DNA of 64,000 nucleotides from Halichondria panicea (Eukaryota; Porifera; Demospongiae; Suberitida; Halichondriidae). Positions 1 to 64,000 of the stretch are shown piece by piece. The stretch spans positions 4,283,047 to 4,347,046 of the forward strand of contig NC_087388.1 of the NCBI RefSeq assembly GCF_963675165.1, written 5' to 3'. The translations under genes were made by a program, and so were the position numbers. Under the pieces are notes generated by a model that did not search any database, had not been told where the DNA came from, and was given only the letters and a program-made list of their open reading frames with translations. Numbering within the stretch: the stretch's first letter is position 1; each line of letters opens with the position of its first letter.

Positions 1-314
1 TACATATATTAATTGTCATACATTTTTTATTTTAGTCGATTCTCTGCCGTCCAAAGAGATAGTTCATTATACCCGACCCGTAGGTGTAATTGCAGATAAC
101 TCCATAGACGAAAATTAATGTATGGTGCTTCTGTGTCTCACAATGGTAAATAGTACACCAACATTCATGCAGCTATAGATCTACCACATATGATATTCAT
201 CGACTCAGAGCTAGGTCACCACGCCTATAATTATAGCCTAAGTGCTTGCATAGATCTATAAATTACATGGATATGAAACGCCTCCGTAAACAGACGTTTG
301 GGCTGGGATGATGA

Positions 315-932
315 TAGCCTCGACCCCCGGCCGATCCGTCTCCAATTGAACGCTAGGTCGCCTACTAGGCCTGGTATTGATTGTATTTGGGCGTGATCTG
401 GGCGTGGTTTTTTAATACATAAAACAAATTGACTCGTGGTACAACAAAAAATGAATCCTCCAACAGTGGTCTTCAACAACAGCCTCTGGGGCAGTATACA
501 GCAGGAAATACTTCCCAGAAGACACTTCTTTGGCAGTGGTAACCAAATCTTTGTCGATTCCTTTATTGCTACTGAGGATGGCAGCAGAAACACCTCTATT
601 GTTTAGACTCTTGATCTGGTCAATCATGAGTCTCATGATGAGAGATACAAGGGGAGAGACAATTAACAAGAACAACACTTTTGTCAACAGGAGGAGCCTT
701 GGTCCTACCAGAGATACAAAAGAAACATGACACGGAGCTAAATTACTGTAACTTTTACGGGAGTAAAATGCCTCTACGTACACCTTTAGTATTACAGAAA
801 AAAAGCAGGAAACAAAATGTAAAGAATCACTGCTTTTGTTTCCTGTTCCTGCCACGCCCAGATACAATCAATACCAGGCCGTATTTTTCAACTTCGTTCT
901 ATTAAAAAAAAATCGGCCTGGGACCGAGGCTA
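315..932. mobile_element. MULE-like non-autonomous element, copy 1, with RecQ fragment
   Basis: The element begins TAGCCTCG and ends CGAGGCTA, with TIRs of about 25 bp. It is flanked by a perfect 9-bp direct repeat, GGATGATGA, at 306-314 and 933-941. Nine-bp duplications are typical of Mutator-like elements (established knowledge). The interior matches the copy at 44406-45207 in opposite orientation, but it lacks about 200 bp present there, so this is the more deleted copy. No transposase is encoded. Confidence 0.75.
450..690 (-). pseudogene. RecQ-like helicase fragment inside a transposon
   Basis: The minus-strand translation contains SPLVSL, a DQI motif, GVSAAILSS and LLYTAPEA. These match the RecQ helicase region following the Walker A motif (SPL-SL-DQ, then LLY-SPE). 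The Walker A part, seen in the 44.6 kb copy, is deleted here, and the open frame runs out into transposon end sequence. It cannot encode a working helicase. It is best read as a captured gene fragment or a relic of an element-encoded helicase. Confidence 0.6.
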
Positions 933-941
933 GGATGATGA

Positions 942-2375
942 TTGCCTCGGATGTAACGGTCTAGTATACGAATTTTTCCAAATAAAAATGGCTACTGAAA
1001 GTGTGTCTCTAGTTGTTCCAGCTCTGAGAGCGTCTCAGACGACTTTTGAAAATTTCTGACAGAGAATGATGATGATGGAGGCTTTACAATAACAAGGATA
1101 CACTTTACATGTGCATTCTGGGATTTAATATAGCACAAAATATTATTATTATTTAATTAATAACAAAAACTATGTGTCTAGATAGATTGGAAATGAATGA
1201 ATCATGATAATGCTTGGCTATAATAGCTGATGTGGAGTAGAGGCTTTGACATAGACATGTGGACGTCACATTCTTGTGTCATTCTTTCGCCAGTCAATGA
1301 ATGGTTCCTTCTTCTCGCGAGGCATTGTCTGAGGTGTAGTCTGGCTGCAAAAAATAAGCAAACAGTCAAGTATGACATTGTAACTACTATAATAATGAAT
1401 AATAATTATGTAGCTATATTTCATAATCGAAAAATAATAAATAATCAACAACAATTCATTGAGAGCGTGAATTTTTAGTACATTTGAACTTGCTTTTTAG
1501 CCAAACTAAGACATGTGCATCAATAAAACTTAGTGGACCCGGTGAACATGCCCTTACTCTACGAAATAAAACTTAGTACAGACATTCAACAAATGTGGTT
1601 CAAGAAATCAACTGACACAAAGAAGGACACTTGAAAACACCTTCAACTGTTTGTAACCAGATAGTTAAAAGCATACACAAGGTCAAAAGTAAGTGGACCC
1701 AGTACCTATACCTACTGGCTAACTACTACACAAAAAATAAACACAGTAATTCTTTTCAAACAGCAGATCAACTAACACAAAGTTATTAAAAGAGTGAATA
1801 TAGCCATTTTCAGCTCCACAAATCAGCTACAACGCTCTAACTGGAACAATCATAACTAAAACTTAGAACAATCATAACTAAAACTTACTTTACAGACCTA
1901 GTTAAAGCCAATCATAGTGGTATCACTTCAGCTTTCAATCGTAGACTCTTGTGACAACAGATTCTTTGCTTGCCAGTAGCTCTTCATTTTCTGGTACATG
2001 TACATGTAGCTGTGAGACAATCCTCCTCCCAGCAAAACTCCGGATACTATCTGGAATCACTGTAATCTAGAGGCGTTTCATATCCATGTAATTTATAGTA
2101 TATATCTATGGTGCTTGTCTTCTAACTTTAGTGCAAAAAGCCACGGCACCCACTAGTACAGTACAGTCGAGTCAGTCTCTGGGTACGGGTGAAAAGCTGG
2201 CTACATCAGGCTGGGAGTGACTCAGGTTAGCTACCCGCGTATACCCTCATGGTGTTTGATTTTAGTATTATTAAATTGTCTTCAAAGTTGTAAATATAGT
2301 CTAGCTTATAGCTACACCATGTACAGCTTTAGTTAAGTTGCTGATCATCATGCCTTTTTTCCTTGAAATACACAG
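942..2375. other. No convincing gene
   Basis: Short open frames in this stretch are low-complexity and match nothing recognisable. If T1 has further 5' exons, for example a Death domain as in T2, they are not visible here and would lie before the window or be absent. Confidence 0.4.
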
Positions 2376-2376
2376 A

Positions 2377-5300
2377 ATGTCTATAAATAAAATCCTCTCA
2401 ACAACAGATGAGGTCCGAACATTTGACAACACATCTATATCTGATATCGTCAACACTAGCACTGCATCCAATGGCAGGTATTTAATAGGATGACTCTATA
2501 ATTTATACCGGGACGGTCTCATACTCGCACATTAGTGTGTATTGGGGGTTTCGGATCAGTGCTTTTTGTATGCTTAGACCACTGATTGGGTTTCGTATCA
2601 GCGGTGTAAGTGTTACGTATAGTTCAGTGACCTTTCTAGTAAGCATACTAACTGAGTTTTCTGATGTAATAGTTTGTTTGGATCTCTGCCAAGAAGTGCA
2701 TTACCCGTGAGAACCCATTAATATCTGTATTATCGATCAGATTCTATACGTATTGCTCTCTTGCTACAGAATTGCTGAGCAACCCAAGGAAAGGATACAA
2801 GTAGTCGGAAACATCAGTCAGTTCTCAAGCGCTCAGGAGAAAGAAAATTTGAGATTTATTGTTGGAGGTATACTCCTACATCTAGAGGAAGAAACCCCTG
2901 AGGAGATTTTCAATCTCTTACTTGACAAGTACGAGACTTCTACACCGTCTGAAGAAGAACCGACAATTTCAACTGAACTTTTTCGCGAGGCATTAGAGTG
3001 TGCCATATCTAATTGTACTAGTGATAGTGCGAGTGAGACTGCGTCCCGTCTTAAAAGTCTCGAGCCATTCTGTGTCTCGGGAAGTTTTGAAAATAAAGAA
3101 AACATAACAGCACAATTCTGTTTTCGAAAGCAACTCCTTAAAATAGGATGTCAAATAACTACTGATGATGAACTTAAGAAGATTGTTGACAAGTTTGAGG
3201 AAAAGGAGTTGGGTAAAAATAAAGATGATGTCAAAACTCCAATGGAATTGTTCAGATGCCTACTGCGTAAGGGAGTCATTTCACCGGATGATCCTTCATC
3301 AATTGTTTCTTTTGAGCAGAAGCTAGGAATTTTTAAAGGTATAATGCATACTTGTATGAAATGTATTTTTGTGTTTACTGTTACAGCAGTATAAGGTCGT
3401 GCATGTACGTGACAGTAATAACCTATGTGCCTTCGGTCAACCTGCATGAATTGAATAGCGTATTATGTGTGCAAGTCATGTGTGTATGATTTGGACACAC
3501 ATAATTTTATATTGTTTGTTATTGTTGGCTTTTGTAAAGGTCACCTCAGTAGCATTACTATAAATGAAGTTGTACTTTTGCAAGTACATGTAGTTGCTGA
3601 ATTAAGCGCTCCCAGATTATAATTGATTATCTGTTATTATCATACAGTGGAACCTCCATAAAATGGACACCATTAGGGAACAGCCTTTTGGTCATTATAG
3701 AAAGGTGGTCTTATTTGAGAGGTTTGATTGCCATCCGCATGCAAGCAGGCCGGATGTGCCCACACTGCATGGTCGGGGTGGTCGGTATAATACTAACCAC
3801 CTCCATAATGTTTGCTGATTCAGGGTGTGATCTGGGAGGTTATTTTCAATAGCTAAAGCTGATATTGGGGACTAGAAAGTTGCTCGTTGACGGAGTAGAG
3901 AGCTGCGTGGCTGTTCCTAAGAGGTTGCTTTACAAAATTATTGTATAGTTTCAATCCTGACCCGAGTTTCTTGGCCGTTTTATAGTGGGTAGTTGCTCTT
4001 TGAAGGTGGTCATTAGTAGCTAGAGGTTCCACTGTAAATTATTTTCTGTTCTCAGTAGTTGTGTTGACCAAGCGACCTACTGAACAATATAGATTTATAC
4101 GTATTACTAATTGTGTACGTAAATGGTCACCATTACCGTACAATGCTCCAGAGTAATTGTGTATGTGTATAGCACATACATAGATTTGAGTGCTGTAATA
4201 TTCTATGTATACGTCGTATCTAATAACATTGATTTCGTTTCTCCTAATTAGTACATAAAATCATGTATACTTTTCTACTGACATGCAGCAGCAGGTGTTA
4301 CAACTTCGGCAAAAAGCTTCCAAGGTAACAATATCCACATAGATACCATGCATGTACAATCATACTGTATAGTACGAACACCTGCATAGTACGAACACCT
4401 GCACAGTTTTTATTTTGGGATTGTCATTGTATTATGCTGTATGCTGTGTTTTGTATTGTGCAGCTCTAAGCAGCGAAGGACATGCAGTTGATGGAGGGTG
4501 TGGTGAGTCTCACGCAAGGCTTTATGGGTAACTCGTAATATAATTTATGGTGGGCTATGCCAGGGACAAAGAATCATGAAATTAAGGAGTCCTAACGGAG
4601 TGTTATGGTTCTGTAATAATTATAGGCTGGGGATGCCTATTGTTTGGAGTGTATAATTCAATAGATTTAGTCCCCCATACATTATAGAGATTTCGTTTGT
4701 GTTCATGGAGCTCCCAATGAGCTGCTAGTTTCTTTTTGTGCTCCTAGTAAACATTATGATCGAGTTATTCGTGAAATCCATTTTCTTTGGTAAGTATTCG
4801 TGAAATCCATTTTCTTTGGTAAGGAGAGTTATTTGTTGTTGGTATATAGATTTATGGATACATGGATGAGTAATTATTGAATTAACTTCTTTTTTTCACA
4901 GGTATGCATACACAGAAAGGATCGTACAGCTTCAAAAGTATTTCGTGTAAGTTATTACTATAGTCATACATAGGCGTGCATTATTAAGCAAGGGCGCCTA
5001 TAATCCCACATGAGGAAGGATATGTGCGCTTATAAGTTGAAGAGCGCCTAATAAGAAAACTTTTAGTGTATGTCATTTAGAAAACGAGTGAAAGCAGAAC
5101 TTGTGCTCAATGGCTGTGTATATGAGTGTCTAAATTCAAGCAAATTTTAAAATATTTTAGCGTATACCTTGTCACAAAATTTATGTTTTAGGTTATTATG
5201 CTTTCATCTTTTCCACTTACAGGTCTATTCGTTATTGTATTCTACGTGTTTGTAGCCGTGGCCCTGGTCGGATTCAGCCTCTACTGCGTCTGGCTCAGTA

Positions 5301-6154
5301 GCACCCAATCCCACACACAAGACGTGCTGTTCTACAGAAACAACACTATACTTGTAGCAAGAGAACCACTGAGTAGCGCTTTCACTGAAAGAGTGAACTT
5401 CACTCTAAATTCAAATCATCAGTCTGACCTTCAAGTTTGCTACTACGACTGTACGAATATCTCGCCGCAAACACGCTCCGTCTCAGTCAATGTGTCGAGA
5501 AGTAGCAGCCATGACCAAAAAAAGCCAAGCAGTAGCCAACGGAGATTGGTGATGTTTTCAAATAGTGTTGAAGTTACATTTGCTAGTGTCTTCATGCTAG
5601 GTGGTTCAAGTGTTGTCTTTTCGGTAACTGGCTTGAACCAACAGATAGAACTCTATATCCTGACTACCTTTGAACAGTGTAAATCCTTTTTGAGAGGATT
5701 TGACAACTCAAGCTTTGAACGTTTCGAATTAAACGCATCCAATGACTACAGAGTGAATTTTGTGGTCCCACAAAGTCCACACAATAATTATTGTGGTGCT
5801 TGGGTGATCCCACCAGAAATAATGAATGCAACATTTCAGTACATGATCAAAGGATTTCGAAATATTTATAATCTTGAGAGCTCTGTCAGCTCGAATGTAA
5901 CATGTGTGTCACCTTTCACATCACCCTCCTATAATTTATATATCCCCATATCGTACACCTTGAGACGCATGTGTGTGTTTTTAGCACAAATGGACCACAA
6001 TAGTTTTACTACTGGAACAATACAGACTTTTCCTACTCTTAAAAATCCTCTGTTTGGAGTTCCTATGAGTATTGGTAGTTTTTTATTTTTTATATTACCA
6101 ATAATTATTTGTTTTGTGATCAAATGGGCTTACAAACAGTGCAATACTTCGTAA
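2377..6154 (+). CDS. T1: DED-like / two-pass membrane protein
   Basis: Spliced model: 2377-2477, 2770-3338, 4289-4324, 4464-4502, 4902-4946, 5223-6154 (573 aa). The ATG at 2377 lies 1 nt into an exon that may be internal, so the 5' end is uncertain. The 2770 exon encodes an all-helical region of about 190 residues that looks like two death-effector-like repeats, each ending in an ELFREAL or ELFRCLL helix. It is homologous to the T2 exon at 10802. Three tiny symmetrical phase-1 exons form a polar linker. The last exon encodes a TM helix (about residues 265-290), a loop rich in Asn-X-Ser/Thr sequons with conserved Cys, a second TM and a 10-residue tail. Sequons place the loop outside the cell. 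The function is unknown; a receptor or adaptor in death-fold signalling is inferred. S1 follows in the same direction. Confidence 0.65.
3645..4034. mobile_element. MITE, Tigger-like ends, in T1 intron
   Basis: The ends CAGTGGAACCTCC and GGTTCCACTG are inverted and flanked by TA on both sides. This is the signature of Tc1/mariner-Tigger-class MITEs. It lies in the intron after the DED-like exon of T1 and contains no coding capacity. Confidence 0.7.
4767..4823. repeat. 29-bp direct duplication
   Basis: The unit starting ATTCGTGAAATCC occurs twice head to tail with a 29-bp period. It is within an intron of T1 and has no evident function. Confidence 0.8.
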
Positions 6155-6710
6155 TTTTTTTGTTTTTTATGCTTGTCTTTATAATTTGTTTGTCAATCAG
6201 CACTTTTATTTTGATATAATTATAGAATGATGTTCTTGGAGGTGTACTGTACGCAAATTGATACATTAATTATTGGTTTCATAACAAACTTGTCAGTTTG
6301 CATGGCCGGCAGGCTATACGTAGTTAGATCAACATTATAATTTAGTTACCGATCCCGAAGAAGTCTTCAATTTTCATATCATGCATGAAGAGCCCATGCA
6401 TGTGCCTTACCACGATGTAGAACAATGTATGTGTTTACTTAGCATTATGCACATGCAATAATATTGTTATTGCCACTGGGGAGTGTTGAGTCATACATGT
6501 ACTACAATGCATGGTAATCTACCTGGGATTTCCCCTAACCTGGGTTTACAACTGCATGTTACATAGTCCCTGGGAATTTTTCCATATCTTATCACTTAAA
6601 ACAGCTCCAAGTCTTGCACCTATATAAGTTTCCCTAGTCAGGCTAGCTAGTGCAGTATAAGAAAATCAAGTTCTTGATGATCTGAAATAACAGTGTCTCT
6701 ACTTCTAACA

Positions 6711-7899
6711 ATGCTTTCTTCATTCGAAGTGATTTACTCGTTCCTTCAAACTGGTTTCCTTGCTTTTGCTGTGTATCTTTCAGCAATCATTCTTAAAACA
6801 TTGCTGCCAGGAAAATCTCTGCTTTGGTTTTGGTTCAATCATACACAGTCTGAGTGTCATGATGCAGATGAATGTATTGATGGTGGAGGAATTGATGGCA
6901 CTGATGATGCCGGGGATCCTGACAAGATCGTATCCATTGTGCTTCAAGTCCCTCGTATTTTGCCAACCACTTCCCCCACGACATCAATAAGTAGTGTGAT
7001 CGACAGCTTACTGGAGCCCATTGATGAAGTTGTCGATAACATGCTGTTTACTTCAAGCAAGTTTATTTCTCTTAATAATAGTGTTCAAGAATGTGTCGAG
7101 GTGAGTTCCTCTATTATATGCATGCATGTTTATAGTGCACAATACTTAGTGTAATGCATGTGTTAGTGCTTGTATATACACTTCATTTTACTATATATAC
7201 CGTATAAATTCTGTTGGTAGGAAGTGATGGAGAGAAACAACGAATATAATTGGAACTCTATTGTGGATGTGCAAGACTGTTATTATTCCAGTGGCATCAT
7301 TCAGGACACACTCAAACCAGTCGTAACTATTAAAGATATCTACTACACTGGGTCTCCACGTCTGGAAAACGATGAGGCTATTTTTAAAGAACTTTTTTGT
7401 GCATTGACTGAGACTCTTTGTTCCAAAGTTTGGAATGGGAAAATCCAGTAAGTTATAATAATTATAAGTGCATGCATGTAGAAACTTGCAAGCATAGATT
7501 GATAATTAATAGTGTGGCTATAAGAGTGCAATAGCACATCCGGTCTAGTAATTGCACATCGTCATTGACAGCATGCAATTACCTGTCAAGTAATTGCACG
7601 CTGTCAATGACAACGTATTGTTTTCGAATAATGACCGCGGTCGAAAATATTAATAAAACTGCAGAGAACTTAATCATGCATTCACTATTAGCTAATAGCT
7701 TCAAGTTGGTTTGCTTTATAGATCTTACATTAATAATTATACATGCATGCACCCCTCAACATTTATTGACTTTTTTCACTACAGTGTGACTAGTACAAAG
7801 AACAAACAAAGCCCTCGGCTTTCGACTAGATTTTCTTACGCGTCCACTTTTCAAAAGCCTCATCTCAGGAAGGTGGATACCATAACACTACGTAACTAA
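6711..7899 (+). CDS. S1: small protein of the S family, with N-terminal hydrophobic segment
   Basis: Exons 6711-7100, 7221-7447 and 7785-7899 (243 aa), with intron phases 0 and 2, identical to S2-S4. Residues about 5-45 are strongly hydrophobic, a membrane anchor or signal not seen in the other S proteins. An acidic stretch follows, then a DPDKI motif (as in S3; DPEKI in S4) that begins the shared region. Exon 2 has a YY...DT..P/V pattern shared with S2. Exon 3 begins with an HVTS stretch that aligns with the NVTF stretch of S2. No known domain was recognised. It lies about 560 bp downstream of T1 on the same strand, the same arrangement as T2-S2. It may work with the T proteins, but that rests only on the repeated linkage. 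Exon 3 is the least certain part. Confidence 0.5.
7511..7680. mobile_element. MITE fragment in S1 intron 2
   Basis: This stretch contains the nested palindromes GTCATTGACAGC and GCTGTCAATGAC and the phrase AAGAGTGCAAT. The same set is found in the fuller elements at about 40930-41281 and 63738-64000. It is a truncated copy of that family. Confidence 0.55.
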
Positions 7900-8789
7900 T
7901 GCTGCCAGCTGATACAGACTTTATAATTATAAATTATATACCATGCATGCATGTATATATTATATATATACTATTATTTTGTAATGTCACAGCTAGTGCA
8001 AGCAGATTAATAGCGCTGTTTGATCTTTGTACGTATTATTATAGCTATACTGCATTTTACACACTGTATATGTGACATGTATATCTCAGTGACAATGTTT
8101 TTTGGCTTCTGGAAAAATTCTGCGGTAACAATTTGATGAATTTATCAGTGTCCATCATGCAAATCCTCACTCTGGTATAGATCTATGACATAGACTATGT
8201 ATATATAATGGACTGAACTGCTCTGTTTCGAAACCCATCATTCTGCCACTCAGATAGAATCAGGTCGAGATGGCTTTGTAGCTCGTGGACTAGCATTTAT
8301 ACCTCGGACGTATTCCATACGGACGAGGTATGCATGACGACTGAATACTTGAAGCCACTGGTGTAGGCCGTGTGAATAAGTTGGTGTCACCTCACTGTAC
8401 AAGGAGAGAACCATACACTAAGCTATGGGGGAATTGATCTCAGTGAGAAGATTATTCACAGTGACTCAGCAGACTTGAGTAGCCCCACCCCTCTTTTCGT
8501 GTGGTCACCAGATGATGGGCGTCGCCCTACAGCTAGCTAGCGTGATGATTATGATAGAGTATAGTACCATAGTGAGACCTAGACCTTAGTACCTGAGTGA
8601 TGAGACTAGCTAGCCGGCTCTCGATCATTGGCACCTGTACCCTGGATCTACTACTATCTCTGCTACCCGATACCCAGCGCTAGATCTCTCTGGACTCGGG
8701 ATCGAGCTTTATCAGTATTAAAAGCAACGGTAATGAAGATTTGTGACCTAGATTTTGTCCACTAGCTATACCATTATATCTTTGCACAG
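7900..8789. other. No gene seen between S1 and T2
   Basis: AT-rich spacer with no supported reading frame. A TTTGCACAG splice acceptor immediately before 8790 implies that T2 has at least one 5' (probably non-coding) exon somewhere in this spacer, which I could not place. Confidence 0.4.
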
Positions 8790-8791
8790 AT

Positions 8792-11700
8792 ATGTCATTC
8801 ACTCTGAATGGTGTGTATACTAAAACGTACGAAGCTCGGAACAAATGGCGAAACATCCTTCTGGCTCTGAAAGTGGACCATGCTACCATTGACAGCATTG
8901 GTGCGAAATGGCGAGACAATCCTGACGACTGCTATCGTGAAGGACTGGGCGTGTGGCTGAGAGGTGAGGAGAAAAGCTGGAAAGATGTGGTGGAGGCTTT
9001 GTCCAGCCATACCGTTGGTTACAGTGGCATTGCCCGGGCCTTAGAGGAAAGCTACGTACACCAAGAGGAGAAGAGGGGTGGGACAGGAGATCAAACAACA
9101 GCATCAAATGTTGTCCAACATGACTCACCCCATGACAGGTGAGACCTTGTTTAACTTTTGTGGTAAATTGTTAGGGAAGTTTATAACCACACCAAGTGGC
9201 AATTTAGTTTCAAGCTCTATATATAATATGCCGCCCGCATTCAAATTTGCAACTACTTCCCTGATTTGAGGATACCATATAGCAGGTATATTTCGAGGGT
9301 ATAAATTTTCGCGGATGTGCCTTTAGAAAGTTTTTTGCAGATTTAATTTTCGTGGAATAGCGCCTTTTTTGCAGCATGCATGCATGAAATATTCAATTCG
9401 CGGTTATAAATGTTCACGGTTCATGCCTAATCTGCGAAAACCACGAACATTTATACCCTCGAAATATACCCTCTATACGGTAATCATTGCATACGTAGTA
9501 ACATAAAATGTCATTTGCGTGCCGGCAAGATGTCATGTTAAAGTTGTTAGTGTGAGCATAGATTGAAGAGAAAGGGATTGGCAACGAAGTGCACTTCCGG
9601 TACCATCCGTGTTTCACCTTGAGGCTTACTTCTAACGTGGGAGCCTAAACATGATAAGAATTGTTTTTGTCGTCTGTAAAAAAGTCTACGAGCAGTTCTG
9701 CTGCTAAACATCAACTTCACCTCATTTGTGTGGCCATTTGGGACATAGCACACTACTTAGTAACACAACCTTAGCTCTATCATAGGTGCTATAGGAATTA
9801 CACAAGCATGAAAAAGCCTCTGACAGAGGCTCTGTGTACCTCTAGCTACTTCACGAAAATCAAAAAATTATGTTTTATTTATTTCTGTGATACCTACCAT
9901 CAGGGGGCATGTGTTTAAGTGCTGGAGGGCTTTGAGAAGTAGGCATTAGACACAATAAGTTTCCCGGGTTTTCGCGGGAGTTTTAGGGCGAAATACGGAT
10001 GGTTTCAGGCCCATCTGTGTACATTCAATGTAAAAGCATCACGTGAACTGCTTCCGTTGCCAATTCCTTTCTCTTCAATCTATGGTGTGAGCTTGTTTTG
10101 AAGCCACACAAGCTAATTTTATGATAAATTATGACATCATAATATCCTATATATCCTCCCCCGTATCTATATCTGCAAGGAAGGGAAGCTGAAACTAATT
10201 TACCTAGGAGCTTTGAGTGGCCTAAGCTCAATTCACCAAAAGTATACAAGTGCATGGTGAAGTAACGACCAATGTAGTATAACTGGATTGTCACTGTGTT
10301 CTCTGCTCGTATCACAGCTCTACACCTGTATCCAGTTCTACAAGTGAGGAAAGTGGAATGGATGTAGGTCAAACCACACCCAATCCTTTACTAACAGCCA
10401 CTGAGGCCGTTGAGGAGAGTGGAGGTCAAGCCAAAGTTATTGCAGCTTTAGCGACCGCGGATGGAGATCAACTTTATTGCCAAATCCCGAAGCAACAATT
10501 CCAACCAGGTGTGTAGCACATTTTTACCTCAAGGTGTTTATATAGTGCTTATTTATTGCATTTTTCTGCACCACATACATAATTATATAGTGTCTACTGT
10601 TAGTGCCACTGACGCCACCCAGAGTAGTCATGACGAGAGTGGTAACGAAAATCAGGACGAACCTTTAGCTTCAGCACGTCCAAGACGTCCAAGGTATGTG
10701 TGTAATCAGTAACTGTAATGTACGTTGGTTACCTACATTACAGCTTTTTAGTGTACATGCACGGTACTGGTATTGCTGTCACAATTTCCAACCCCTTGCA
10801 GCAGTGCTTTTGACAAACAGGTTAACTCGGACATTGAAGGTGTCGTGACAAGAATAAGTCCACTGATTAGTGATGTAAACACAGAGAGGTTGCAATTAGT
10901 TGCTGAAAGTATTCTGGATGAAATTCTCGATGGCAAGAACGCTCTTGAGATTTATCTAAAAATTTCGAATAAGTATGAGTCTCGTGGACAAGCAAGTTTT
11001 GCAGCAACTCTCTTTCGGGAAGCCCTTATATATGCAACCAATACGAAAGAAGTGAAAACCCGTTTCAGTCACCTCAACGACCTTTGTGACCCTGAATGCC
11101 TAACGAAACAGATTGCGTTACTAGAGATGTTGAAATCACGGCAAAGTCTTTTGGAGTTTGGGGACAATGAATTAGGTGGAATGCAACTAAACGCTTTCGT
11201 TGAAGAGTTTAAAGACACTGAATTGGGTACGTCAAGAGACAACATTACAACACCGACAAAATTGTTCAAGTGCTTGCTTCGTAAGAACGTGCTACCATCA
11301 CAGTCACCTTCAGAATGGATTACAATATTGAAGACAAAGCTGTCTAATGCAAAAACAGGTATAATACTGAATGTGTCGATATTGTTTGGGATACAATCAC
11401 ATTCATACTACTAAATTAATATTATGTGGCTGAGAAGATGTGTATATATACACCTGGGATTTGCTAATCACATGCCCCAACTTGGTATTGTATCATACTA
11501 ACCTACGACACGTGTATCTCGATTAGTAAAATTGAGGTATTTGGTCACATGCAACAATGGCTTTACTGTTGCATTTTACACATTACTAGGCCTATAATTG
11601 AGGTATACTCGTAACTCTCGGTCTGTCTGTTTATGCTCTATGCATACTACGATTATATGCTCTTAACTCGTAAATACTACATTATGTGGAGCTGCATGTA

Positions 11701-14700
11701 TAGTCTAACTATACACATTGTTACAGATTTGTTGTCACACCCAGAATATTACCAATTACAATTGTCAAGACACAATGGAAGCAATAATGATTATTATACA
11801 TGCTATGCTGTACGTGGTCCTTATAGATTGTTGGGAATGAAAGATCACTGTACATATATAGCATACATTGTATAAGATGACATATTCGTGGCTTGGTTCA
11901 AAGCATGTGATTCACCAATAATTGTGTTGTGGTATAGATCAATAACAACAACAGATGTCCACCCATCCATTATTATGCCTCAGTGCATTTGCGCAAGCGA
12001 GGTATACGGTAGTGTGTTTGTGTGTGCATGTGTGTCCTGCTCAAGGATTAATGAAGTGAAACTGAGAGTTTCTATAGGCTTCTAGGCACATTCACTGACA
12101 CATCAGCATGCATGCACCCGCGGTGCTTCCATATACTTATACAGAAATCACATTAGATCTACATGTACTATATATACGTACATCAGTACTACTACATCAC
12201 TTCACCTATATATAGTCAGCTTGTCTCTATAATAACTTGTTTTTTTTCTCCTAATACAGAAACCTCTCCTACAGAAACCTCTCCTACACAGGGTCTTGGG
12301 ATAGAAGAGCACTATGCTGGTAAATCACCATTATCAATTGTCTGTAATATATCATGTACACGCAGAACCTCGATTATACGGCCCTCGATTATCCGGCTTG
12401 ACAATCGCGTGTCCCTATATACCTGGACACAGGCATTTTATCTTCTGCGCATCCACATAGACTAAATTTGCCCTGCTGTTTATCAATTATGTGGGTGGAT
12501 CAAGGTGTGGTTTATCTATTCGATTGCATGTCCGGTATATTCACTTATCCGGCCTCTCTGAAACCAAAGTGTCCGGATAATCGAGGTTCTATACTTTACC
12601 ATATATAGCGGGTATATTTCTAGGGTATAAACTTTTGCAGAAAGACTGTTAGAAAGTTTAATTTCCGTGCAAAGGCTCCTTTGATTGATGAAAATTCTAG
12701 TTAAGTGTGACCTGCGCATGCTGCAGGCGTGCCTGTATGACATCAGAAGTGTTATCTGAGCCGGCTATATATTTGCTTTGTTACCTTTTTTATTGCCCTG
12801 GGAACTAGGCTATAGGTATATCAGCCGTATGCACAATGTCATAGAGATGTACATAGCAGCTAGCTTATTGTAAAGGAGCACGAGTCCCCAAAAAAATAGC
12901 CGGTTCATGGCATACATGAATATATATATATACATACAGACAAAATTGCAGCGTTGAGCAGTACTACGCTCTCCCCAATTACCAATTATATGATTGAACG
13001 TTATTCATCTCAAATTTTTTTTTAATAGGAGATGGCGCTGGAGCAAAAGTCATGAACCCACTCAAATGTGAAGGTAAAATTTATACCTCAGATATGCACC
13101 GTCACTGTTTGGATTCCAAGTGTTGTTATGTTTACGTACCTTCATTGTATGGCATACGATTTGTTTTAAAAGTATGCACCACAAATTGAGCGATAAGCTA
13201 AAGAAGTGGCGCTAAACTTTGTGTTTGTGTAGCGACAAGCTAAAAGAGTGGCGCTAAACTTTGTGTTTGTGTAGCGACAAGCTAAAAGAGTAGCGCTAAA
13301 CTTTGTGTTTGTGTAGCGACAAGCTAAAAGAGTAGCGCTAAACTTTGTGTTTGTGTAGCGACAAGCTAAAAGAGTAGCGCTAAACTTCGTGTGCTACTAG
13401 ACTTTGTTTGTGTGGCGATAAACGTGGTGCTTGTTTGGTGGGCTAAATTTAGTGGTGCTAATTGTGTGATAGCATGTATAAGCTAAAACAGGGCGCTAAT
13501 TTTGTGCAATTTGATTTGTGATAAGCTAAAAATAGTGGCGCTGTTGTTTTTTTGTTCTGGGGGTGGCATGACGAAAGGAGGTTTAGGTTTGAAGCCTCTT
13601 TGGCTAAATCTTAGAATACTTCTAGACAATTCAGCAACACACTGTTACAGTATCAAAAAAGCATTGAAAGTTGTGCTTGATCTATATGTGCCTCTGCCTA
13701 GAGATCAGCATTTCTTCTAGTAGTTGTCCAATTAAGTTCAGTTAGGCAACATCTTAAACTTAATTACAGAAAGTCTGTATGTCTATAGTTGAGGAACATA
13801 TCCTCAGTGTTAAAGTGTCAAGGCACTCTGATATTACAGATAATGATATTACAGATGAAACGTGACTGACCAACCACTTCAATTATTTTCTTATTGGGCG
13901 TGGCCAGACCTACACCTAACCTCCTTTTGTCATGCCACGCCCAGACAAAATTATATCGACCAGCTTCAGTGTCGCTATACAAACACAAAGTTTAGCACCA
14001 CAAAGTTAGTGCCACTCTTTTAGCTTGTCACCCACACAAGCACAAAGTTTAGCGCCACTCTTTTAGATTATCGCCCATTTTTGTGGTGCATACTTTTGTA
14101 TGCCATAACCTTGTCAGTAGTACACATGCATAATTATACCCATGCATCTTTGTTATAATGTAGATGTTGATAGTACGTCACAAGACAAATTACTGAGTGA
14201 TGAAGGTGAGTAACATATACCAATCTTTAATTACCACATTGTGTAGAAATTCAATTATAGAGTGGTGTTTAGGCGAGATTCATTTTATTTTGTAGTACTT
14301 GCACTATATAGTTTGTACCTTAATTGATCTAGAGGGAGAGACAGTGAAGGAGCAGCTTTTATGAAAAATGTGGAAAATTGGATTGGTGTATCTTTGGCTA
14401 AATCTTAGAAGTCTACTTCCATAATAATTAGACAATTTAGCAAACACATTGTATCAAAAAGGCATTGAAAGTTGTGCTTGATCTATGTGCCTCTGCCTAG
14501 AGATCAGCATTTTAAACATAAATTTAATAATACAGAAATTCTTTGTCTATAGTTGAGGAACATATCCTCAGTGTTAAAAGTGTCAAGGCACTCTGATATT
14601 ACAGACCGACCAACAACTTTATTCACTACTAGTTGGGCGTGGCCAGACCTACACCTAGCTAACCTCTTTTTGTCATGCCACGCCCAGACAAAATTATCTA

Positions 14701-17700
14701 AAAAAGATGCACATGGCTCATATCACAAAATTACATTTAGCGCCGCTGTTTTAAGCTGCTTGTCACTACACAAACACTAAGTTTGGCGCCCCTCTTTTAG
14801 CTTATTGCCACACAAACACAAAGTTTAGCGCTACTCTTTTAGATTATCGCCACACAAACACTAAGTTTAGCGCCGCTTTTTAGCTTATCGCCCATTTTTG
14901 TGGTACATACTTTTGTATGCCATAACCTTGTCAGTAGTATACACATGCATAGTTATTATACCCATGCATCTTTGTAGGTCCGTCACAAGACAAATTACCG
15001 AGTCATGAAGGTGAGTAACATACCAATCTTTAATTAACACATTGTGTAGAAATTCAATTATAGAGTGGTGTTTAGACGATTCTTAATTAGTAGTAGTACT
15101 TGCACTGTAATTATAGTTTGTACCTTAATTGATCTAGAGGGAGAGACAGTGAAGGAGCAGCTTTTACCAAAAACGTGGAAAATTGGATTGGCAGTAGTAA
15201 TAGGTGTGTTTATATTAATAAGGACAAGCAAAGTGAGTTATTTGGTTCTCAACCTTTTCAGCAAAATTTGATGTAAGGGGAAGCAACTTTTTTATCAAGA
15301 AAGGTCACAAAGTTTAAGTCAGGCATATCAAAGGTCAATTTTTAAGCCATTAAATTTTGTTTTGACGATCTTTACAGCCTATCGCAATAAAAAGGAGATA
15401 TAGTGGTGTAAAGAAAGTGGGAACCAAGTAATTTACTTTGTCTGGCCTAATACTTTGCACTTGCAGCTATATAAGGAACGAGTGGTGCAAGCTGCGCTAT
15501 GCTAATGCCTCTCGCCATGTTTTGCTTTCGCTCTAGAGTGATATAGAAGAGGTAACTAGTTATGCCTCGAGGCGTAGCCGCACGAGGAATACGGTAAAGC
15601 TGACTGTGTGTGTGTGTGTGTCTGTCTGTCTGCGTGTCTGTTCCAGCTGTAACTGCTCAACGGTTGCAATGCAACAAAAACTAACAACTTCTATAGGCTT
15701 TTAGCCATGTTCACTGGGATTTTGATTCGTGGATTAGCTAACTAAAGCTTTTTTCTCTAGTTTGACTCACATTGAAGGCTATTGCAGTCTCTTCAGAATC
15801 TTTCATAGCATCATCCGTTCGCACAAACTTTCTATTCAACATAATAATGAGTTAACCTTGCACTAAAGCGCTAGCTTTTTGTTAGCTACAAGAGTCAGAA
15901 AAGATCTGTTAAGCATCTACCTATAGTAGTCACTTGTGAACTTGATCTCTTTGCAGACACACCCTTTAATAATTATTCCTGGATGTAATGCGCATGCGTG
16001 CTCACCCTGGCAATTAAGTGACTCTGATGAGGTTTCCACAAGGTTGAACGAACTTACTTATTTTTCTTGAGGTCCTGATATACCAGTAAGCCACAATGAT
16101 ATACCATATAGAATAGATAGCATGTACACAAGTCTGGTAACAATAGATACATGTACACAAGTATTTTCTCTGCTTGTTTAGATATACTGTGCTCTGTGCC
16201 TATGACAAAGGTTTGCTCCCACTATTTGGCTACAGACCATTATTTTGCGTTGTTTCAGTATCGTTGAAGATTATTCATCAAGCCATCAGATATAGGCTTC
16301 TGCCATTCAGCTCCTCTCCTATAATATGACTGTCTGTAATTCAATTCTGTCAACAATTGCAATCAACAATAATAACATATAATTATACCTCTTCACCTCT
16401 TCTAATGAGTGAAAGCAAAACAACAGCGAGAGGCATTAGCACAGCGCAGCTTGCAACACTCGTTTACTTTGCAGTGGCATAGGCAGAGAGGGGCTGATAA
16501 AGCTGGAGCCTCCCCCCCCCCTTTTAGGCTCCAGAAACTCCAACTCATTGGATCTGTCATCTAATCCTAGTAGATGGAAAAACTGTTTACCTTAGTAAAA
16601 TATCTTTTTTACGCTTTATTTGTCCTGCTCACGCAATAACGTTTTATGGTAACAAGAACCCCAGTTGAGCACTGCCCACCAAAAATCCTGGCTACCCCAT
16701 TGCAATGTTAATGTAATGTTTAGTAGGATATACCACACCTACAAAAGGATATGCACTCATTTATCCTTCGCTACCGTGGTTACTTCGAGGCGTAGGTATG
16801 TAACCACGATACCAGGTCACCCCTTCCATCTTTGCACATTAAAGCAGATAATTTTAATTAACGAATAATTTTCTTTTCGTGTAGGGATGCAAATTACCCA
16901 CAAAAACAGAGAAAATTAAGCCCTTCAAAAATTTAGCGGTAGATCAGGGTGCCTCATTGTTTTTGCTTGGTGATGAAGTTGCACATATTTTCATTTTTAA
17001 AGGAGCTATAGCTAACTGCATGTAACTTTACATTTCCCATAACTTTATACCGAACGTTTTCTACAGAAAAATAACTGCATGCCATTGTTTGTTTTTCTTC
17101 GCAGGTGTTCTGCTGGCAGCCATCTTTGTATCCCTACTCGCTTTCAGCTCTACATCTGGCCTATCTAGTCAAGGGTCCCACTTTGAAAACACAAGCCTCT
17201 GTAGAAACACGACTATATTGGTATCAAAACGTCTCAACACTCAATACTACGAGAGAATCATGTTTACACTCAAGCACGATATTGCAGAATTTCCAAACAT
17301 AACAACATGTGTGTTTGACTGCACCTATTCTGAACCACAGCTTTTTACTGCATTTGGGACCCACAACTTAACAAGTACCCACTCTGCTGTTTTTGATCCC
17401 CTCCCAACTCGTAGATACGCTCACATTCGTGAGAGTCATAATGTTCCAGAGCTAATATACATGTTGGAAGGTTCTACACTTCTGTTTTCTCTTAATAATG
17501 ATATTCCAGTGCCTCTACAACTTCACATACTAACATCGGCTGAGCAGTGTAGAGACTTTTACGCTGGGAAAATAAACTTGAGTGCTAGAAATTTCTCACT
17601 AAATGAGGCCAATAACTATACTGCTAATTTCACTGTACTCCCTGGTGAGCCCCCCTCATACTACTGTGGTGTATGGGTGATCGATTCGAATGTTACATTT

Positions 17701-18039
17701 AATTTCGCTGTTGAAGCATCTGTTGTAGCATACAACGTAAACTTTTACCAGCAGAGAGGATTTTGTCAACCAATATCGACACCATCATGCACCTTAACCT
17801 TTCCTTTATCTATTTTAGAGAGATATACATGTGTTCTGCTTTCTCAGCTTAACCCTTCAGCAACTGTATATAGTGCAAAAGTAGACGTTCAAACAACTTT
17901 TCCAAACCCAATTTTCAGTCTGTTTATTTCTCTTTGTGCTGTAGTTTTTACAATTATCATTGTTTTAGGTTTAAGTTGTGTTGTTCGGAAAGTTTGTAAA
18001 AGAAACCTTCCGACTCGACAATCATGTAGATTTAAGTAG
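8792..18039 (+). CDS. T2: Death domain / tandem DED-like / two-pass membrane protein
   Basis: Spliced model: 8792-9138, 10318-10508, 10591-10693, 10802-11358, 12260-12319, 13029-13073, 14164-14205, 14978-15010, 17105-18039 (770 aa). Exon 1 encodes a Death domain at residues about 8-95, with the helix-1 Trp (NKWRNIL), the VWLRGEE...SWKDVVEAL core and a final GIARALEE helix. Ser/Thr- and acid-rich linkers follow, then a helical region (about 215-399) resembling two DEDs and homologous to T1. Four microexons then lead to TM1 (about 460-480), an ectodomain with paired Cys and many N-glycosylation sequons, TM2 (about 737-760) and a basic tail. No signal peptide precedes TM1, so both termini are probably cytosolic. 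Death domains recruit partners homotypically (known). A surface receptor signalling through them is inferred. S2 lies 317 bp downstream. Confidence 0.75.
9275..9482. mobile_element. MITE of the TACCGTATAG family in T2 intron 1
   Basis: The arms ATATTTCGAGGGTATAAA and TTTATACCCTCGAAATAT are inverted, followed by CTATACGGTA. The same end motif recurs at about 34.1, 35.3-35.7, 37.4, 50.2, 51.1 and 52.4 kb, so this is a high-copy family. Confidence 0.65.
11415..12250. other. Long intron of T2 without further coding sequence
   Basis: The stretch around 11977-12085 shares phrases (GAGGTATACGGTAGTGTG, then GCTCAAGGAT) with 28.36, 30.2 and 49.3 kb, marking a fragment of a dispersed repeat. Nothing else was recognised. 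Confidence 0.4.
12362..12591. mobile_element. Tigger-like MITE in T2 intron
   Basis: The end GAACCTCGATTAT is inverted against ATAATCGAGGTTC, with internal repeats of CGATTATCCGGC. The element at 52587-52868 is the same family. The form matches pogo/Tigger-type MITEs. Confidence 0.7.
13189..13400. repeat. Minisatellite, 42-bp period, about 5 copies
   Basis: The unit starting AGCGAYAAGCTAAA begins at 13189, 13231, 13273, 13315 and 13357. The inverse of the same unit appears at about 13967-14095 and again at 14745-14890. The satellite therefore forms the arms of a larger inverted structure (about 13150-14107) within a T2 intron, probably a transposon with repeat-containing ends. Confidence 0.75.
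13600..15165. repeat. Tandem segmental duplication of about 0.8 kb containing a T2 microexon
   Basis: Sequence from about 13600-14380 is repeated at about 14390-15165, with an offset of 760-815 bp depending on indels. The duplicated block includes the microexon at 14164-14205 and its copy at 14978-15010. Both are phase 1 on both sides and encode an SQDKL core, so the duplication adds in-frame linker peptide to T2. Confidence 0.65.
15477..16464. mobile_element. DNA element of about 1 kb with TIRs, in last T2 intron
   Basis: The left end AACGAGTGGTGCAAGCTGCG and the right end, whose reverse complement is near-identical, are followed by the shared phrase ATGCCTCTCGC...TGTTTTGCTTTC. A partial relative lies at about 30160-30670. 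No transposase is visible. Confidence 0.6.
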
Positions 18040-18207
18040 CTTAATATTTTTTTTTAATTTTTAATAATAATTATGCTTGATACGCTAATTATTTTATTGT
18101 CCAGCATGCAATTAATGAGATGACGTAATTTGTATGCGTTGGGTAAAAGAAGGGGAAATCCCAGGTAATTTGTTAATAAGGGAAAGTCCCAGGTAATTTC
18201 TTAGCAA

Positions 18208-18280
18208 TCTGCAGCGCACACTATACATGTGTATAGTGTGCGCTTTCTTTTATGTACGTGTGAACATAAAAGAAAGGCGC
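18208..18280. promoter_or_regulatory. Two adjacent hairpins between T2 and S2
   Basis: GCGCACACTATA and TATAGTGTGCGC form one hairpin with a 6-base loop. It is followed directly by a second, CTTTCTTTTATGT paired with ACATAAAAGAAAG. They lie in the 317-bp gap between the T2 stop and the S2 start. They may be a small MITE, or they may act at the T2 3' end or the S2 promoter; the sequence alone cannot decide. Confidence 0.4.
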
Positions 18281-18356
18281 ACAGCTTCAATTCAGAACGA
18301 ATAATTATACAGTTGTTAACACTTAACGTGCCAAGAAACAAATTTGACCAGAAACG

Positions 18357-19761
18357 ATGACCAGCTCTCCAGAAATTCTAGCCATTGATGGAAACCATGT
18401 GGACTCTCCGTACCAAATACTGACCATCTCCATCTCAATCCCCTCAACTCTGCCTCCAGTTACATGTAGCTCAATGAAGGAAGCTGAAGAAGAGTTGGAC
18501 CTCTTCACTGCAGACAAACTATATGATCTTGTGAAATGCATGCAGAAAGTTGTCCAAGTAAGTCTGCATGTGAGAATCGATCGTGGCATCAGCACTAAGG
18601 TTTAGTTACACGTTTACTTTTGAGACTAGTGTACAGGAGAACAAAAAACCGAATAAACTGGTGCTAGATCATAAGGGTGAAATGTCCAATTGAGGGTTTA
18701 CTAGTCTTTTACTTTTTATGGCTCTAGAAATATAACATGGCCTGCAATCAAGCACAATGAGTTGATCCCCATTATAGTCTCGTGGAAATCGCATAATATA
18801 ATACCTTTCCTAATTTTTGCTACGTGACACTGAAGTGCCAAACTGGAATAACATTTTTGCTTGTGCATGCATTGAATTGCTATAAGCTATAATTTGAAAA
18901 AGACAGCAGCCAGCCCATTAGCCTCGAGACCAGCCGTTCGTTATCTGAAAGAACGCCTGGTCAAGTTCCAATGTACAACTCGTCTAGCTGAGCCAGCGTT
19001 TTACAGCATCATAATGATATTCATGCATGGGTAATACACCTTGTGTGGGCAATTATCGGTTCAAGAAATTCCTGGACCAATTAGACAAGTTGTACATTGG
19101 AATTGACCAGGCGTTCTTTCAGATATCGAATGGCTGGTCTCGAGGCTATACCAGCCCATCATGCATTTCATGAGGGGGTGGATTCCTATACTAAATTGCT
19201 TTCCTATCCAGGATTTTGAGGTAAATGATGCTCCTCACTACTATGGTTGGAGGGTGGCTGTGAAGGCTATTAGTACAGCAGAGTTTCATGCTGGGTATGC
19301 TGATGACTGTATAAAACCAATCGTTGAGCTCACTAGCTTGAGCTGTAATCCTCCTGCTGACCAAATAATGGATACTGTGACTCAAAAGAAGTATTTTCCA
19401 AAGTTGATCGAATGTCTGCTTGGAGGTCTCAGTTTATGTTGGCAAGACAAAGTCAAGTGAGTCGCTGCTTATGTTTTTTCTCATTATCAGCATTTTTGAG
19501 GGGGAATTCCTGGTAAAAAATCTGCATACATGCATGGTTAAACATTTGCTATTGTGCAAAGTGGGGTTGTACAGTTATAAAAAAGTAGAGACAAAGACAT
19601 AACTCATCCCATTCCGTTATCTCCCATGCAGTGTGACCTTTGCTGGTTACAGCAAACAAGTTATTGGCTTTTCTAAGAGCCCAAGTGTATCGAGAACTAA
19701 TTCACTCTTTGCCTTCTGGCAACAACAGTCTTTAACCATGAATCATAATTATGAAACATAA
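18357..19761 (+). CDS. S2: small protein of the S family
   Basis: Exons 18357-18557, 19212-19456 and 19632-19761 (191 aa), phases 0 and 2. The ATG context and the donor CAA|GTAAGT are clear. Residues about 20-65 carry the family's SISIPS...EELDLF...LYDLV pattern. Exon 2 contains a GWRV...FHAGYADDC stretch and a FPKLIECL helix. There is no signal peptide or TM segment, and no known domain. It is probably cytosolic and acid-balanced. It is a paralogue of S1 by gene structure and weak sequence similarity, and it follows T2 as S1 follows T1. Function unknown. Confidence 0.55.
18919..19148. mobile_element. MULE-like MITE in S2 intron 1
   Basis: The ends TAGCCTCGAGACCAGCC and GGCTGGTCTCGAGGCTA are inverted over about 55 bp. 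The copy at 58167-58403 is nearly identical and has a clean 9-bp target duplication. Here the duplication (CCAGCCCAT) is displaced by two bases. Confidence 0.75.
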
Positions 19762-20619
19762 AGTTTTAAGTTCTATAGCCTTTTTTCTATAAAGTTATAT
19801 AATTATATACAATGTGTAATTTTCCAAATATGTAAATGGAGAAGTGATTGGTTGATCAGAATGAAAACAATCAAAATTCCATATATACAGAGTTCTACTC
19901 CAGATTCTGGAGTAATTGTTATTCAGAGTCTACAATGGAGGGGAGTGTATACTTAGGGAATTCACATGCACTGTTTGCCTGTAAGAATAGGTCATTGTCC
20001 AACCTGAAAGTGCGTGGTGTATGATAGTGGTATACTAATATGGCTGGCTATAGTCGGCTTAATAAGATCATGCATGGTATATAGTATAGTTCAGTATAAT
20101 TATAGCTCTCACAATGTCCTTAATATACAGTTCATGATCATAATCTCTCGACTGCGGCTACATTAGGTCTCCTAAACAAGCCAAAAAATTAATTATGACT
20201 TTATAACAAATTCAAGATAATTACCCCCTATGCATATACGTATATTTGAAGGAAAATAGGCACCTCTGAGTGCAGCTCCTTATTAGTATACCCACTAACT
20301 GTGCATGCATATTAATAATCTCCCTGAAAGTGAATTTGAGGGTATAGTGCAGGTGGGGATGGGGAGTTGCAACCCATGCAAGGACAATGGCCCATTCAGG
20401 ATGTGGATTGGGTTCCACCCCATTACTAGAATAACAGACAATAGGTGCATGGTCTACTTTAACATCTCTATAATTATGTATATATAGGTGCTTGTGCAAG
20501 CAAACTGATGCTAGTAGATCTATAATTATAGTTATATATAGCTGAGACTATAATTATACTTATAGCTGAGTATATACTATAGACTTATATATACTAGACT
20601 AAGTATAATTATATGCAAT

Positions 20620-21912
20620 ATGAGTTTGGATCTAAAAGCTTTGGAGACAGAGGTTCTTCCCAGGCTGAGGGGAATTTCAGATAGGACTAATAGTGATGAT
20701 CCAGATAAGATATGGGTGGTGCTGCAGTATCCTGACTCTCTGAAAGTGACAGCTAGTAAGCTGCATGATCTCCTGGAAGCCTTGAGAACTCACCCAGATG
20801 ACCGGGTGAGTGTATATATTATAATGCTGCCTGAATTACTTTATAGCTAGATTTCACTTCCTATAATAAATGTTATATACATAATTATAATACAGAGCTG
20901 TGAGAATCACATTAGACAATTTGATGTTTAGACTTTAGCTATATTATACAATGTCATGCAGTTGACTAAACATTAGTGAAAACCTTAATTAATACAAGTC
21001 TAGAGCAGAACTGTTGGCCCACAAAACTAATAGATATTTGTGGTTAATTGTACAGCATAATTATTTTACATTTTACCACACATAATAATTACAACACACT
21101 ATACCACAATGATTAACAGCTAGCAATGGATCAATTTGAGTGGACTCTTTCTGGGAGAGTGAACTGCAAGGAAGACCAACAGTCCAGTGCTGAAGAAACA
21201 GATGAAGCTCTCACTGTACCAATGGTGGAAATAGAGCCGGCTATCACAAGTTACTACAGCGTGACGGCTCCAGTTTGCAGAACAGTTGTTCCACCCAACG
21301 ATAAACACAGCGTGGCGTGTCACACCGAAACAGTTATTGTTGACATGCGTTATAAGTTTCTTTCTAAGCAACTACATGGTGTCGATACATGCGTCATACT
21401 CAATGACGTTGCTGACAAAGTTCGAGACATAATCACAAAGTACCTGATTTCTTCCTCTGACCTTGACAAGTACAGGTAGGTAGCAAACATATTAATTTTA
21501 GGAAGTAAGCTAATTATAGAAGGCCTTGGCTTATAATTATATCAGGGGTTGTGTTTTTGCTTTTCGTTAGGACCGGGGTGTATCACAGTGACTCACAAGG
21601 CCTTTCAGCCATTATAATTTATGACAATGCATAATTATATCCAGGCTGTATAATAACGAATTTCCTTCCTAAAATAACTCTGCACACAGTGTAAGTGCAT
21701 GGATAATCCAATGTTGCTAGGGTTCACAAAGAAGTGACTGTATGCATACATTTTGTTACTGTAGGGTGTATGTACTGAAACCACAACACCAGACTTCGTT
21801 TGGCATCTCTCCAAGAAGAAGTATGGAAATAACGGAATCATTAGGATTCCCAGCTATGGGAGATTTCATAGGCTCTCCTCCCCCTGAGAAAAAACTAAAG
21901 CTAGAAATGTAG
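20620..21912 (+). CDS. S3: small protein of the S family
   Basis: Exons 20620-20805, 21120-21475 and 21765-21912 (229 aa), phases 0 and 2. Residues about 25-62 are the family block DPDKIWVVLQYPD followed by an amphipathic helix. Exon 2 starts LAMDQFEWTLSGRVNC and later has YSVTAPV, VIVDMRY and a LNDVADKVRDI helix. Exon 3 begins VYVLKPQ and ends in a basic-acidic tail. It is very similar to S4 throughout. No known domain, signal peptide or TM segment. It runs convergently toward T3, with stop codons about 120 bp apart, so the two transcripts probably overlap at their 3' ends. Function unknown. Confidence 0.65.
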
Positions 21913-22032
21913 TTATCTTTTTATATAGTGTGTATTGTACGAATAATTATAATTATAATCATATAAAATATAGCTAGTTGATGTGATGAAGCTGTTAAGA
22001 TTGGAAAAAATTACAAAAATTGTCAAAACTGC

Positions 22033-24766
22033 CTAAAATTTTCTTTTGTGAGCCCGTGCGCAGTTACATAGACAAAAAATGTAGTAACAGCACAGAACTG
22101 ACACACAAAGGGAAGATACGCCAATACCTGATACTAGACCAATTGACCAAGTGTTCCAGAATCCACGATACACATTGTACTCTAAACTGACGTAATATGA
22201 CTTGGGGAAATTAGGCGGTGGAATAGAATAAACAAAAATACATGTTTTGAGTGTGTCCGTATATTCGTCAGTATGACTCACAGTAAATCGTATTGTGCAA
22301 GATTTTGTCGATTCTAGTAGACACGTTAGAGATGGAAAATCTTTTCTCGAATAGTAGATCTGTTGAACAGTTATTTGGAACCCGAATGTAACTGGCGAAT
22401 CTGATGGTCTGATTCCAAGAAAAAAGTAACCAGTGTTGGCAACCACTATCACTATTGAGAAAGTTTTTTCTTTTTCGTTAACTTGAACAGGATATATTTG
22501 ATAAGGGTTAGGTTTTTCTCCTCTTTGAAACGGCTCGTACAACTCTAGATCATTGAAGAGCAGAAATTCGACCGTGGTGTTTTGGTCCTTTTGCGGATAG
22601 AATGTCACAGATACTTTGATTTTAGAATTAGATATGAAGTAATTCGGTGATAACAAAATGTCATCATGTGTAGTAGTCAAACTATCGGCTGAAATGTTGT
22701 AGTAATTATCATCAACAATTATATCGTCGGGATAAAACGAATATATTTCCACTTTGCAATCAGGACAATGACTATCCTCAGCTTTAGAAATTTCGATTTC
22801 TTTATAGAGAAACGTGTCAAAGAAGTCAACCAGAACAGTATCCTCGTTGTCGACATCAACTCCTTTAAATATCGGCTCTGGTTTTGTTGATTTTACCCAA
22901 ATCATCGAGCCAAAAATGCTAATCAGTAATATTCCTATTATTATGAGTAAGCCAGTGGTTAGACAGCTCTTAAGAGAGGATTGTCTGCATATACCTGTGG
23001 GTGAATACGAAGAAGTGAATGATTCAACTCATGTGTATAGTACGTTTTAAATACAGCTTATAATTATGAGCTAGAGAAGCAGTTAGCAGCGCTTCAAGAT
23101 TCACTTGTAACAGGAATTGGCTCATGCATAGAGCATAGTATACGTGTGGATGGCAATCGATATCTCTCCGAATACCACCTATATATATATATATATATAT
23201 ATATATACTGTTCCCCAACGGTGACCATTAATTTTTATGAACTGTATATTACCCAAACCTTCAAACCGATATAACATATTCAACCACACTCATATAAACT
23301 ATTAGGATCAGTGTACTGCAGATAATATTTACATGCTGTGCATGCCATGCAGTGGGAGAACTATAATAATTATAGGCACATGAAATGTCAACTGACAGTA
23401 TTATGCAACTACATGAACTGCCTACACAGCGTGCAGGAAATACTATATAAGGTAATTACATGAAGCAACCACAAGTTCAGAGTCTGGGTGTTAGGTTCAT
23501 ATACATGCAGAGAAAATAAACTGTACTTCACTCACCTATATTTCTTGGTCGTCTTAGCAGTGTACTTAATAGCGGCGTCTCCTCATCTGAATGTACGTAC
23601 AAATACAAAAGACAATGTAGTAATAGCCAACTATACCAGTACGTGAGTTATCAATTAAATCCCTAATGGTAGTGCATGGTTACTTTGTACTTTCCCCAGG
23701 GCAGTCCCTTTTAATTATGACTCATAAATAGTCACAACTGTACTTGGTAACCACAATACTTAATTAGGAAATGTGCTGTGCGTTTGACAAATTATACACA
23801 CTGTATGCTTTGGCATGAAAACAAAAAATTTAATGAATCGCTAACGATATATAATTATATAGAAATGGGTAATTTCGGTTGAAGGAAGTGATGCAACTAT
23901 AGACTTAGTATGCGTTTAATTATGAGGAATGAGGTAATACACATCAGCACACAGCTAATACCTATACTTTGTTGAAGTGATTTCGTGATGTCAAAAGAAG
24001 TTGCAATGTTATGGCTTAGTATTGCTTAAGTTCTGTCTCACAATACAATTATTGTACACAAACAAATGCAGTTCAAAGCATTACATATACCCTCTCTTCT
24101 ATAGCGTAAAATGCAGCTTACCACTTGATGAGGTACTACGAGACCTTTCTGCCTGTATAGAGTAGACTGGAATGGATTGATGGTCGCCATGACGCTCCAT
24201 TTCTTGAACGGGGGTTCCACCTGCAAAGAAATTGTTCCACTATTAATACAGCTGCATTATTGACTAATGAATATCCACGATCGAGATCGAGTGCACCACA
24301 CCTCCTTTACAAATCTGAACTTATATAACAAACATTTTAAACACAGTAATTATAGCTAATGCCAATACTTATAGTCACTTTGGTTTAACAAACATGTGCC
24401 CAAGGTTTGTTGAGCTCAAACTGACTAAGTTATACGACAATAATTATGTGGTTTAACTGAATAGTTGTAAACCACAAAGACAACTACTGTCCGGTTTTAC
24501 GTAGCTATATCTGAAATATCTATAGTACCTTTTGCCACCATACTACTTGTAGTGCGCGTAGATTTTGGTATTTCGACTTCAGTTTCAAAACATGGTGTCT
24601 TGTAATTCGTAAATGGTCTTGACGAGCTCTCGACAGGAGGTTTGGTAGCAGTCACTCCTGGCACTAGTGCTGACTGGCCTTCCCTGTCAGTTACCTCAAA
24701 AGACTTACCATTCATTTTTATATCATACTCAAAAGCTGAATCAGTACTATCACTGTCTGTGTTCAT
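22033..24766 (-). CDS. T3: two-pass membrane protein with short cytoplasmic head
   Basis: Minus-strand exons 24766-24529, 24220-24122, 23586-23536 and 22994-22033 (449 aa), all phase 1. The first three exons encode an acidic Ser/Thr-rich head of about 130 residues with the motif FEVTD...GQSALVPG, shared with T4. An LLSTLLRRPR stretch sits before the membrane. TM1 is LLIIIGILLISIFG. The ectodomain starts with a CPDC pair, contains sequons, a QIYYS motif and a C-x6-SCT pattern also seen in T2 and T4. TM2 is followed by a Cys-rich basic tail. There is no death-fold or caspase domain, so if it signals it must do so through short motifs or partners. It forms a convergent pair with S3. Confidence 0.65.
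23179..23209. repeat. TA microsatellite
   Basis: About 15 TA units lie in the intron between T3 exons 3 and 4. Confidence 0.85.
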
Positions 24767-25373
24767 ATCTGTCAGACTTCAAAACAGATCAAGCTGGAAG
24801 CAACATGACATAGACCATAGATGTAACTCTTCAATCTATGCATAACCTAGAGTCTATACGACGTCCGGTAACGTTCAGTTGTGGTCGATGATACAGGAAC
24901 TTAGGAAGTACACATGATTATGTCATAGAACATCTAGATATCTACCAGAACTCTATGCCTGGCTAGGTAGCTGCCGTCTTACAAAAGTTCAGTGAGTAGT
25001 ACTATAGTAGATCTAGTTTTGTGTAGAACAACCATTTTACAAGCATACGTACGTACATGTAGCTGTAGATCTACTGTATAGACAATCCTAGCAATTTTTC
25101 ACATTGCAAATGTTTTTCTAGTCGGATAGATATAGGTCTAGCTGTGTTTAATTTGTGTCTAGATCTACCAAAGAGTGTGTCACCGGTTTGATTTGTGACT
25201 GTGCTATATAAAAAGACATGTCTATATATAGATTGTTTTGGTGATAATTTTCATTATAAGTGCATGCTGCTAGATATGGGTCTTGTACTTCAAAAAGATG
25301 CATTTACTGTGTGTTGGTATAATCATTATGTATATAGTCTAGATCTCAAGGTAATCAGTGCAGTAATAATTAT

Positions 25374-25552
25374 ATACGCATAGATTGATCTAGCTGTGAT
25401 CATTGCTTGATGATGCACTCTGACTGTGGTATAATTATAATCAACGCTAAATTTAGATAGGGATACGCATAGATTGATCTAGCTGTGATCATTGCTTGAT
25501 GATGCACTCTGACTGTGGTATAATTATAATCAACGCTAAATTTAGATAGGGA
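25374..25552. repeat. 89-bp tandem duplication upstream of T5
   Basis: Two near-perfect copies of an 89-bp unit (containing GATCTAGCTGTGATCATTGC) end about 85 bp before the T5 start codon. The position allows a promoter role, but none is shown. The rest of the T3-T5 spacer (24767-25638) shows no gene. T3 and T5 are divergent, so this spacer must hold both promoters. Confidence 0.7.
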
Positions 25553-25638
25553 TATTCCCCGTTATTCTCTTGTGAGTTTGCGGAAATGAATGCATATTAA
25601 TTGTTATTAATCAATCTGTGCATAATTATACAGAAATA

Positions 25639-28600
25639 ATGGAAAATAATGGCAATGAAAATCCTGAGTCATACAAAAAGCAATCAGGTAAGCATATAAA
25701 CTCATGTAATTTTTGACAGGGTTATCTATAACCATGCATGCATACATTTGAATTAGGCTTCCCTCCTGGGCAGAATGAATTAGGATGTGATAGTCCAAAA
25801 GATAAATTACAGAGGAGTCAAGTGGAGAAAGCAAGCGACCATAGCCCAGGTATATATAATTATAGCATGCTGTTAATGTATGTGTTCACCGAGTGGTATA
25901 ATTATGTGCTTCAAAGATCTTCTGCGAGGCCATTAATTACGAGCATAAACAGTGCGTTTTCTGGTTTGTATATAGTCAGCTGATTTTATCTCACTCTTAT
26001 ACAGCTACCAATAGCTATATAACGCTCTAAAGTATTTGTGACCTTCATAATGTTGTCATGCATAACCTTACTGGTCATGTGCTTCACTGACATTTAATTT
26101 GTGTTAAAACTATATCTATGTATATATGATGTTTGACCTCGCCCATCTTATATGAGCATGTGCTCTCAGCTCACTACAGGTCTGCCTTTGCTATACCAGC
26201 TATCTGAGTAAAACTCCACACCCAACCCTCCCTTGGTTTCTATAATCTTCTCTGTCGTTACGACATGACTGAGCCGAGGCTATGACTGGTGGCTATAGGC
26301 CACATCTTTACCCCCAAGTACTTAATTAGGGGAGCAATATAATTATTAGAAATGCCTAATTATTATTTAACCAGCAGGGTTGCATTCCTCTAATTAATTA
26401 GAGGGGATGCCTGACCCTATAATTAACAGTCATCAGTCATGGTCCGGCTCACCCTCCAAAGAGCGTTGCGGTAATGGGTATATATGTTGTTGCTATAGCA
26501 AGAGTATAGCATCATTATACGTTTCTCGGAGTACCGAGATTAAGCTGCATGTAGAGTTGATAAGCTAAAAGCTAAGTAAAAGTCCCTGGCATACTTGTAC
26601 ATGCAATGTAAAGTTAATATTCAACCTTTACAGTCACTGCAATGTGAAGTGATGATATAAAAGAAGGGGGTGGCTTAACAAAGTGTGACTGACAGCAGGC
26701 ATCATTAATATGGTGCCCCTAAGTGTAAAATACATAATCTTATTAACACTATAGTTATATGCAGTTCCCGATACATCTGTTACAAGGACATATAGATATA
26801 GTGAAAAGTACACGGTATTTCAAGATCGAAGTGTCTTTCAAAGTGTTCTGTGAAATGACGAGTTAGATATATATACAAAGTAGGTAGGCCTAGATTAATA
26901 GTGGGCAGCGCATTCCAAAGCCTTACTATACGGCAGTAACGGGTGGTATTCATTGTAGTGAGATACATTGTGTACAAGCTTGTTGGAAGTTATTGAATGA
27001 GTTATTCTGCTTGAAGTATTCTTGGTGGCAAACTTGATGTACTGGGTTATGTCGAAGTTGTCAGCTGGCTGTTGTATGCATTTCACAAAGAACATGATTT
27101 CTAGTAATTTGAGCCAGAGTACATTAAGGGTAGCAATTTGAGCATGATTAAGTCTATCTTTGTACTTCATATCCCAGTTTTGTAGTATAATATTATATTT
27201 GGTGGCCTTTTGCTGGGTTTTTCCAGGCAAGTTATGTCTTGCATGTATATAGTAGGTTTGGATGCCACATGCACTTGAGAACAGAATGTGAATAACCAAT
27301 GTTATAGGTAGAGAAGTCTTTTGGTGGGGACAGGTGTAAGCGTTGAAACAGCACGTTTTGAGAATAGTATGCTTTGGAACAGATTGCATTGTAATGGTGG
27401 TTGGTCCATTGAGAGTTTAGTTGTCAAAACAATTCCTATAGGTCTCTTTGTTGGGTCACTGGTTGAAGTTGGTGGCCATTAACAACGTAATTTATGGTGT
27501 TTTTGCAGGGTTGGGCTAGTGAGATGTTGCACATTTGTCATGGTTAAGAGTGAGTTTCCATTGGTTACCAGGTTGAGATATCGTTAAGTGCAGTTTCAGA
27601 TGAGTCCATACGCTGTAGTATCTTAGTGTCATCAGCGAAAAGGTATATAATTATACCGTATTTACTTGATTAGACGCCCAATAAACACCCAGGGTAAAAG
27701 CTCTGTCTTTGTCAATAAACGCCCATCTTAATTATGGGGCGTGGCACTGTGGATGGAGCTGAAATAGCACATGAACCCAGTTGCAAGCATGCATGGCAGC
27801 ATAGACTTTTTATGATGCATCAATGGCAGCGAGAGAGTTACCGACACAGAGGGCACTCCTGACTTAAATTTAAGCTGAGAAAGAAATAGACATAACAATA
27901 AACGCCCTCCTGGATTAAACGCCCTCCTCGTTTAAACGCCCCCTCTAAAGACTTCGATCTGAAATAAACACCTGGGCGTTTAATCAAGTAAATACGGTAC
28001 TTGCATGGGTTAGCTATAATATACATAATATTATTGGTAGGTCATTTACATAGATCACAAAAGCAGGGTGTCGTACAGGGGAGGGGGGAAAGAGGGGATA
28101 CCCCCCCTAAACTTTGCATTCATGTACATGTACTATAGTTGGGGTCCATTATAATTATAGCTGGCAATATATAGTCTGCATGGGATTTAAAAAAATGTAA
28201 CTTGGAGAAATCAGGATACAACGTACTGCGGACTAATGCCAATACTTTGTGTATGCACGTCATTATTATAGCACTGCATGTGGCTATATCACAACATGGG
28301 CATACATAGGTTTTCCTTAATCTCTATGGTTTCCACTATACAAACTGTTATACCTCGACACGCATGCGCAAGCGAGGTATACGGTAGTGTGTCTGTGTGT
28401 CTGCGTAGACTGCTCAAGGATCAATCATAAAGTTCAAGTAAGAGTTTCTATAGGCTTCTATATAGTCATGTTTTCTTTGTGGATTTGCAAAATGATGCTG
28501 CTTACTTGGAATGCCTTTTCAGAAGAGTACGTATAGAAAAAATTATCCATGGACTGTTGCTACTCTACTTAATAGTTAGCTCTGCACTAGAACGCTAGCT

Positions 28601-31600
28601 ATTGGTAGCTGCTGCAAGGCTCTGCTGATGCAGCCATTACTTGGACATTTGGCATCGATCGTTTTTAACAACAATCATGGTCGATCATTACCCACTCTTT
28701 GAGTTTCCTTGTGATTCTGCCTGCATGTGGCAAAGTTAATTAATGCAAACATTTTCGTCTTGATATAATGTGTGTATAAAAGCTAATAGTAGCTTTATGT
28801 TATGGCACCTCCTCCGAGGTATCAGTACCCACTGTGCTTTCATTATTATTGTTTTCATCATACCCAACAGGCTGTGATGCTCTAACATATTTTCACAAGG
28901 AGAAGGATTTTGAAGGTATAAGTGTATACGTTGACTCATACAATGTACTTTATATTATTGTTTTCGATTCTATATAGAAAAGCACAGCTTGATTGAGATG
29001 CGACAGAAGAAAGTATCTATAGTTTTGGCCCCTATATCTGATGATGCAAAAAAATACAGTAAGTTTCTGTTTCCGTATACAGGTACATTTATAGGGGAAG
29101 AGCAAAGGAGGGCGGCCTCTACTCTAACCCATTCAAATCAATTAGATTTGCGAATTAAACTATATTCTCCCTGCAGTTCATTCCACTATTGATACTGTCA
29201 TCCAGCACAAGCATAACAAACACTGCCTCGGTGTTCTACTCCTCATTCACAATGACACTGCTCCACCGGCAATGACCAATTTTAAGGTATTAGATGGAAT
29301 GGGCAAGGGTGTGGAAAAACTGAAGATTGAATTCGAAAAACTTGGCTTTGCTGTTGTTTGGCTCAAAAACCCAACATCTGCAGAGGTGAAAGCTTCAATG
29401 GATTATCTTTCATCAGAAGAAGTCATCACAACAATCCCAGAGTCGTTTAAATTCTTTGGAGTGTACGTCACATGCCATGGAAACAATCGTACCTTCTTCA
29501 CAAAGGATGGATCTATGTCCTACGACTCAATTGCCAGTGTGGCAAAAAGGGACAATCTTCAGAAAAAGCTCCAACTTTTTCTCTTCATATTTGATTGTTG
29601 CAGAAGTAGTCCCGCAACTGATGTCGCTGCATACCCTGACGGTAAAATAAGTGAAGGTGAACCTAGCCTGCCGGAGAGCAACATGGATCCGAACACGATG
29701 ATCCTGTATGCGCAGTCGGGGGGAGGTACTACTTGGGGTCCAGGAGATGGAATTACGTACATGGCTCATGACCTGCTGGACCTCATTGGTACTGACATCC
29801 ATCTGGTGTCTCTGCCAACTAAGCTTCGAAAGAGGAATAATAAAAGGCCCTTGCCATTGACGATGATTTTGCCTTCTCATGACACTCTATGTAAAGAATT
29901 CATTCTTGTCAAAGAGAGAGATGACAAAAGTAAGTTCTGCACATGCATGGCACATTAATTTATTAGCGTCTGGGAGAGATTTCACAACTGTACAATCGCC
30001 ATGAAAACGCTGATGCAATGAATTTTGTGCAGCGATGCATGCATCTCATGCATGCATGGGGTACATATTAGCTATCGTAAGGCGAAGCTCACATTTGGGC
30101 ATTTTAAAATATAATAATTACTGTATAATTATATAGGTTGGTGTGCATAATTATAGGATTGGCACTGTAGTTTTTACACGAGGCTGTGCATGTGTGTGTC
30201 TGCATGTGTCTATTCCAGCTGTAACTGCTGAACGATTGCAATGCAACGAAAACTTATATACTATACTTATAATTATATGTATATATATATAATATATAGG
30301 TTTCTAGCCATGTTCTCTTGGATTTGAGTAGTGGATTTGCAAAATAAAGATTCGTTCTCAAGTTATTTTTAGTTTTTACTTACAGTAAAGGGTGTTGCAG
30401 TCTCTTCATAACCGTTTGTAGCTCCCTTCTATTCGAGTTAGCCTTGCACTATAGCTATATTTACAATGAATGTATGAGAGTCAGAATCTCATATAATTAT
30501 TATTATAGAAAACTTCTATCATCATAATAATTGTGCTTCTATCTATAGCTATATCCTGATCATCTTTAGCCATCAAACTTCTGTTATACATTAAGCTCCT
30601 CTTCCTAAGACATTGGAGCGAAGCAAAACATGCCGAGAGGCATTAGCACAGCGGGAGTTTGAAACATTTATGACCGTTTTCATGTAACTTAAGTTGATCG
30701 TAAAATAGGCGTAGTAAAGACCAGCAGGGTCTATAATATTGTTTGTGTGCATGCAGACAAGTATATATATTATACTAATTTTTTTATATCTATACCGTCA
30801 ACAGTGGCCCCTCGTCTGAAGGAACTAGTGGTTTTCTCTGGCGATGGTGCTGTAGCTGAGCTGCATGTCAACCCTCGTCCATCTGTCAACTCGGCACACT
30901 TTGAACACGAGGAATTTGACGTACAGATGAGGCCAGGCAGCACTGAAAACTGGCTTTCTCTGAAGATATACGGAGAGACCTCCAGAAAATATATGAGCAG
31001 CTCATGTAGCGCAGCATCAATTGGTTCCTCACCATCCTCTAGCACCGATGGCAAAGTTATCCTTACGGCTGTGCTGCCAGTTGATCACCGAACTAGAGTC
31101 TCGAATGCTGAGTTCAGAGTTATTTCCAAGATGTCTGGGGGGCTATGCTTGCCTTCCAATGTTGCAGTGGTTGCTCTACCTGAAATCTGTAAGTATATAC
31201 TATTATTGGGCTATATATAACTTGCAGAAATTATTTTTAGCACAACAAGAAATAATTATGCATCTATTTTGTTTTCATGCACCTCTTATAGCACAGCCAA
31301 AGATAACCAAGACGATCGTTTGTCTAAAGGATTGCCACCCTCTGGAGCTCCAAACAGCATGGCGTCTGGAAAACAAACTCTCACTCCAGCTATCTAAATT
31401 CTTGGTGCATGTCTTCAAAAATGGTACTGAAGTGCACACAACCGAAATACTTGCTGAACGCAACAAAGCGGAGTACTCCGTAACATTTGTTGTTCCAGAA
31501 GTGATTAAAAGTGAGACCGGTGATACATACGAGGTGTGTGTGGAGGCAGAACGTGAGCATGACAAGAAGAGAATCCCCAGCATTTGTATGAAGGCTCCCA

Positions 31601-34600
31601 GGCCGGAAAAACGTAAGCCAATTAATGCGATAAAATAGCATCTGTCTAACACTCTAGTGCATTCTTTTTATAATATCCAGCTTTCTTTCAAGGTTCTCCT
31701 CTTTAATCCCATGATTTGTTAGATTTTCCTAGCCTGAAAGAAGTTCAAATTTCTGAAGATGGTGCCACAGCGACTGCAACAGTTTCGTTCGAGTCTGTTC
31801 TAGATGATGAGACGCTCAATGAACAGCAGTATAACCTTGAAATGAAGGTCGAAAACGAACAAGAGTGGAAAACGCTAACAAAATTTCAAAATTCCACTCT
31901 GAGTGAACCGGTTCCGATTAATATTGGACGTCAATCTCCGATTGCTCTCCAAGAGTCCGCATCTTTTGCCCTTAGGCAACCAGCCACACCCGATCTCTGC
32001 CCTCCCGTGGCACGCAGCACTTCGATTGACAGCACCGATGCTCACAGAATGACTCTCACTGCACTGCTTCCATTGGATCGAAAGAAATGCGGAGTAAAAT
32101 TTCGGGTTATCTCTGAACGACACAACAGTCTATCGATTCCCTCGAGCTCAAGTCCTATTATAGATTTGGAGGAGATTGGTAAGTAAATAAACTGTGTTTT
32201 ATATGCACTCCAGGGTTTCATACAGGATTTTTAGCTGGGAGGGGGAAACATTTAATTGAGTGGGGTATGGGGGTCCTCTCCCGGAAAAATTTTGAGAAAT
32301 GGTTAATCTGAGGTGCAATTTGGGTTTTTTGTGTGCTTCAAACCATACATTTACTGATCGTGAGCAGACTTAAATGCAGTATAGGCATTTCATGGCTCGA
32401 ATATACATTTTTACTAGATAGCTTAGGTACAGTCTACTATAGCTGTAGCTTCACTATATGCAGGGCAATTCGAAGAGATATTTCGCTACTGAAAGCTCAC
32501 AAGAGGCTGTTTTCCTTGGCTCTGACCACCATTTTAAGTGGTGTTAGTCTACATATATTTTGTGAGAGTTTCTTGGCCTGAAAAGAAAAAACGCTTCGAG
32601 TTGCCCTCTAGAATGGTAAGAAGCATCGTATAAGAGCAAGAACACAGAGCTAGAAGTGTTTTTGGAAGCTACTAGTTTGTGTTGTTTCTAGTAAACTTGA
32701 TGATCGCTCAGAGCTTCCATGCACTGAAAGATGTTTTGAAGATCAATGATACTTCTCATACAGAGTGATACACCAATAATTATATTTATCATGTACAGTA
32801 TTATAAAGTGTGCATGTTTTCACCTCTTACAGCACAGCCAAAGATAACCGAGACAACCGTTTGTCTCAAGGATTGCCACCCTCTGGAGCTCGAAACAGTA
32901 TGGCGTCTGGAAAACAAACTATCACTCCAGCTATCTAAATTCTTGGTGCATGTCTTCAAAAATGGTACTGAAGTGCACACAACCGAAATACCTGCTGAAC
33001 GCAACAAAGCGGAGTACTCTGCAACATTTTTTGTTTCAGAAGTGATTAAAAGTGAGACCGATGATACGTACGAGGTGTGTGTGGAGGCAGAACGTGAGCA
33101 TGACAAGAAGAGAATCCCCAGCATTCGTATGAAGGCTCCCAGGCCGGAAAAACGTAAGCCAATTAATGCGATAAAATAGCATCTGTCTAACACTCTAGTA
33201 CATTCTTTTTATAAACAAAATTAGTATGCAGCTTTCTTTCAAGGTTCTCCTCTTTAATTCCATGATTTGTTTGTTTGTTTTGCATTCCAGATTTTCCTAG
33301 CCTAAAAGAAGTTCGAATTTCTGAAGATGGTGCCACAGCGACTGCAACAGTTTCGTTCGAGTCTGTTCTAGATGATGAGACGCTCAATGAACAGCAGTAT
33401 AACCTTGAAATGAAGGTCGAAAACGAACAAGAGTGGAAAACGCTAACAAAACTTCAAAATTCCATTCTGAGTGAGCCGGTTCCAATTAATATTGGACGTC
33501 AATCTCCGATTGCTCTCAAAGAGTCCGCATCTTTTGCCCTTAGGCAACCAGCCACACCCAATCTCTGCTCTCCCGTGGCACGCAGCACTTCGATTGACAG
33601 CACCGATGCTCACAGAATGACTCTCACTGCACTGCTTCCATTGGATCGAAAGAAATGCGGAGTAAAATTTCGGGTTATCTCTGAACGACACAACAGTCTA
33701 TCGATTCCCTCGAGCTCAAGTCCTATTATAGATTTGGAGGAGATTGGTAAGTAAATGAACTGTGTTTTATATGCACTCCAGGGTTTCATGCAGGATTTTT
33801 AGCTGGGAGGGGGAAACGTTTAATGGAGGGGGGTCTGGGGGTCCTCTCCCGGAAAATTTTTTGAGAAATGAGGTGCAATTTGGGTTTTTTGTGTGCTTCA
33901 AGCCATACATTTTACTAGTTTATAGTTTTATTGATGAGATTGTAGACATTTTTAAGGAGAAAAGTCATAAACATTTTATTATTACATCATTAAATTTTAG
34001 ATTTCTAGGGGGAGGGAATTTTGGCTGGGGGTGGGAAATCCCAGGGCGCCCCCCTCTGTATGAAACCCTGCACTCGATACAAGTATACATTCCTATATGG
34101 TGCAAAATGTTCGCTGTTTTCGAGGGTTAACAATCCTCCAGAAAAATAGGTCCACGAAACATTATTAACGAAAAAAACACAGACCAAATTTAGACTAGAG
34201 GCCATTACACGAAATTTAAATGCCTCAAAATTGCGCGCTATACGGTACTTATAAAATAATTTTATATATCACACGCACAGCCAAACCACAGGTTCAGGAG
34301 GATGGCCATGTTCGTTTCTACAATTGCCGCTCACCGATGGCCACTGGTAAATGGAAAATTCAAACACCATTGAGCGTTCAACTTTCAAAGTTCACCGTTC
34401 GCATTTACAGAGGGGATGAAGAAGTGGCATTGTGTTTCGAAGATGTTCCATACAAACGTGACGAAGTTGACTACTGTTTTGAAATCCCTATTGCTGAATT
34501 AACCCAGAAAGTGGATCGAGTAAACCAATATGCTGTCTGCATTGAAGCAACTCGTACAGATGATAGTGTGATTAAGAGTGATAAAGTTGATTTGACTACA

Positions 34601-37600
34601 AAACCAGGTATTTGAACGTATAGTTGGTGTTTTGTAGCACGTATGTAATTCATTCACACGCGCACATGTTATTACATACTGAATCTACCAAGGGCGTATA
34701 AAAGAGAAGAGTGAGCAAAAACTTAAGTGGTTTGTGGAAAGTACTAAAAATAGATATCTATTAATAGATTTTTGTGTATAGCGGTAATTTTCGTATGGAC
34801 TAACCATTTATAATTATTCGTACGACTCAGGATAGTAACGTTGAATCTATTGCGGTAGCCTTTTCATATATGATGCTCTTCAATACGAAATATACGAAAA
34901 TTTCCACCATACGAAAATAACCATGGTATATATTAGCAGGTAGCTATAAATAGATAAAGTTCATACTCACACCAAGTGGATTATTGTGAGTATTGTGAGT
35001 TGCATGCCCTCTTCTCTTTTATAACCGTATTACTAGGAATGTTTGCGAACATCAAACATATGCGAACTGACAACAATAAAATCGCAAAACCTAAATTATT
35101 ACTAGTAAGTATTATGATTATACACACGATCCTTGCCAGAACGCAATAGTTAGATTGCAAATTAAGGGTCAAATTTTTGATTTGGCTGATTCACAAAGGT
35201 TTTTCACCAGCAAAATATTCTAGTAATCTGATATGCCCTTGATGTTACTTTGTATACCGTATAGCGCGAAATTTTCGAGGGGCTTAATTTTCGTGGATTT
35301 CGTGGGTTAGCAATCCTACACGAAAATTAAGTCCACGAAAATCGTTCTTTACCTGCTATAACGTGCAAGATTTAAAGGCGTGGCTTCCGGTAAGCAGTCA
35401 TTCCGCGAACATTGTGCAACGAAATGGCTTTTAGAGGCCAATCCACGAAATATAAGTGCCTCGAAAATTTCGCGCTATACGGTATATATATACCGTATAT
35501 AGCCGGTAATTTTGGGGAGGGCAAACATTCGTGGTTGAGCAATTAGTCACTTGCTGCTGCACTGCAGGTAAAGGTAGGCAAGGTTGCTTCATTTGTCAGT
35601 AAAATAATTATTCGCGGTCAGAGCTTCAACCACAAAGACCACAAACATTTTGCCCCCCCCCGAAAATTACCAGCTATAATTAGATGGTATACCGTAATTG
35701 ATGTAATTACAGATTACAGCACCACGTCAGCATTAGCATAATTCTTGAGGTCCTAAAAGAAGAGCCTACCTTTTTTTCTGGTACTTGTTTGAGACATCAT
35801 CTTGCATCTTTGACTTCCATCATACTATACTGGATAGTTGTCTGACCCATAAGCTACAGTCATGAATGCTGTTTACGAGTAAGCTCTTATCGGTACAGCT
35901 AGCTAGCAAGTGAAACTGACCACGCCCATTTTCACTAAAGTGTCTATGTGTATACTAGCTATAGAGCATAAACGCCCAGGGTGTCATATACAGGGGGGGA
36001 AGGGGGGATATCTCTCCTAGCTCCAATTCCCTCCCCCCCCCCCCTAAAATTTGCATTCAGGTACTAGTTGGGGTCCATATAGCTATCAATTTTAACTTTT
36101 TTTTAGTAGTTACTTTTCTTAATTCCTGATGAGAATATGCAGTGCAATATTATCTATCTTGCTAGCAGGTGAGAGATCACTGACAGTTTTGATAACAACT
36201 TTAATACAACAAGACAGAACCAGCACAAATTAAGACAAAGAACTAAGAACAAAAAGACATAACAGACACTAATAAGAAAACAGGGCGCAGGGCCCTATAA
36301 ACAACACAAAAGACTATTGTTACAACTGCTCTCTATTAACAATAATTAACTAATTAACATTCTTAACAAAAACCATGGAAACTAAAACTAATTACTCTAA
36401 TTAAGTCATAAAGTCATAAGTGTACAGTACTATTCCAACAATTCCCCCCTCTACTTCAAAATCCTGTATGACACCCTGACGCCACCATAATTTATGCCCA
36501 GGGGGGTCGGACAAGGGTGAACTGTTACGTAAAATTTAGTTTGTACTCCTATAATTATGACGATTTGTTAGCTGAAATTGCGCCATAAGAATCAATCTAC
36601 GGCCCAACATTTTAAGGGGGAGCATATACTCCCAGACCCCCAGTTTGGCATGTACCTTCAGTGTACGTATAATTATGCTGCAGGGGGCTTTTCCCCTAAA
36701 TTAAATTTTTTAATTTTCCTAATTTGTCCTCTGACCCAAAATCATGGATACATGCAGCCTAGGCCGATTAAAATACGGCCTGGTACCTATTGCAGGGGTG
36801 ATAGTGCGCATGCGCTTCAAATTACCCAGAATATGGGTAATCGTACCACGAACGTAAAACCTTAGTAAATTATACTGGAAATTAGTCAGTTTACTAAGAA
36901 TATGTTCCGTAACACTTTATCTCTATGACTGAGTTCTGTGAAGCTGTGGCTTATGCTGTCTGTTGCGTTGGTCTAGAAGGCTTGAACACTAGTTTTAAGA
37001 CAAAAGAGGCTCTCATCTACGTCTAGGATGGTCCTATATAGCTGGGTTGTCTTCGCGAGTAGCAGTTTGAGGCACCATACACTTCCCATAGCCTGTACAG
37101 ATCCAAGGTAAGACATCCTGACCATACAACCGTCATAGAGGTAGATGAGAGCCTCTTCTGGTTTCAGACTAGTGTGAAAGCCTTAAATGGAACAACCCAG
37201 AGAGCTAAGCTGATGTACAAAGATAGAAAATAAGATGAGAGAAAGAAAAAAGGGGATTCCCCAGATTCTGGTGAATAAACTAACGCATGCGCACTATCAC
37301 CATGCAATAGGTGGTACCAGGCCGTATTTTAATTGGCCTGGAATCGAGGCTACATGCAGCCCTGCAATGATCCTTAATACCGTTGTCATATTTGCTCTAT
37401 AGACTGTAAAACCACATTGTGTCTATATACCGTATAGCGTGTAATTTTCGTGGGGTAAAATATTCGTGGTTTTCGTGGTTAGAGGTCTGACCACGAATAT
37501 TTTACCCACGAATGAAGCGACCTTGCCTACCTTTGCCTGCAGTGCAAGCAGCAACCACGAAAATATTACCCACGAAATGTCTCAATATTGCTGAACCACG

Positions 37601-38700
37601 AATATTTTGTCTCCCGAAAATTACCCGCTATACGGTACATAATACTCGTGTCATAATGATAGAGCCAGCAACATGTGGCTTATTAATTGGCTGTAATTAT
37701 GTACATATATACCTCTGCAGAATTGTGCTACAATATATGGACTCGCAAGTGTGTCTGCTACGTGGCAGCCATCTTTGCTCTCATTATTGGGGTTACGCTT
37801 GCAACAATACTGATAATTGACATTAACCCACATTATCTCAAATCTGACATCCCCTGGGCCCCGGCTAATCTAGTCTCGGAAATCCCCAAGCCCCCTAGAG
37901 ATTCCCTGAGCTCGCCGTTTAGGACAACTGATTTTACCCAAGAGATTGTTGAGAGAAAAAAAAATGATGAATTGACGATTTACTGTGCAGAAATTGAGAT
38001 CAAACGTTTGAATAACCATCAAAAAGTGAAGTACAAATTGTCATTCAATCAATTCAATCAAAACCTCACCGAAACCACAGCGCTTTTACCTCTGTCTCTA
38101 GCTAATCCCACAGCGTATTACGTCCTCTCACAGTCAAAGTTGTCTGTTTATCTTTGCCTTTCAGACGGAGAGGTGCATCCTCTATCAGTCAAGCTTCTTC
38201 TTTACAAAAGAATAGACCAAAGTTGGGAACCAGAAAATAATGTGGTCGTAGCTAGTCAAAATGTTACCTTTAATAGCAGTTCATGTGCCAACACTACAGT
38301 GATTGCCCCTGAAAGTACAGTTGTGTACCTGGCCCTGTCATCGCCCGATAGTGTGAGCTTTAAAAGCATTACAGGTAATGTGAAACAATTCTACTATGAT
38401 GAAACATCACTAGATATCGTGAACGTTTCCAATATTGTGTCAGAAGAACATCCAAAGATAATTTCCGGCTCTTCGAGTAAGAAACTTGTTTGTTATGTGT
38501 GGGGAGGATTCGACGACGATTCGAACATTTTCTATGAAATAATTTTTTTACGTGTCCCTGTCGTGTGGAAGAATTGGACACCTTCAGTTTTTATTCTGGT
38601 TTGTATTTGTCTACTATTTTCACTGTGTGTTTGTATTGTTTTTAGTTGTAGCTTTGCAGCTCGTAGGAGACATGTAACTCATAATTATACACTAGTCTAG
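25639..38700 (+). CDS. T5: caspase-like / six FN3-like / two-pass membrane protein
   Basis: Exons 25639-25687, 25757-25849, 28871-28915, 28978-29058, 29177-29929, 30805-31188, 31292-31612, 31723-32178, 32833-33153, 33291-33746, 34281-34607, 37721-38700 (1421 aa), all joined in phase 1. Residues about 90-340 are a clan CD caspase-like domain: LGVLLLIHN strand, CHGN with the putative catalytic His (about 190), and FDCCRS with the Cys (about 231), closer to paracaspase/metacaspase than to the caspase QACRG motif. Three A-B pairs of beta-sandwich modules, FN3-like (FRVISE, YEVCVEA strands), follow. Then come TM1, an ectodomain with VKQFYYDE and sequons, TM2 and a tail ending TLV, a possible class I PDZ ligand. 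No signal peptide precedes TM1, so the protease-like part is cytosolic. The first two exons are 3 kb from the rest and less certain. Confidence 0.7.
26790..27660 (-). mobile_element. Decayed LINE reverse-transcriptase fragment in T5 intron
   Basis: The minus-strand translation in shifting frames contains FADDTK (the reverse-transcriptase catalytic YADD-type motif), then a region around LQNWDMKYKDRLNHAQIATL and VRLWNALP. These are typical of the C-terminal part of metazoan non-LTR retrotransposons. Stops and frameshifts are frequent, so it is dead. Confidence 0.75.
27654..27999. mobile_element. MITE, TACCGTATTTACTTGATTA ends, in T5 intron
   Basis: The end TACCGTATTTACTTGATTA is repeated inverted at the right end (TAATCAAGTAAATACGGTA), with an internal series of CGCC-rich phrases. 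A divergent relative lies at about 61345-61725. Confidence 0.75.
30160..30670. mobile_element. Fragment related to the 15.5 kb element, in T5 intron
   Basis: It shares TTCCAGCTGTAACTGCT, GCAATGCAACGAAAAC and the right-end phrase GAGAGGCATTAGCACAGCG with the element at 15477-16464. No gene inside. Confidence 0.5.
31283..33770. repeat. Recent tandem duplication of a B-A exon pair in T5
   Basis: Exons 31292-31612 and 31723-32178 are repeated as 32833-33153 and 33291-33746, with offsets of 1541 and 1568 bp. The difference is a 27-bp indel in the intron. Exons and flanking intron are nearly identical at the nucleotide level, so the event is young or has been homogenised by gene conversion. Confidence 0.9.
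33779..34072. mobile_element. MITE in T5 intron (AGGGTTTCATGCAGG ends)
   Basis: The left end AGGGTTTCATGCAGGAT is inverted against TGTATGAAACCCT at the right, with G-rich blocks inside. A partial version at about 32211 sits at the same place in the other duplicated unit. Confidence 0.6.
34100..34930. mobile_element. Two MITEs of the TATAGCG family around the last FN3-like exon of T5
   Basis: About 34100-34250 and about 34775-34930 carry the inverted phrases CGAAAAT...ATTTTCG with CTATACGGTA or TATAGCGGTAATTTTCG ends. The coding exon at 34281-34607 lies between them. Confidence 0.5.
35255..35690. mobile_element. Two head-to-tail MITEs of the TACCGTATAG family in T5 intron
   Basis: 35255-35485 has the ends TACCGTATAGCGCGAAATTT and its inverse. 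35487-35690 has TACCGTATATAGCCGGTAAT and a decayed inverse. Both belong to the family seen at 9.3, 37.4 and 50.2 kb. Confidence 0.65.
36170..36440 (-). mobile_element. Possible solo LTR
   Basis: Read on the minus strand, a purine-rich run (AGAGGGGGGAAT) is followed by TGTTGGAATAG, the form of a polypurine tract plus LTR start. About 270 bp of AT-rich sequence follows. No second LTR, primer-binding site or gag-pol is visible, so the call is weak. Confidence 0.3.
36760..37352. mobile_element. MULE-like element, copy 3, in last T5 intron
   Basis: The inverted arms share GCCGATTAAAATACGGCCTG and GATAGTGCGCATGCG. The element is flanked by the perfect 9-bp repeat CATGCAGCC at 36751-36759 and 37353-37361. 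The left end has lost about 10 bases of the TAGCCTCG tip. Interior sequence was not recognised. Confidence 0.75.
37425..37640. mobile_element. MITE of the TACCGTATAG family before the T5 membrane exon
   Basis: The ends TACCGTATAGCGTGTAATTT and TTACCCGCTATACGGTA are inverted, with repeats of CCACGAATATTTT inside. It lies 81 bp before the final T5 exon. Confidence 0.7.
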
Positions 38701-40283
38701 CTAGATCTAGTGTTTTAATAATTATAATTATATAGTTTCTGGAATTGATTTTGCATACAACTATCATGCATGCATGGGTTCTACTAGGATATGGTTTTGG
38801 GGAGGAAAGAAGACGAATGAAGTAATGGACAATTTGAATGCTACTGATAATTATGGTAAACCCTCCTTAGTTTTAGATTAAGAATTTGTGGACTGTGGTC
38901 AGTTAGTGTGGTGCATGGATCAGGATTGCATGTGAGAAAGATGCTCCCACTATTATGGCTGCATGAAAATTTGCCACAGACTTATTTTGGAGGATTACAA
39001 AACCAATTAATGAACTGAAGTTTGGTGTGGCTGCATATATAATTATATAGCAATATCAAGTGAGTCATTGTTTCTTTTTTGTATTATATACAATTTTCCT
39101 TTTTTGATTATATACAGTCCAGGGGAGTTTCAGTGGTTTCCAATGAAACCCTCTTTTAAGTTTTATATGTGATCTGATCAACAACTCATATACGTAGTGC
39201 AGCAAACAGCTATTTGAAAGTTGAAAGTCCCTTTCCAATTTCCTGGATTCGCCAGTGATATAATTATACTAGGCTATAATTATACCGGGGTAGCTCATTA
39301 ATTAATTGGTAAACAGCTATATAGCTATATAGCTTTAGGATACATAGAAGAATTACAGCCCTGAGGGTGTTTTTCAGAAGAGCTTGCAACTGTCACAAAG
39401 GACGTCGAATGCACAACGCTTGGATTAGGAATGCTCCTGAGCATCTGTATTAAAGAGACGACGTGTTGCTTAAGTATAGCTTTTTGATGGTGGCTGTAAA
39501 ATCCGGCATAGTCTCGCTCTGTTTGCATGCATCGTGCAATGAATTAATTGTTGCTATTGGAGTTCCTATAATGCTGCGGTCACGTGGTATAAGTCAGATA
39601 TACACTTACTCAGAGGATAATGCACCCCCATATATCCTCCTCGTAGGTGGTATATATCCTATATACATACGAGTCAACATTAATTTTATGCAATAATTGC
39701 ATGCGCTGTCCAATCCTAAGTTGTAGTCTACTAGTGTCATCCCGTTGTTGCCAGTGACCTCTGCTGTGTCATCTTTCAGCCTGTATAGAAGTCACTCTAA
39801 CCAACCAAAATCCAGAAGTTCGCTTAAAAAGAGGGCGTTTCTAAAAATAGAAATCCCTCATTGTCCGTTTATTGCCTCTACTTTTCAGGCTGCGCTCATT
39901 AATATTTTCAAAGGAGAACACTCACTTTCGCTGTTTTTGCTGTGGTTGCAAGTGATGTTTTAGATTTATACATTTGTGAAGTAAAGTAAAATAGTTAGCT
40001 TTTAGTGTCTAGTAGCTTAAGTGCCTGCTAATACCCTCGGCCAGTGCTCTATAGATATAGTGTACAATGGTGGAATCACATTGTTGCCTACATTGTCTCC
40101 AATTTGAAAGTGTAAAACCACTAGTTGTGATAGCTTTCTCTATATGGTCAGCTTGAGATCAATGAGTGATAGCTTTATATGGTTTGTGTAGCCCTCTTTT
40201 GGGCCCACATTTGATTTGAGTATTCACCTTTTTAGACTAGTGTAGTAACCTTTCTGTAGCTAGATCTACCTGTTGTAATAGCA
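38701..40283. other. Spacer between T5 and S4 without recognised gene
   Basis: Short open frames here have no recognisable domain, and none joins by splice sites to its neighbours. The S4 promoter should lie near the right edge. Confidence 0.4.
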
Positions 40284-42086
40284 ATGGACACTCAGTCTGA
40301 TAGAGCTAGCTGTGTTATACAGCAGAAAGATGATTTTGATAGGCTAGCTTTGCCTTCTGTCTGTCCCAGTTGCAAAAGAGATAAAGTATCATGTGTTTGT
40401 ACTGAGAGGTTGGATCCAAATGACCCAGAGAAGATATGGGCGATTTTGTACTATCCCGATGCTGTTAAAGTCAGTCACAAGAAGCTCTGCACCTTGCTGA
40501 AGAAATTGAAAACTTACAACGATAATCAAGTGAGATTCTTGAGCCTAAATGCACCTATCAATGTGTTGCCCCACTATTTATATTCCCCCCCCCCACCCCC
40601 GGGACATACGGGGAATTTAACTATAATTTAACTATTGGCCCCATACTGGGGGATTTGACCTGGCTTTGCGTAGTAAAACTGCTTTTATAACCTGTTTTGA
40701 TGTTTGCAACTGTTTGGCAGAATCCTCCCCCACCATGGAGGGGGAATTTGACTTAGGTATGGTCAAATCCCCCATATAAGCCCGTTGGGCAACACATTGA
40801 TAGGTGCATAAAACACAGCATATATAATTACGCATACCTATAATTATAAGGCATGCACCACGTCCGTGCAGTTGTGTCCTATATACTGCATATACGTGAT
40901 TCTTAAGTATAATTAGGCTAGTATAATTAATAGTATGGCTAAGAGTGCAATATGGGATTAATAGCACGAGTAACAAGCAATGGCAAGGCTACATTGTACG
41001 AGGCGCAGCTGAGTGCTATTAACCTTGCCAGTGCTTGTTATGAGTGCTATTGATCCCTTATTGCACGAGTATAACCATACTATTGATTTCTAATCGTGAA
41101 TGATAAAGTTCTCTGCAGTTTTTATTAACATTTTCGGACGCGGCTGTAATTCGAAAAAATACGTTGTCATTGACAGCGTGCAACTATTTGACAGGTAATT
41201 GCACGCTGTCAATGACGACGTGCAATTACTGGTAATACGGGATTAATTGCTGTACACTCTCCAGTCGCTAATAGCACATCATACGATTTTATATAGCTAA
41301 TTAAGTAACGGAGGGTAAAATTAGTTGCAATATACCTTTACACAACTATATAACATGTATTGCAGCTTGCTATGAACAAATTTGAATGGACACTTTCAGC
41401 GAGAGTGAATTGTAAAGATGACGACCCCTCTCAAGGCGTGCAAGCATCAATAAACAACCCTCCTTGCTCCGACTGTGAGGCCTTACGTGTGCCATGTGAT
41501 TCTAGCGATCCCGTTTCAGACGACACTCCATCAAATAATGTTAACGGATACTTCTGTGTGACTGCACCAGTGGATGATCCTCCTAACGTGCAAAGCCCTG
41601 GAAATCTACATTATGTTTGTGACTACACGCACACGGTCATTGTTGATCTTCGGTACAGCTTCCAGCCAATTATAAGCGTGCCAATCTGTGGAAATGTGTG
41701 CTCCGTTTCTTCGATCTGTTATTTGAACGACATTGCTGATAAGGTGCGAGAGATTGTTATTGAGCAGCTCAGCCTCCAGGATCACAACAAGTACAGGTAT
41801 AATTAATTATATGAAGTGTATGCATGTGAAAAGTGAGTATTCGAAATCGATAATGATTGTATATACAATAATTATACTGATGCTATAATTATGAGTGACT
41901 ATACAATGAAACCGCCCCTTGCTCGATCATCAATAGTGTCATAATTATACATGCTCTCGCCCCCAATTCTATATACTTATACCAGCTAGTATGTTGCTGT
42001 ATATATGTAAATACGTACTTGTTCATTATAGGGTCTACGTACTCAAGCCACAAAACCAGACATACTTAGGAATATCTCCAAGGTGA
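40284..42086 (+). CDS. S4: small protein of the S family
   Basis: Exons 40284-40529, 41366-41796 and 42032-42086 (243 aa), phases 0 and 2. It resembles S3 throughout: DPEKIWAILYYPD block, LAMNKFEWTLSARVNC at the start of exon 2, YFCVTAPV, VIVDLRY, LNDIADKVREI, and VYVLKPQ in exon 3. It has an N-terminal Cys-rich extension (CPSCKRD, then CVC) not present in S3, and further Cys in exon 2. The last exon stops at TGA after ISPR, where S3 reads on for about 30 more residues. The TGA overlaps an AG|GTGAAC donor-like site, so another exon is possible. It is convergent with T4, mirroring S3/T3. Confidence 0.65.
40930..41281. mobile_element. MITE in S4 intron 1
   Basis: The ends contain AGAGTGCAATATGGGATTAA and its inverse form, with inner palindromes AACAAGCAATGGCAAGG and GTCATTGACAGCGTGCAA. 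Related copies are at 7511-7680 and 63738-64000. Confidence 0.65.
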
Positions 42087-42349
42087 ACACCCCCACGCTT
42101 GGACATATGCGATGAAATGGGCGTAGAGTCCCCAGCAGAAGATTAAACTATATAATATTATAACTATGCATGCGTTTAGTTATATATAGTTACATGCAGT
42201 ATATTATATATATAGCATTGTTTGCTATACCGAACAGTTTTGAGTTGTATACATAAATACATTACTAAACTATATATACGGTTTTTCATTTTTCAGCAAA
42301 ATTCATTGAACAACACCCACACAAAAAAACACAGAAATGGAGCCAAAAA

Positions 42350-45300
42350 TTAGTTGATAGTAAGATAGTTATAGTTTTTCTTGTTTCTAGCTTTCACACC
42401 ACTACATACACACGAGCAAGCACAATAGAAGCATAGCAAAAGTACACACAAAGCAGATAGACACACGAGTGACAGTAGTATAATAGTATACATGTTCCAG
42501 AACCCACGGTATACGTTGTACTCTAAAGTCACATAGTACGATTCAGCCACTTCGTGGGGAGGAATGGAATAAACTAAAACACAAGTTTTCAGCGTGTCAG
42601 TGTAAGTATCAGTTGAGCTCGGTGTGAAAGGTACGGTGCAGGAATCAGTAGATGTTAGTACACATACAGGGGGTGGGAAATTGTCTCTTGAGTAGTGGAT
42701 TTGATGGACGATAACTGTAAATTGTAAGTTGACAGGAGAATCAGGCCTGAGTCCAATAAAGTAGTAACCAGTGTTAACAATTGTTAAAGAAAGTGAATAT
42801 GTTTTTTCTTTTTCGTTAACTTGTATTGGGTACGTTTCATAAGCATCAGGTTTATCACCTCTTTGGAAAGCTTCATACTGTTGCAGATTGTTGTACAGAA
42901 CAAATTCTATTGTTGTGTTTTGGGTTCTAGTCGGGAAAAAAATTGCTGTTAATTTCACTTTGGAGCCGGATATGAAATAATAAGGTGATAAAATCACGTC
43001 ATCGCGTGTAGCCGTTACGTTACCTGATGAGATGTTAAAATAATTATCGTCCACGATTAAATTTTCAGGGTAGAATGAATATACCTCAACTGTACACGCA
43101 GGACAACGATTGTGTTTCGATTCTTCAATAGTGATTTTATTATAGTAATATGTATCGAAATAATCCAACAACACCATATTTTGATTTTCGACTTCGATTA
43201 TTTGAGAAATTGTACCTGGAACAGTCGATATACGTATCAATATTGAGCCAAATGTTATTAGAGCAGCTGCATTTCCAAAGAAAACCACCAGAACGATAAG
43301 TTTCCAACACTTTAGTCCACTTTTTACTGTAGGGGAGCAAAATACACAGTTGAGATACAATTATGGATTATATACCCCACTTGGGGTCTGTATCATAGCA
43401 ACTGGGTGGGGTTTAACTACCATTAACCCCCGCATTCCTCATAAACTTCCTTGCCTTGAGGGCAAACTGATTCTATACTAGATCTACACAGCTAAAAAAA
43501 AGCTAACATTTGTTGACAAGGGCAGGACAGATGGGTGGGGCTCACCGCTTGGACTAGTACAAAGGCTTATAGCGCTGGCTACAAGCTGTACGGACAAGCT
43601 TTTTGCTCGTGTTTTCAATAGTTTTTAAGACTGTTAGCTAGTTGTATCCAAGGTGAGATAGAAAAAATCATTCCAGTGGGTATATAACACTTATTGTCCA
43701 CTACATCAGAATTTATGGCAGTAAACCTCCGAGGACGAGGGTAGTTTTGTAGGTTGTATATACACAGTTGAGATACAATTATGGATTTTAGAATAATTAT
43801 ATCCAACAAGTGCGTCTTCCTACGTATGCGTTGACAAATTGACTTAATATGCATGCAATCTGGCTTCTCATTAAATGCCTAGAGCCAACAATCTTCCTAA
43901 CAACAATAATTATGAAGATAACAACAATATGAAGCAACATCTTAAAACTCACGTACATTTGTTATTTTTCTTCAGCAATGGTTCCAGTTCTGTACAAAGT
44001 AAACAAACATTGGTAGTAGCTAGTCCATATTTCAATTAAAGTGGTCATTTTAGGGTTTGTGGTGTATGTAACTAGAAGAGGAATTTCCCTGGGAAGGTCC
44101 CCTTATTGTGAGATAGCCAGCTACAAACGAGGTATACAGGAACGAAACTGATACATACATGTACACTGTACATAATAGGAACAAACACTAGAATACAATC
44201 ATAGAGCTATAATAATTACAATGTATATATGGAATGTGGAATGCACTTTGTGTATTTAGAGGCTTTTATTTTATTTTATAGAGAATAACAACTAACTATT
44301 AGACTGAAATCCTTACAGTCATAAGAAAAGCACATACGAGCTAGAGTATAAATAGGAAGTAGAGACTAACTATTGATGGCATAATAATTAAGTCATATCC
44401 TACTATAGCCTCGGTCCCAGGCCGATTTTTTTTTAATAGAACGAAGTTGAAAAATACGGCCTGGTATTGATTGTATCTGGGCGTGGCAGGAACAGGAAAC
44501 AAAAGCAGAGATTCTTTACATTTTGTTTCCTGCTTTTTTTCTGTAATACTAAAGGTGTACGTAGAGGCATTTTACTCCCGTAAAAGTTACAGTAATTTAG
44601 CTCCGTGTCATGTTCTCAATTTATAGCTAGCTAGCTATGGCATGCAACGCGTTGTCTTGTTTGAAGCAAGATGGCCTCACTCTCATGGCAGAACAGGCCC
44701 AGGCTCTCAAGCTCCTGTTTGAGGGAAGGGACGTGTTTATCTGGTTCCCAACGGGGTATGGCAAGTCTCTCTGCTATATCAGTTGCTACCCTTTTTAATG
44801 GACTACAAGCTAGGTAGGACCAAGGCTCCTCCTGTTGACAAAAGTGTTGTTCTTGTTAATTGTCTCTCCCCTTGTATCTCTCATCATGAGACTCATGATT
44901 GACCAGATCAGGAGTCTAAACAATAGAGGTGTTTCTGCTGCCATCCTCAGTAGCAATAAAGGAATCGACAAAGATTTGGTTGCCACTCCCAAAGAAGTGT
45001 CTTCTGGGAAGTATTTCCTGCTGTATACTGCCCCAGAGGCTGTTGTTGAAGACCACTGTTGGAGGATTCATTTTTTGTTGTACCACGAGTCAATTTGTTT
45101 TATGTATTAAAAAACCACGCCCAGATCACGCCCAAATACAATCAATACCAGGCCTAGTAGGCGACCTAGCGTTCAATTGGAGACGGATCGGCCTGGGGTC
45201 GAGGCTAATCCTACTACATATAAACGCACAAACATAATAATATGCATGATCTCACTGTTTTAGTTTGTCTGGAAGACTCACCAGTTTCTGTTGTACCTAC

Positions 45301-45830
45301 ACTGTGTAAGTTCTCAGATTGAGAGGGGTACACTCTGACTGAGTTATGAGGTCGAGTCACCTCTTGTACTGGAAAAACTGAGAGAAAGCACAAAAATGTG
45401 AACACTATATAATTTATACTAGCACACTGTATATATTAATACTGTGGAAGTAGTGATTTGCTTGTGGATAAATATCCTAATCGTCATGCACACTTCACTA
45501 GCTGAATCAGATAAAAACATTGTAACATTATAATAAGACTTCAATCCTTTATATACCGTCTCCAGCTTTTATAGGTCCAGTTGTTGTGTGATTTTTAGCT
45601 TCAAACTCGACATTATGCGATACTTTGTAGGAAGTGAATGGTTTAACTTTGGCCACGTCTTCACCAGGAGTTGTTACAGCAGATCGGCCAGGCACAAGTG
45701 CTGATTGTCCTTGTCTGGTGTCAGTAACTTCTAGGGACTTAGTTCTCAGTCTGATGTCATCTGATTCAAACAATGCCGAGTCACTGTCCAGGAGTCCAAC
45801 ACTAGTGCTTTCATCATCTTTGTAATCCAT
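42350..45830 (-). CDS. T4: two-pass membrane protein with short cytoplasmic head
   Basis: Minus-strand exons 45830-45557, 45368-45282, 43989-43957 and 43326-42350 (456 aa), all phase 1 and matching T3 exon for exon. The head carries LEVTD...GQSALVPG as in T3 and an LEPLLKKN stretch before the membrane. TM1 (KLIVLVVFFGNAAALITFGS) is followed by an ectodomain with a CPAC pair, VDDNYFNIS, QIHYS and a C-x6-SCT pattern, then TM2 with a Cys-rich tail. It is a close paralogue of T3. A HECT-bearing transposon inserted 49 bp upstream of the start codon, and a MULE-like element lies in intron 2, so its promoter may be altered. Confidence 0.65.
43361..43956. other. T4 intron 3 with local repeats
   Basis: The phrase ACACAGTTGAGATACAATTA occurs twice, near 43345 and near 43765, so part of the intron is internally duplicated. 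No coding sequence is seen. Confidence 0.4.
44406..45207. mobile_element. MULE-like element, copy 2, with larger RecQ fragment
   Basis: Ends are TAGCCTCGGTCCCAGGCCG and the inverse CGGCCTGGGGTCGAGGCTA. The perfect 9-bp duplication ATCCTACTA is at 44397-44405 and 45208-45216. It is inverted relative to copy 1 (315-932) and about 200 bp longer. It lies in T4 intron 2. Confidence 0.8.
44630..45110 (+). pseudogene. RecQ-like helicase fragment with Walker A motif
   Basis: The plus-strand translation around 44710-44790 gives LFEGRDVFIWFPTGYGKSLC, the RecQ Walker A region (PTGxGKS). A stop and a frameshift follow, then SPLVSL, DQIRSLNNRG, AAILSS and LLYTAPEA. Only the first part of the helicase core is present and it is broken, so no function is expected. 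It shows what the shorter copy at 450-690 derives from. Confidence 0.7.
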
Positions 45831-45984
45831 TATTGTTCTCTTGTTCAGAGATATATATATAGATCTAAACAACTCCCTTATGGAACGCCAAATAGGTCAA
45901 AAATACATCCCACTTCAAGGGGGTGTCTCACACATCTATCGGTTGCTTTGCACACATCGATCTTTACCCACTTGTACACTTTTG

Positions 45985-46210
45985 ACATCTATTGACTACT
46001 TGACATTTATCGACTACTTGACATTTATCGACTAATTGACATCTATCGACTACTTGACATCTACTGCTACGTATACTTACATCTATCAGCTAGTTGCTAC
46101 TTGACATCTATCAGCTACTTGACATCTATCGACTACTTGACATCTTCTGCTACGTATACTTACATCTACCAGCTAGGTGACATCTATCCACTACTTGATA
46201 TCTACCATCA
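45985..46210. repeat. Subterminal satellite, left arm
   Basis: Degenerate tandem units of about 18-20 bp built on GACATCTATCGACTACTT. The inverse array lies at about 48541-48655 inside the other end of the same element. Confidence 0.8.
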
Positions 46211-46387
46211 CACGTCCACCACTCACCATGTACGTCGCGTCTAGGTCTAGGTGTATTTATATACGAGCAAGATCAAGAGTACATACTTAGATAGTGTCCT
46301 TAGTTGGGTGTGGCCTAACTTCAGGTGAACCCCCTTAATTAAGTCACGTGATACGCTTGCTTGGCCCCACGTGGAATAAAAGACAAA

Positions 46388-47815
46388 ATGTCGATTTCAG
46401 AAGAGCAAGTCAAGAAACTGGAGGAAGGAATAACTATTTTGAACACCATCCTTGCTAATCAAGCTCCTAGCTAACAGAGAGATGCTCGTAGTCAACAACC
46501 TGCAAGACACTCATCAGGTGTAGGTAAGCAAGCTGTACTTCGTTTAGGCCACTCCAACTTACAAATTAGTTTCCCGTCCACCTCCTGATAATTGATTTGT
46601 GTACATTGCAGGTGTGGGTGTGGGTGATGTAGGCTCAAGCTCATCTGCTTGTGGTCGTGCTATCGATACGCTGAGATCTGTGAGACAAAGTTTCAGTAGT
46701 GAAGCAAGGCTCGAGCAAAGAAAAAATTTTTCTCAGCTCAGTCCATGTTTGAGGGCCATGAGAACAGTAAGGTTGTGCGGTACGATTTATTGGCTTTGCA
46801 GGTATTTTGATGTAAAAGTGTGTATGCGTAGTCGCTGACATACACTTTTTTATACAGGGTGAGACGTTTCTTCTCGTAGGAAAATTGATGACCATGGGAA
46901 TCACTCAGGGTGGTAGTGGTTTCTCCTTTTTTGGAAGTAGTCTCTACGCATACTTGTGTGGTGTTAAAATCTGTGATATTGACATACCTGATGAAGAAGT
47001 ACCAAATACTAACGTCCGGATCCTTATTCAGAAGGTATATAATATTATCTATATAATTATGTGTATAATTCAACACTGTACCTGCAGATCAATGATGCTG
47101 CTGATGACAAAGACCTAAAAGATTGTATCTTTGATGAATGTGACACCATTGTGAATGCCGGGTACAGCAAGCCACTTTTTACCTCGACGCAAGCAGACAA
47201 AGTTGAGATAGTGAAGACACTAAAACTCTACTACACTCTTCTCGAGTCTTTAGCAGAGATTAACCAGCTCAAGGAGGGATTGCAAGTGAACGGTGTGGGA
47301 GAAGCACTTGTGAAGTACCCTGAACTAATGAGGCCTCTATTTGTGCACAATAACACACAAGTTCTGACTGCTGGTAAGTGTCGTGTGTAACTGGTAACCA
47401 TAATTAGTTTTGTTGTAATTATTGCAGAGACCATGAAGGCCATGTTCAAAATCACCCACTTTTCACCTAAGGGCTCAAATGATCTTGCTAAAGAAGAGGC
47501 TACTTACATGCTGTTTGTAGATTTTCTGTACGATTGTGAATGTGTTGAAGGTATGAACTATAATTACAGTGTGCCTGTTATCATTAGGCTAATACTGTAG
47601 GTGACTCGGAGGATTCTGTCAGTCTTAAGACCATTCTTTCTTTTACTACTGGTTCAGAGTCTGTTCCACCGATGGGATTTGATAACTCTTTGGGTCTGAG
47701 ATTTAACGATACCAATGTGTTTCCCACGTCGTCCACTTGTGCGTTGGAGCTAACCCTGCCCTCCAAGTATTATAACAATCCAGAGGAGTTTAAAAAGAAA
47801 TGGTATATGGTATGA
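46388..47815 (+). CDS. HECT-like E3 ubiquitin ligase, first exon interrupted by a stop
   Basis: Exons 46388-46523, 46612-46766, 46858-47034, 47088-47373, 47428-47550 and 47601-47815 (364 codons including stops). From exon 3 on the protein follows the HECT domain of the G2E3-like type: LMTMGITQGG, YLCGVKICDID, LKEGLQVNGV, RPLFVHN, ITHFSPKGSN, LSFTTGSESVPPMGF and FPTSSTCALEL near the C terminus, with the putative thioester Cys at codon 47738-47740. HECT ligases accept ubiquitin on this Cys (known). Only part of the N-lobe is present. Exon 1 reads M-SISEEQ to an in-frame TAA at 46472, after which the same frame continues openly through all other exons. It is either a pseudogene or starts downstream of the TAA. 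It lies inside a TIR element. Confidence 0.7.
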
Positions 47816-47879
47816 AAAACCATGGAGGATTTGGTTGCCTATAAGCACTGCAATAAAATGAACATATACTTTTTTTGTG

Positions 47880-48010
47880 TTTGACAAAACCTATTAACCC
47901 TGTATCACTTTCATACTTTATCATGATTCTTTCGAACATATTATACTCTTTTTGTGTTCTATTCACCCTGTATCACTTTCATACTTTATCATGATTCTTT
48001 CAATATCATT
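47880..48010. repeat. Direct duplication 3' of the HECT-like gene
   Basis: The phrase CCTGTATCACTTTCATACTT and its continuation occur twice with a period of about 65 bp. No coding potential. Confidence 0.7.
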
Positions 48011-48540
48011 ATGTTACATCATTCTAAATAGACAGACATCTAGCTAAGTCTTTGGTGCGACCAAACAACGATATGCCATAGTCATCACAAACAGCAAGTG
48101 GGTTCACCTCTTCTTTAAGCATACTAAACTGTGCATCAGACAGTGGGCAATTAGTGCTTGGGACTCGATACAAGGGAGGCCAGGCCGTTCCAATCTATTC
48201 CATAATCTCCCTGTAATAATAGTTAGGAAATAATTAAACACAATGCTTATACTCTGATCCACCAGTTTCAAATACATTTTGTACATTGTACTACATGCAC
48301 AGACTTCGGTAAACTAATGAAGGTAAACACATCACTAATACTTACAATTGATGAATCATCCAATACTCCTTGTAATGCTGCTCCATCTGTTGTTAGTGAG
48401 GTCATTCCCTGTACTCTGACCTAAAATTGGACCATGCCCTGTGGGGTGGGGCTACAATGGGTGGGGCCACGCCCAACTAGATCATGTACATGGATAGTGT
48501 CAAGTATAGTTGGGCGGATTCCAACTAGTGTCAAGTAGTA

Positions 48541-48655
48541 TCATATCAGATAGATGTCAAGTAGTTGATAGATGTAAGTATACGTAGCAGTAGATGTCAA
48601 GTAGTCGATAGATGTCAAGTAGTCGATAGATGTCAAGTAGTCTATAGATGTCAAA
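48541..48655. repeat. Subterminal satellite, right arm
   Basis: Tandem units of GATAGATGTCAAGTAGTC, the inverse of the left-arm satellite at about 45985-46210. Confidence 0.8.
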
Positions 48656-48757
48656 AGTGTACAAGTGGGTAAAGATCGATGTGTGCAAAGCAACCGATAG
48701 ATGTGTGAGACACCCCTATGAAGTGGGATGTATTTTTGACCTATTTGGCGTTCCATA

Positions 48758-50096
48758 CTCCCTACCCTGGAATTCGAGACTAACAACTCCCCTCACATCG
48801 ATTGCCAATTAAAATACGATTTTTCTCCTGTTAAAAGTTAAACATTCAAGAGAAAAATCGGCCTGGACTGTGGAAACATCTGCATTGTCATGTCCAGCTC
48901 AGCATTTTGTATCTAGCTCGGTTTGGGACGTACTTGACTAGACGCGATCTGATCTGAAAGTTGCTAAAAGACTTGCTGTCGAAAGAGCGATAGCTAGAAG
49001 ATAGCCTTGGAAGGTAAGTCTATGCTCTAGTTAACCAGTAGACTGACTATTAAATGTACCCACTGGTAGCTCTGTCTAGTCTGTGAGTGATTCCTACTAT
49101 ACTATTTTTATATCTGTGATATATCTATAATTTATGCTAAAGGCCCGCGCTACTATTCAGCTACAGTGCAGTGAACTATTTGATGGAAAGTCAGTGGAAT
49201 ATAAACAGTGTATTCAAATACTCCAGTGCCTGGTGCCATCTCCCAGATTGAACAAATTTCAGGTAAACTCACTGTAATTATTGTGTGTGCGTGTCTGTGG
49301 CCGTGGATCAATGTAAGAGTTTCTATAATTAGTAACGTTTTCTTGGATCTAGATTCGTGGATTTGCAAAATAATGCTTCGTTCTCGAGTTATGCCTATAG
49401 TTTTTTGCTTAGAATTACAGGCTTTTTAGAAGAGTCGGAGTAGGAAACTTATCCATGGAGTGTTGCTACTCTACTTAGTAGTTAGCTCTACATATGCACT
49501 AGAACGCTAGCTATTGGCAGCTGCAAGAGTGAGAAGAGAGCTGCTCGATGCCATTTGGACTTTGGACTTTTGACCAATCATGATTGATAATTTTCCACTC
49601 TGCAAAAATATTCATCATGATAATTATCATTCCCAAGAGTATATAATAGAGAGAGAGTATCGAACGTAGGCATACTGTGATCAGATGTATGCGGAGAGTA
49701 ACATGACTTCCTGTATCTGTCACAAGCTTGGAATTTGCACACTGAGCAATCCAAGTGTCGGTTAAAAACCATTGTTCCTCTACGTTCGATACTCTCTTCT
49801 CTCTATTATATACTCTTGGTATTAATAGTAGCTTTATGTTATGTAGCTTCGCCTCTACCAAGCTTTCATTTTGTGTATAGGTTAATACTAGCTAGTTTTT
49901 CTTATACATACTCATATTTAACAACACTGGTAATCAGGGCGTTATTCGTGTTGTTGTTAATTATCACACAGAATCTATCCTGAGCCACGTCTCATCTTTT
50001 TACCTAACACCTCCTGCCCTCTAATTGGCAGATCTCCCTTCATACACACCCCAAACACTTTCCTGGTTGGCTTGCTCTCCCCTCCCTCCAAAAGCA
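48758..50096. other. Spacer before T6 with a dispersed repeat
   Basis: About 49260-49560 shares AGAGTTTCTATA and TGTTGCTACTCTACTTA phrases with 28.4-28.6 kb. Around 49640-49670 and 49780-49820 there are inverted arms (AGAGTATATAATAGAGAG and its inverse). No gene was recognised. The T6 promoter should be near the right edge. Confidence 0.4.
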
Positions 50097-53000
50097 ATGA
50101 GTGGTGATAGTCAACCCAATAATATTTGGGCTCAAGGCAATTTTAATGGTACGTTTTCCACATAACTTTATTTTTCTGCACTCATTATTAATATACGGTT
50201 GGTGTGCCGTATAGCCGGTAATTTTCGGCAACTACAAAAATATTATCCACGAAATACTGAACCACGAATATTTTGTCCCCCATAATTACCGGCTATACAG
50301 TACGTAGAATGACAATAACTTTTGGGTTTATTACAGCCGGTATAACAGTTGTGACTGATCCCACTCCTGGTACTTCCCCGGAAGATGGAACCCTTAACTC
50401 TCAAGATGTTGCTGGTGATGGTGGACACTCTAGAGGCACTTTAGACACTGCTCAACCAGGTGTGTGGCTTAGTACGTCATCCTATTCTTATATACATAAC
50501 ATGTGTACTATCTTAGTGATGGATGTGATGCGCCCGCATGTTGTTGTATCTAAATACGAGTGGTCGATAACAACCTGTTGACATAAGGATCGAGGCATGT
50601 GACAATGCATGCCTATGAATATTAAAGTGTTGTAACTACTAGCCTAGCGCACATCCATTTATAGGCAAAAATGGATGCTGGCTTGCATTATGTCAACATA
50701 ACTGTATTTTCACTACAAGGGGCTGTTCACCATTCCCCAGGGGCTTGTGTCTTTGAACAGACCTCATTTCATGGACAGGCCTCAGAGGATGTGGGTTATG
50801 AAGTTGATGATGAAAATCGACCTGTGGAGAAGTTGGAAACAGGTATAATTATTGTCATCAAGCGTTGTTTTTATCCTGTTTGCTCTTAGTTTTTCAATGT
50901 ATTTTATTAGTGTTTGTTTTTCATTGTACATGTAGGTAAACAGGCTTTATTGTATGGCCTGACTTTAAGTGCTCAAGAAAGTCATGTACCAGCTTATGAG
51001 GTTACACCTGAAGAAACTCAAACAGGTACATGCTTATACAATACTGTGCATGATGTATCGTATAGCTGGTAATTTTCATGGGGCCAAATATTCGTGGATG
51101 AAGCTCTGAACCATGAATATTATACTCACGAATGAAGCAACCTTGCCTACTTTACCTGCAGAAGCAGCAACCACAAAAATATTATCCACAAAGTTGACTA
51201 AATATTGCTCAATGTTTTACCCCCCGAAAATTACCTCCTATATATATGGTATGTATACAGTGAGGCATAAATTATTATAATACTATGTTTTGGGGCTGAA
51301 GAAAGGATTTTGTTGACTGAATGTTACTGTCACAGGTCTCCAAGTGATTCGGTCATGTGTGAAAGCAAGTCCGAATGCCCTTGGGATGGCTCTGGTTGTC
51401 AGCCATCAAGATGTCCACTCATCACAACGTCTCGATTCTCTCGCAGGGATCGATTGTGGAGCCCAGCAACTAGAAGAGGCATTCACAATGTGCGGTTTGG
51501 CTGTTGTACGTCTTGTGAATCCAACAAAAAGGGAGTTGCTCGCAGTTATAAGAGCAATGATTTTGGACAGGGCGGACCCCATGGCTATCGAGTATCCCGC
51601 GTCGTATAAATACTTCTTCTTCTACACGACAGGCCATGGAGCAAACAAAGTGTTCTTCACCAAAGACGGGTCCATTTCGTACCAGGATGTGTATGACCTG
51701 TACCAGGGTTTTCTTTGTCAAAGATATTTCTTCTTTGACTGCTGTCGCTCTATCAGGATAGACTCGATGAGTTTGTACCCAAATGGAGATCGTGTCCTCC
51801 CTCCCTGTCTTGAATTCTCAATTGATCCCTACAATTGTGTTATCTATGCAACCGTTAGTGGGCAGCAAGCATTTGGACCAGGAGATGGTGTCTCCTTTAT
51901 GACAAAAAAAATGGTGGGTCTTCTAAAGAAGCAGATACCCATGAACAAAGTGCTGTATCGTCTTCAGGAAGAGGTAAATGATGCAACTGGGGAAATGAAG
52001 CAAGTGGTGGTGGTTCTGAATGCTACTCCTATATATAGCAAAATTCATCTTTGGAAGGAACAGGAGCAAGCCAGTGAGTTCTGTATAGTTTTGTAGTATC
52101 TAGATATGAAGCTTGTGTTTTTACATGTATTGTAAACTTCTTGTCTTTTCGTGTGCATGGTCTATAATTTGTTTCACACAGCTAACTTACTGCAGTTCAA
52201 TCCTTTCAGTGAATCCAAAACTTCAAGTTGTGCCCCATGTTTCTCGAGACAGTGCTGTGGTGTACCTTTCTGCCGAATTCCCTGCACCAACTACCACCTC
52301 CAAATTCCATCATCGAAAGAGCCTTCAATTTCAGGTACATAATTATTGTCGATTTGGCTGTTATTGGCTAATTACATAATGTATGTAACGTACCGTTATA
52401 GCGGGTTATTTTCTTCGTATGGTGGAAATGTTAGTATAATTATTTCGAATATATATATATCGTACGAAAATAAAATTATTCTACCGCAATATAGGTTCAG
52501 CGTTACTATTCTGAGCTGTACGAATATTTAAAATACTTAATTGGGTAGTTCATATGAAAATTTGCACCAACAAAAATAACCCGCTACAGTAGAACCTCGA
52601 TTATCTGGCCCTCCATTATCTGGAACCTCAATTATCTGGCTTGGCAATTTCTTTTAATAATTCAGAAAATGGGCCTGCCCTTAAATGCGCATGCGCGTTG
52701 CAGCTGTTACTATGAAGACAGGCCTACTTATCTTCTGTGCATGCGCACACAACCATGTGGTTCTTCAATAAAGTGGGTGGATCAAGGCGTGGTTTGTCTA
52801 TTCGACTATCCGTTATCTGGCCAGCTGTCTCTGGAACCAAGGTGTCCAGATAATCGAGGTTGTACTGTTTACGGTAGTCTGCTATCATGTACTTAGATCC
52901 GTGATTACTATTGCAGCAAATCTTTTGTTGAATGAACAGTTGCACACCTACAATCGTTTTATGTAGACCTGTTTTTTCTTCTTTTATATATAGATGAAAT

Positions 53001-54999
53001 CCCAGACTGGAACTTGGATAACTTTGTCTGATGAGTATCAGGAATCTTCTGACCCTGTTAGTATACCCCAGCCTGCAAGACGTAGGGCCAGCACTGCCAC
53101 GACTGCGTCTCAGCCCTCATATGTACCTCTTCAAGAAATTGCTTCGTACGAGAGAGGCCGTGATCTAGTGAGTCCTATAAGGCCAAGTCACTACAACAGT
53201 AACCAACAAGCCCCGAATGTGTCCCAAGTTACCCGTGCTCTGAAGATTCCTGTGACTGAAGTAGGGAAGAGAATGACCGAGTTCAGAGTGGTATCAAAGC
53301 TAAACGGAGGATTGGAGCTAGAGTCAAACACTGTGTTTGGGATTGTTGATCTAGGTATGATATCTTCACATTGATAAACCAAGCAAGCTAGGTGCATTGC
53401 ATTGTTATTTTGATTTCTATACACGCTGAATCAATATAGCTCTAGTGCGTTAAGCAGACTAAGGCTCCATAGCCTTTACATTAGTTCACCCCCCCCCCCC
53501 ACACACACAACACACACACACACAGTTCAACCAGTGATTTGTAAACATGACTCGGTAATCGAATTCGAGGGCAGCCAAGAGCCACGAGTCTCCATATGCT
53601 GGACTATCCGTCAAGTACCATTCACGATCTCCTACCAGCAATTCAGCATTCGCGTTTTCAAGAAGGGCAAGCAGGGCAATCTTCAATCAGTTTTCTCAAA
53701 GAAAATTGATTTCGACCCCCAAAAAGAGCATCATAAAGAGTCTTTTGATGTGCCTGATTTGAGTGATGAAACTGATGGGGATACTTATTTGGTTGTTGTG
53801 GAGGCCAAGCGAGTGGATGGTCAGACTGTTTGCAGTGAAAAGACCTCTTTGAAAACCTCTAAAAGTATGTGGAGTATCAGTATGGCTTCTGTTTTGATGT
53901 TCTTTATTCTTGTACATGTATATAAAACAGCATGGCGTATAAGTACTTATCTTGTTTTCACTGCATACATGTGAATAATTGAAGATTTTGTGTTGCAGGT
54001 TTCTGTCTCAACTGGCAACGCTTGGTTGAATTTGTGGCCTTTGTTCTTTTTTTAACTGCTATAATTGCTCTCCTATCAAGTATGATTGGCATCAACACTT
54101 CAGAAATGAATGAGTACAGGTACAATGCGTCTGCAATGTTGTCGTATACAACGCTTGGAATTCCAACGGCTCAAAGGAATGCCAGTTTCTTTGATTGTCT
54201 CCTGCACTTCGACTACAAAAACCAACAAGTGATCAAACATAAAGACATAGATCTCTACTGCGGTCAATTTACTAAGTTACAGCTGGCCAATAGTCGGGCA
54301 CCAAAGTTCTGTGGACCCAATGATATCGAGATCAATCAGCGAAACAAGAAGCTTGAGGTGCCTGTGGATTTCCTCCCAATTGGTAGTAGCATTCCAAGTG
54401 CTATAAATCTACTACCACGATCGATATTCTCCGTATATCTTTGTCTATCAGCACCTGTAGATGGAACGATTGTATTCGAGCTTTATCGGTACGAACACTT
54501 TACAACCTGTGAGCCTCTACAAAGGAAAGCCGTGACTTTTAATTACTCAACTTCTTGTAGCAACACCTCTCTCAATGTTTTGGAACCCAACCTGGTCATT
54601 GGTGCACTGTCGACAAATAGTACCATCCATCCGGAATTCACAATGATCCAAGGATATGTCCAGCAGTATTATTATGATGAGAAACATCTTGGGCTGATTA
54701 ACGACACTTACCTTGTAGGAGACCAGCCAAAAACCATTCCCGGGAGCATCGAGACAGAGCTAGTGTGTTATGCGAATGGAGATCGTAGCCGTACTGTTTT
54801 CTTGCATCTCTTCAGTGTACTTGTTCCGACTGCCTTGACACTTTGGAAGGTGATTGTGATTGCGACTACTGCCCTCGTGCTTGTTGTTGCGTTTATTTTC
54901 TGTGTTTTTCGCCGTACCCTAGTCAGATTCGTGTGCAACCAGTATAGACAGTGTAGAAAAAGGTGTGGACACAACTCATACATTAAACTTAATAACTAA
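50097..54999 (+). CDS. T6: caspase-like / FN3-like / two-pass membrane protein
   Basis: Exons 50097-50148, 50337-50459, 50720-50842, 50936-51025, 51336-52073, 52210-52334, 52994-53354, 53526-53864 and 53999-54999 (983 aa). All introns are phase 1 except one phase 0. An N-terminal polar region of about 130 residues is followed by a caspase-like domain (about 130-370) with TGHGAN (His about 230) and FDCCRS (Cys about 266), like T5. One A-B pair of FN3-like modules follows; the A module is split by an intron and has a Ser/Arg-rich insert (PARRRAS). Then come TM1 (VAFVLFLTAIIALLSS), a glycosylated ectodomain with VQQYYYDE, TM2 and a basic tail. Active-site residues are present, but the substrate pocket cannot be judged. 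A membrane-tethered paracaspase-like receptor is inferred. The exon at 50720 uses an AAG acceptor and is less certain. Kinase K1 follows 158 bp later. Confidence 0.72.
50202..50302. mobile_element. Short MITE of the TACCGTATAG family in T6 intron 1
   Basis: GCCGTATAGCCGGTAATTTT at the left is inverted against AATTACCGGCTATACAG at the right, about 100 bp in all. Confidence 0.65.
51055..51253. mobile_element. MITE of the TACCGTATAG family in T6 intron 4
   Basis: CGTATAGCTGGTAATTTTC at the left and GAAAATTACC at the right are inverted, with CACGAATGAAGCAACCTTGC inside, as in the copy at 37.5 kb. Confidence 0.6.
52391..52868. mobile_element. Two adjacent MITEs in T6 intron 6
   Basis: 52391-52584 has inverted ATAGCGGGTTATTTT and AAAATAACCCGCTA ends. 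Directly after it, 52587-52868 has CAGTAGAACCTCGATTATCTG and its inverse ATAATCGAGGTTGTACTG with TA on both sides, a Tigger-like MITE. Together they make up most of the intron that splits the FN3-like A module. Confidence 0.7.
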
Positions 55000-55157
55000 A
55001 TACAATTATACATGCACCGTTCATCTTTTCTTTTGTGTGATTGTAAACCGTATGTGACTTTTTGTAAAAAAAATTAATGGCGAAATACTTGCAATATTGT
55101 CTGCGCATGCGCACAATTATATAATACACTACTATAATTATAATAAGTCCGACTGTC

Positions 55158-56090
55158 ATGGCTTCTAAAGAACTGATCCTCGGCCTCAGAGAGTATGAAC
55201 TCAAAGACATTGTGAGTAGTGGCAAAGTATTGGGAATTGGCACCTACTGCTGTGTTTCTGAGGTACTGCTAGGAGAGACTGTTTGTGTGGCTAAAACCAT
55301 GCACCCTGAGCTAGTGGACTTCAATGTGGGAGTTGATGCTTTCATAGAAGAGTGCAGAATCATTAGTAAGCTTCAGCATCCAAATATTGTTACGTTTATT
55401 GGCTTGCATTGGCCTGCTAAAACTGGTGACGATGATAAAGTGGAGACTCCATGGATAATTTTGGAATACCTGTCAACAGACTTGAGCCATTTCTTAAACA
55501 GAGCTGTTATCAAGCCTACTTCTGTGAAAGTCTCAATTTTGCTAGATGTAAGCAAAGGTCTGCTGTATCTGCATAACTATCCTGGCCATTTTTGTGAGTA
55601 TATAGTTCACTGTGATCTCTCCTCTTTCAATGTATTGCTAAACGATTCTTTGACAGCAAAGATTTGTGATTTTGGTAAATCGTTGGTGGTCACCTCAACT
55701 AAAACTGAACAGGTTGTAGATTGTGGTGCTTATTTTTTTATGCCACCTGAAGCTAATGTTTTTGGAAGCAGCGTGTTGTGTAGTCCAACGCTTGATGTGT
55801 TTTCATATGGTGTGATAATACTTCACACCATCACTGAGACGCTTCCAGGTAGTCTGGCATTGCATACATTCCAAGACAGTAATGGAAAGACTCAAACAAA
55901 TACGTCTATCGAGCAGAGAGCAAAGTATTATGGAATGGTTGATCAATCTTTGGATCCTTCCATTAGGTTATTGAATGACCTCTCCAAACATTGCTTGAAT
56001 GATGACCCTAAGCAACGACCTACTACAAATGAGCTAGTTTGTGTGTTGGAAAAGCTAAAAGATTCTTTGGAAATGGACGAACTTAATTGA
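55158..56090 (+). CDS. K1: TKL-like protein kinase, single exon
   Basis: 310 aa, intronless, almost only a kinase domain. Visible motifs: Gly-rich loop GIGTYCCV (26-33), Lys46 in CVAKT, the alpha-C Glu (64 or 65), HCDLSSFNVLL with catalytic Asp153 and Asn158, DFG (171-173), MPPE in place of APE (195-198), and DVFSYGV in helix F. HCD instead of HRD removes the usual Arg, but the catalytic set is otherwise complete, so activity is likely. The style fits the TKL group; specificity cannot be assigned. It is cytosolic with no TM segment. It starts 158 bp after the T6 stop on the same strand. Kinase K2 at 62.7 kb is a diverged paralogue. Confidence 0.85.
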   Translation: MASKELILGLREYELKDIVSSGKVLGIGTYCCVSEVLLGETVCVAKTMHPELVDFNVGVDAFIEECRIISKLQHPNIVTFIGLHWPAKTGDDDKVETPWIILEYLSTDLSHFLNRAVIKPTSVKVSILLDVSKGLLYLHNYPGHFCEYIVHCDLSSFNVLLNDSLTAKICDFGKSLVVTSTKTEQVVDCGAYFFMPPEANVFGSSVLCSPTLDVFSYGVIILHTITETLPGSLALHTFQDSNGKTQTNTSIEQRAKYYGMVDQSLDPSIRLLNDLSKHCLNDDPKQRPTTNELVCVLEKLKDSLEMDELN

Positions 56091-56254
56091 TGACAGGTCC
56101 TTCTATGTTATATCATGCATATAATTTGTGGCTATAAATGCATATTTGAGTCTCTATCTGTTTTAGGTAAAGGTCCTTAACTCAACAAAACTTAATAATG
56201 CAAATCGCTGACGTGCGCAAATATTTATTTAAACGCACAGCTTGAAAAAGTGAA

Positions 56255-59200
56255 ATGGAAATCGACAAAAGAAAACTTATAGAGGCTATAGAAGGGATCC
56301 CATGTCTTTGGGCGTTGAAAGACAAAGATTACAAGGATGCAAAAGCAAGAGAAGAGGCCTGGAAAGAAGTGGCTTCCCAGGTAAAATTGCTTTTTATTTG
56401 AATACGAATGACTCGGTAATGGTAGTTAAATAAAAAAATTAAAATTAAGCTTGCAGCAACTTCACTCCACCAGAGATTATAGTCTCTAACTCCACATTTC
56501 AGATGGGTAATGCAGAAGCAGTTGAAAGGTTTATAACAAAATGGAAAAGTCTGCGAGACAGATTTGTTCGTGAGATCAAGAGGCTAAGGCTGGAGCAAGC
56601 AAAAGACCCAAACACCACCTACCAATCACAGTGGTTGCTCTTCGATAACATGCTCTTTTTGCAACATTGCATCAGACACAGAGAGTAAGTGAGGGGTGGC
56701 TTTAATAGTTGCATCTCAAAAAAAATTAATAGTGCGAAATAGTGCGAGTATGTCTGGGCGAAATATTCCGGAATTTTTGTTTTGAGAATAGGCAAGTCGT
56801 TTTCACAATTAAGAAATGAGTCCACATTTTTGTGCTATAATAATTATGTCGATTTGTGTAGAGTTGCTGTATGTATCAAGTTACTGTATGCATCTGAAGT
56901 AGTAGGTACCATTTAGAGACCTGAGAACAATTCTTTGCCCAGGCCTGATGTTACTGTGTAAAATTGCACACTCTGTGTCATGGTAAAATAATGTTTATGT
57001 CTAAAAATAGTCTGGTGGACTACTGCTGCAGGTCCATCTCACTCTAATTATATCGTTGCGGTGTGCACAAAATTAATATTAACCCGTTATACTGATTGAC
57101 ACTCTAAAGCATCATGAACTGCGACCATCACAAATACCACAGAGAGCACACAAAGTTGCTAAATCAAAGTATATTGTAAAAAGTTTTCGCCTGTGTTTGA
57201 GAGTGCTACCCTTATAAAATGTGTGATTTTGAAGTAGAGGGGGGAAATAAAGCATGCTTTTAAAAGAACTAAAAAACCGTCAACTGTTATTTCTAGGTAT
57301 GGACACTCAGTCATACAACTAGCACCTGAATGCAACTTTTAGGGAGGGAAATTGAAGCCAGAGGGGGATATCCCCCTTTTTTCCCCTGCCCCCTTATTTG
57401 GGGTTCGAGTGAGCTGTGCCCCACGCCTGTTTTCAGCATTTTAAGGTTTGAGTATCTCGAGACGTTATTTGCGGGGAGCCGACGACAAGGGTGTACGCTA
57501 CAGTTTGGTACCAACCTCATCATGTATTGATTATACTGTACTTCTTCTAAAAGAGGCGCCGTTTTTACGATATCAGCTAGGGCTATAATTAGAGACAGAT
57601 TTGGTTCAAACAGGCGCATAATTTGAAGGGCACCTTATAAATAGAGGTTATTTGAGCAAGTGGTATCCTCGATTTCAAGCAGCCCTATGGAACTCGAGGT
57701 TCAGGTATGTAAAATGATCCTGAAGTGTATCCTTGGCCTTCCAACTGGCCTTTTTGTGGCAACTACAGGTGGAGGATAATGCTTCTTAAGTGGAGGAGGT
57801 GTCTCACACATCCTCAAGCTTCCTGAAAAAAAGAAGTGATACTGGCCTCCATTTAGCAAGGCGCCACCAAAAAATAATCTCTGTAGCCACGTGGAGCTCT
57901 ATATGGAGACCTCATTGAGTCAAATTACTTTTCAGTCTAGGTGGCGCATAATTAGAAGGGTGCCTAGTTTTAGAAGAAGTACGGTAGTGTCGTCCTACAG
58001 TTCCATGAGCTTTTGAGGCCGAAAACATCAAGCACATTCCTACCATTATTTGCAAACGGGGTTTCACTACGGTATTTGGTGTGGCTGGATTGGGTTACAA
58101 ATGGGGGAAGGGGGGAAAGGGCCAAAATCGATGAAAGCTTGGTGCAGAAATCTGCACGTGATTGGGTAGCCTCGAGACCAGCCGTTCGTTATCTGAAAGA
58201 ACGCCTGGTCAAGTTCCAATGTAGCACTCGTCCAGCGGTCCAGGAATTTCTTGGACCGGTAATTGCCCGCAAAGGTCCGCCCAAGGTGTATTACCCATGA
58301 ATATCATTATGATGCTATAAAACGCTGACTCAGCTAGAACCAGTGCTACATTGGAACTTGACCAGGCGTTCTTTCAGATAACGAACGGCTGGTCTCGAGG
58401 CTAGTGATTGGGTGAAGTTGCCATTTTAGCATGACATTTTTGTGTGAATCAGCAGCAAGACAAATTAATAAATGTGATACTTACAGTATGCATCATGTAT
58501 TACATGTATAGATGTCGGCAGCGCACAGTGTAGTATTACACATGCAGCCCTAGATCCTTCATGTAGTCCTTGTTAAAAAGTGGGTGTGTCAGCTGTGGTG
58601 TTGTCACGGAATAAGACCGCGTCTCTTTTCCGAGACAACACAATTGATTTTTTAACAAGCCAAGAAAGCTCTTACTGCGTTCGCGAAATGTCTACTAGTC
58701 TACATCGCATTCTTAACGACCCAGGCTGTATAGACATTGATATTGAGGCAGCCTTGCTGACCAATCAAGAATCTAATACCGGTAGCCTATCAGAGAATGG
58801 AACAGTTACACTAGAGAATGGAAAGCCGCAGAATGAAACACCCCAGAATGAAACACCACCGCTGAGTGATGATACCCCCAGCACAAAGAGACGTCGCTAC
58901 ACTACCAGTTACTCTGATGTGTTTAGAGCTGAAGTCGCAAAATATGCTCTGGAGCATGGAAACTCAGCTGCTATTCGACACTTCAAGAATCGACTGGACC
59001 TACCAGAGAGCACTGTGAGGTCATTCAAGAAGAAGTACCTGACTGTTATGGAGGAGCAACGTCAAACTGGGGAAGTTGGGACCATTGTTTCTGTGCCTGC
59101 AAAGACAAAGGGACGAAAACCGGGCACCCCGAATAGAAAGCCGAAGATACCCAAGTCTATTTTGCCATGGTTAGCAATGCAAGTGTGTTTATTAGTCATA

Positions 59201-62033
59201 TAACGTTTGAATATGCTTGCGAGAGGTGCTATATGTACGTACATATGTATAAATACGGGCAAAATGTCCGATTGGCGCTTTATTCAGATGTTTAGTACAT
59301 CATCCTTCAGTGTAGGTCTGCCCGTAAGCTTACAGACTATGCTAACTTTTAAACTCAACATGACAATTGAACACTCGGGTAAAGGTCCTCTGAAGTAAAA
59401 GCTTAATGTTAAACAATAACCACAATTATGTCATGTGTTTTTTTGATAGCTTCTAATATTAGCACATTAGCTAGAAAAGTTTTAGGCTCAGGTGCTTTAG
59501 TAAATAATTTAGGCTCAGGTGCTTTATATAATCATGGCCACTGAAGTTTTGGAGGGTTTTTTACCTACCAGAAGGAAAAACTACACTAGGGAAGAGAAGA
59601 TGCTGGTCATATCTTGGCATCATGAAAATGGCAGAAAAATTTATCAGACTGCGAAACACTTTTTGATAAATACCAAGTCAATCATTAGATGGCTCAAAAA
59701 TGAAGCTAAGATCCGAAGTAGCAAGGAGGGCAGTATGCGGGTTACGTTCACAAAGGCTAACGGCACTAGGTCTAGCCCTCGGAAAAAGACACCACAGAAT
59801 TCCGACATCAAATTGAGGGAGCAGGACAGTGTGGTGTTAGGGCGGTACTCTAACAGGTAGCTATGGCTATCGGCTTGATCGTGTAGATAGGGATATCAGA
59901 AGTCTTCACATTATGGTGTACCTACCTAAGAATTATAGCGTAAATTTGTCGAATTTACGATAATGTTACAAGTTTTCTCGTATGTATAATTATACACTTA
60001 ATTCACCTCTATTATAGGAGGACCACTATTAAACAGTGAGGTTTAGATATGTATTGCATAAGTATGTGTGCTTAATAACTATATAGTACATGTAGATCTA
60101 TAGCTACATGTATGTTTATTGCAGGTCCACCACTGGTCTAGAAGAGTCGATGAGAGTGCAACCATTCGATGCTGATAGGTCCTCTACTGTCAGCTTGACC
60201 GGGTAAGTGACTGTGGTGATAAGTTAATTTGAGCAATATCGAATCTTTCACCCTTGTGTATATGCAAGTAGTTTTAAGTGATGCTTTTTTGGCTTTCTTG
60301 GGATCAGCAAATTGCTTATTTGTTTGCTCAAAGTATTATAATATAATAATTATGTGTACAGTAGACTCTCGCTAATCCGGCTCTATGTACGGTCACCTCA
60401 ATATGCCGTCGTTTCCTGTGGCACAGATTGCTAGCTTAATCATTACTGCATAAATCTTGCCCTGTAGTACAGCCACATCGCTATTCCGTATATTGGTCAG
60501 TTCTGGCTGCCCTAATGTAATTTTATACGTTTATTACGGCAACTGCAAAGTGAGTTATTAGATTCGAAGCATGACCGTTATTTAGCTGTGGCTATTTTCT
60601 GAAATGCAGCCACCTCGCTATTCCGGCCAAACTGCGCTGTTCCAAGGGCAACCGGACTAACGAGACTCTTATACTGTACAGAATTTGTAATTTGTATTCC
60701 TGTAAGACAATTATGCGTATTAACTCCCTATATAATTATGACCCCCAAAATGTACGGCAATATCTATTCTCTCCCCCAGATTGCAAGTCGCAGAACCCCC
60801 TATGCTTGCCCCCTCGCTACTATCGTCCATAACCGACCCCCCGTCCCCCTCACACAGCCACTCCTCTGATGACAGCTCCAGCAGCTCCCCACCCACCAAG
60901 CGCAAGAGGAGGCCTGAAGCTAACAAAACCTCAGAAATACTGCTCAAGATTCTCTCGGAAGTTAGCAACAAGTAGGTTTTCAATCTTAATGTACAGTGAC
61001 AAAGTGGGTTTTTCAAACATTTTTATGCGGGTGGCTTTAGACCTTAGGATGCTTGGCCATAATGTAGCATTCGTGTACTGTATATACATGTACCAGGGAT
61101 CTGCCTAAAAGTGACTATTTTTCAGTCGATTGTTTTTAATTACAGCCTGACCGTGTACTATTTTGTCTAGAAGGGTTAACCGACCACATGCACCATGACC
61201 GGTGTGGGCAGATACCTGCACTTAAATCTTGCTAGCATTCAGTGTCCCCATAACTTTAGTCTAAGATTGTAATAATGGAATCGGTCATAGGGAGTCAAGA
61301 TTTTTTTGCTTGTTAATTATTGCTCTCTAGTCAAAATACAAATTACCGTATATGCTTGATCAGAGGCCGTGGCTACTAAAGGTTTCATTTTGCTGGCAGA
61401 GGAGGCTACAATTCGAGAGAGGCGTTTATTACCGTCCCATCCCAGCTATAGTTCCACAACAACCTTTAGTTTGTCATCAAAAGTTTTTTCACCTGCACTT
61501 TGCCACAAATGAAAAAGTCTTCAAAAGCACTAACAAGCTGCTACCTAACTAGCTGCTACTGTATAGATACCAGTATCAATATATGGCTGATACGTGCAGA
61601 GACATAGCATTAAAGTTCACTGAGGGTACTATTTGAGAGCGGCTTCTATGATGGGTTGTAAGGGAGGCTACTATTTGAATGTGGCCTCTGATCAAGCATA
61701 CATGTATTATAATTATACGGTATATCTATATCATGCAAGTTGCGTCGTTTTTTCTTTCCATTATAAAATTAAAATGTAGGTAGCTGTAGGTATGGAGCTA
61801 TTGCAAATGTAGTGTATAATTATTAGATCGATTTTTTGTATAAATCTACAAATGTAACTTCGTTTATACTGCCACCCCCTCCCCTCCCTAGGGAGAAGGA
61901 ATTGGACGAGGAGGCTTTGTTTGCACTACAAGTCGCTGCTAACTTGAGGAGACTCTCCAGTAGACAGAAGGCCACTGCAAAGATCAAGATACAGCAAGTT
62001 CTACTTGAGATAGAATTCCCTACAGAGACGTAG
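56255..62033 (+). CDS. MADF-BESS domain transcription factor
   Basis: Exons 56255-56380, 56503-56684, 60125-60202, 60780-60971 and 61892-62033 (239 aa). Residues about 6-100 are a MADF (Myb/SANT-like) DNA-binding domain: LIEAIEGIPCLWALKDKDYK, AWKEVASQMG, KWKSLRDRFVRE and WLLFDNMLFL. A Ser-rich linker with a basic KRKRRP stretch, a likely nuclear signal, precedes a C-terminal BESS motif (DEEALFALQVAANLRRLSS...IQQVLLEIE). MADF-BESS proteins bind DNA and self-associate through BESS (known). The intron of about 3.4 kb between exons 2 and 3 holds two helix-turn-helix ORFs and several MITEs. One of these ORFs can also splice in frame to exon 3, so two protein forms are possible. Confidence 0.8.
57533..57985. 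mobile_element. MITE in MADF-BESS intron
   Basis: TACTGTACTTCTTCTAAAAG at the left is inverted against TTTTAGAAGAAGTACGGTA at the right, with GGCGCC and GGCGCATAATTAGAAGGG phrases inside. Confidence 0.65.
58167..58403. mobile_element. MULE-like MITE with 9-bp target duplication
   Basis: Ends are TAGCCTCGAGACCAGCCG and its inverse, over about 55 bp. Perfect GTGATTGGG at 58158-58166 and 58404-58412. 237 bp, same family as 18919-19148. Confidence 0.85.
58688..59203 (+). CDS. Helix-turn-helix protein, probably transposase-derived
   Basis: 171 aa from the ATG at 58688; the frame is open further upstream to about 58580. An acidic N-terminal half with NET repeats is followed by a basic RRRYTTSYSDVFRAEVAKYA helix, an HGNSAAIRHFKNRL segment and STVRSFKKKYL. 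This is the layout of the helix-turn-helix found at the N terminus of pogo/Tigger and related transposases and in CENP-B-like proteins. A basic GRKPGTPNRKP tail resembles an AT-hook. No DDE catalytic domain is visible, so it is a truncated transposase or a domesticated DNA-binding protein. The C-terminal end may be spliced further. Confidence 0.5.
   Translation: MSTSLHRILNDPGCIDIDIEAALLTNQESNTGSLSENGTVTLENGKPQNETPQNETPPLSDDTPSTKRRRYTTSYSDVFRAEVAKYALEHGNSAAIRHFKNRLDLPESTVRSFKKKYLTVMEEQRQTGEVGTIVSVPAKTKGRKPGTPNRKPKIPKSILPWLAMQVCLLVI
59534..59856 (+). CDS. Helix-turn-helix exon, possible alternative first exon of the BESS gene
   Basis: The ATG at 59534 starts a frame that ends at a TAACAG|GTAGCT donor at 59856 in phase 2. 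The MADF exon at 56684 also ends in phase 2, so either can join exon 60125 in frame. The alternative product would be 244 aa: helix-turn-helix (KNYTREEKMLVISWHHENG, IYQTAKHFLI, TKSIIRWLKN) plus linker and BESS. If unspliced it stops at a TAG right after the donor. The domain resembles transposase-type DNA-binding regions. It may equally be an independent small gene. Confidence 0.45.
60358..60679. mobile_element. Tigger-like MITE in MADF-BESS intron
   Basis: TACAGTAGACTCTCGCTAAT at the left and the inverted TAACGAGACTCTTATACTGTA form at the right, with TA at the ends. Confidence 0.65.
61345..61725. mobile_element. MITE related to the 27.7 kb family, in last MADF-BESS intron
   Basis: ACCGTATATGCTTGATCAGA at the left is inverted against TCTGATCAAGCATACATG at the right, which is followed by TATACGGTAT. 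Several GAGGC phrases lie inside. Confidence 0.6.
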
Positions 62034-62305
62034 CTCATAATTATTGCAACTCACTTATAATAATTATAGCTATAAAATAAAGTGTAACCTCATATTTCAG
62101 CTCATAATTATTTGTCTCTTTGTTTATCATTACATTAATGTCAGTTGCTTGCTTGTCATATAACGTGTCTGGTGTCTGGAAATACATGTACATGTAGCAT
62201 AGCAACATGCACAGACTTATCGTATTGGTGAGAAATTAATTGTCATGTTAGCAAATATTTCAAGGATATAAGCAAGGATACACCCTTGATATGAGTATTT
62301 ATACT

Positions 62306-62373
62306 AAAAATGTTCTAACGGTCATTCCGCGATAGTTTATAAACTATCGCGGAATGACCGTTAGAACATTTTT
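62306..62373. repeat. Perfect 68-bp palindrome
   Basis: 34-base arms with no spacer, centred between 62339 and 62340 (TTTA|TAAA). The arm contains GTTCTAACGGTCATTCCGCG. The downstream flank resembles MITE sequence at about 9350, so it may be a foldback element. Confidence 0.9.
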
Positions 62374-62512
62374 GCGGAATAGCAGCCTTTCTGCAGCATG
62401 CATGTATGCATGCGATATAAAATTTGTGGGTATAATCATAGATGATACAGTATGGTATAATCATTGTTGCTGACTTTGCACTGCACTGTTCCTAGCCTCG
62501 ATCCCAGGCCGC

Positions 62513-62622
62513 ACTTCCTCGCTTAAAGGCCGATGAAGGAGGCTACACTGTTCCTTGATCAAGGGTCATCTACACATACAATAATTATGTCAATAAGTGC
62601 GGCCTGGGATCGAGGATAATCT
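62513..62622. mobile_element. Minimal MULE-like MITE upstream of K2
   Basis: AGCCTCGATCCCAGGCCGCA is inverted against AAGTGCGGCCTGGGATCGAG, with about 60 bp between. The tips match the RecQ-carrying elements. It ends about 40 bp before the K2 start codon. Confidence 0.7.
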
Positions 62623-62659
62623 CTGGTTTGCTCAGCGATCGTCAGAGACATGACAGGAG

Positions 62660-63705
62660 ATGGCGACTATTTCTAGGGAAACAGACTTGGATAAACTAGT
62701 AGTACAAGTGAAGAAGCTTAACCTAGACGCTCAGGGAAGTTCAGGAGCTTATGGAGTTGTCTACAGAGTGACTGTGGAGGGGAGAAAATGTATTGCCAAG
62801 AAGCTCCACAGCATCTTGCTCAAAGTTGGTGACTACTATCCAGTGGACCAGAGAGATTCCATTATTGAAAAGTTCCGCAATGAGTGTCGCATTCTGAGCG
62901 GCTTAGATCATCCAAACGTTATAGCGTTTGTTGGAGTCCACTACGGTCGAGACAAGAATGACATCAGTCTGATAATGGAGAGGCTTCAATGGGATGTGGC
63001 CGACTTTATCGAGAAGAATCCTGGCACAAGTCTCGTAACTAGAATTAACATCCTATACGATGTATCCAAGGGCCTTCAATATCTCCACTCGCTGACTCCT
63101 CCCCTCATACACCGTGACCTCACTGCTCCCAACATCTTGCTCACTGATGACCTCACTGCCAAGATTGGAGACCTGGGCGTATCCAGGTACGTTGATCCCA
63201 CTGCAATGTCACAAACCCTAACAAAGGCGCCTGGAAACGTATACTACATGTCCCCAGAAGCAAGAGACGAGAATCCGCAATACACTGTCAAGCTGGACAT
63301 TTTCTCCTTCGGTGCTCTCATTATCCACACATTCATTGGGAAAGTGCCAGATGTACATGATGTCCCATATGATCAAACTGCTGTACAGCTCAGTCAAGAG
63401 GGGAAAATCGAGTTGACAAGACGAAAAAAGGCTATTCAGCAGATGACCACAGACCACTGCATGTATCCTCTCATTGTCCGCTGTCTCCATGACAAACCCG
63501 CTTCACGTCCCACTACAGACGAATTATGTGGCTCTCTGGTTGATCTAATCCAAAAAAATGATGCTGTAAGTGAAATATAATTATATGAAGTTGATCAGTT
63601 ACGTCGATACACACTCGTCATGTACATATATAATTATAGGCTGTTCAAAAGACTGAGATTCAAGCCGCTCTTAAGCAACAGTTCAGAAAAGGGGATGTCT
63701 GGTAA
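62660..63705 (+). CDS. K2: TKL-like protein kinase
   Basis: Exons 62660-63565 and 63640-63705 (323 aa); if unspliced it stops after 306 aa. Kinase motifs: GSSGAYGVVY (26-35), Lys47 in CIAKK, Glu74 in FRNECRIL, HRDLTAPNIL with Asp153 and Asn158, DLG in place of DFG (171-173), SPE (198-200), DIFSFGA and RCLHDKPASRPT. The catalytic residues are present and DLG kinases can be active (known for some families), so this is likely an active Ser/Thr or dual-specificity kinase. Motif spacing equals K1, which indicates a shared origin. The second exon adds a polar Gln/Lys-rich tail. Confidence 0.85.
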
Positions 63706-63737
63706 TTAAACATGTCTTCAAATTGATCATGTATTAT

Positions 63738-64000
63738 AGTATGCATGGTTAAGAGTGCAATATGGGGCGAGTAACAAGCAATGGCAAGGCTACTAATTGC
63801 ACGAGGCGTCTAGCCGAGTGCTATTAACCTTGCCAGTGCTTGTTATGAGTGCTATTAATCCCTTATTGCACGAGTAGCCATACTATTGATTTCTAATTGT
63901 GTATGATGGAGTTCTCTGCAGTTTTTCTTAATATTTTCGGCCACGGCCATTATTCGAAAACAATACGTTGTCATTGACAGCGTGCAATTACTTGACAGGT
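63738..64000. mobile_element. MITE cut by the window end
   Basis: AGAGTGCAATATGGGGCGAG, AACAAGCAATGGCAAGG and GTCATTGACAGCGTGCAAT occur in the same order as in the element at about 40930-41281. Confidence 0.65.

Follow-up and report, generated by a model that had tools for sequence, protein, structure and literature searches.

Six genes, T1 to T6, lie clustered in a 64,000-nucleotide stretch of the Halichondria panicea genome (hereafter the window; coordinates count from its first letter), and each ends in an exon that encodes two hydrophobic segments separated by a long loop. An earlier note had proposed that the six loops are one undescribed ectodomain carried by receptors with swappable signalling heads. 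Do these loops belong to one family, is that family new, and what would such proteins do at a membrane?

Six exons with a common two-pass layout

The six 3' exons of 310-333 codons, each encoding a transmembrane segment (TM), a loop, a second TM and a tail, were all found where the earlier note had placed them:

5223-6154, plus strand: T1 TM-ectodomain-TM-tail exon, 310 codons, phase-1 acceptor
17105-18039, plus strand: T2 TM-ectodomain-TM-tail exon, 311 codons, phase-1 acceptor
22033-22994, minus strand: T3 TM-ectodomain-TM-tail exon, 319 codons, phase-1 acceptor
42350-43326, minus strand: T4 TM-ectodomain-TM-tail exon, 325 codons, phase-1 acceptor
37721-38700, plus strand: T5 TM-ectodomain-TM-tail exon, 326 codons, phase-1 acceptor
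53999-54999, plus strand: T6 TM-ectodomain-TM-tail exon, 333 codons, phase-1 acceptor

Codons are counted from the splice acceptor adopted for each exon up to its stop. Hydropathy gave a hydrophobic peak at both ends of all six exons, a TM-ectodomain-TM layout like that of the APD1-4 proteins discussed below, and an additional small third peak within the loop of T1. The loops measure 246-258 residues, where about 240-260 had been estimated, and the sequons said to be numerous come to 8, 9, 2, 3, 6 and 7 per loop from T1 to T6. The motifs proposed as recurrent fared unevenly in the translations. An early Cys pair is present in T1 (CYYDC), T2 (CVFDC), T3 (CPDC) and T4 (CPAC) and absent from T5 and T6; the Q-aromatic-YY motif holds as Q-x-YY in T3, T5 and T6, T4 having QIHYS and T1 and T2 being without it; and C-x6-SCT-x2-F, claimed for T2 and T4, occurs in T3 as well, where it had been overlooked. 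The set of six was itself too small, since this genome has at least 13 genes of the family, and a single chromosome carries 11. T9-T13 lie on the same chromosome as T1-T6 and span about 270 kb together with the window; T7 and T8 are located elsewhere in the genome. T7-T13 are the bridging members.

Death-fold, caspase-like and short heads

Upstream of the TM exons lie the following candidate head exons:

2711-3338, plus strand: T1 predicted cytosolic head exon with a DED (PF01335 E 3.8e-4); phase-1 donor candidate 3338
8792-9138, plus strand: possible first exon of T2, FADD-like death domain (FADD rows in PDB, best E 0.015)
10752-11358, plus strand: T2 DED-like head exon, 29% identity to the T1 head; phase-1 donor candidate 11358
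24529-24766, minus strand: T3 short, predicted cytosolic N-terminal exon; phase-1 donor candidate
45557-45830, minus strand: T4 short, predicted cytosolic N-terminal exon, no Pfam match; phase-1 donor candidate
29146-29955, plus strand: T5 caspase-like domain (PF00656 E 3.4e-10, 40.4 bits against a cut-off of 21.4)
30997-34607, plus strand: T5 repeated exons, the last ending at phase-1 donor candidate 34607
51317-52096, plus strand: T6 caspase-like domain with DCCRS (PF00656 E 7.7e-9, 36.0 bits against a cut-off of 21.4)
53414-53864, plus strand: T6 exon akin to the T5 repeats; phase-1 donor 53864, 134 bases upstream of the TM exon

The modules do differ from gene to gene, as had been claimed: a DED in T1, DED-like and death domains in T2, caspase-like domains in T5 and T6, and short heads in T3 and T4. 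The T1 DED stretch (residues 138-196 of its frame) scored 21.1 bits against a PF01335 cut-off of 35.9, and the T2 head exon, which has no Pfam DED match of its own, is homologous to the T1 head (E 1.7e-12); we therefore call the first a divergent DED and the second DED-like. PDB searches with these two exons returned no death-fold row for either. By eye, a possible second death-fold stretch precedes the T1 DED. For the FADD-like exon, all 11 PDB rows at E<=1 were FADD and no Pfam death domain matched; its top-scoring donor has phase 2, and from order and strand only it is a possible part of T2. Outside the window, DED matches below the Pfam cut-off were found in T7 (E 4.9e-5), T8 (E 4.1e-5) and T10 (E 7.8e-8), with two stretches each, and in T12 (E 0.019), with one. 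Comparison of the T1/T2 with the T7/T8 DED heads gave no significant match (best 25/2000).

The short head exons of T3 and T4 are 43% identical over 69 residues, and the head of T9 is also short. In T5, the His of CHG and the Cys of DCCRS, which we take to be the catalytic dyad, align with caspase-7 (E 1.5e-6); at the two aligned caspase-7 arginines, presumably those of the S1 pocket, T5 has a Leu and a gap. The T6 domain matched caspase-3 in PDB (E 2.2e-5) and by eye has the His-Cys dyad and lacks the S1-pocket arginines. In caspases these two arginines confer Asp specificity. The T5 repeats comprise two tandem stretches, 95 and 97% identical, and gave no Pfam match in the three frames scanned. 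By eye they look like beta domains, Ig- or FN3-like. The akin exon of T6 matches T5 exon 34220-34612 (E 2e-5), again with no Pfam match. We consider it probable that T1-T6 are one family of two-pass receptors that would cluster these cell-death heads at the membrane.

A link to plant APD1-4 proteins

The APD1-4 proteins of plants are RING-type E3 ligases with a two-pass layout, and a location in the ER, Golgi or endosome lumen has been proposed for them. The ectodomain that had been called undescribed proves to be linked, via T7, T8 and T9, to the Pfam pair APD1-4_N/M (PF16040/PF16041). The best two of 24,736 Pfam families for T7 are APD1-4_N (E 0.013) and APD1-4_M (E 0.65), collinear and below cut-off; for T9, APD1-4_N comes second (E 0.13, below cut-off) after DUF6524 (E 0.12). 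PF16041 lies above cut-off at 12 places in the genome, whose own APD members have the two-pass layout, and three ectodomains of the window carry a Cys pair that aligns with that of these members:

17764-17790, plus strand: T2 Cys pair CQPISTPSC, aligned with the pair in the APD1-4_M members
22297-22323, minus strand: T3 Cys pair CLLESTKSC, likewise aligned
42638-42664, minus strand: T4 Cys pair CVLTSTDSC, likewise aligned

Of 12 T ectodomains compared, 9 have this middle-domain pair (T2, T3, T4 and T7-T12) and T1, T5 and T6 lack it. The T1-T6 ectodomain is best read as being of the same stock as the N and middle domains of APD1-4, connected through intermediates. T1-T6 resemble the APD1-4 proteins in layout and in ectodomain kinship through T7, T8 and T9, and T2, T3 and T4 also in the Cys pair aligned with that of the genome's own members. 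They differ in that none of the six exons matches PF16040 or PF16041 at E<=1 in the Pfam scan, in having no RING (no Pfam match in the six exons, nor in the APD relatives L010 and L019), and in placing the predicted effectors before TM1, not after TM2. According to a passage in PMC4036515, APD1 and APD2 are plant-specific RING proteins; among the matches listed, DUF4792/DUF4793 appear in two plant papers, and in one of these, PMC8169666, a table has animal codes (Dm, Dr, Hs, Mm) among the organisms given for the RING group concerned.

The family link to APD RING ligases also favours an alternative in which these proteins are endomembrane adaptors: the ectodomain, in the lumen of the ER, Golgi or endosome, would select cargo for turnover, the heads would be scaffolds, and PPxY-tailed relatives would recruit HECT-type ubiquitin ligases instead of having a built-in RING. 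The motifs exist, as PPSY in the tail of T11 and as PPPY and PPKY in L019. However, no PPxY motif is present in the translated tails of T1-T6, and heads of the DED, death and caspase kinds serve in signalling and are unusual for cargo adaptors; we regard this alternative as unlikely.

Predicted joining of heads to TM exons

The reading of T1-T6 as receptors with cell-death heads takes the head exons to be spliced to the TM exons. Alternatively, the TM exons could be separate genes, with soluble proteins encoded next to them by the DED, death and caspase exons. Introns that span several kb might conceal other genes (the T2 gap is about 5.7 kb), and a Met lies just upstream of the acceptor in the T1 and T5 frames. 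Against this, both members of each pair have head and TM exons in the same order and strand, the DED-then-TM order is repeated at the T7, T8, T10 and T12 loci, and in T6 the gap is 134 bases and the donor the best of its frame. The most pyrimidine-rich AG upstream of TM1 is in phase 1 in all six genes (T6 has a phase-2 AG, still more pyrimidine-rich, within TM1), and phase-1 donor candidates accompany these acceptors in 6/6, likewise in T7. This phase match is weak support, because the chosen donor is top-scoring in one of the six frames (it ranks 4th in T1, 2nd in T2, 3rd in T3, 2nd in T4, 2nd in T5 and 1st in T6) and the five highest-scoring GTs of each frame often include phase-1 ones. From order, strand and splice phase we predict that heads and TM exons are joined, and separate genes appear quite improbable.

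One ectodomain superfamily

Within pairs, ectodomain identity is 52% for T1/T2, 30% for T3/T4 and 32% for T5/T6; the T5-T6 match has an E of 4e-21, and T6 joins the family via T5. The three pairs are mutually related, weakly and visibly only via further members of the same genome. Genome searches with T2, T3, T4 and T6 as queries returned the query itself and its partner only, T3 adding one insignificant row, and a T6 query found no match in phages. Comparison of the groups by hhalign gave probabilities below 1% in 6 of 10 pairs and 1.6 to 19.2% in the remainder (T3/T4 against APD, 19.2 or 40.5% depending on the query side); one direct between-pair comparison had a probability of 14.6%. With single-group profiles, 0/2000 shuffles scored above in 2 of 40 comparisons, and 2 more had 2/2000.

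Between-pair comparisons of this weakness would suit convergence, in which three families without common origin arrived side by side at a TM-loop-TM layout and share motifs by chance. We examined this with a leave-group-out test, in which a profile made without the target's own group is scored against 2000 shuffles. T6 with its own pair left out scored 3.7 bits (41/2000 shuffles), again in keeping with convergence. In contrast, no shuffle reached the score of T2 (27.8 bits), T3 (43.9), T4 (47.4) or T5 (15.5), nor that of T7-T13 or the APD member L010; T1 scored 7.6 bits (9/2000) and, in another profile round, 11.6 bits (2/2000). The APD members L019 and L021 had 5/2000 and 6/2000 in the same round as T6. 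Recovery was weaker in rounds with fewer sequences; as left-out targets, L010 had 572, 41, 0 and 0 of 2000 and L019 57, 907, 469 and 5 over four successive rounds, and L021 had 4, 6 and 6 over the last three. In a control with real open reading frames, 2 of 129 frames scored above T2-T4, the top one from an APD locus. Since T2 to T5 are recovered without their own pairs, and a probable intron phase and the cluster are held in common, convergence is very improbable, and the data support a single superfamily of ectodomains with different signalling heads.

In the ectodomain tree, 7 of 16 inner branches are well supported and the backbone is weak. Head types need 5 changes on it against a possible minimum of 3, T11 being counted provisionally as short-headed. 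The tree does not show repeated head swaps, a single origin per head type being compatible with so weak a backbone. Of the proposal of one superfamily with swappable heads, the data support the relatedness of the ectodomains via bridges, their common topology and probable intron phase, and the variety of their DED, death, caspase or short heads, but do not show that heads were swapped repeatedly.

An AlphaFold2 model of T3 (pLDDT 63.2, pTM 0.43) has an all-beta ectodomain flanked by two long helices. The best 50 rows of a PDB fold search with it comprise jelly rolls of viral capsids, carbohydrate-binding modules, spore-coat proteins and further beta proteins; none has a TM-score above 0.26 by query or 0.46 by target, and we infer neither a carbohydrate ligand nor kinship from them. 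Ion channels with two passes, such as P2X or ENaC/ASIC, would if fitted with regulatory heads have a similar layout, in which a loop of some 250 residues containing Cys lies between hydrophobic ends, but T1-T6 match no Pfam channel family at E<=1, no channel is among those 50 rows and the relatives are APD, so we give this alternative hardly any credence.

A putative class of death-signalling receptors

As a family of two-pass receptors with cell-death heads, these proteins might work as follows. Both ends would probably be cytosolic, with the sequon-bearing, probably all-beta loop outside the cell or in a lumen, and the phase-1 intron upstream of TM1 would allow varied cytosolic heads to be placed there. 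At the cell surface, the ectodomain would bind a ligand carried by an adjacent cell, by a microbe or by a damaged surface, and binding would bring the proteins together in clusters. DED or death heads gathered in this way (T1, T2, T7, T8, T10, T12) would then seed death-fold assembly and recruit caspases; in T5 and T6 the protease domain would be built into the receptor and switched on by proximity; and the short-headed T3, T4 and T9 may be co-receptors, decoys or dampers. We put forward only tentatively the broader idea of a class of animal receptors whose APD-type ectodomain connects directly to the cell-death machinery, receptor-caspases such as T5 and T6 included. If it is true, T5 and T6 are single polypeptides that combine an outside sensor with an internal caspase-like protease whose pocket is unsuited to aspartate, the DED- and death-headed members replace the relay from receptor through FADD to caspase-8 by direct seeding at the membrane, and a role in immunity or self/non-self recognition is possible.

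The extrinsic cell-death pathway is built chiefly from death, DED and caspase domains. Death receptors of the TNFR/Fas type are single-pass proteins with Cys-rich repeats, and receptor, FADD and caspase-8 are separate proteins. The T family has the same part list of death domain, DED and caspase; unlike in that pathway, the parts are apparently fused to a two-pass APD-type ectodomain. In paracaspases of the MALT1 type a caspase-like domain stands beside Ig domains. T5 and T6 are similar in that their caspase-like domain adjoins domains that are Ig-like by eye, an identity without Pfam support, and dissimilar in their two-pass membrane anchor. In PDB both match caspase-3/7 and ancestral caspases, and T5 additionally matches designed Pizza proteins; MALT1 is absent from the 30 PDB rows of T5 and the best 60 of 84 of T6.

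Passages of PMC8195603 describe lineage-specific death-fold expansions in marine invertebrates, in which a DED or death-fold unit is combined with variable partners; they include extracellular domain-TM-DED proteins in C. virginica and, in the sponge Amphimedon, a set of 357 TRADD-N proteins, in which Death-like domains occur in most architectural types. The T genes are alike in being a lineage-specific set that pairs a DED or death-fold unit with varying partners, and unlike in their two-pass APD ectodomain, which those passages do not mention; Pfam scans of the T heads gave no match to TRADD-N. Among the matches listed, we recognised no description in the literature of an APD ectodomain with death-signalling heads, and these clustered two-pass APD-type proteins may represent an undescribed class of cell-death or immune receptors.

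In this one chromosomal cluster, an ectodomain apparently of common stock with plant ubiquitin ligases adjoins death, DED and caspase domains, which bears on how death receptors and relay proteins were assembled in early animals. If confirmed, the arrangement would add an alternative wiring of the extrinsic cell-death pathway and a membrane-anchored caspase, extend the APD ectodomain to signalling in animals, and provide candidate receptors for immunity or self-recognition of the sponge type.

Layout and kinship of the six window genes

Each of six genes in the window (T1 to T6) had been proposed in an earlier note to end in a 3' exon coding for a transmembrane segment (TM), a loop forming the ectodomain, a second TM and a tail. 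This layout was borne out, with positions and codon counts as first claimed.

TM-ectodomain-TM exons of T1 to T6
5223-6154, + strand, T1 3' exon, 310 codons
17105-18039, + strand, T2 3' exon, 311 codons
22033-22994, - strand, T3 3' exon, 319 codons
42350-43326, - strand, T4 3' exon, 325 codons
37721-38700, + strand, T5 3' exon, 326 codons
53999-54999, + strand, T6 3' exon, 333 codons

All six exons have a hydrophobic peak at either end (T1 also has a small third peak), and their loops span 246-258 residues with 2-9 sequons each. The most pyrimidine-rich AG ahead of TM1 is in phase 1 in all six, although in T6 a phase-2 AG within TM1 is more pyrimidine-rich; the nearest upstream paralogous frame has a phase-1 donor candidate close to its end, again in 6/6. 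Since this donor is the best-scoring GT of its frame in T6 alone (where the gap to the TM exon is 134 bases), the intron-phase match counts as supportive rather than as proof. The T5 tail closes with YTLV (38686-38697), similar to the C-terminal motifs that bind PDZ domains.

The exons form pairs, with identities of 52% (T3/T4), 32% (T1/T2) and 30% (T5/T6). The window spans 4,283,047-4,347,046 of contig C12 in a genome of 131 Mb and 39 contigs, whose introns, compactness and death-fold and caspase domains suggest an animal, probably a sponge. When this genome was searched with T2, T3, T4 and T6, each query returned itself and its partner alone, bar one insignificant match of T3. Matches of the T1-T6 exons in a Pfam scan all fell far under the cut-offs (E 0.077 or worse), and none pointed to a convincing family. 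Direct comparisons between pairs were weak: hhalign gave T3/T4 against T5/T6 a probability of 14.6%, and among 40 single-group comparisons no shuffle scored above the real sequence in two and 2/2000 did so in two more.

The APD1-4 link and further family members

The ectodomains are reminiscent, in their Cys-pair spacing and beta-strand motifs, of the APD1-4 domains found in plant RING ligases, and the genome was therefore searched for PF16040 (APD1-4_N) and PF16041 (APD1-4_M).

APD1-4 domain gene set found with PF16040 and PF16041
contig C8, 5.48-5.61 Mb
contig C17, 1.898 and 1.915 Mb

PF16041 scored above cut-off at 12 places (10 on C8, 2 on C17) and PF16040 at 9; because these include identical copies (e.g. 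L010/L011 and L019/L020), which are either recent duplicates or assembly copies, places do not equal genes and the gene number is unsure. The members examined at full length have the TM-ectodomain-TM layout; among these, a Gly-rich N-terminus is found in most on C8, and a PPxY tail in those on C17. Neither of the two scanned against Pfam (L010, L019) has a RING.

A gene first met as a weak APD1-4 match, T7 (locus L037, C17), codes for a TM-ectodomain-TM exon behind a DED exon. Its best two of 24,736 Pfam families were APD1-4_N and APD1-4_M (E 0.013 and 0.65, respectively), which match in collinear order, both under cut-off. With T7 as query we found T8 on contig C11 (E 2e-18), likewise behind a DED exon; T8 led to T9 on C12, the contig of the window (E 0.13), T9 to T10, T11 and T12 on C12 (E 4e-21, 8e-18 and 6e-10), and T10 to T13 (E 0.075), 3.8 kb beyond the window. 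At least 11 genes of this type, T1-T6 included, thus lie at 4.248-4.517 Mb of C12 and at least two elsewhere, counts that are lower bounds, as single-protein queries with a loose first pass may miss members.

PPxY, a motif that recruits WW-domain ubiquitin ligases, occurs in the tails of T11 (L071 1417-2487) and of the APD relative L019 (minus-strand frame), which suggests recruitment of such ligases in place of a RING.

Significance of a single family

Profiles were built with one group left out, and the left-out ectodomains were scored against 2000 residue shuffles each. With 20-sequence profiles, no shuffle reached the real score (in bits) for T2 (27.8), T3 (43.9), T4 (47.4), T5 (15.5), T7 (42.4), T8 (53.6), T9 (26.2), T10 (26.7), T11 (53.3), T12 (19.9), T13 (36.9) and the APD member L010 (20.4). 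Lower scores were obtained for L019 (7.8; 5/2000), L021 (6.0; 6/2000), T1 (7.6; 9/2000) and T6 (3.7; 41/2000). The shuffles preserve composition and lose local order; no reversed sequence exceeded 3.7 bits in this run. The grouping of T9-T12 was made by similarity, once they had been discovered. In three runs with smaller sets, the shuffles out of 2000 reaching the real score numbered 69, 3 and 1 for T5; 12, 133 and 15 for T6; 0, 13 and 2 for T1; 572, 41 and 0 for L010; and 57, 907 and 469 for L019, with 4 and 6 for L021 in the second and third. The smaller sets being weaker, the classical APD group is reached confidently only when T9-T12 are added.

The idea of one superfamily with different heads (the probable cytosolic parts coded upstream of the TM exon) is thus supported for T2-T5 (0/2000 each) and more weakly for T1; T6, poor on its own profile, joins through its partner T5 (match E 4e-21). 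Taken together, the results support a single family of two-pass proteins that share an APD-type ectodomain and differ in their cytosolic heads. The further proposal that this ectodomain belongs to no known family did not survive: it represents a divergent lineage within the stock of APD1-4 domains.

An AlphaFold2 model of T3, from an alignment of the six window sequences (mean pLDDT 63.2, pTM 0.43), predicts a long helix at either end and, between them, an ectodomain that is all beta apart from one short helix. Among the 50 PDB matches listed for it, no TM-score exceeded 0.26 by query or 0.46 by target; the best were capsid proteins of viruses, carbohydrate-binding modules and further beta proteins. 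The model thus points to a beta sandwich and to nothing more specific.

Cytosolic heads

The T1 head has one DED stretch (E 3.8e-4, under the Pfam cut-off). That of T2 is a DED-like exon homologous to the T1 head exon (E 1.7e-12), with no DED match in a Pfam scan; upstream of it on the same strand lies a death-domain exon whose PDB matches at E<=1 are all FADD (11/11, best 0.015). T3 and T4 have short, mutually related head exons (43% over 69 residues), that of T4 giving no match in the Pfam scan, which covered this exon of the two. The heads of T5 and T6 contain caspase domains above the Pfam cut-off, nearest in the PDB to caspase-7 and caspase-3, respectively. Aligned with caspase-7, T5 retains the catalytic His and Cys and lacks the two arginines that form the Asp pocket. 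Exons with a beta-domain look follow both caspase domains; no Pfam model names those scanned. T5 also contains tandem stretches (31280-32020 and 32821-33588; 95 and 97% identical), a recent internal duplication of repeat exons.

Outside the window, DED exons lie upstream of T7, T8 and T10 (two DED stretches each) and T12 (one), all under the Pfam cut-off; the T1/T2 and T7/T8 DED heads gave no significant match to each other. T9 has a short N-terminus within one exon, and no head was identified for T11 and T13. Another DED exon (L070 3082-3729, E 2.2e-6) follows T10 and is probably the head of another cluster gene.

A tree of 19 ectodomains supported the pairs and the APD group and left the backbone without support; head labels required five changes against a minimum of three. 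Consequently, of the notion of swappable heads, the difference between heads holds, but repeated swapping does not follow, and each head type may have a single origin on this tree.

Neighboring features

Other features of the window
20566-21909 and 40260-42083, + strand, gene pair sharing three matching frames, in a tail-to-tail arrangement with T3 and T4
55125-56090 and 62654-63580, + strand, two single-frame proteins, 31% identical, adjoining the cluster, protein-kinase look by eye
315-932 and 44406-45207, fragment present twice in inverted orientation (identity 99-100% over 395 and 209 bases), helicase-like by eye
58577-59203, + strand, one frame, transposase-type DNA-binding domain look by eye

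The gene pair was probably duplicated along with T3/T4, and its product is a possible partner protein; the two frames scanned gave no significant Pfam match.

Proposed function

The APD1-4 proteins of plants carry a RING, and pollen development is disturbed when they are lost (PMC4036515); this likewise fits a plan of "ectodomain plus effector". Large sets of death-fold proteins occur in sponges and in other sessile marine animals, and the portion of that account consulted makes no mention of a two-pass APD ectodomain (PMC8195603). Among the matches listed from the open-licence literature, none described an APD-type two-pass ectodomain with death-signaling heads. Topology, sequons and head types make sensing at the cell surface the likeliest function of the T proteins, which would signal through clustered death folds or, in T5 and T6, through a caspase built into the receptor.
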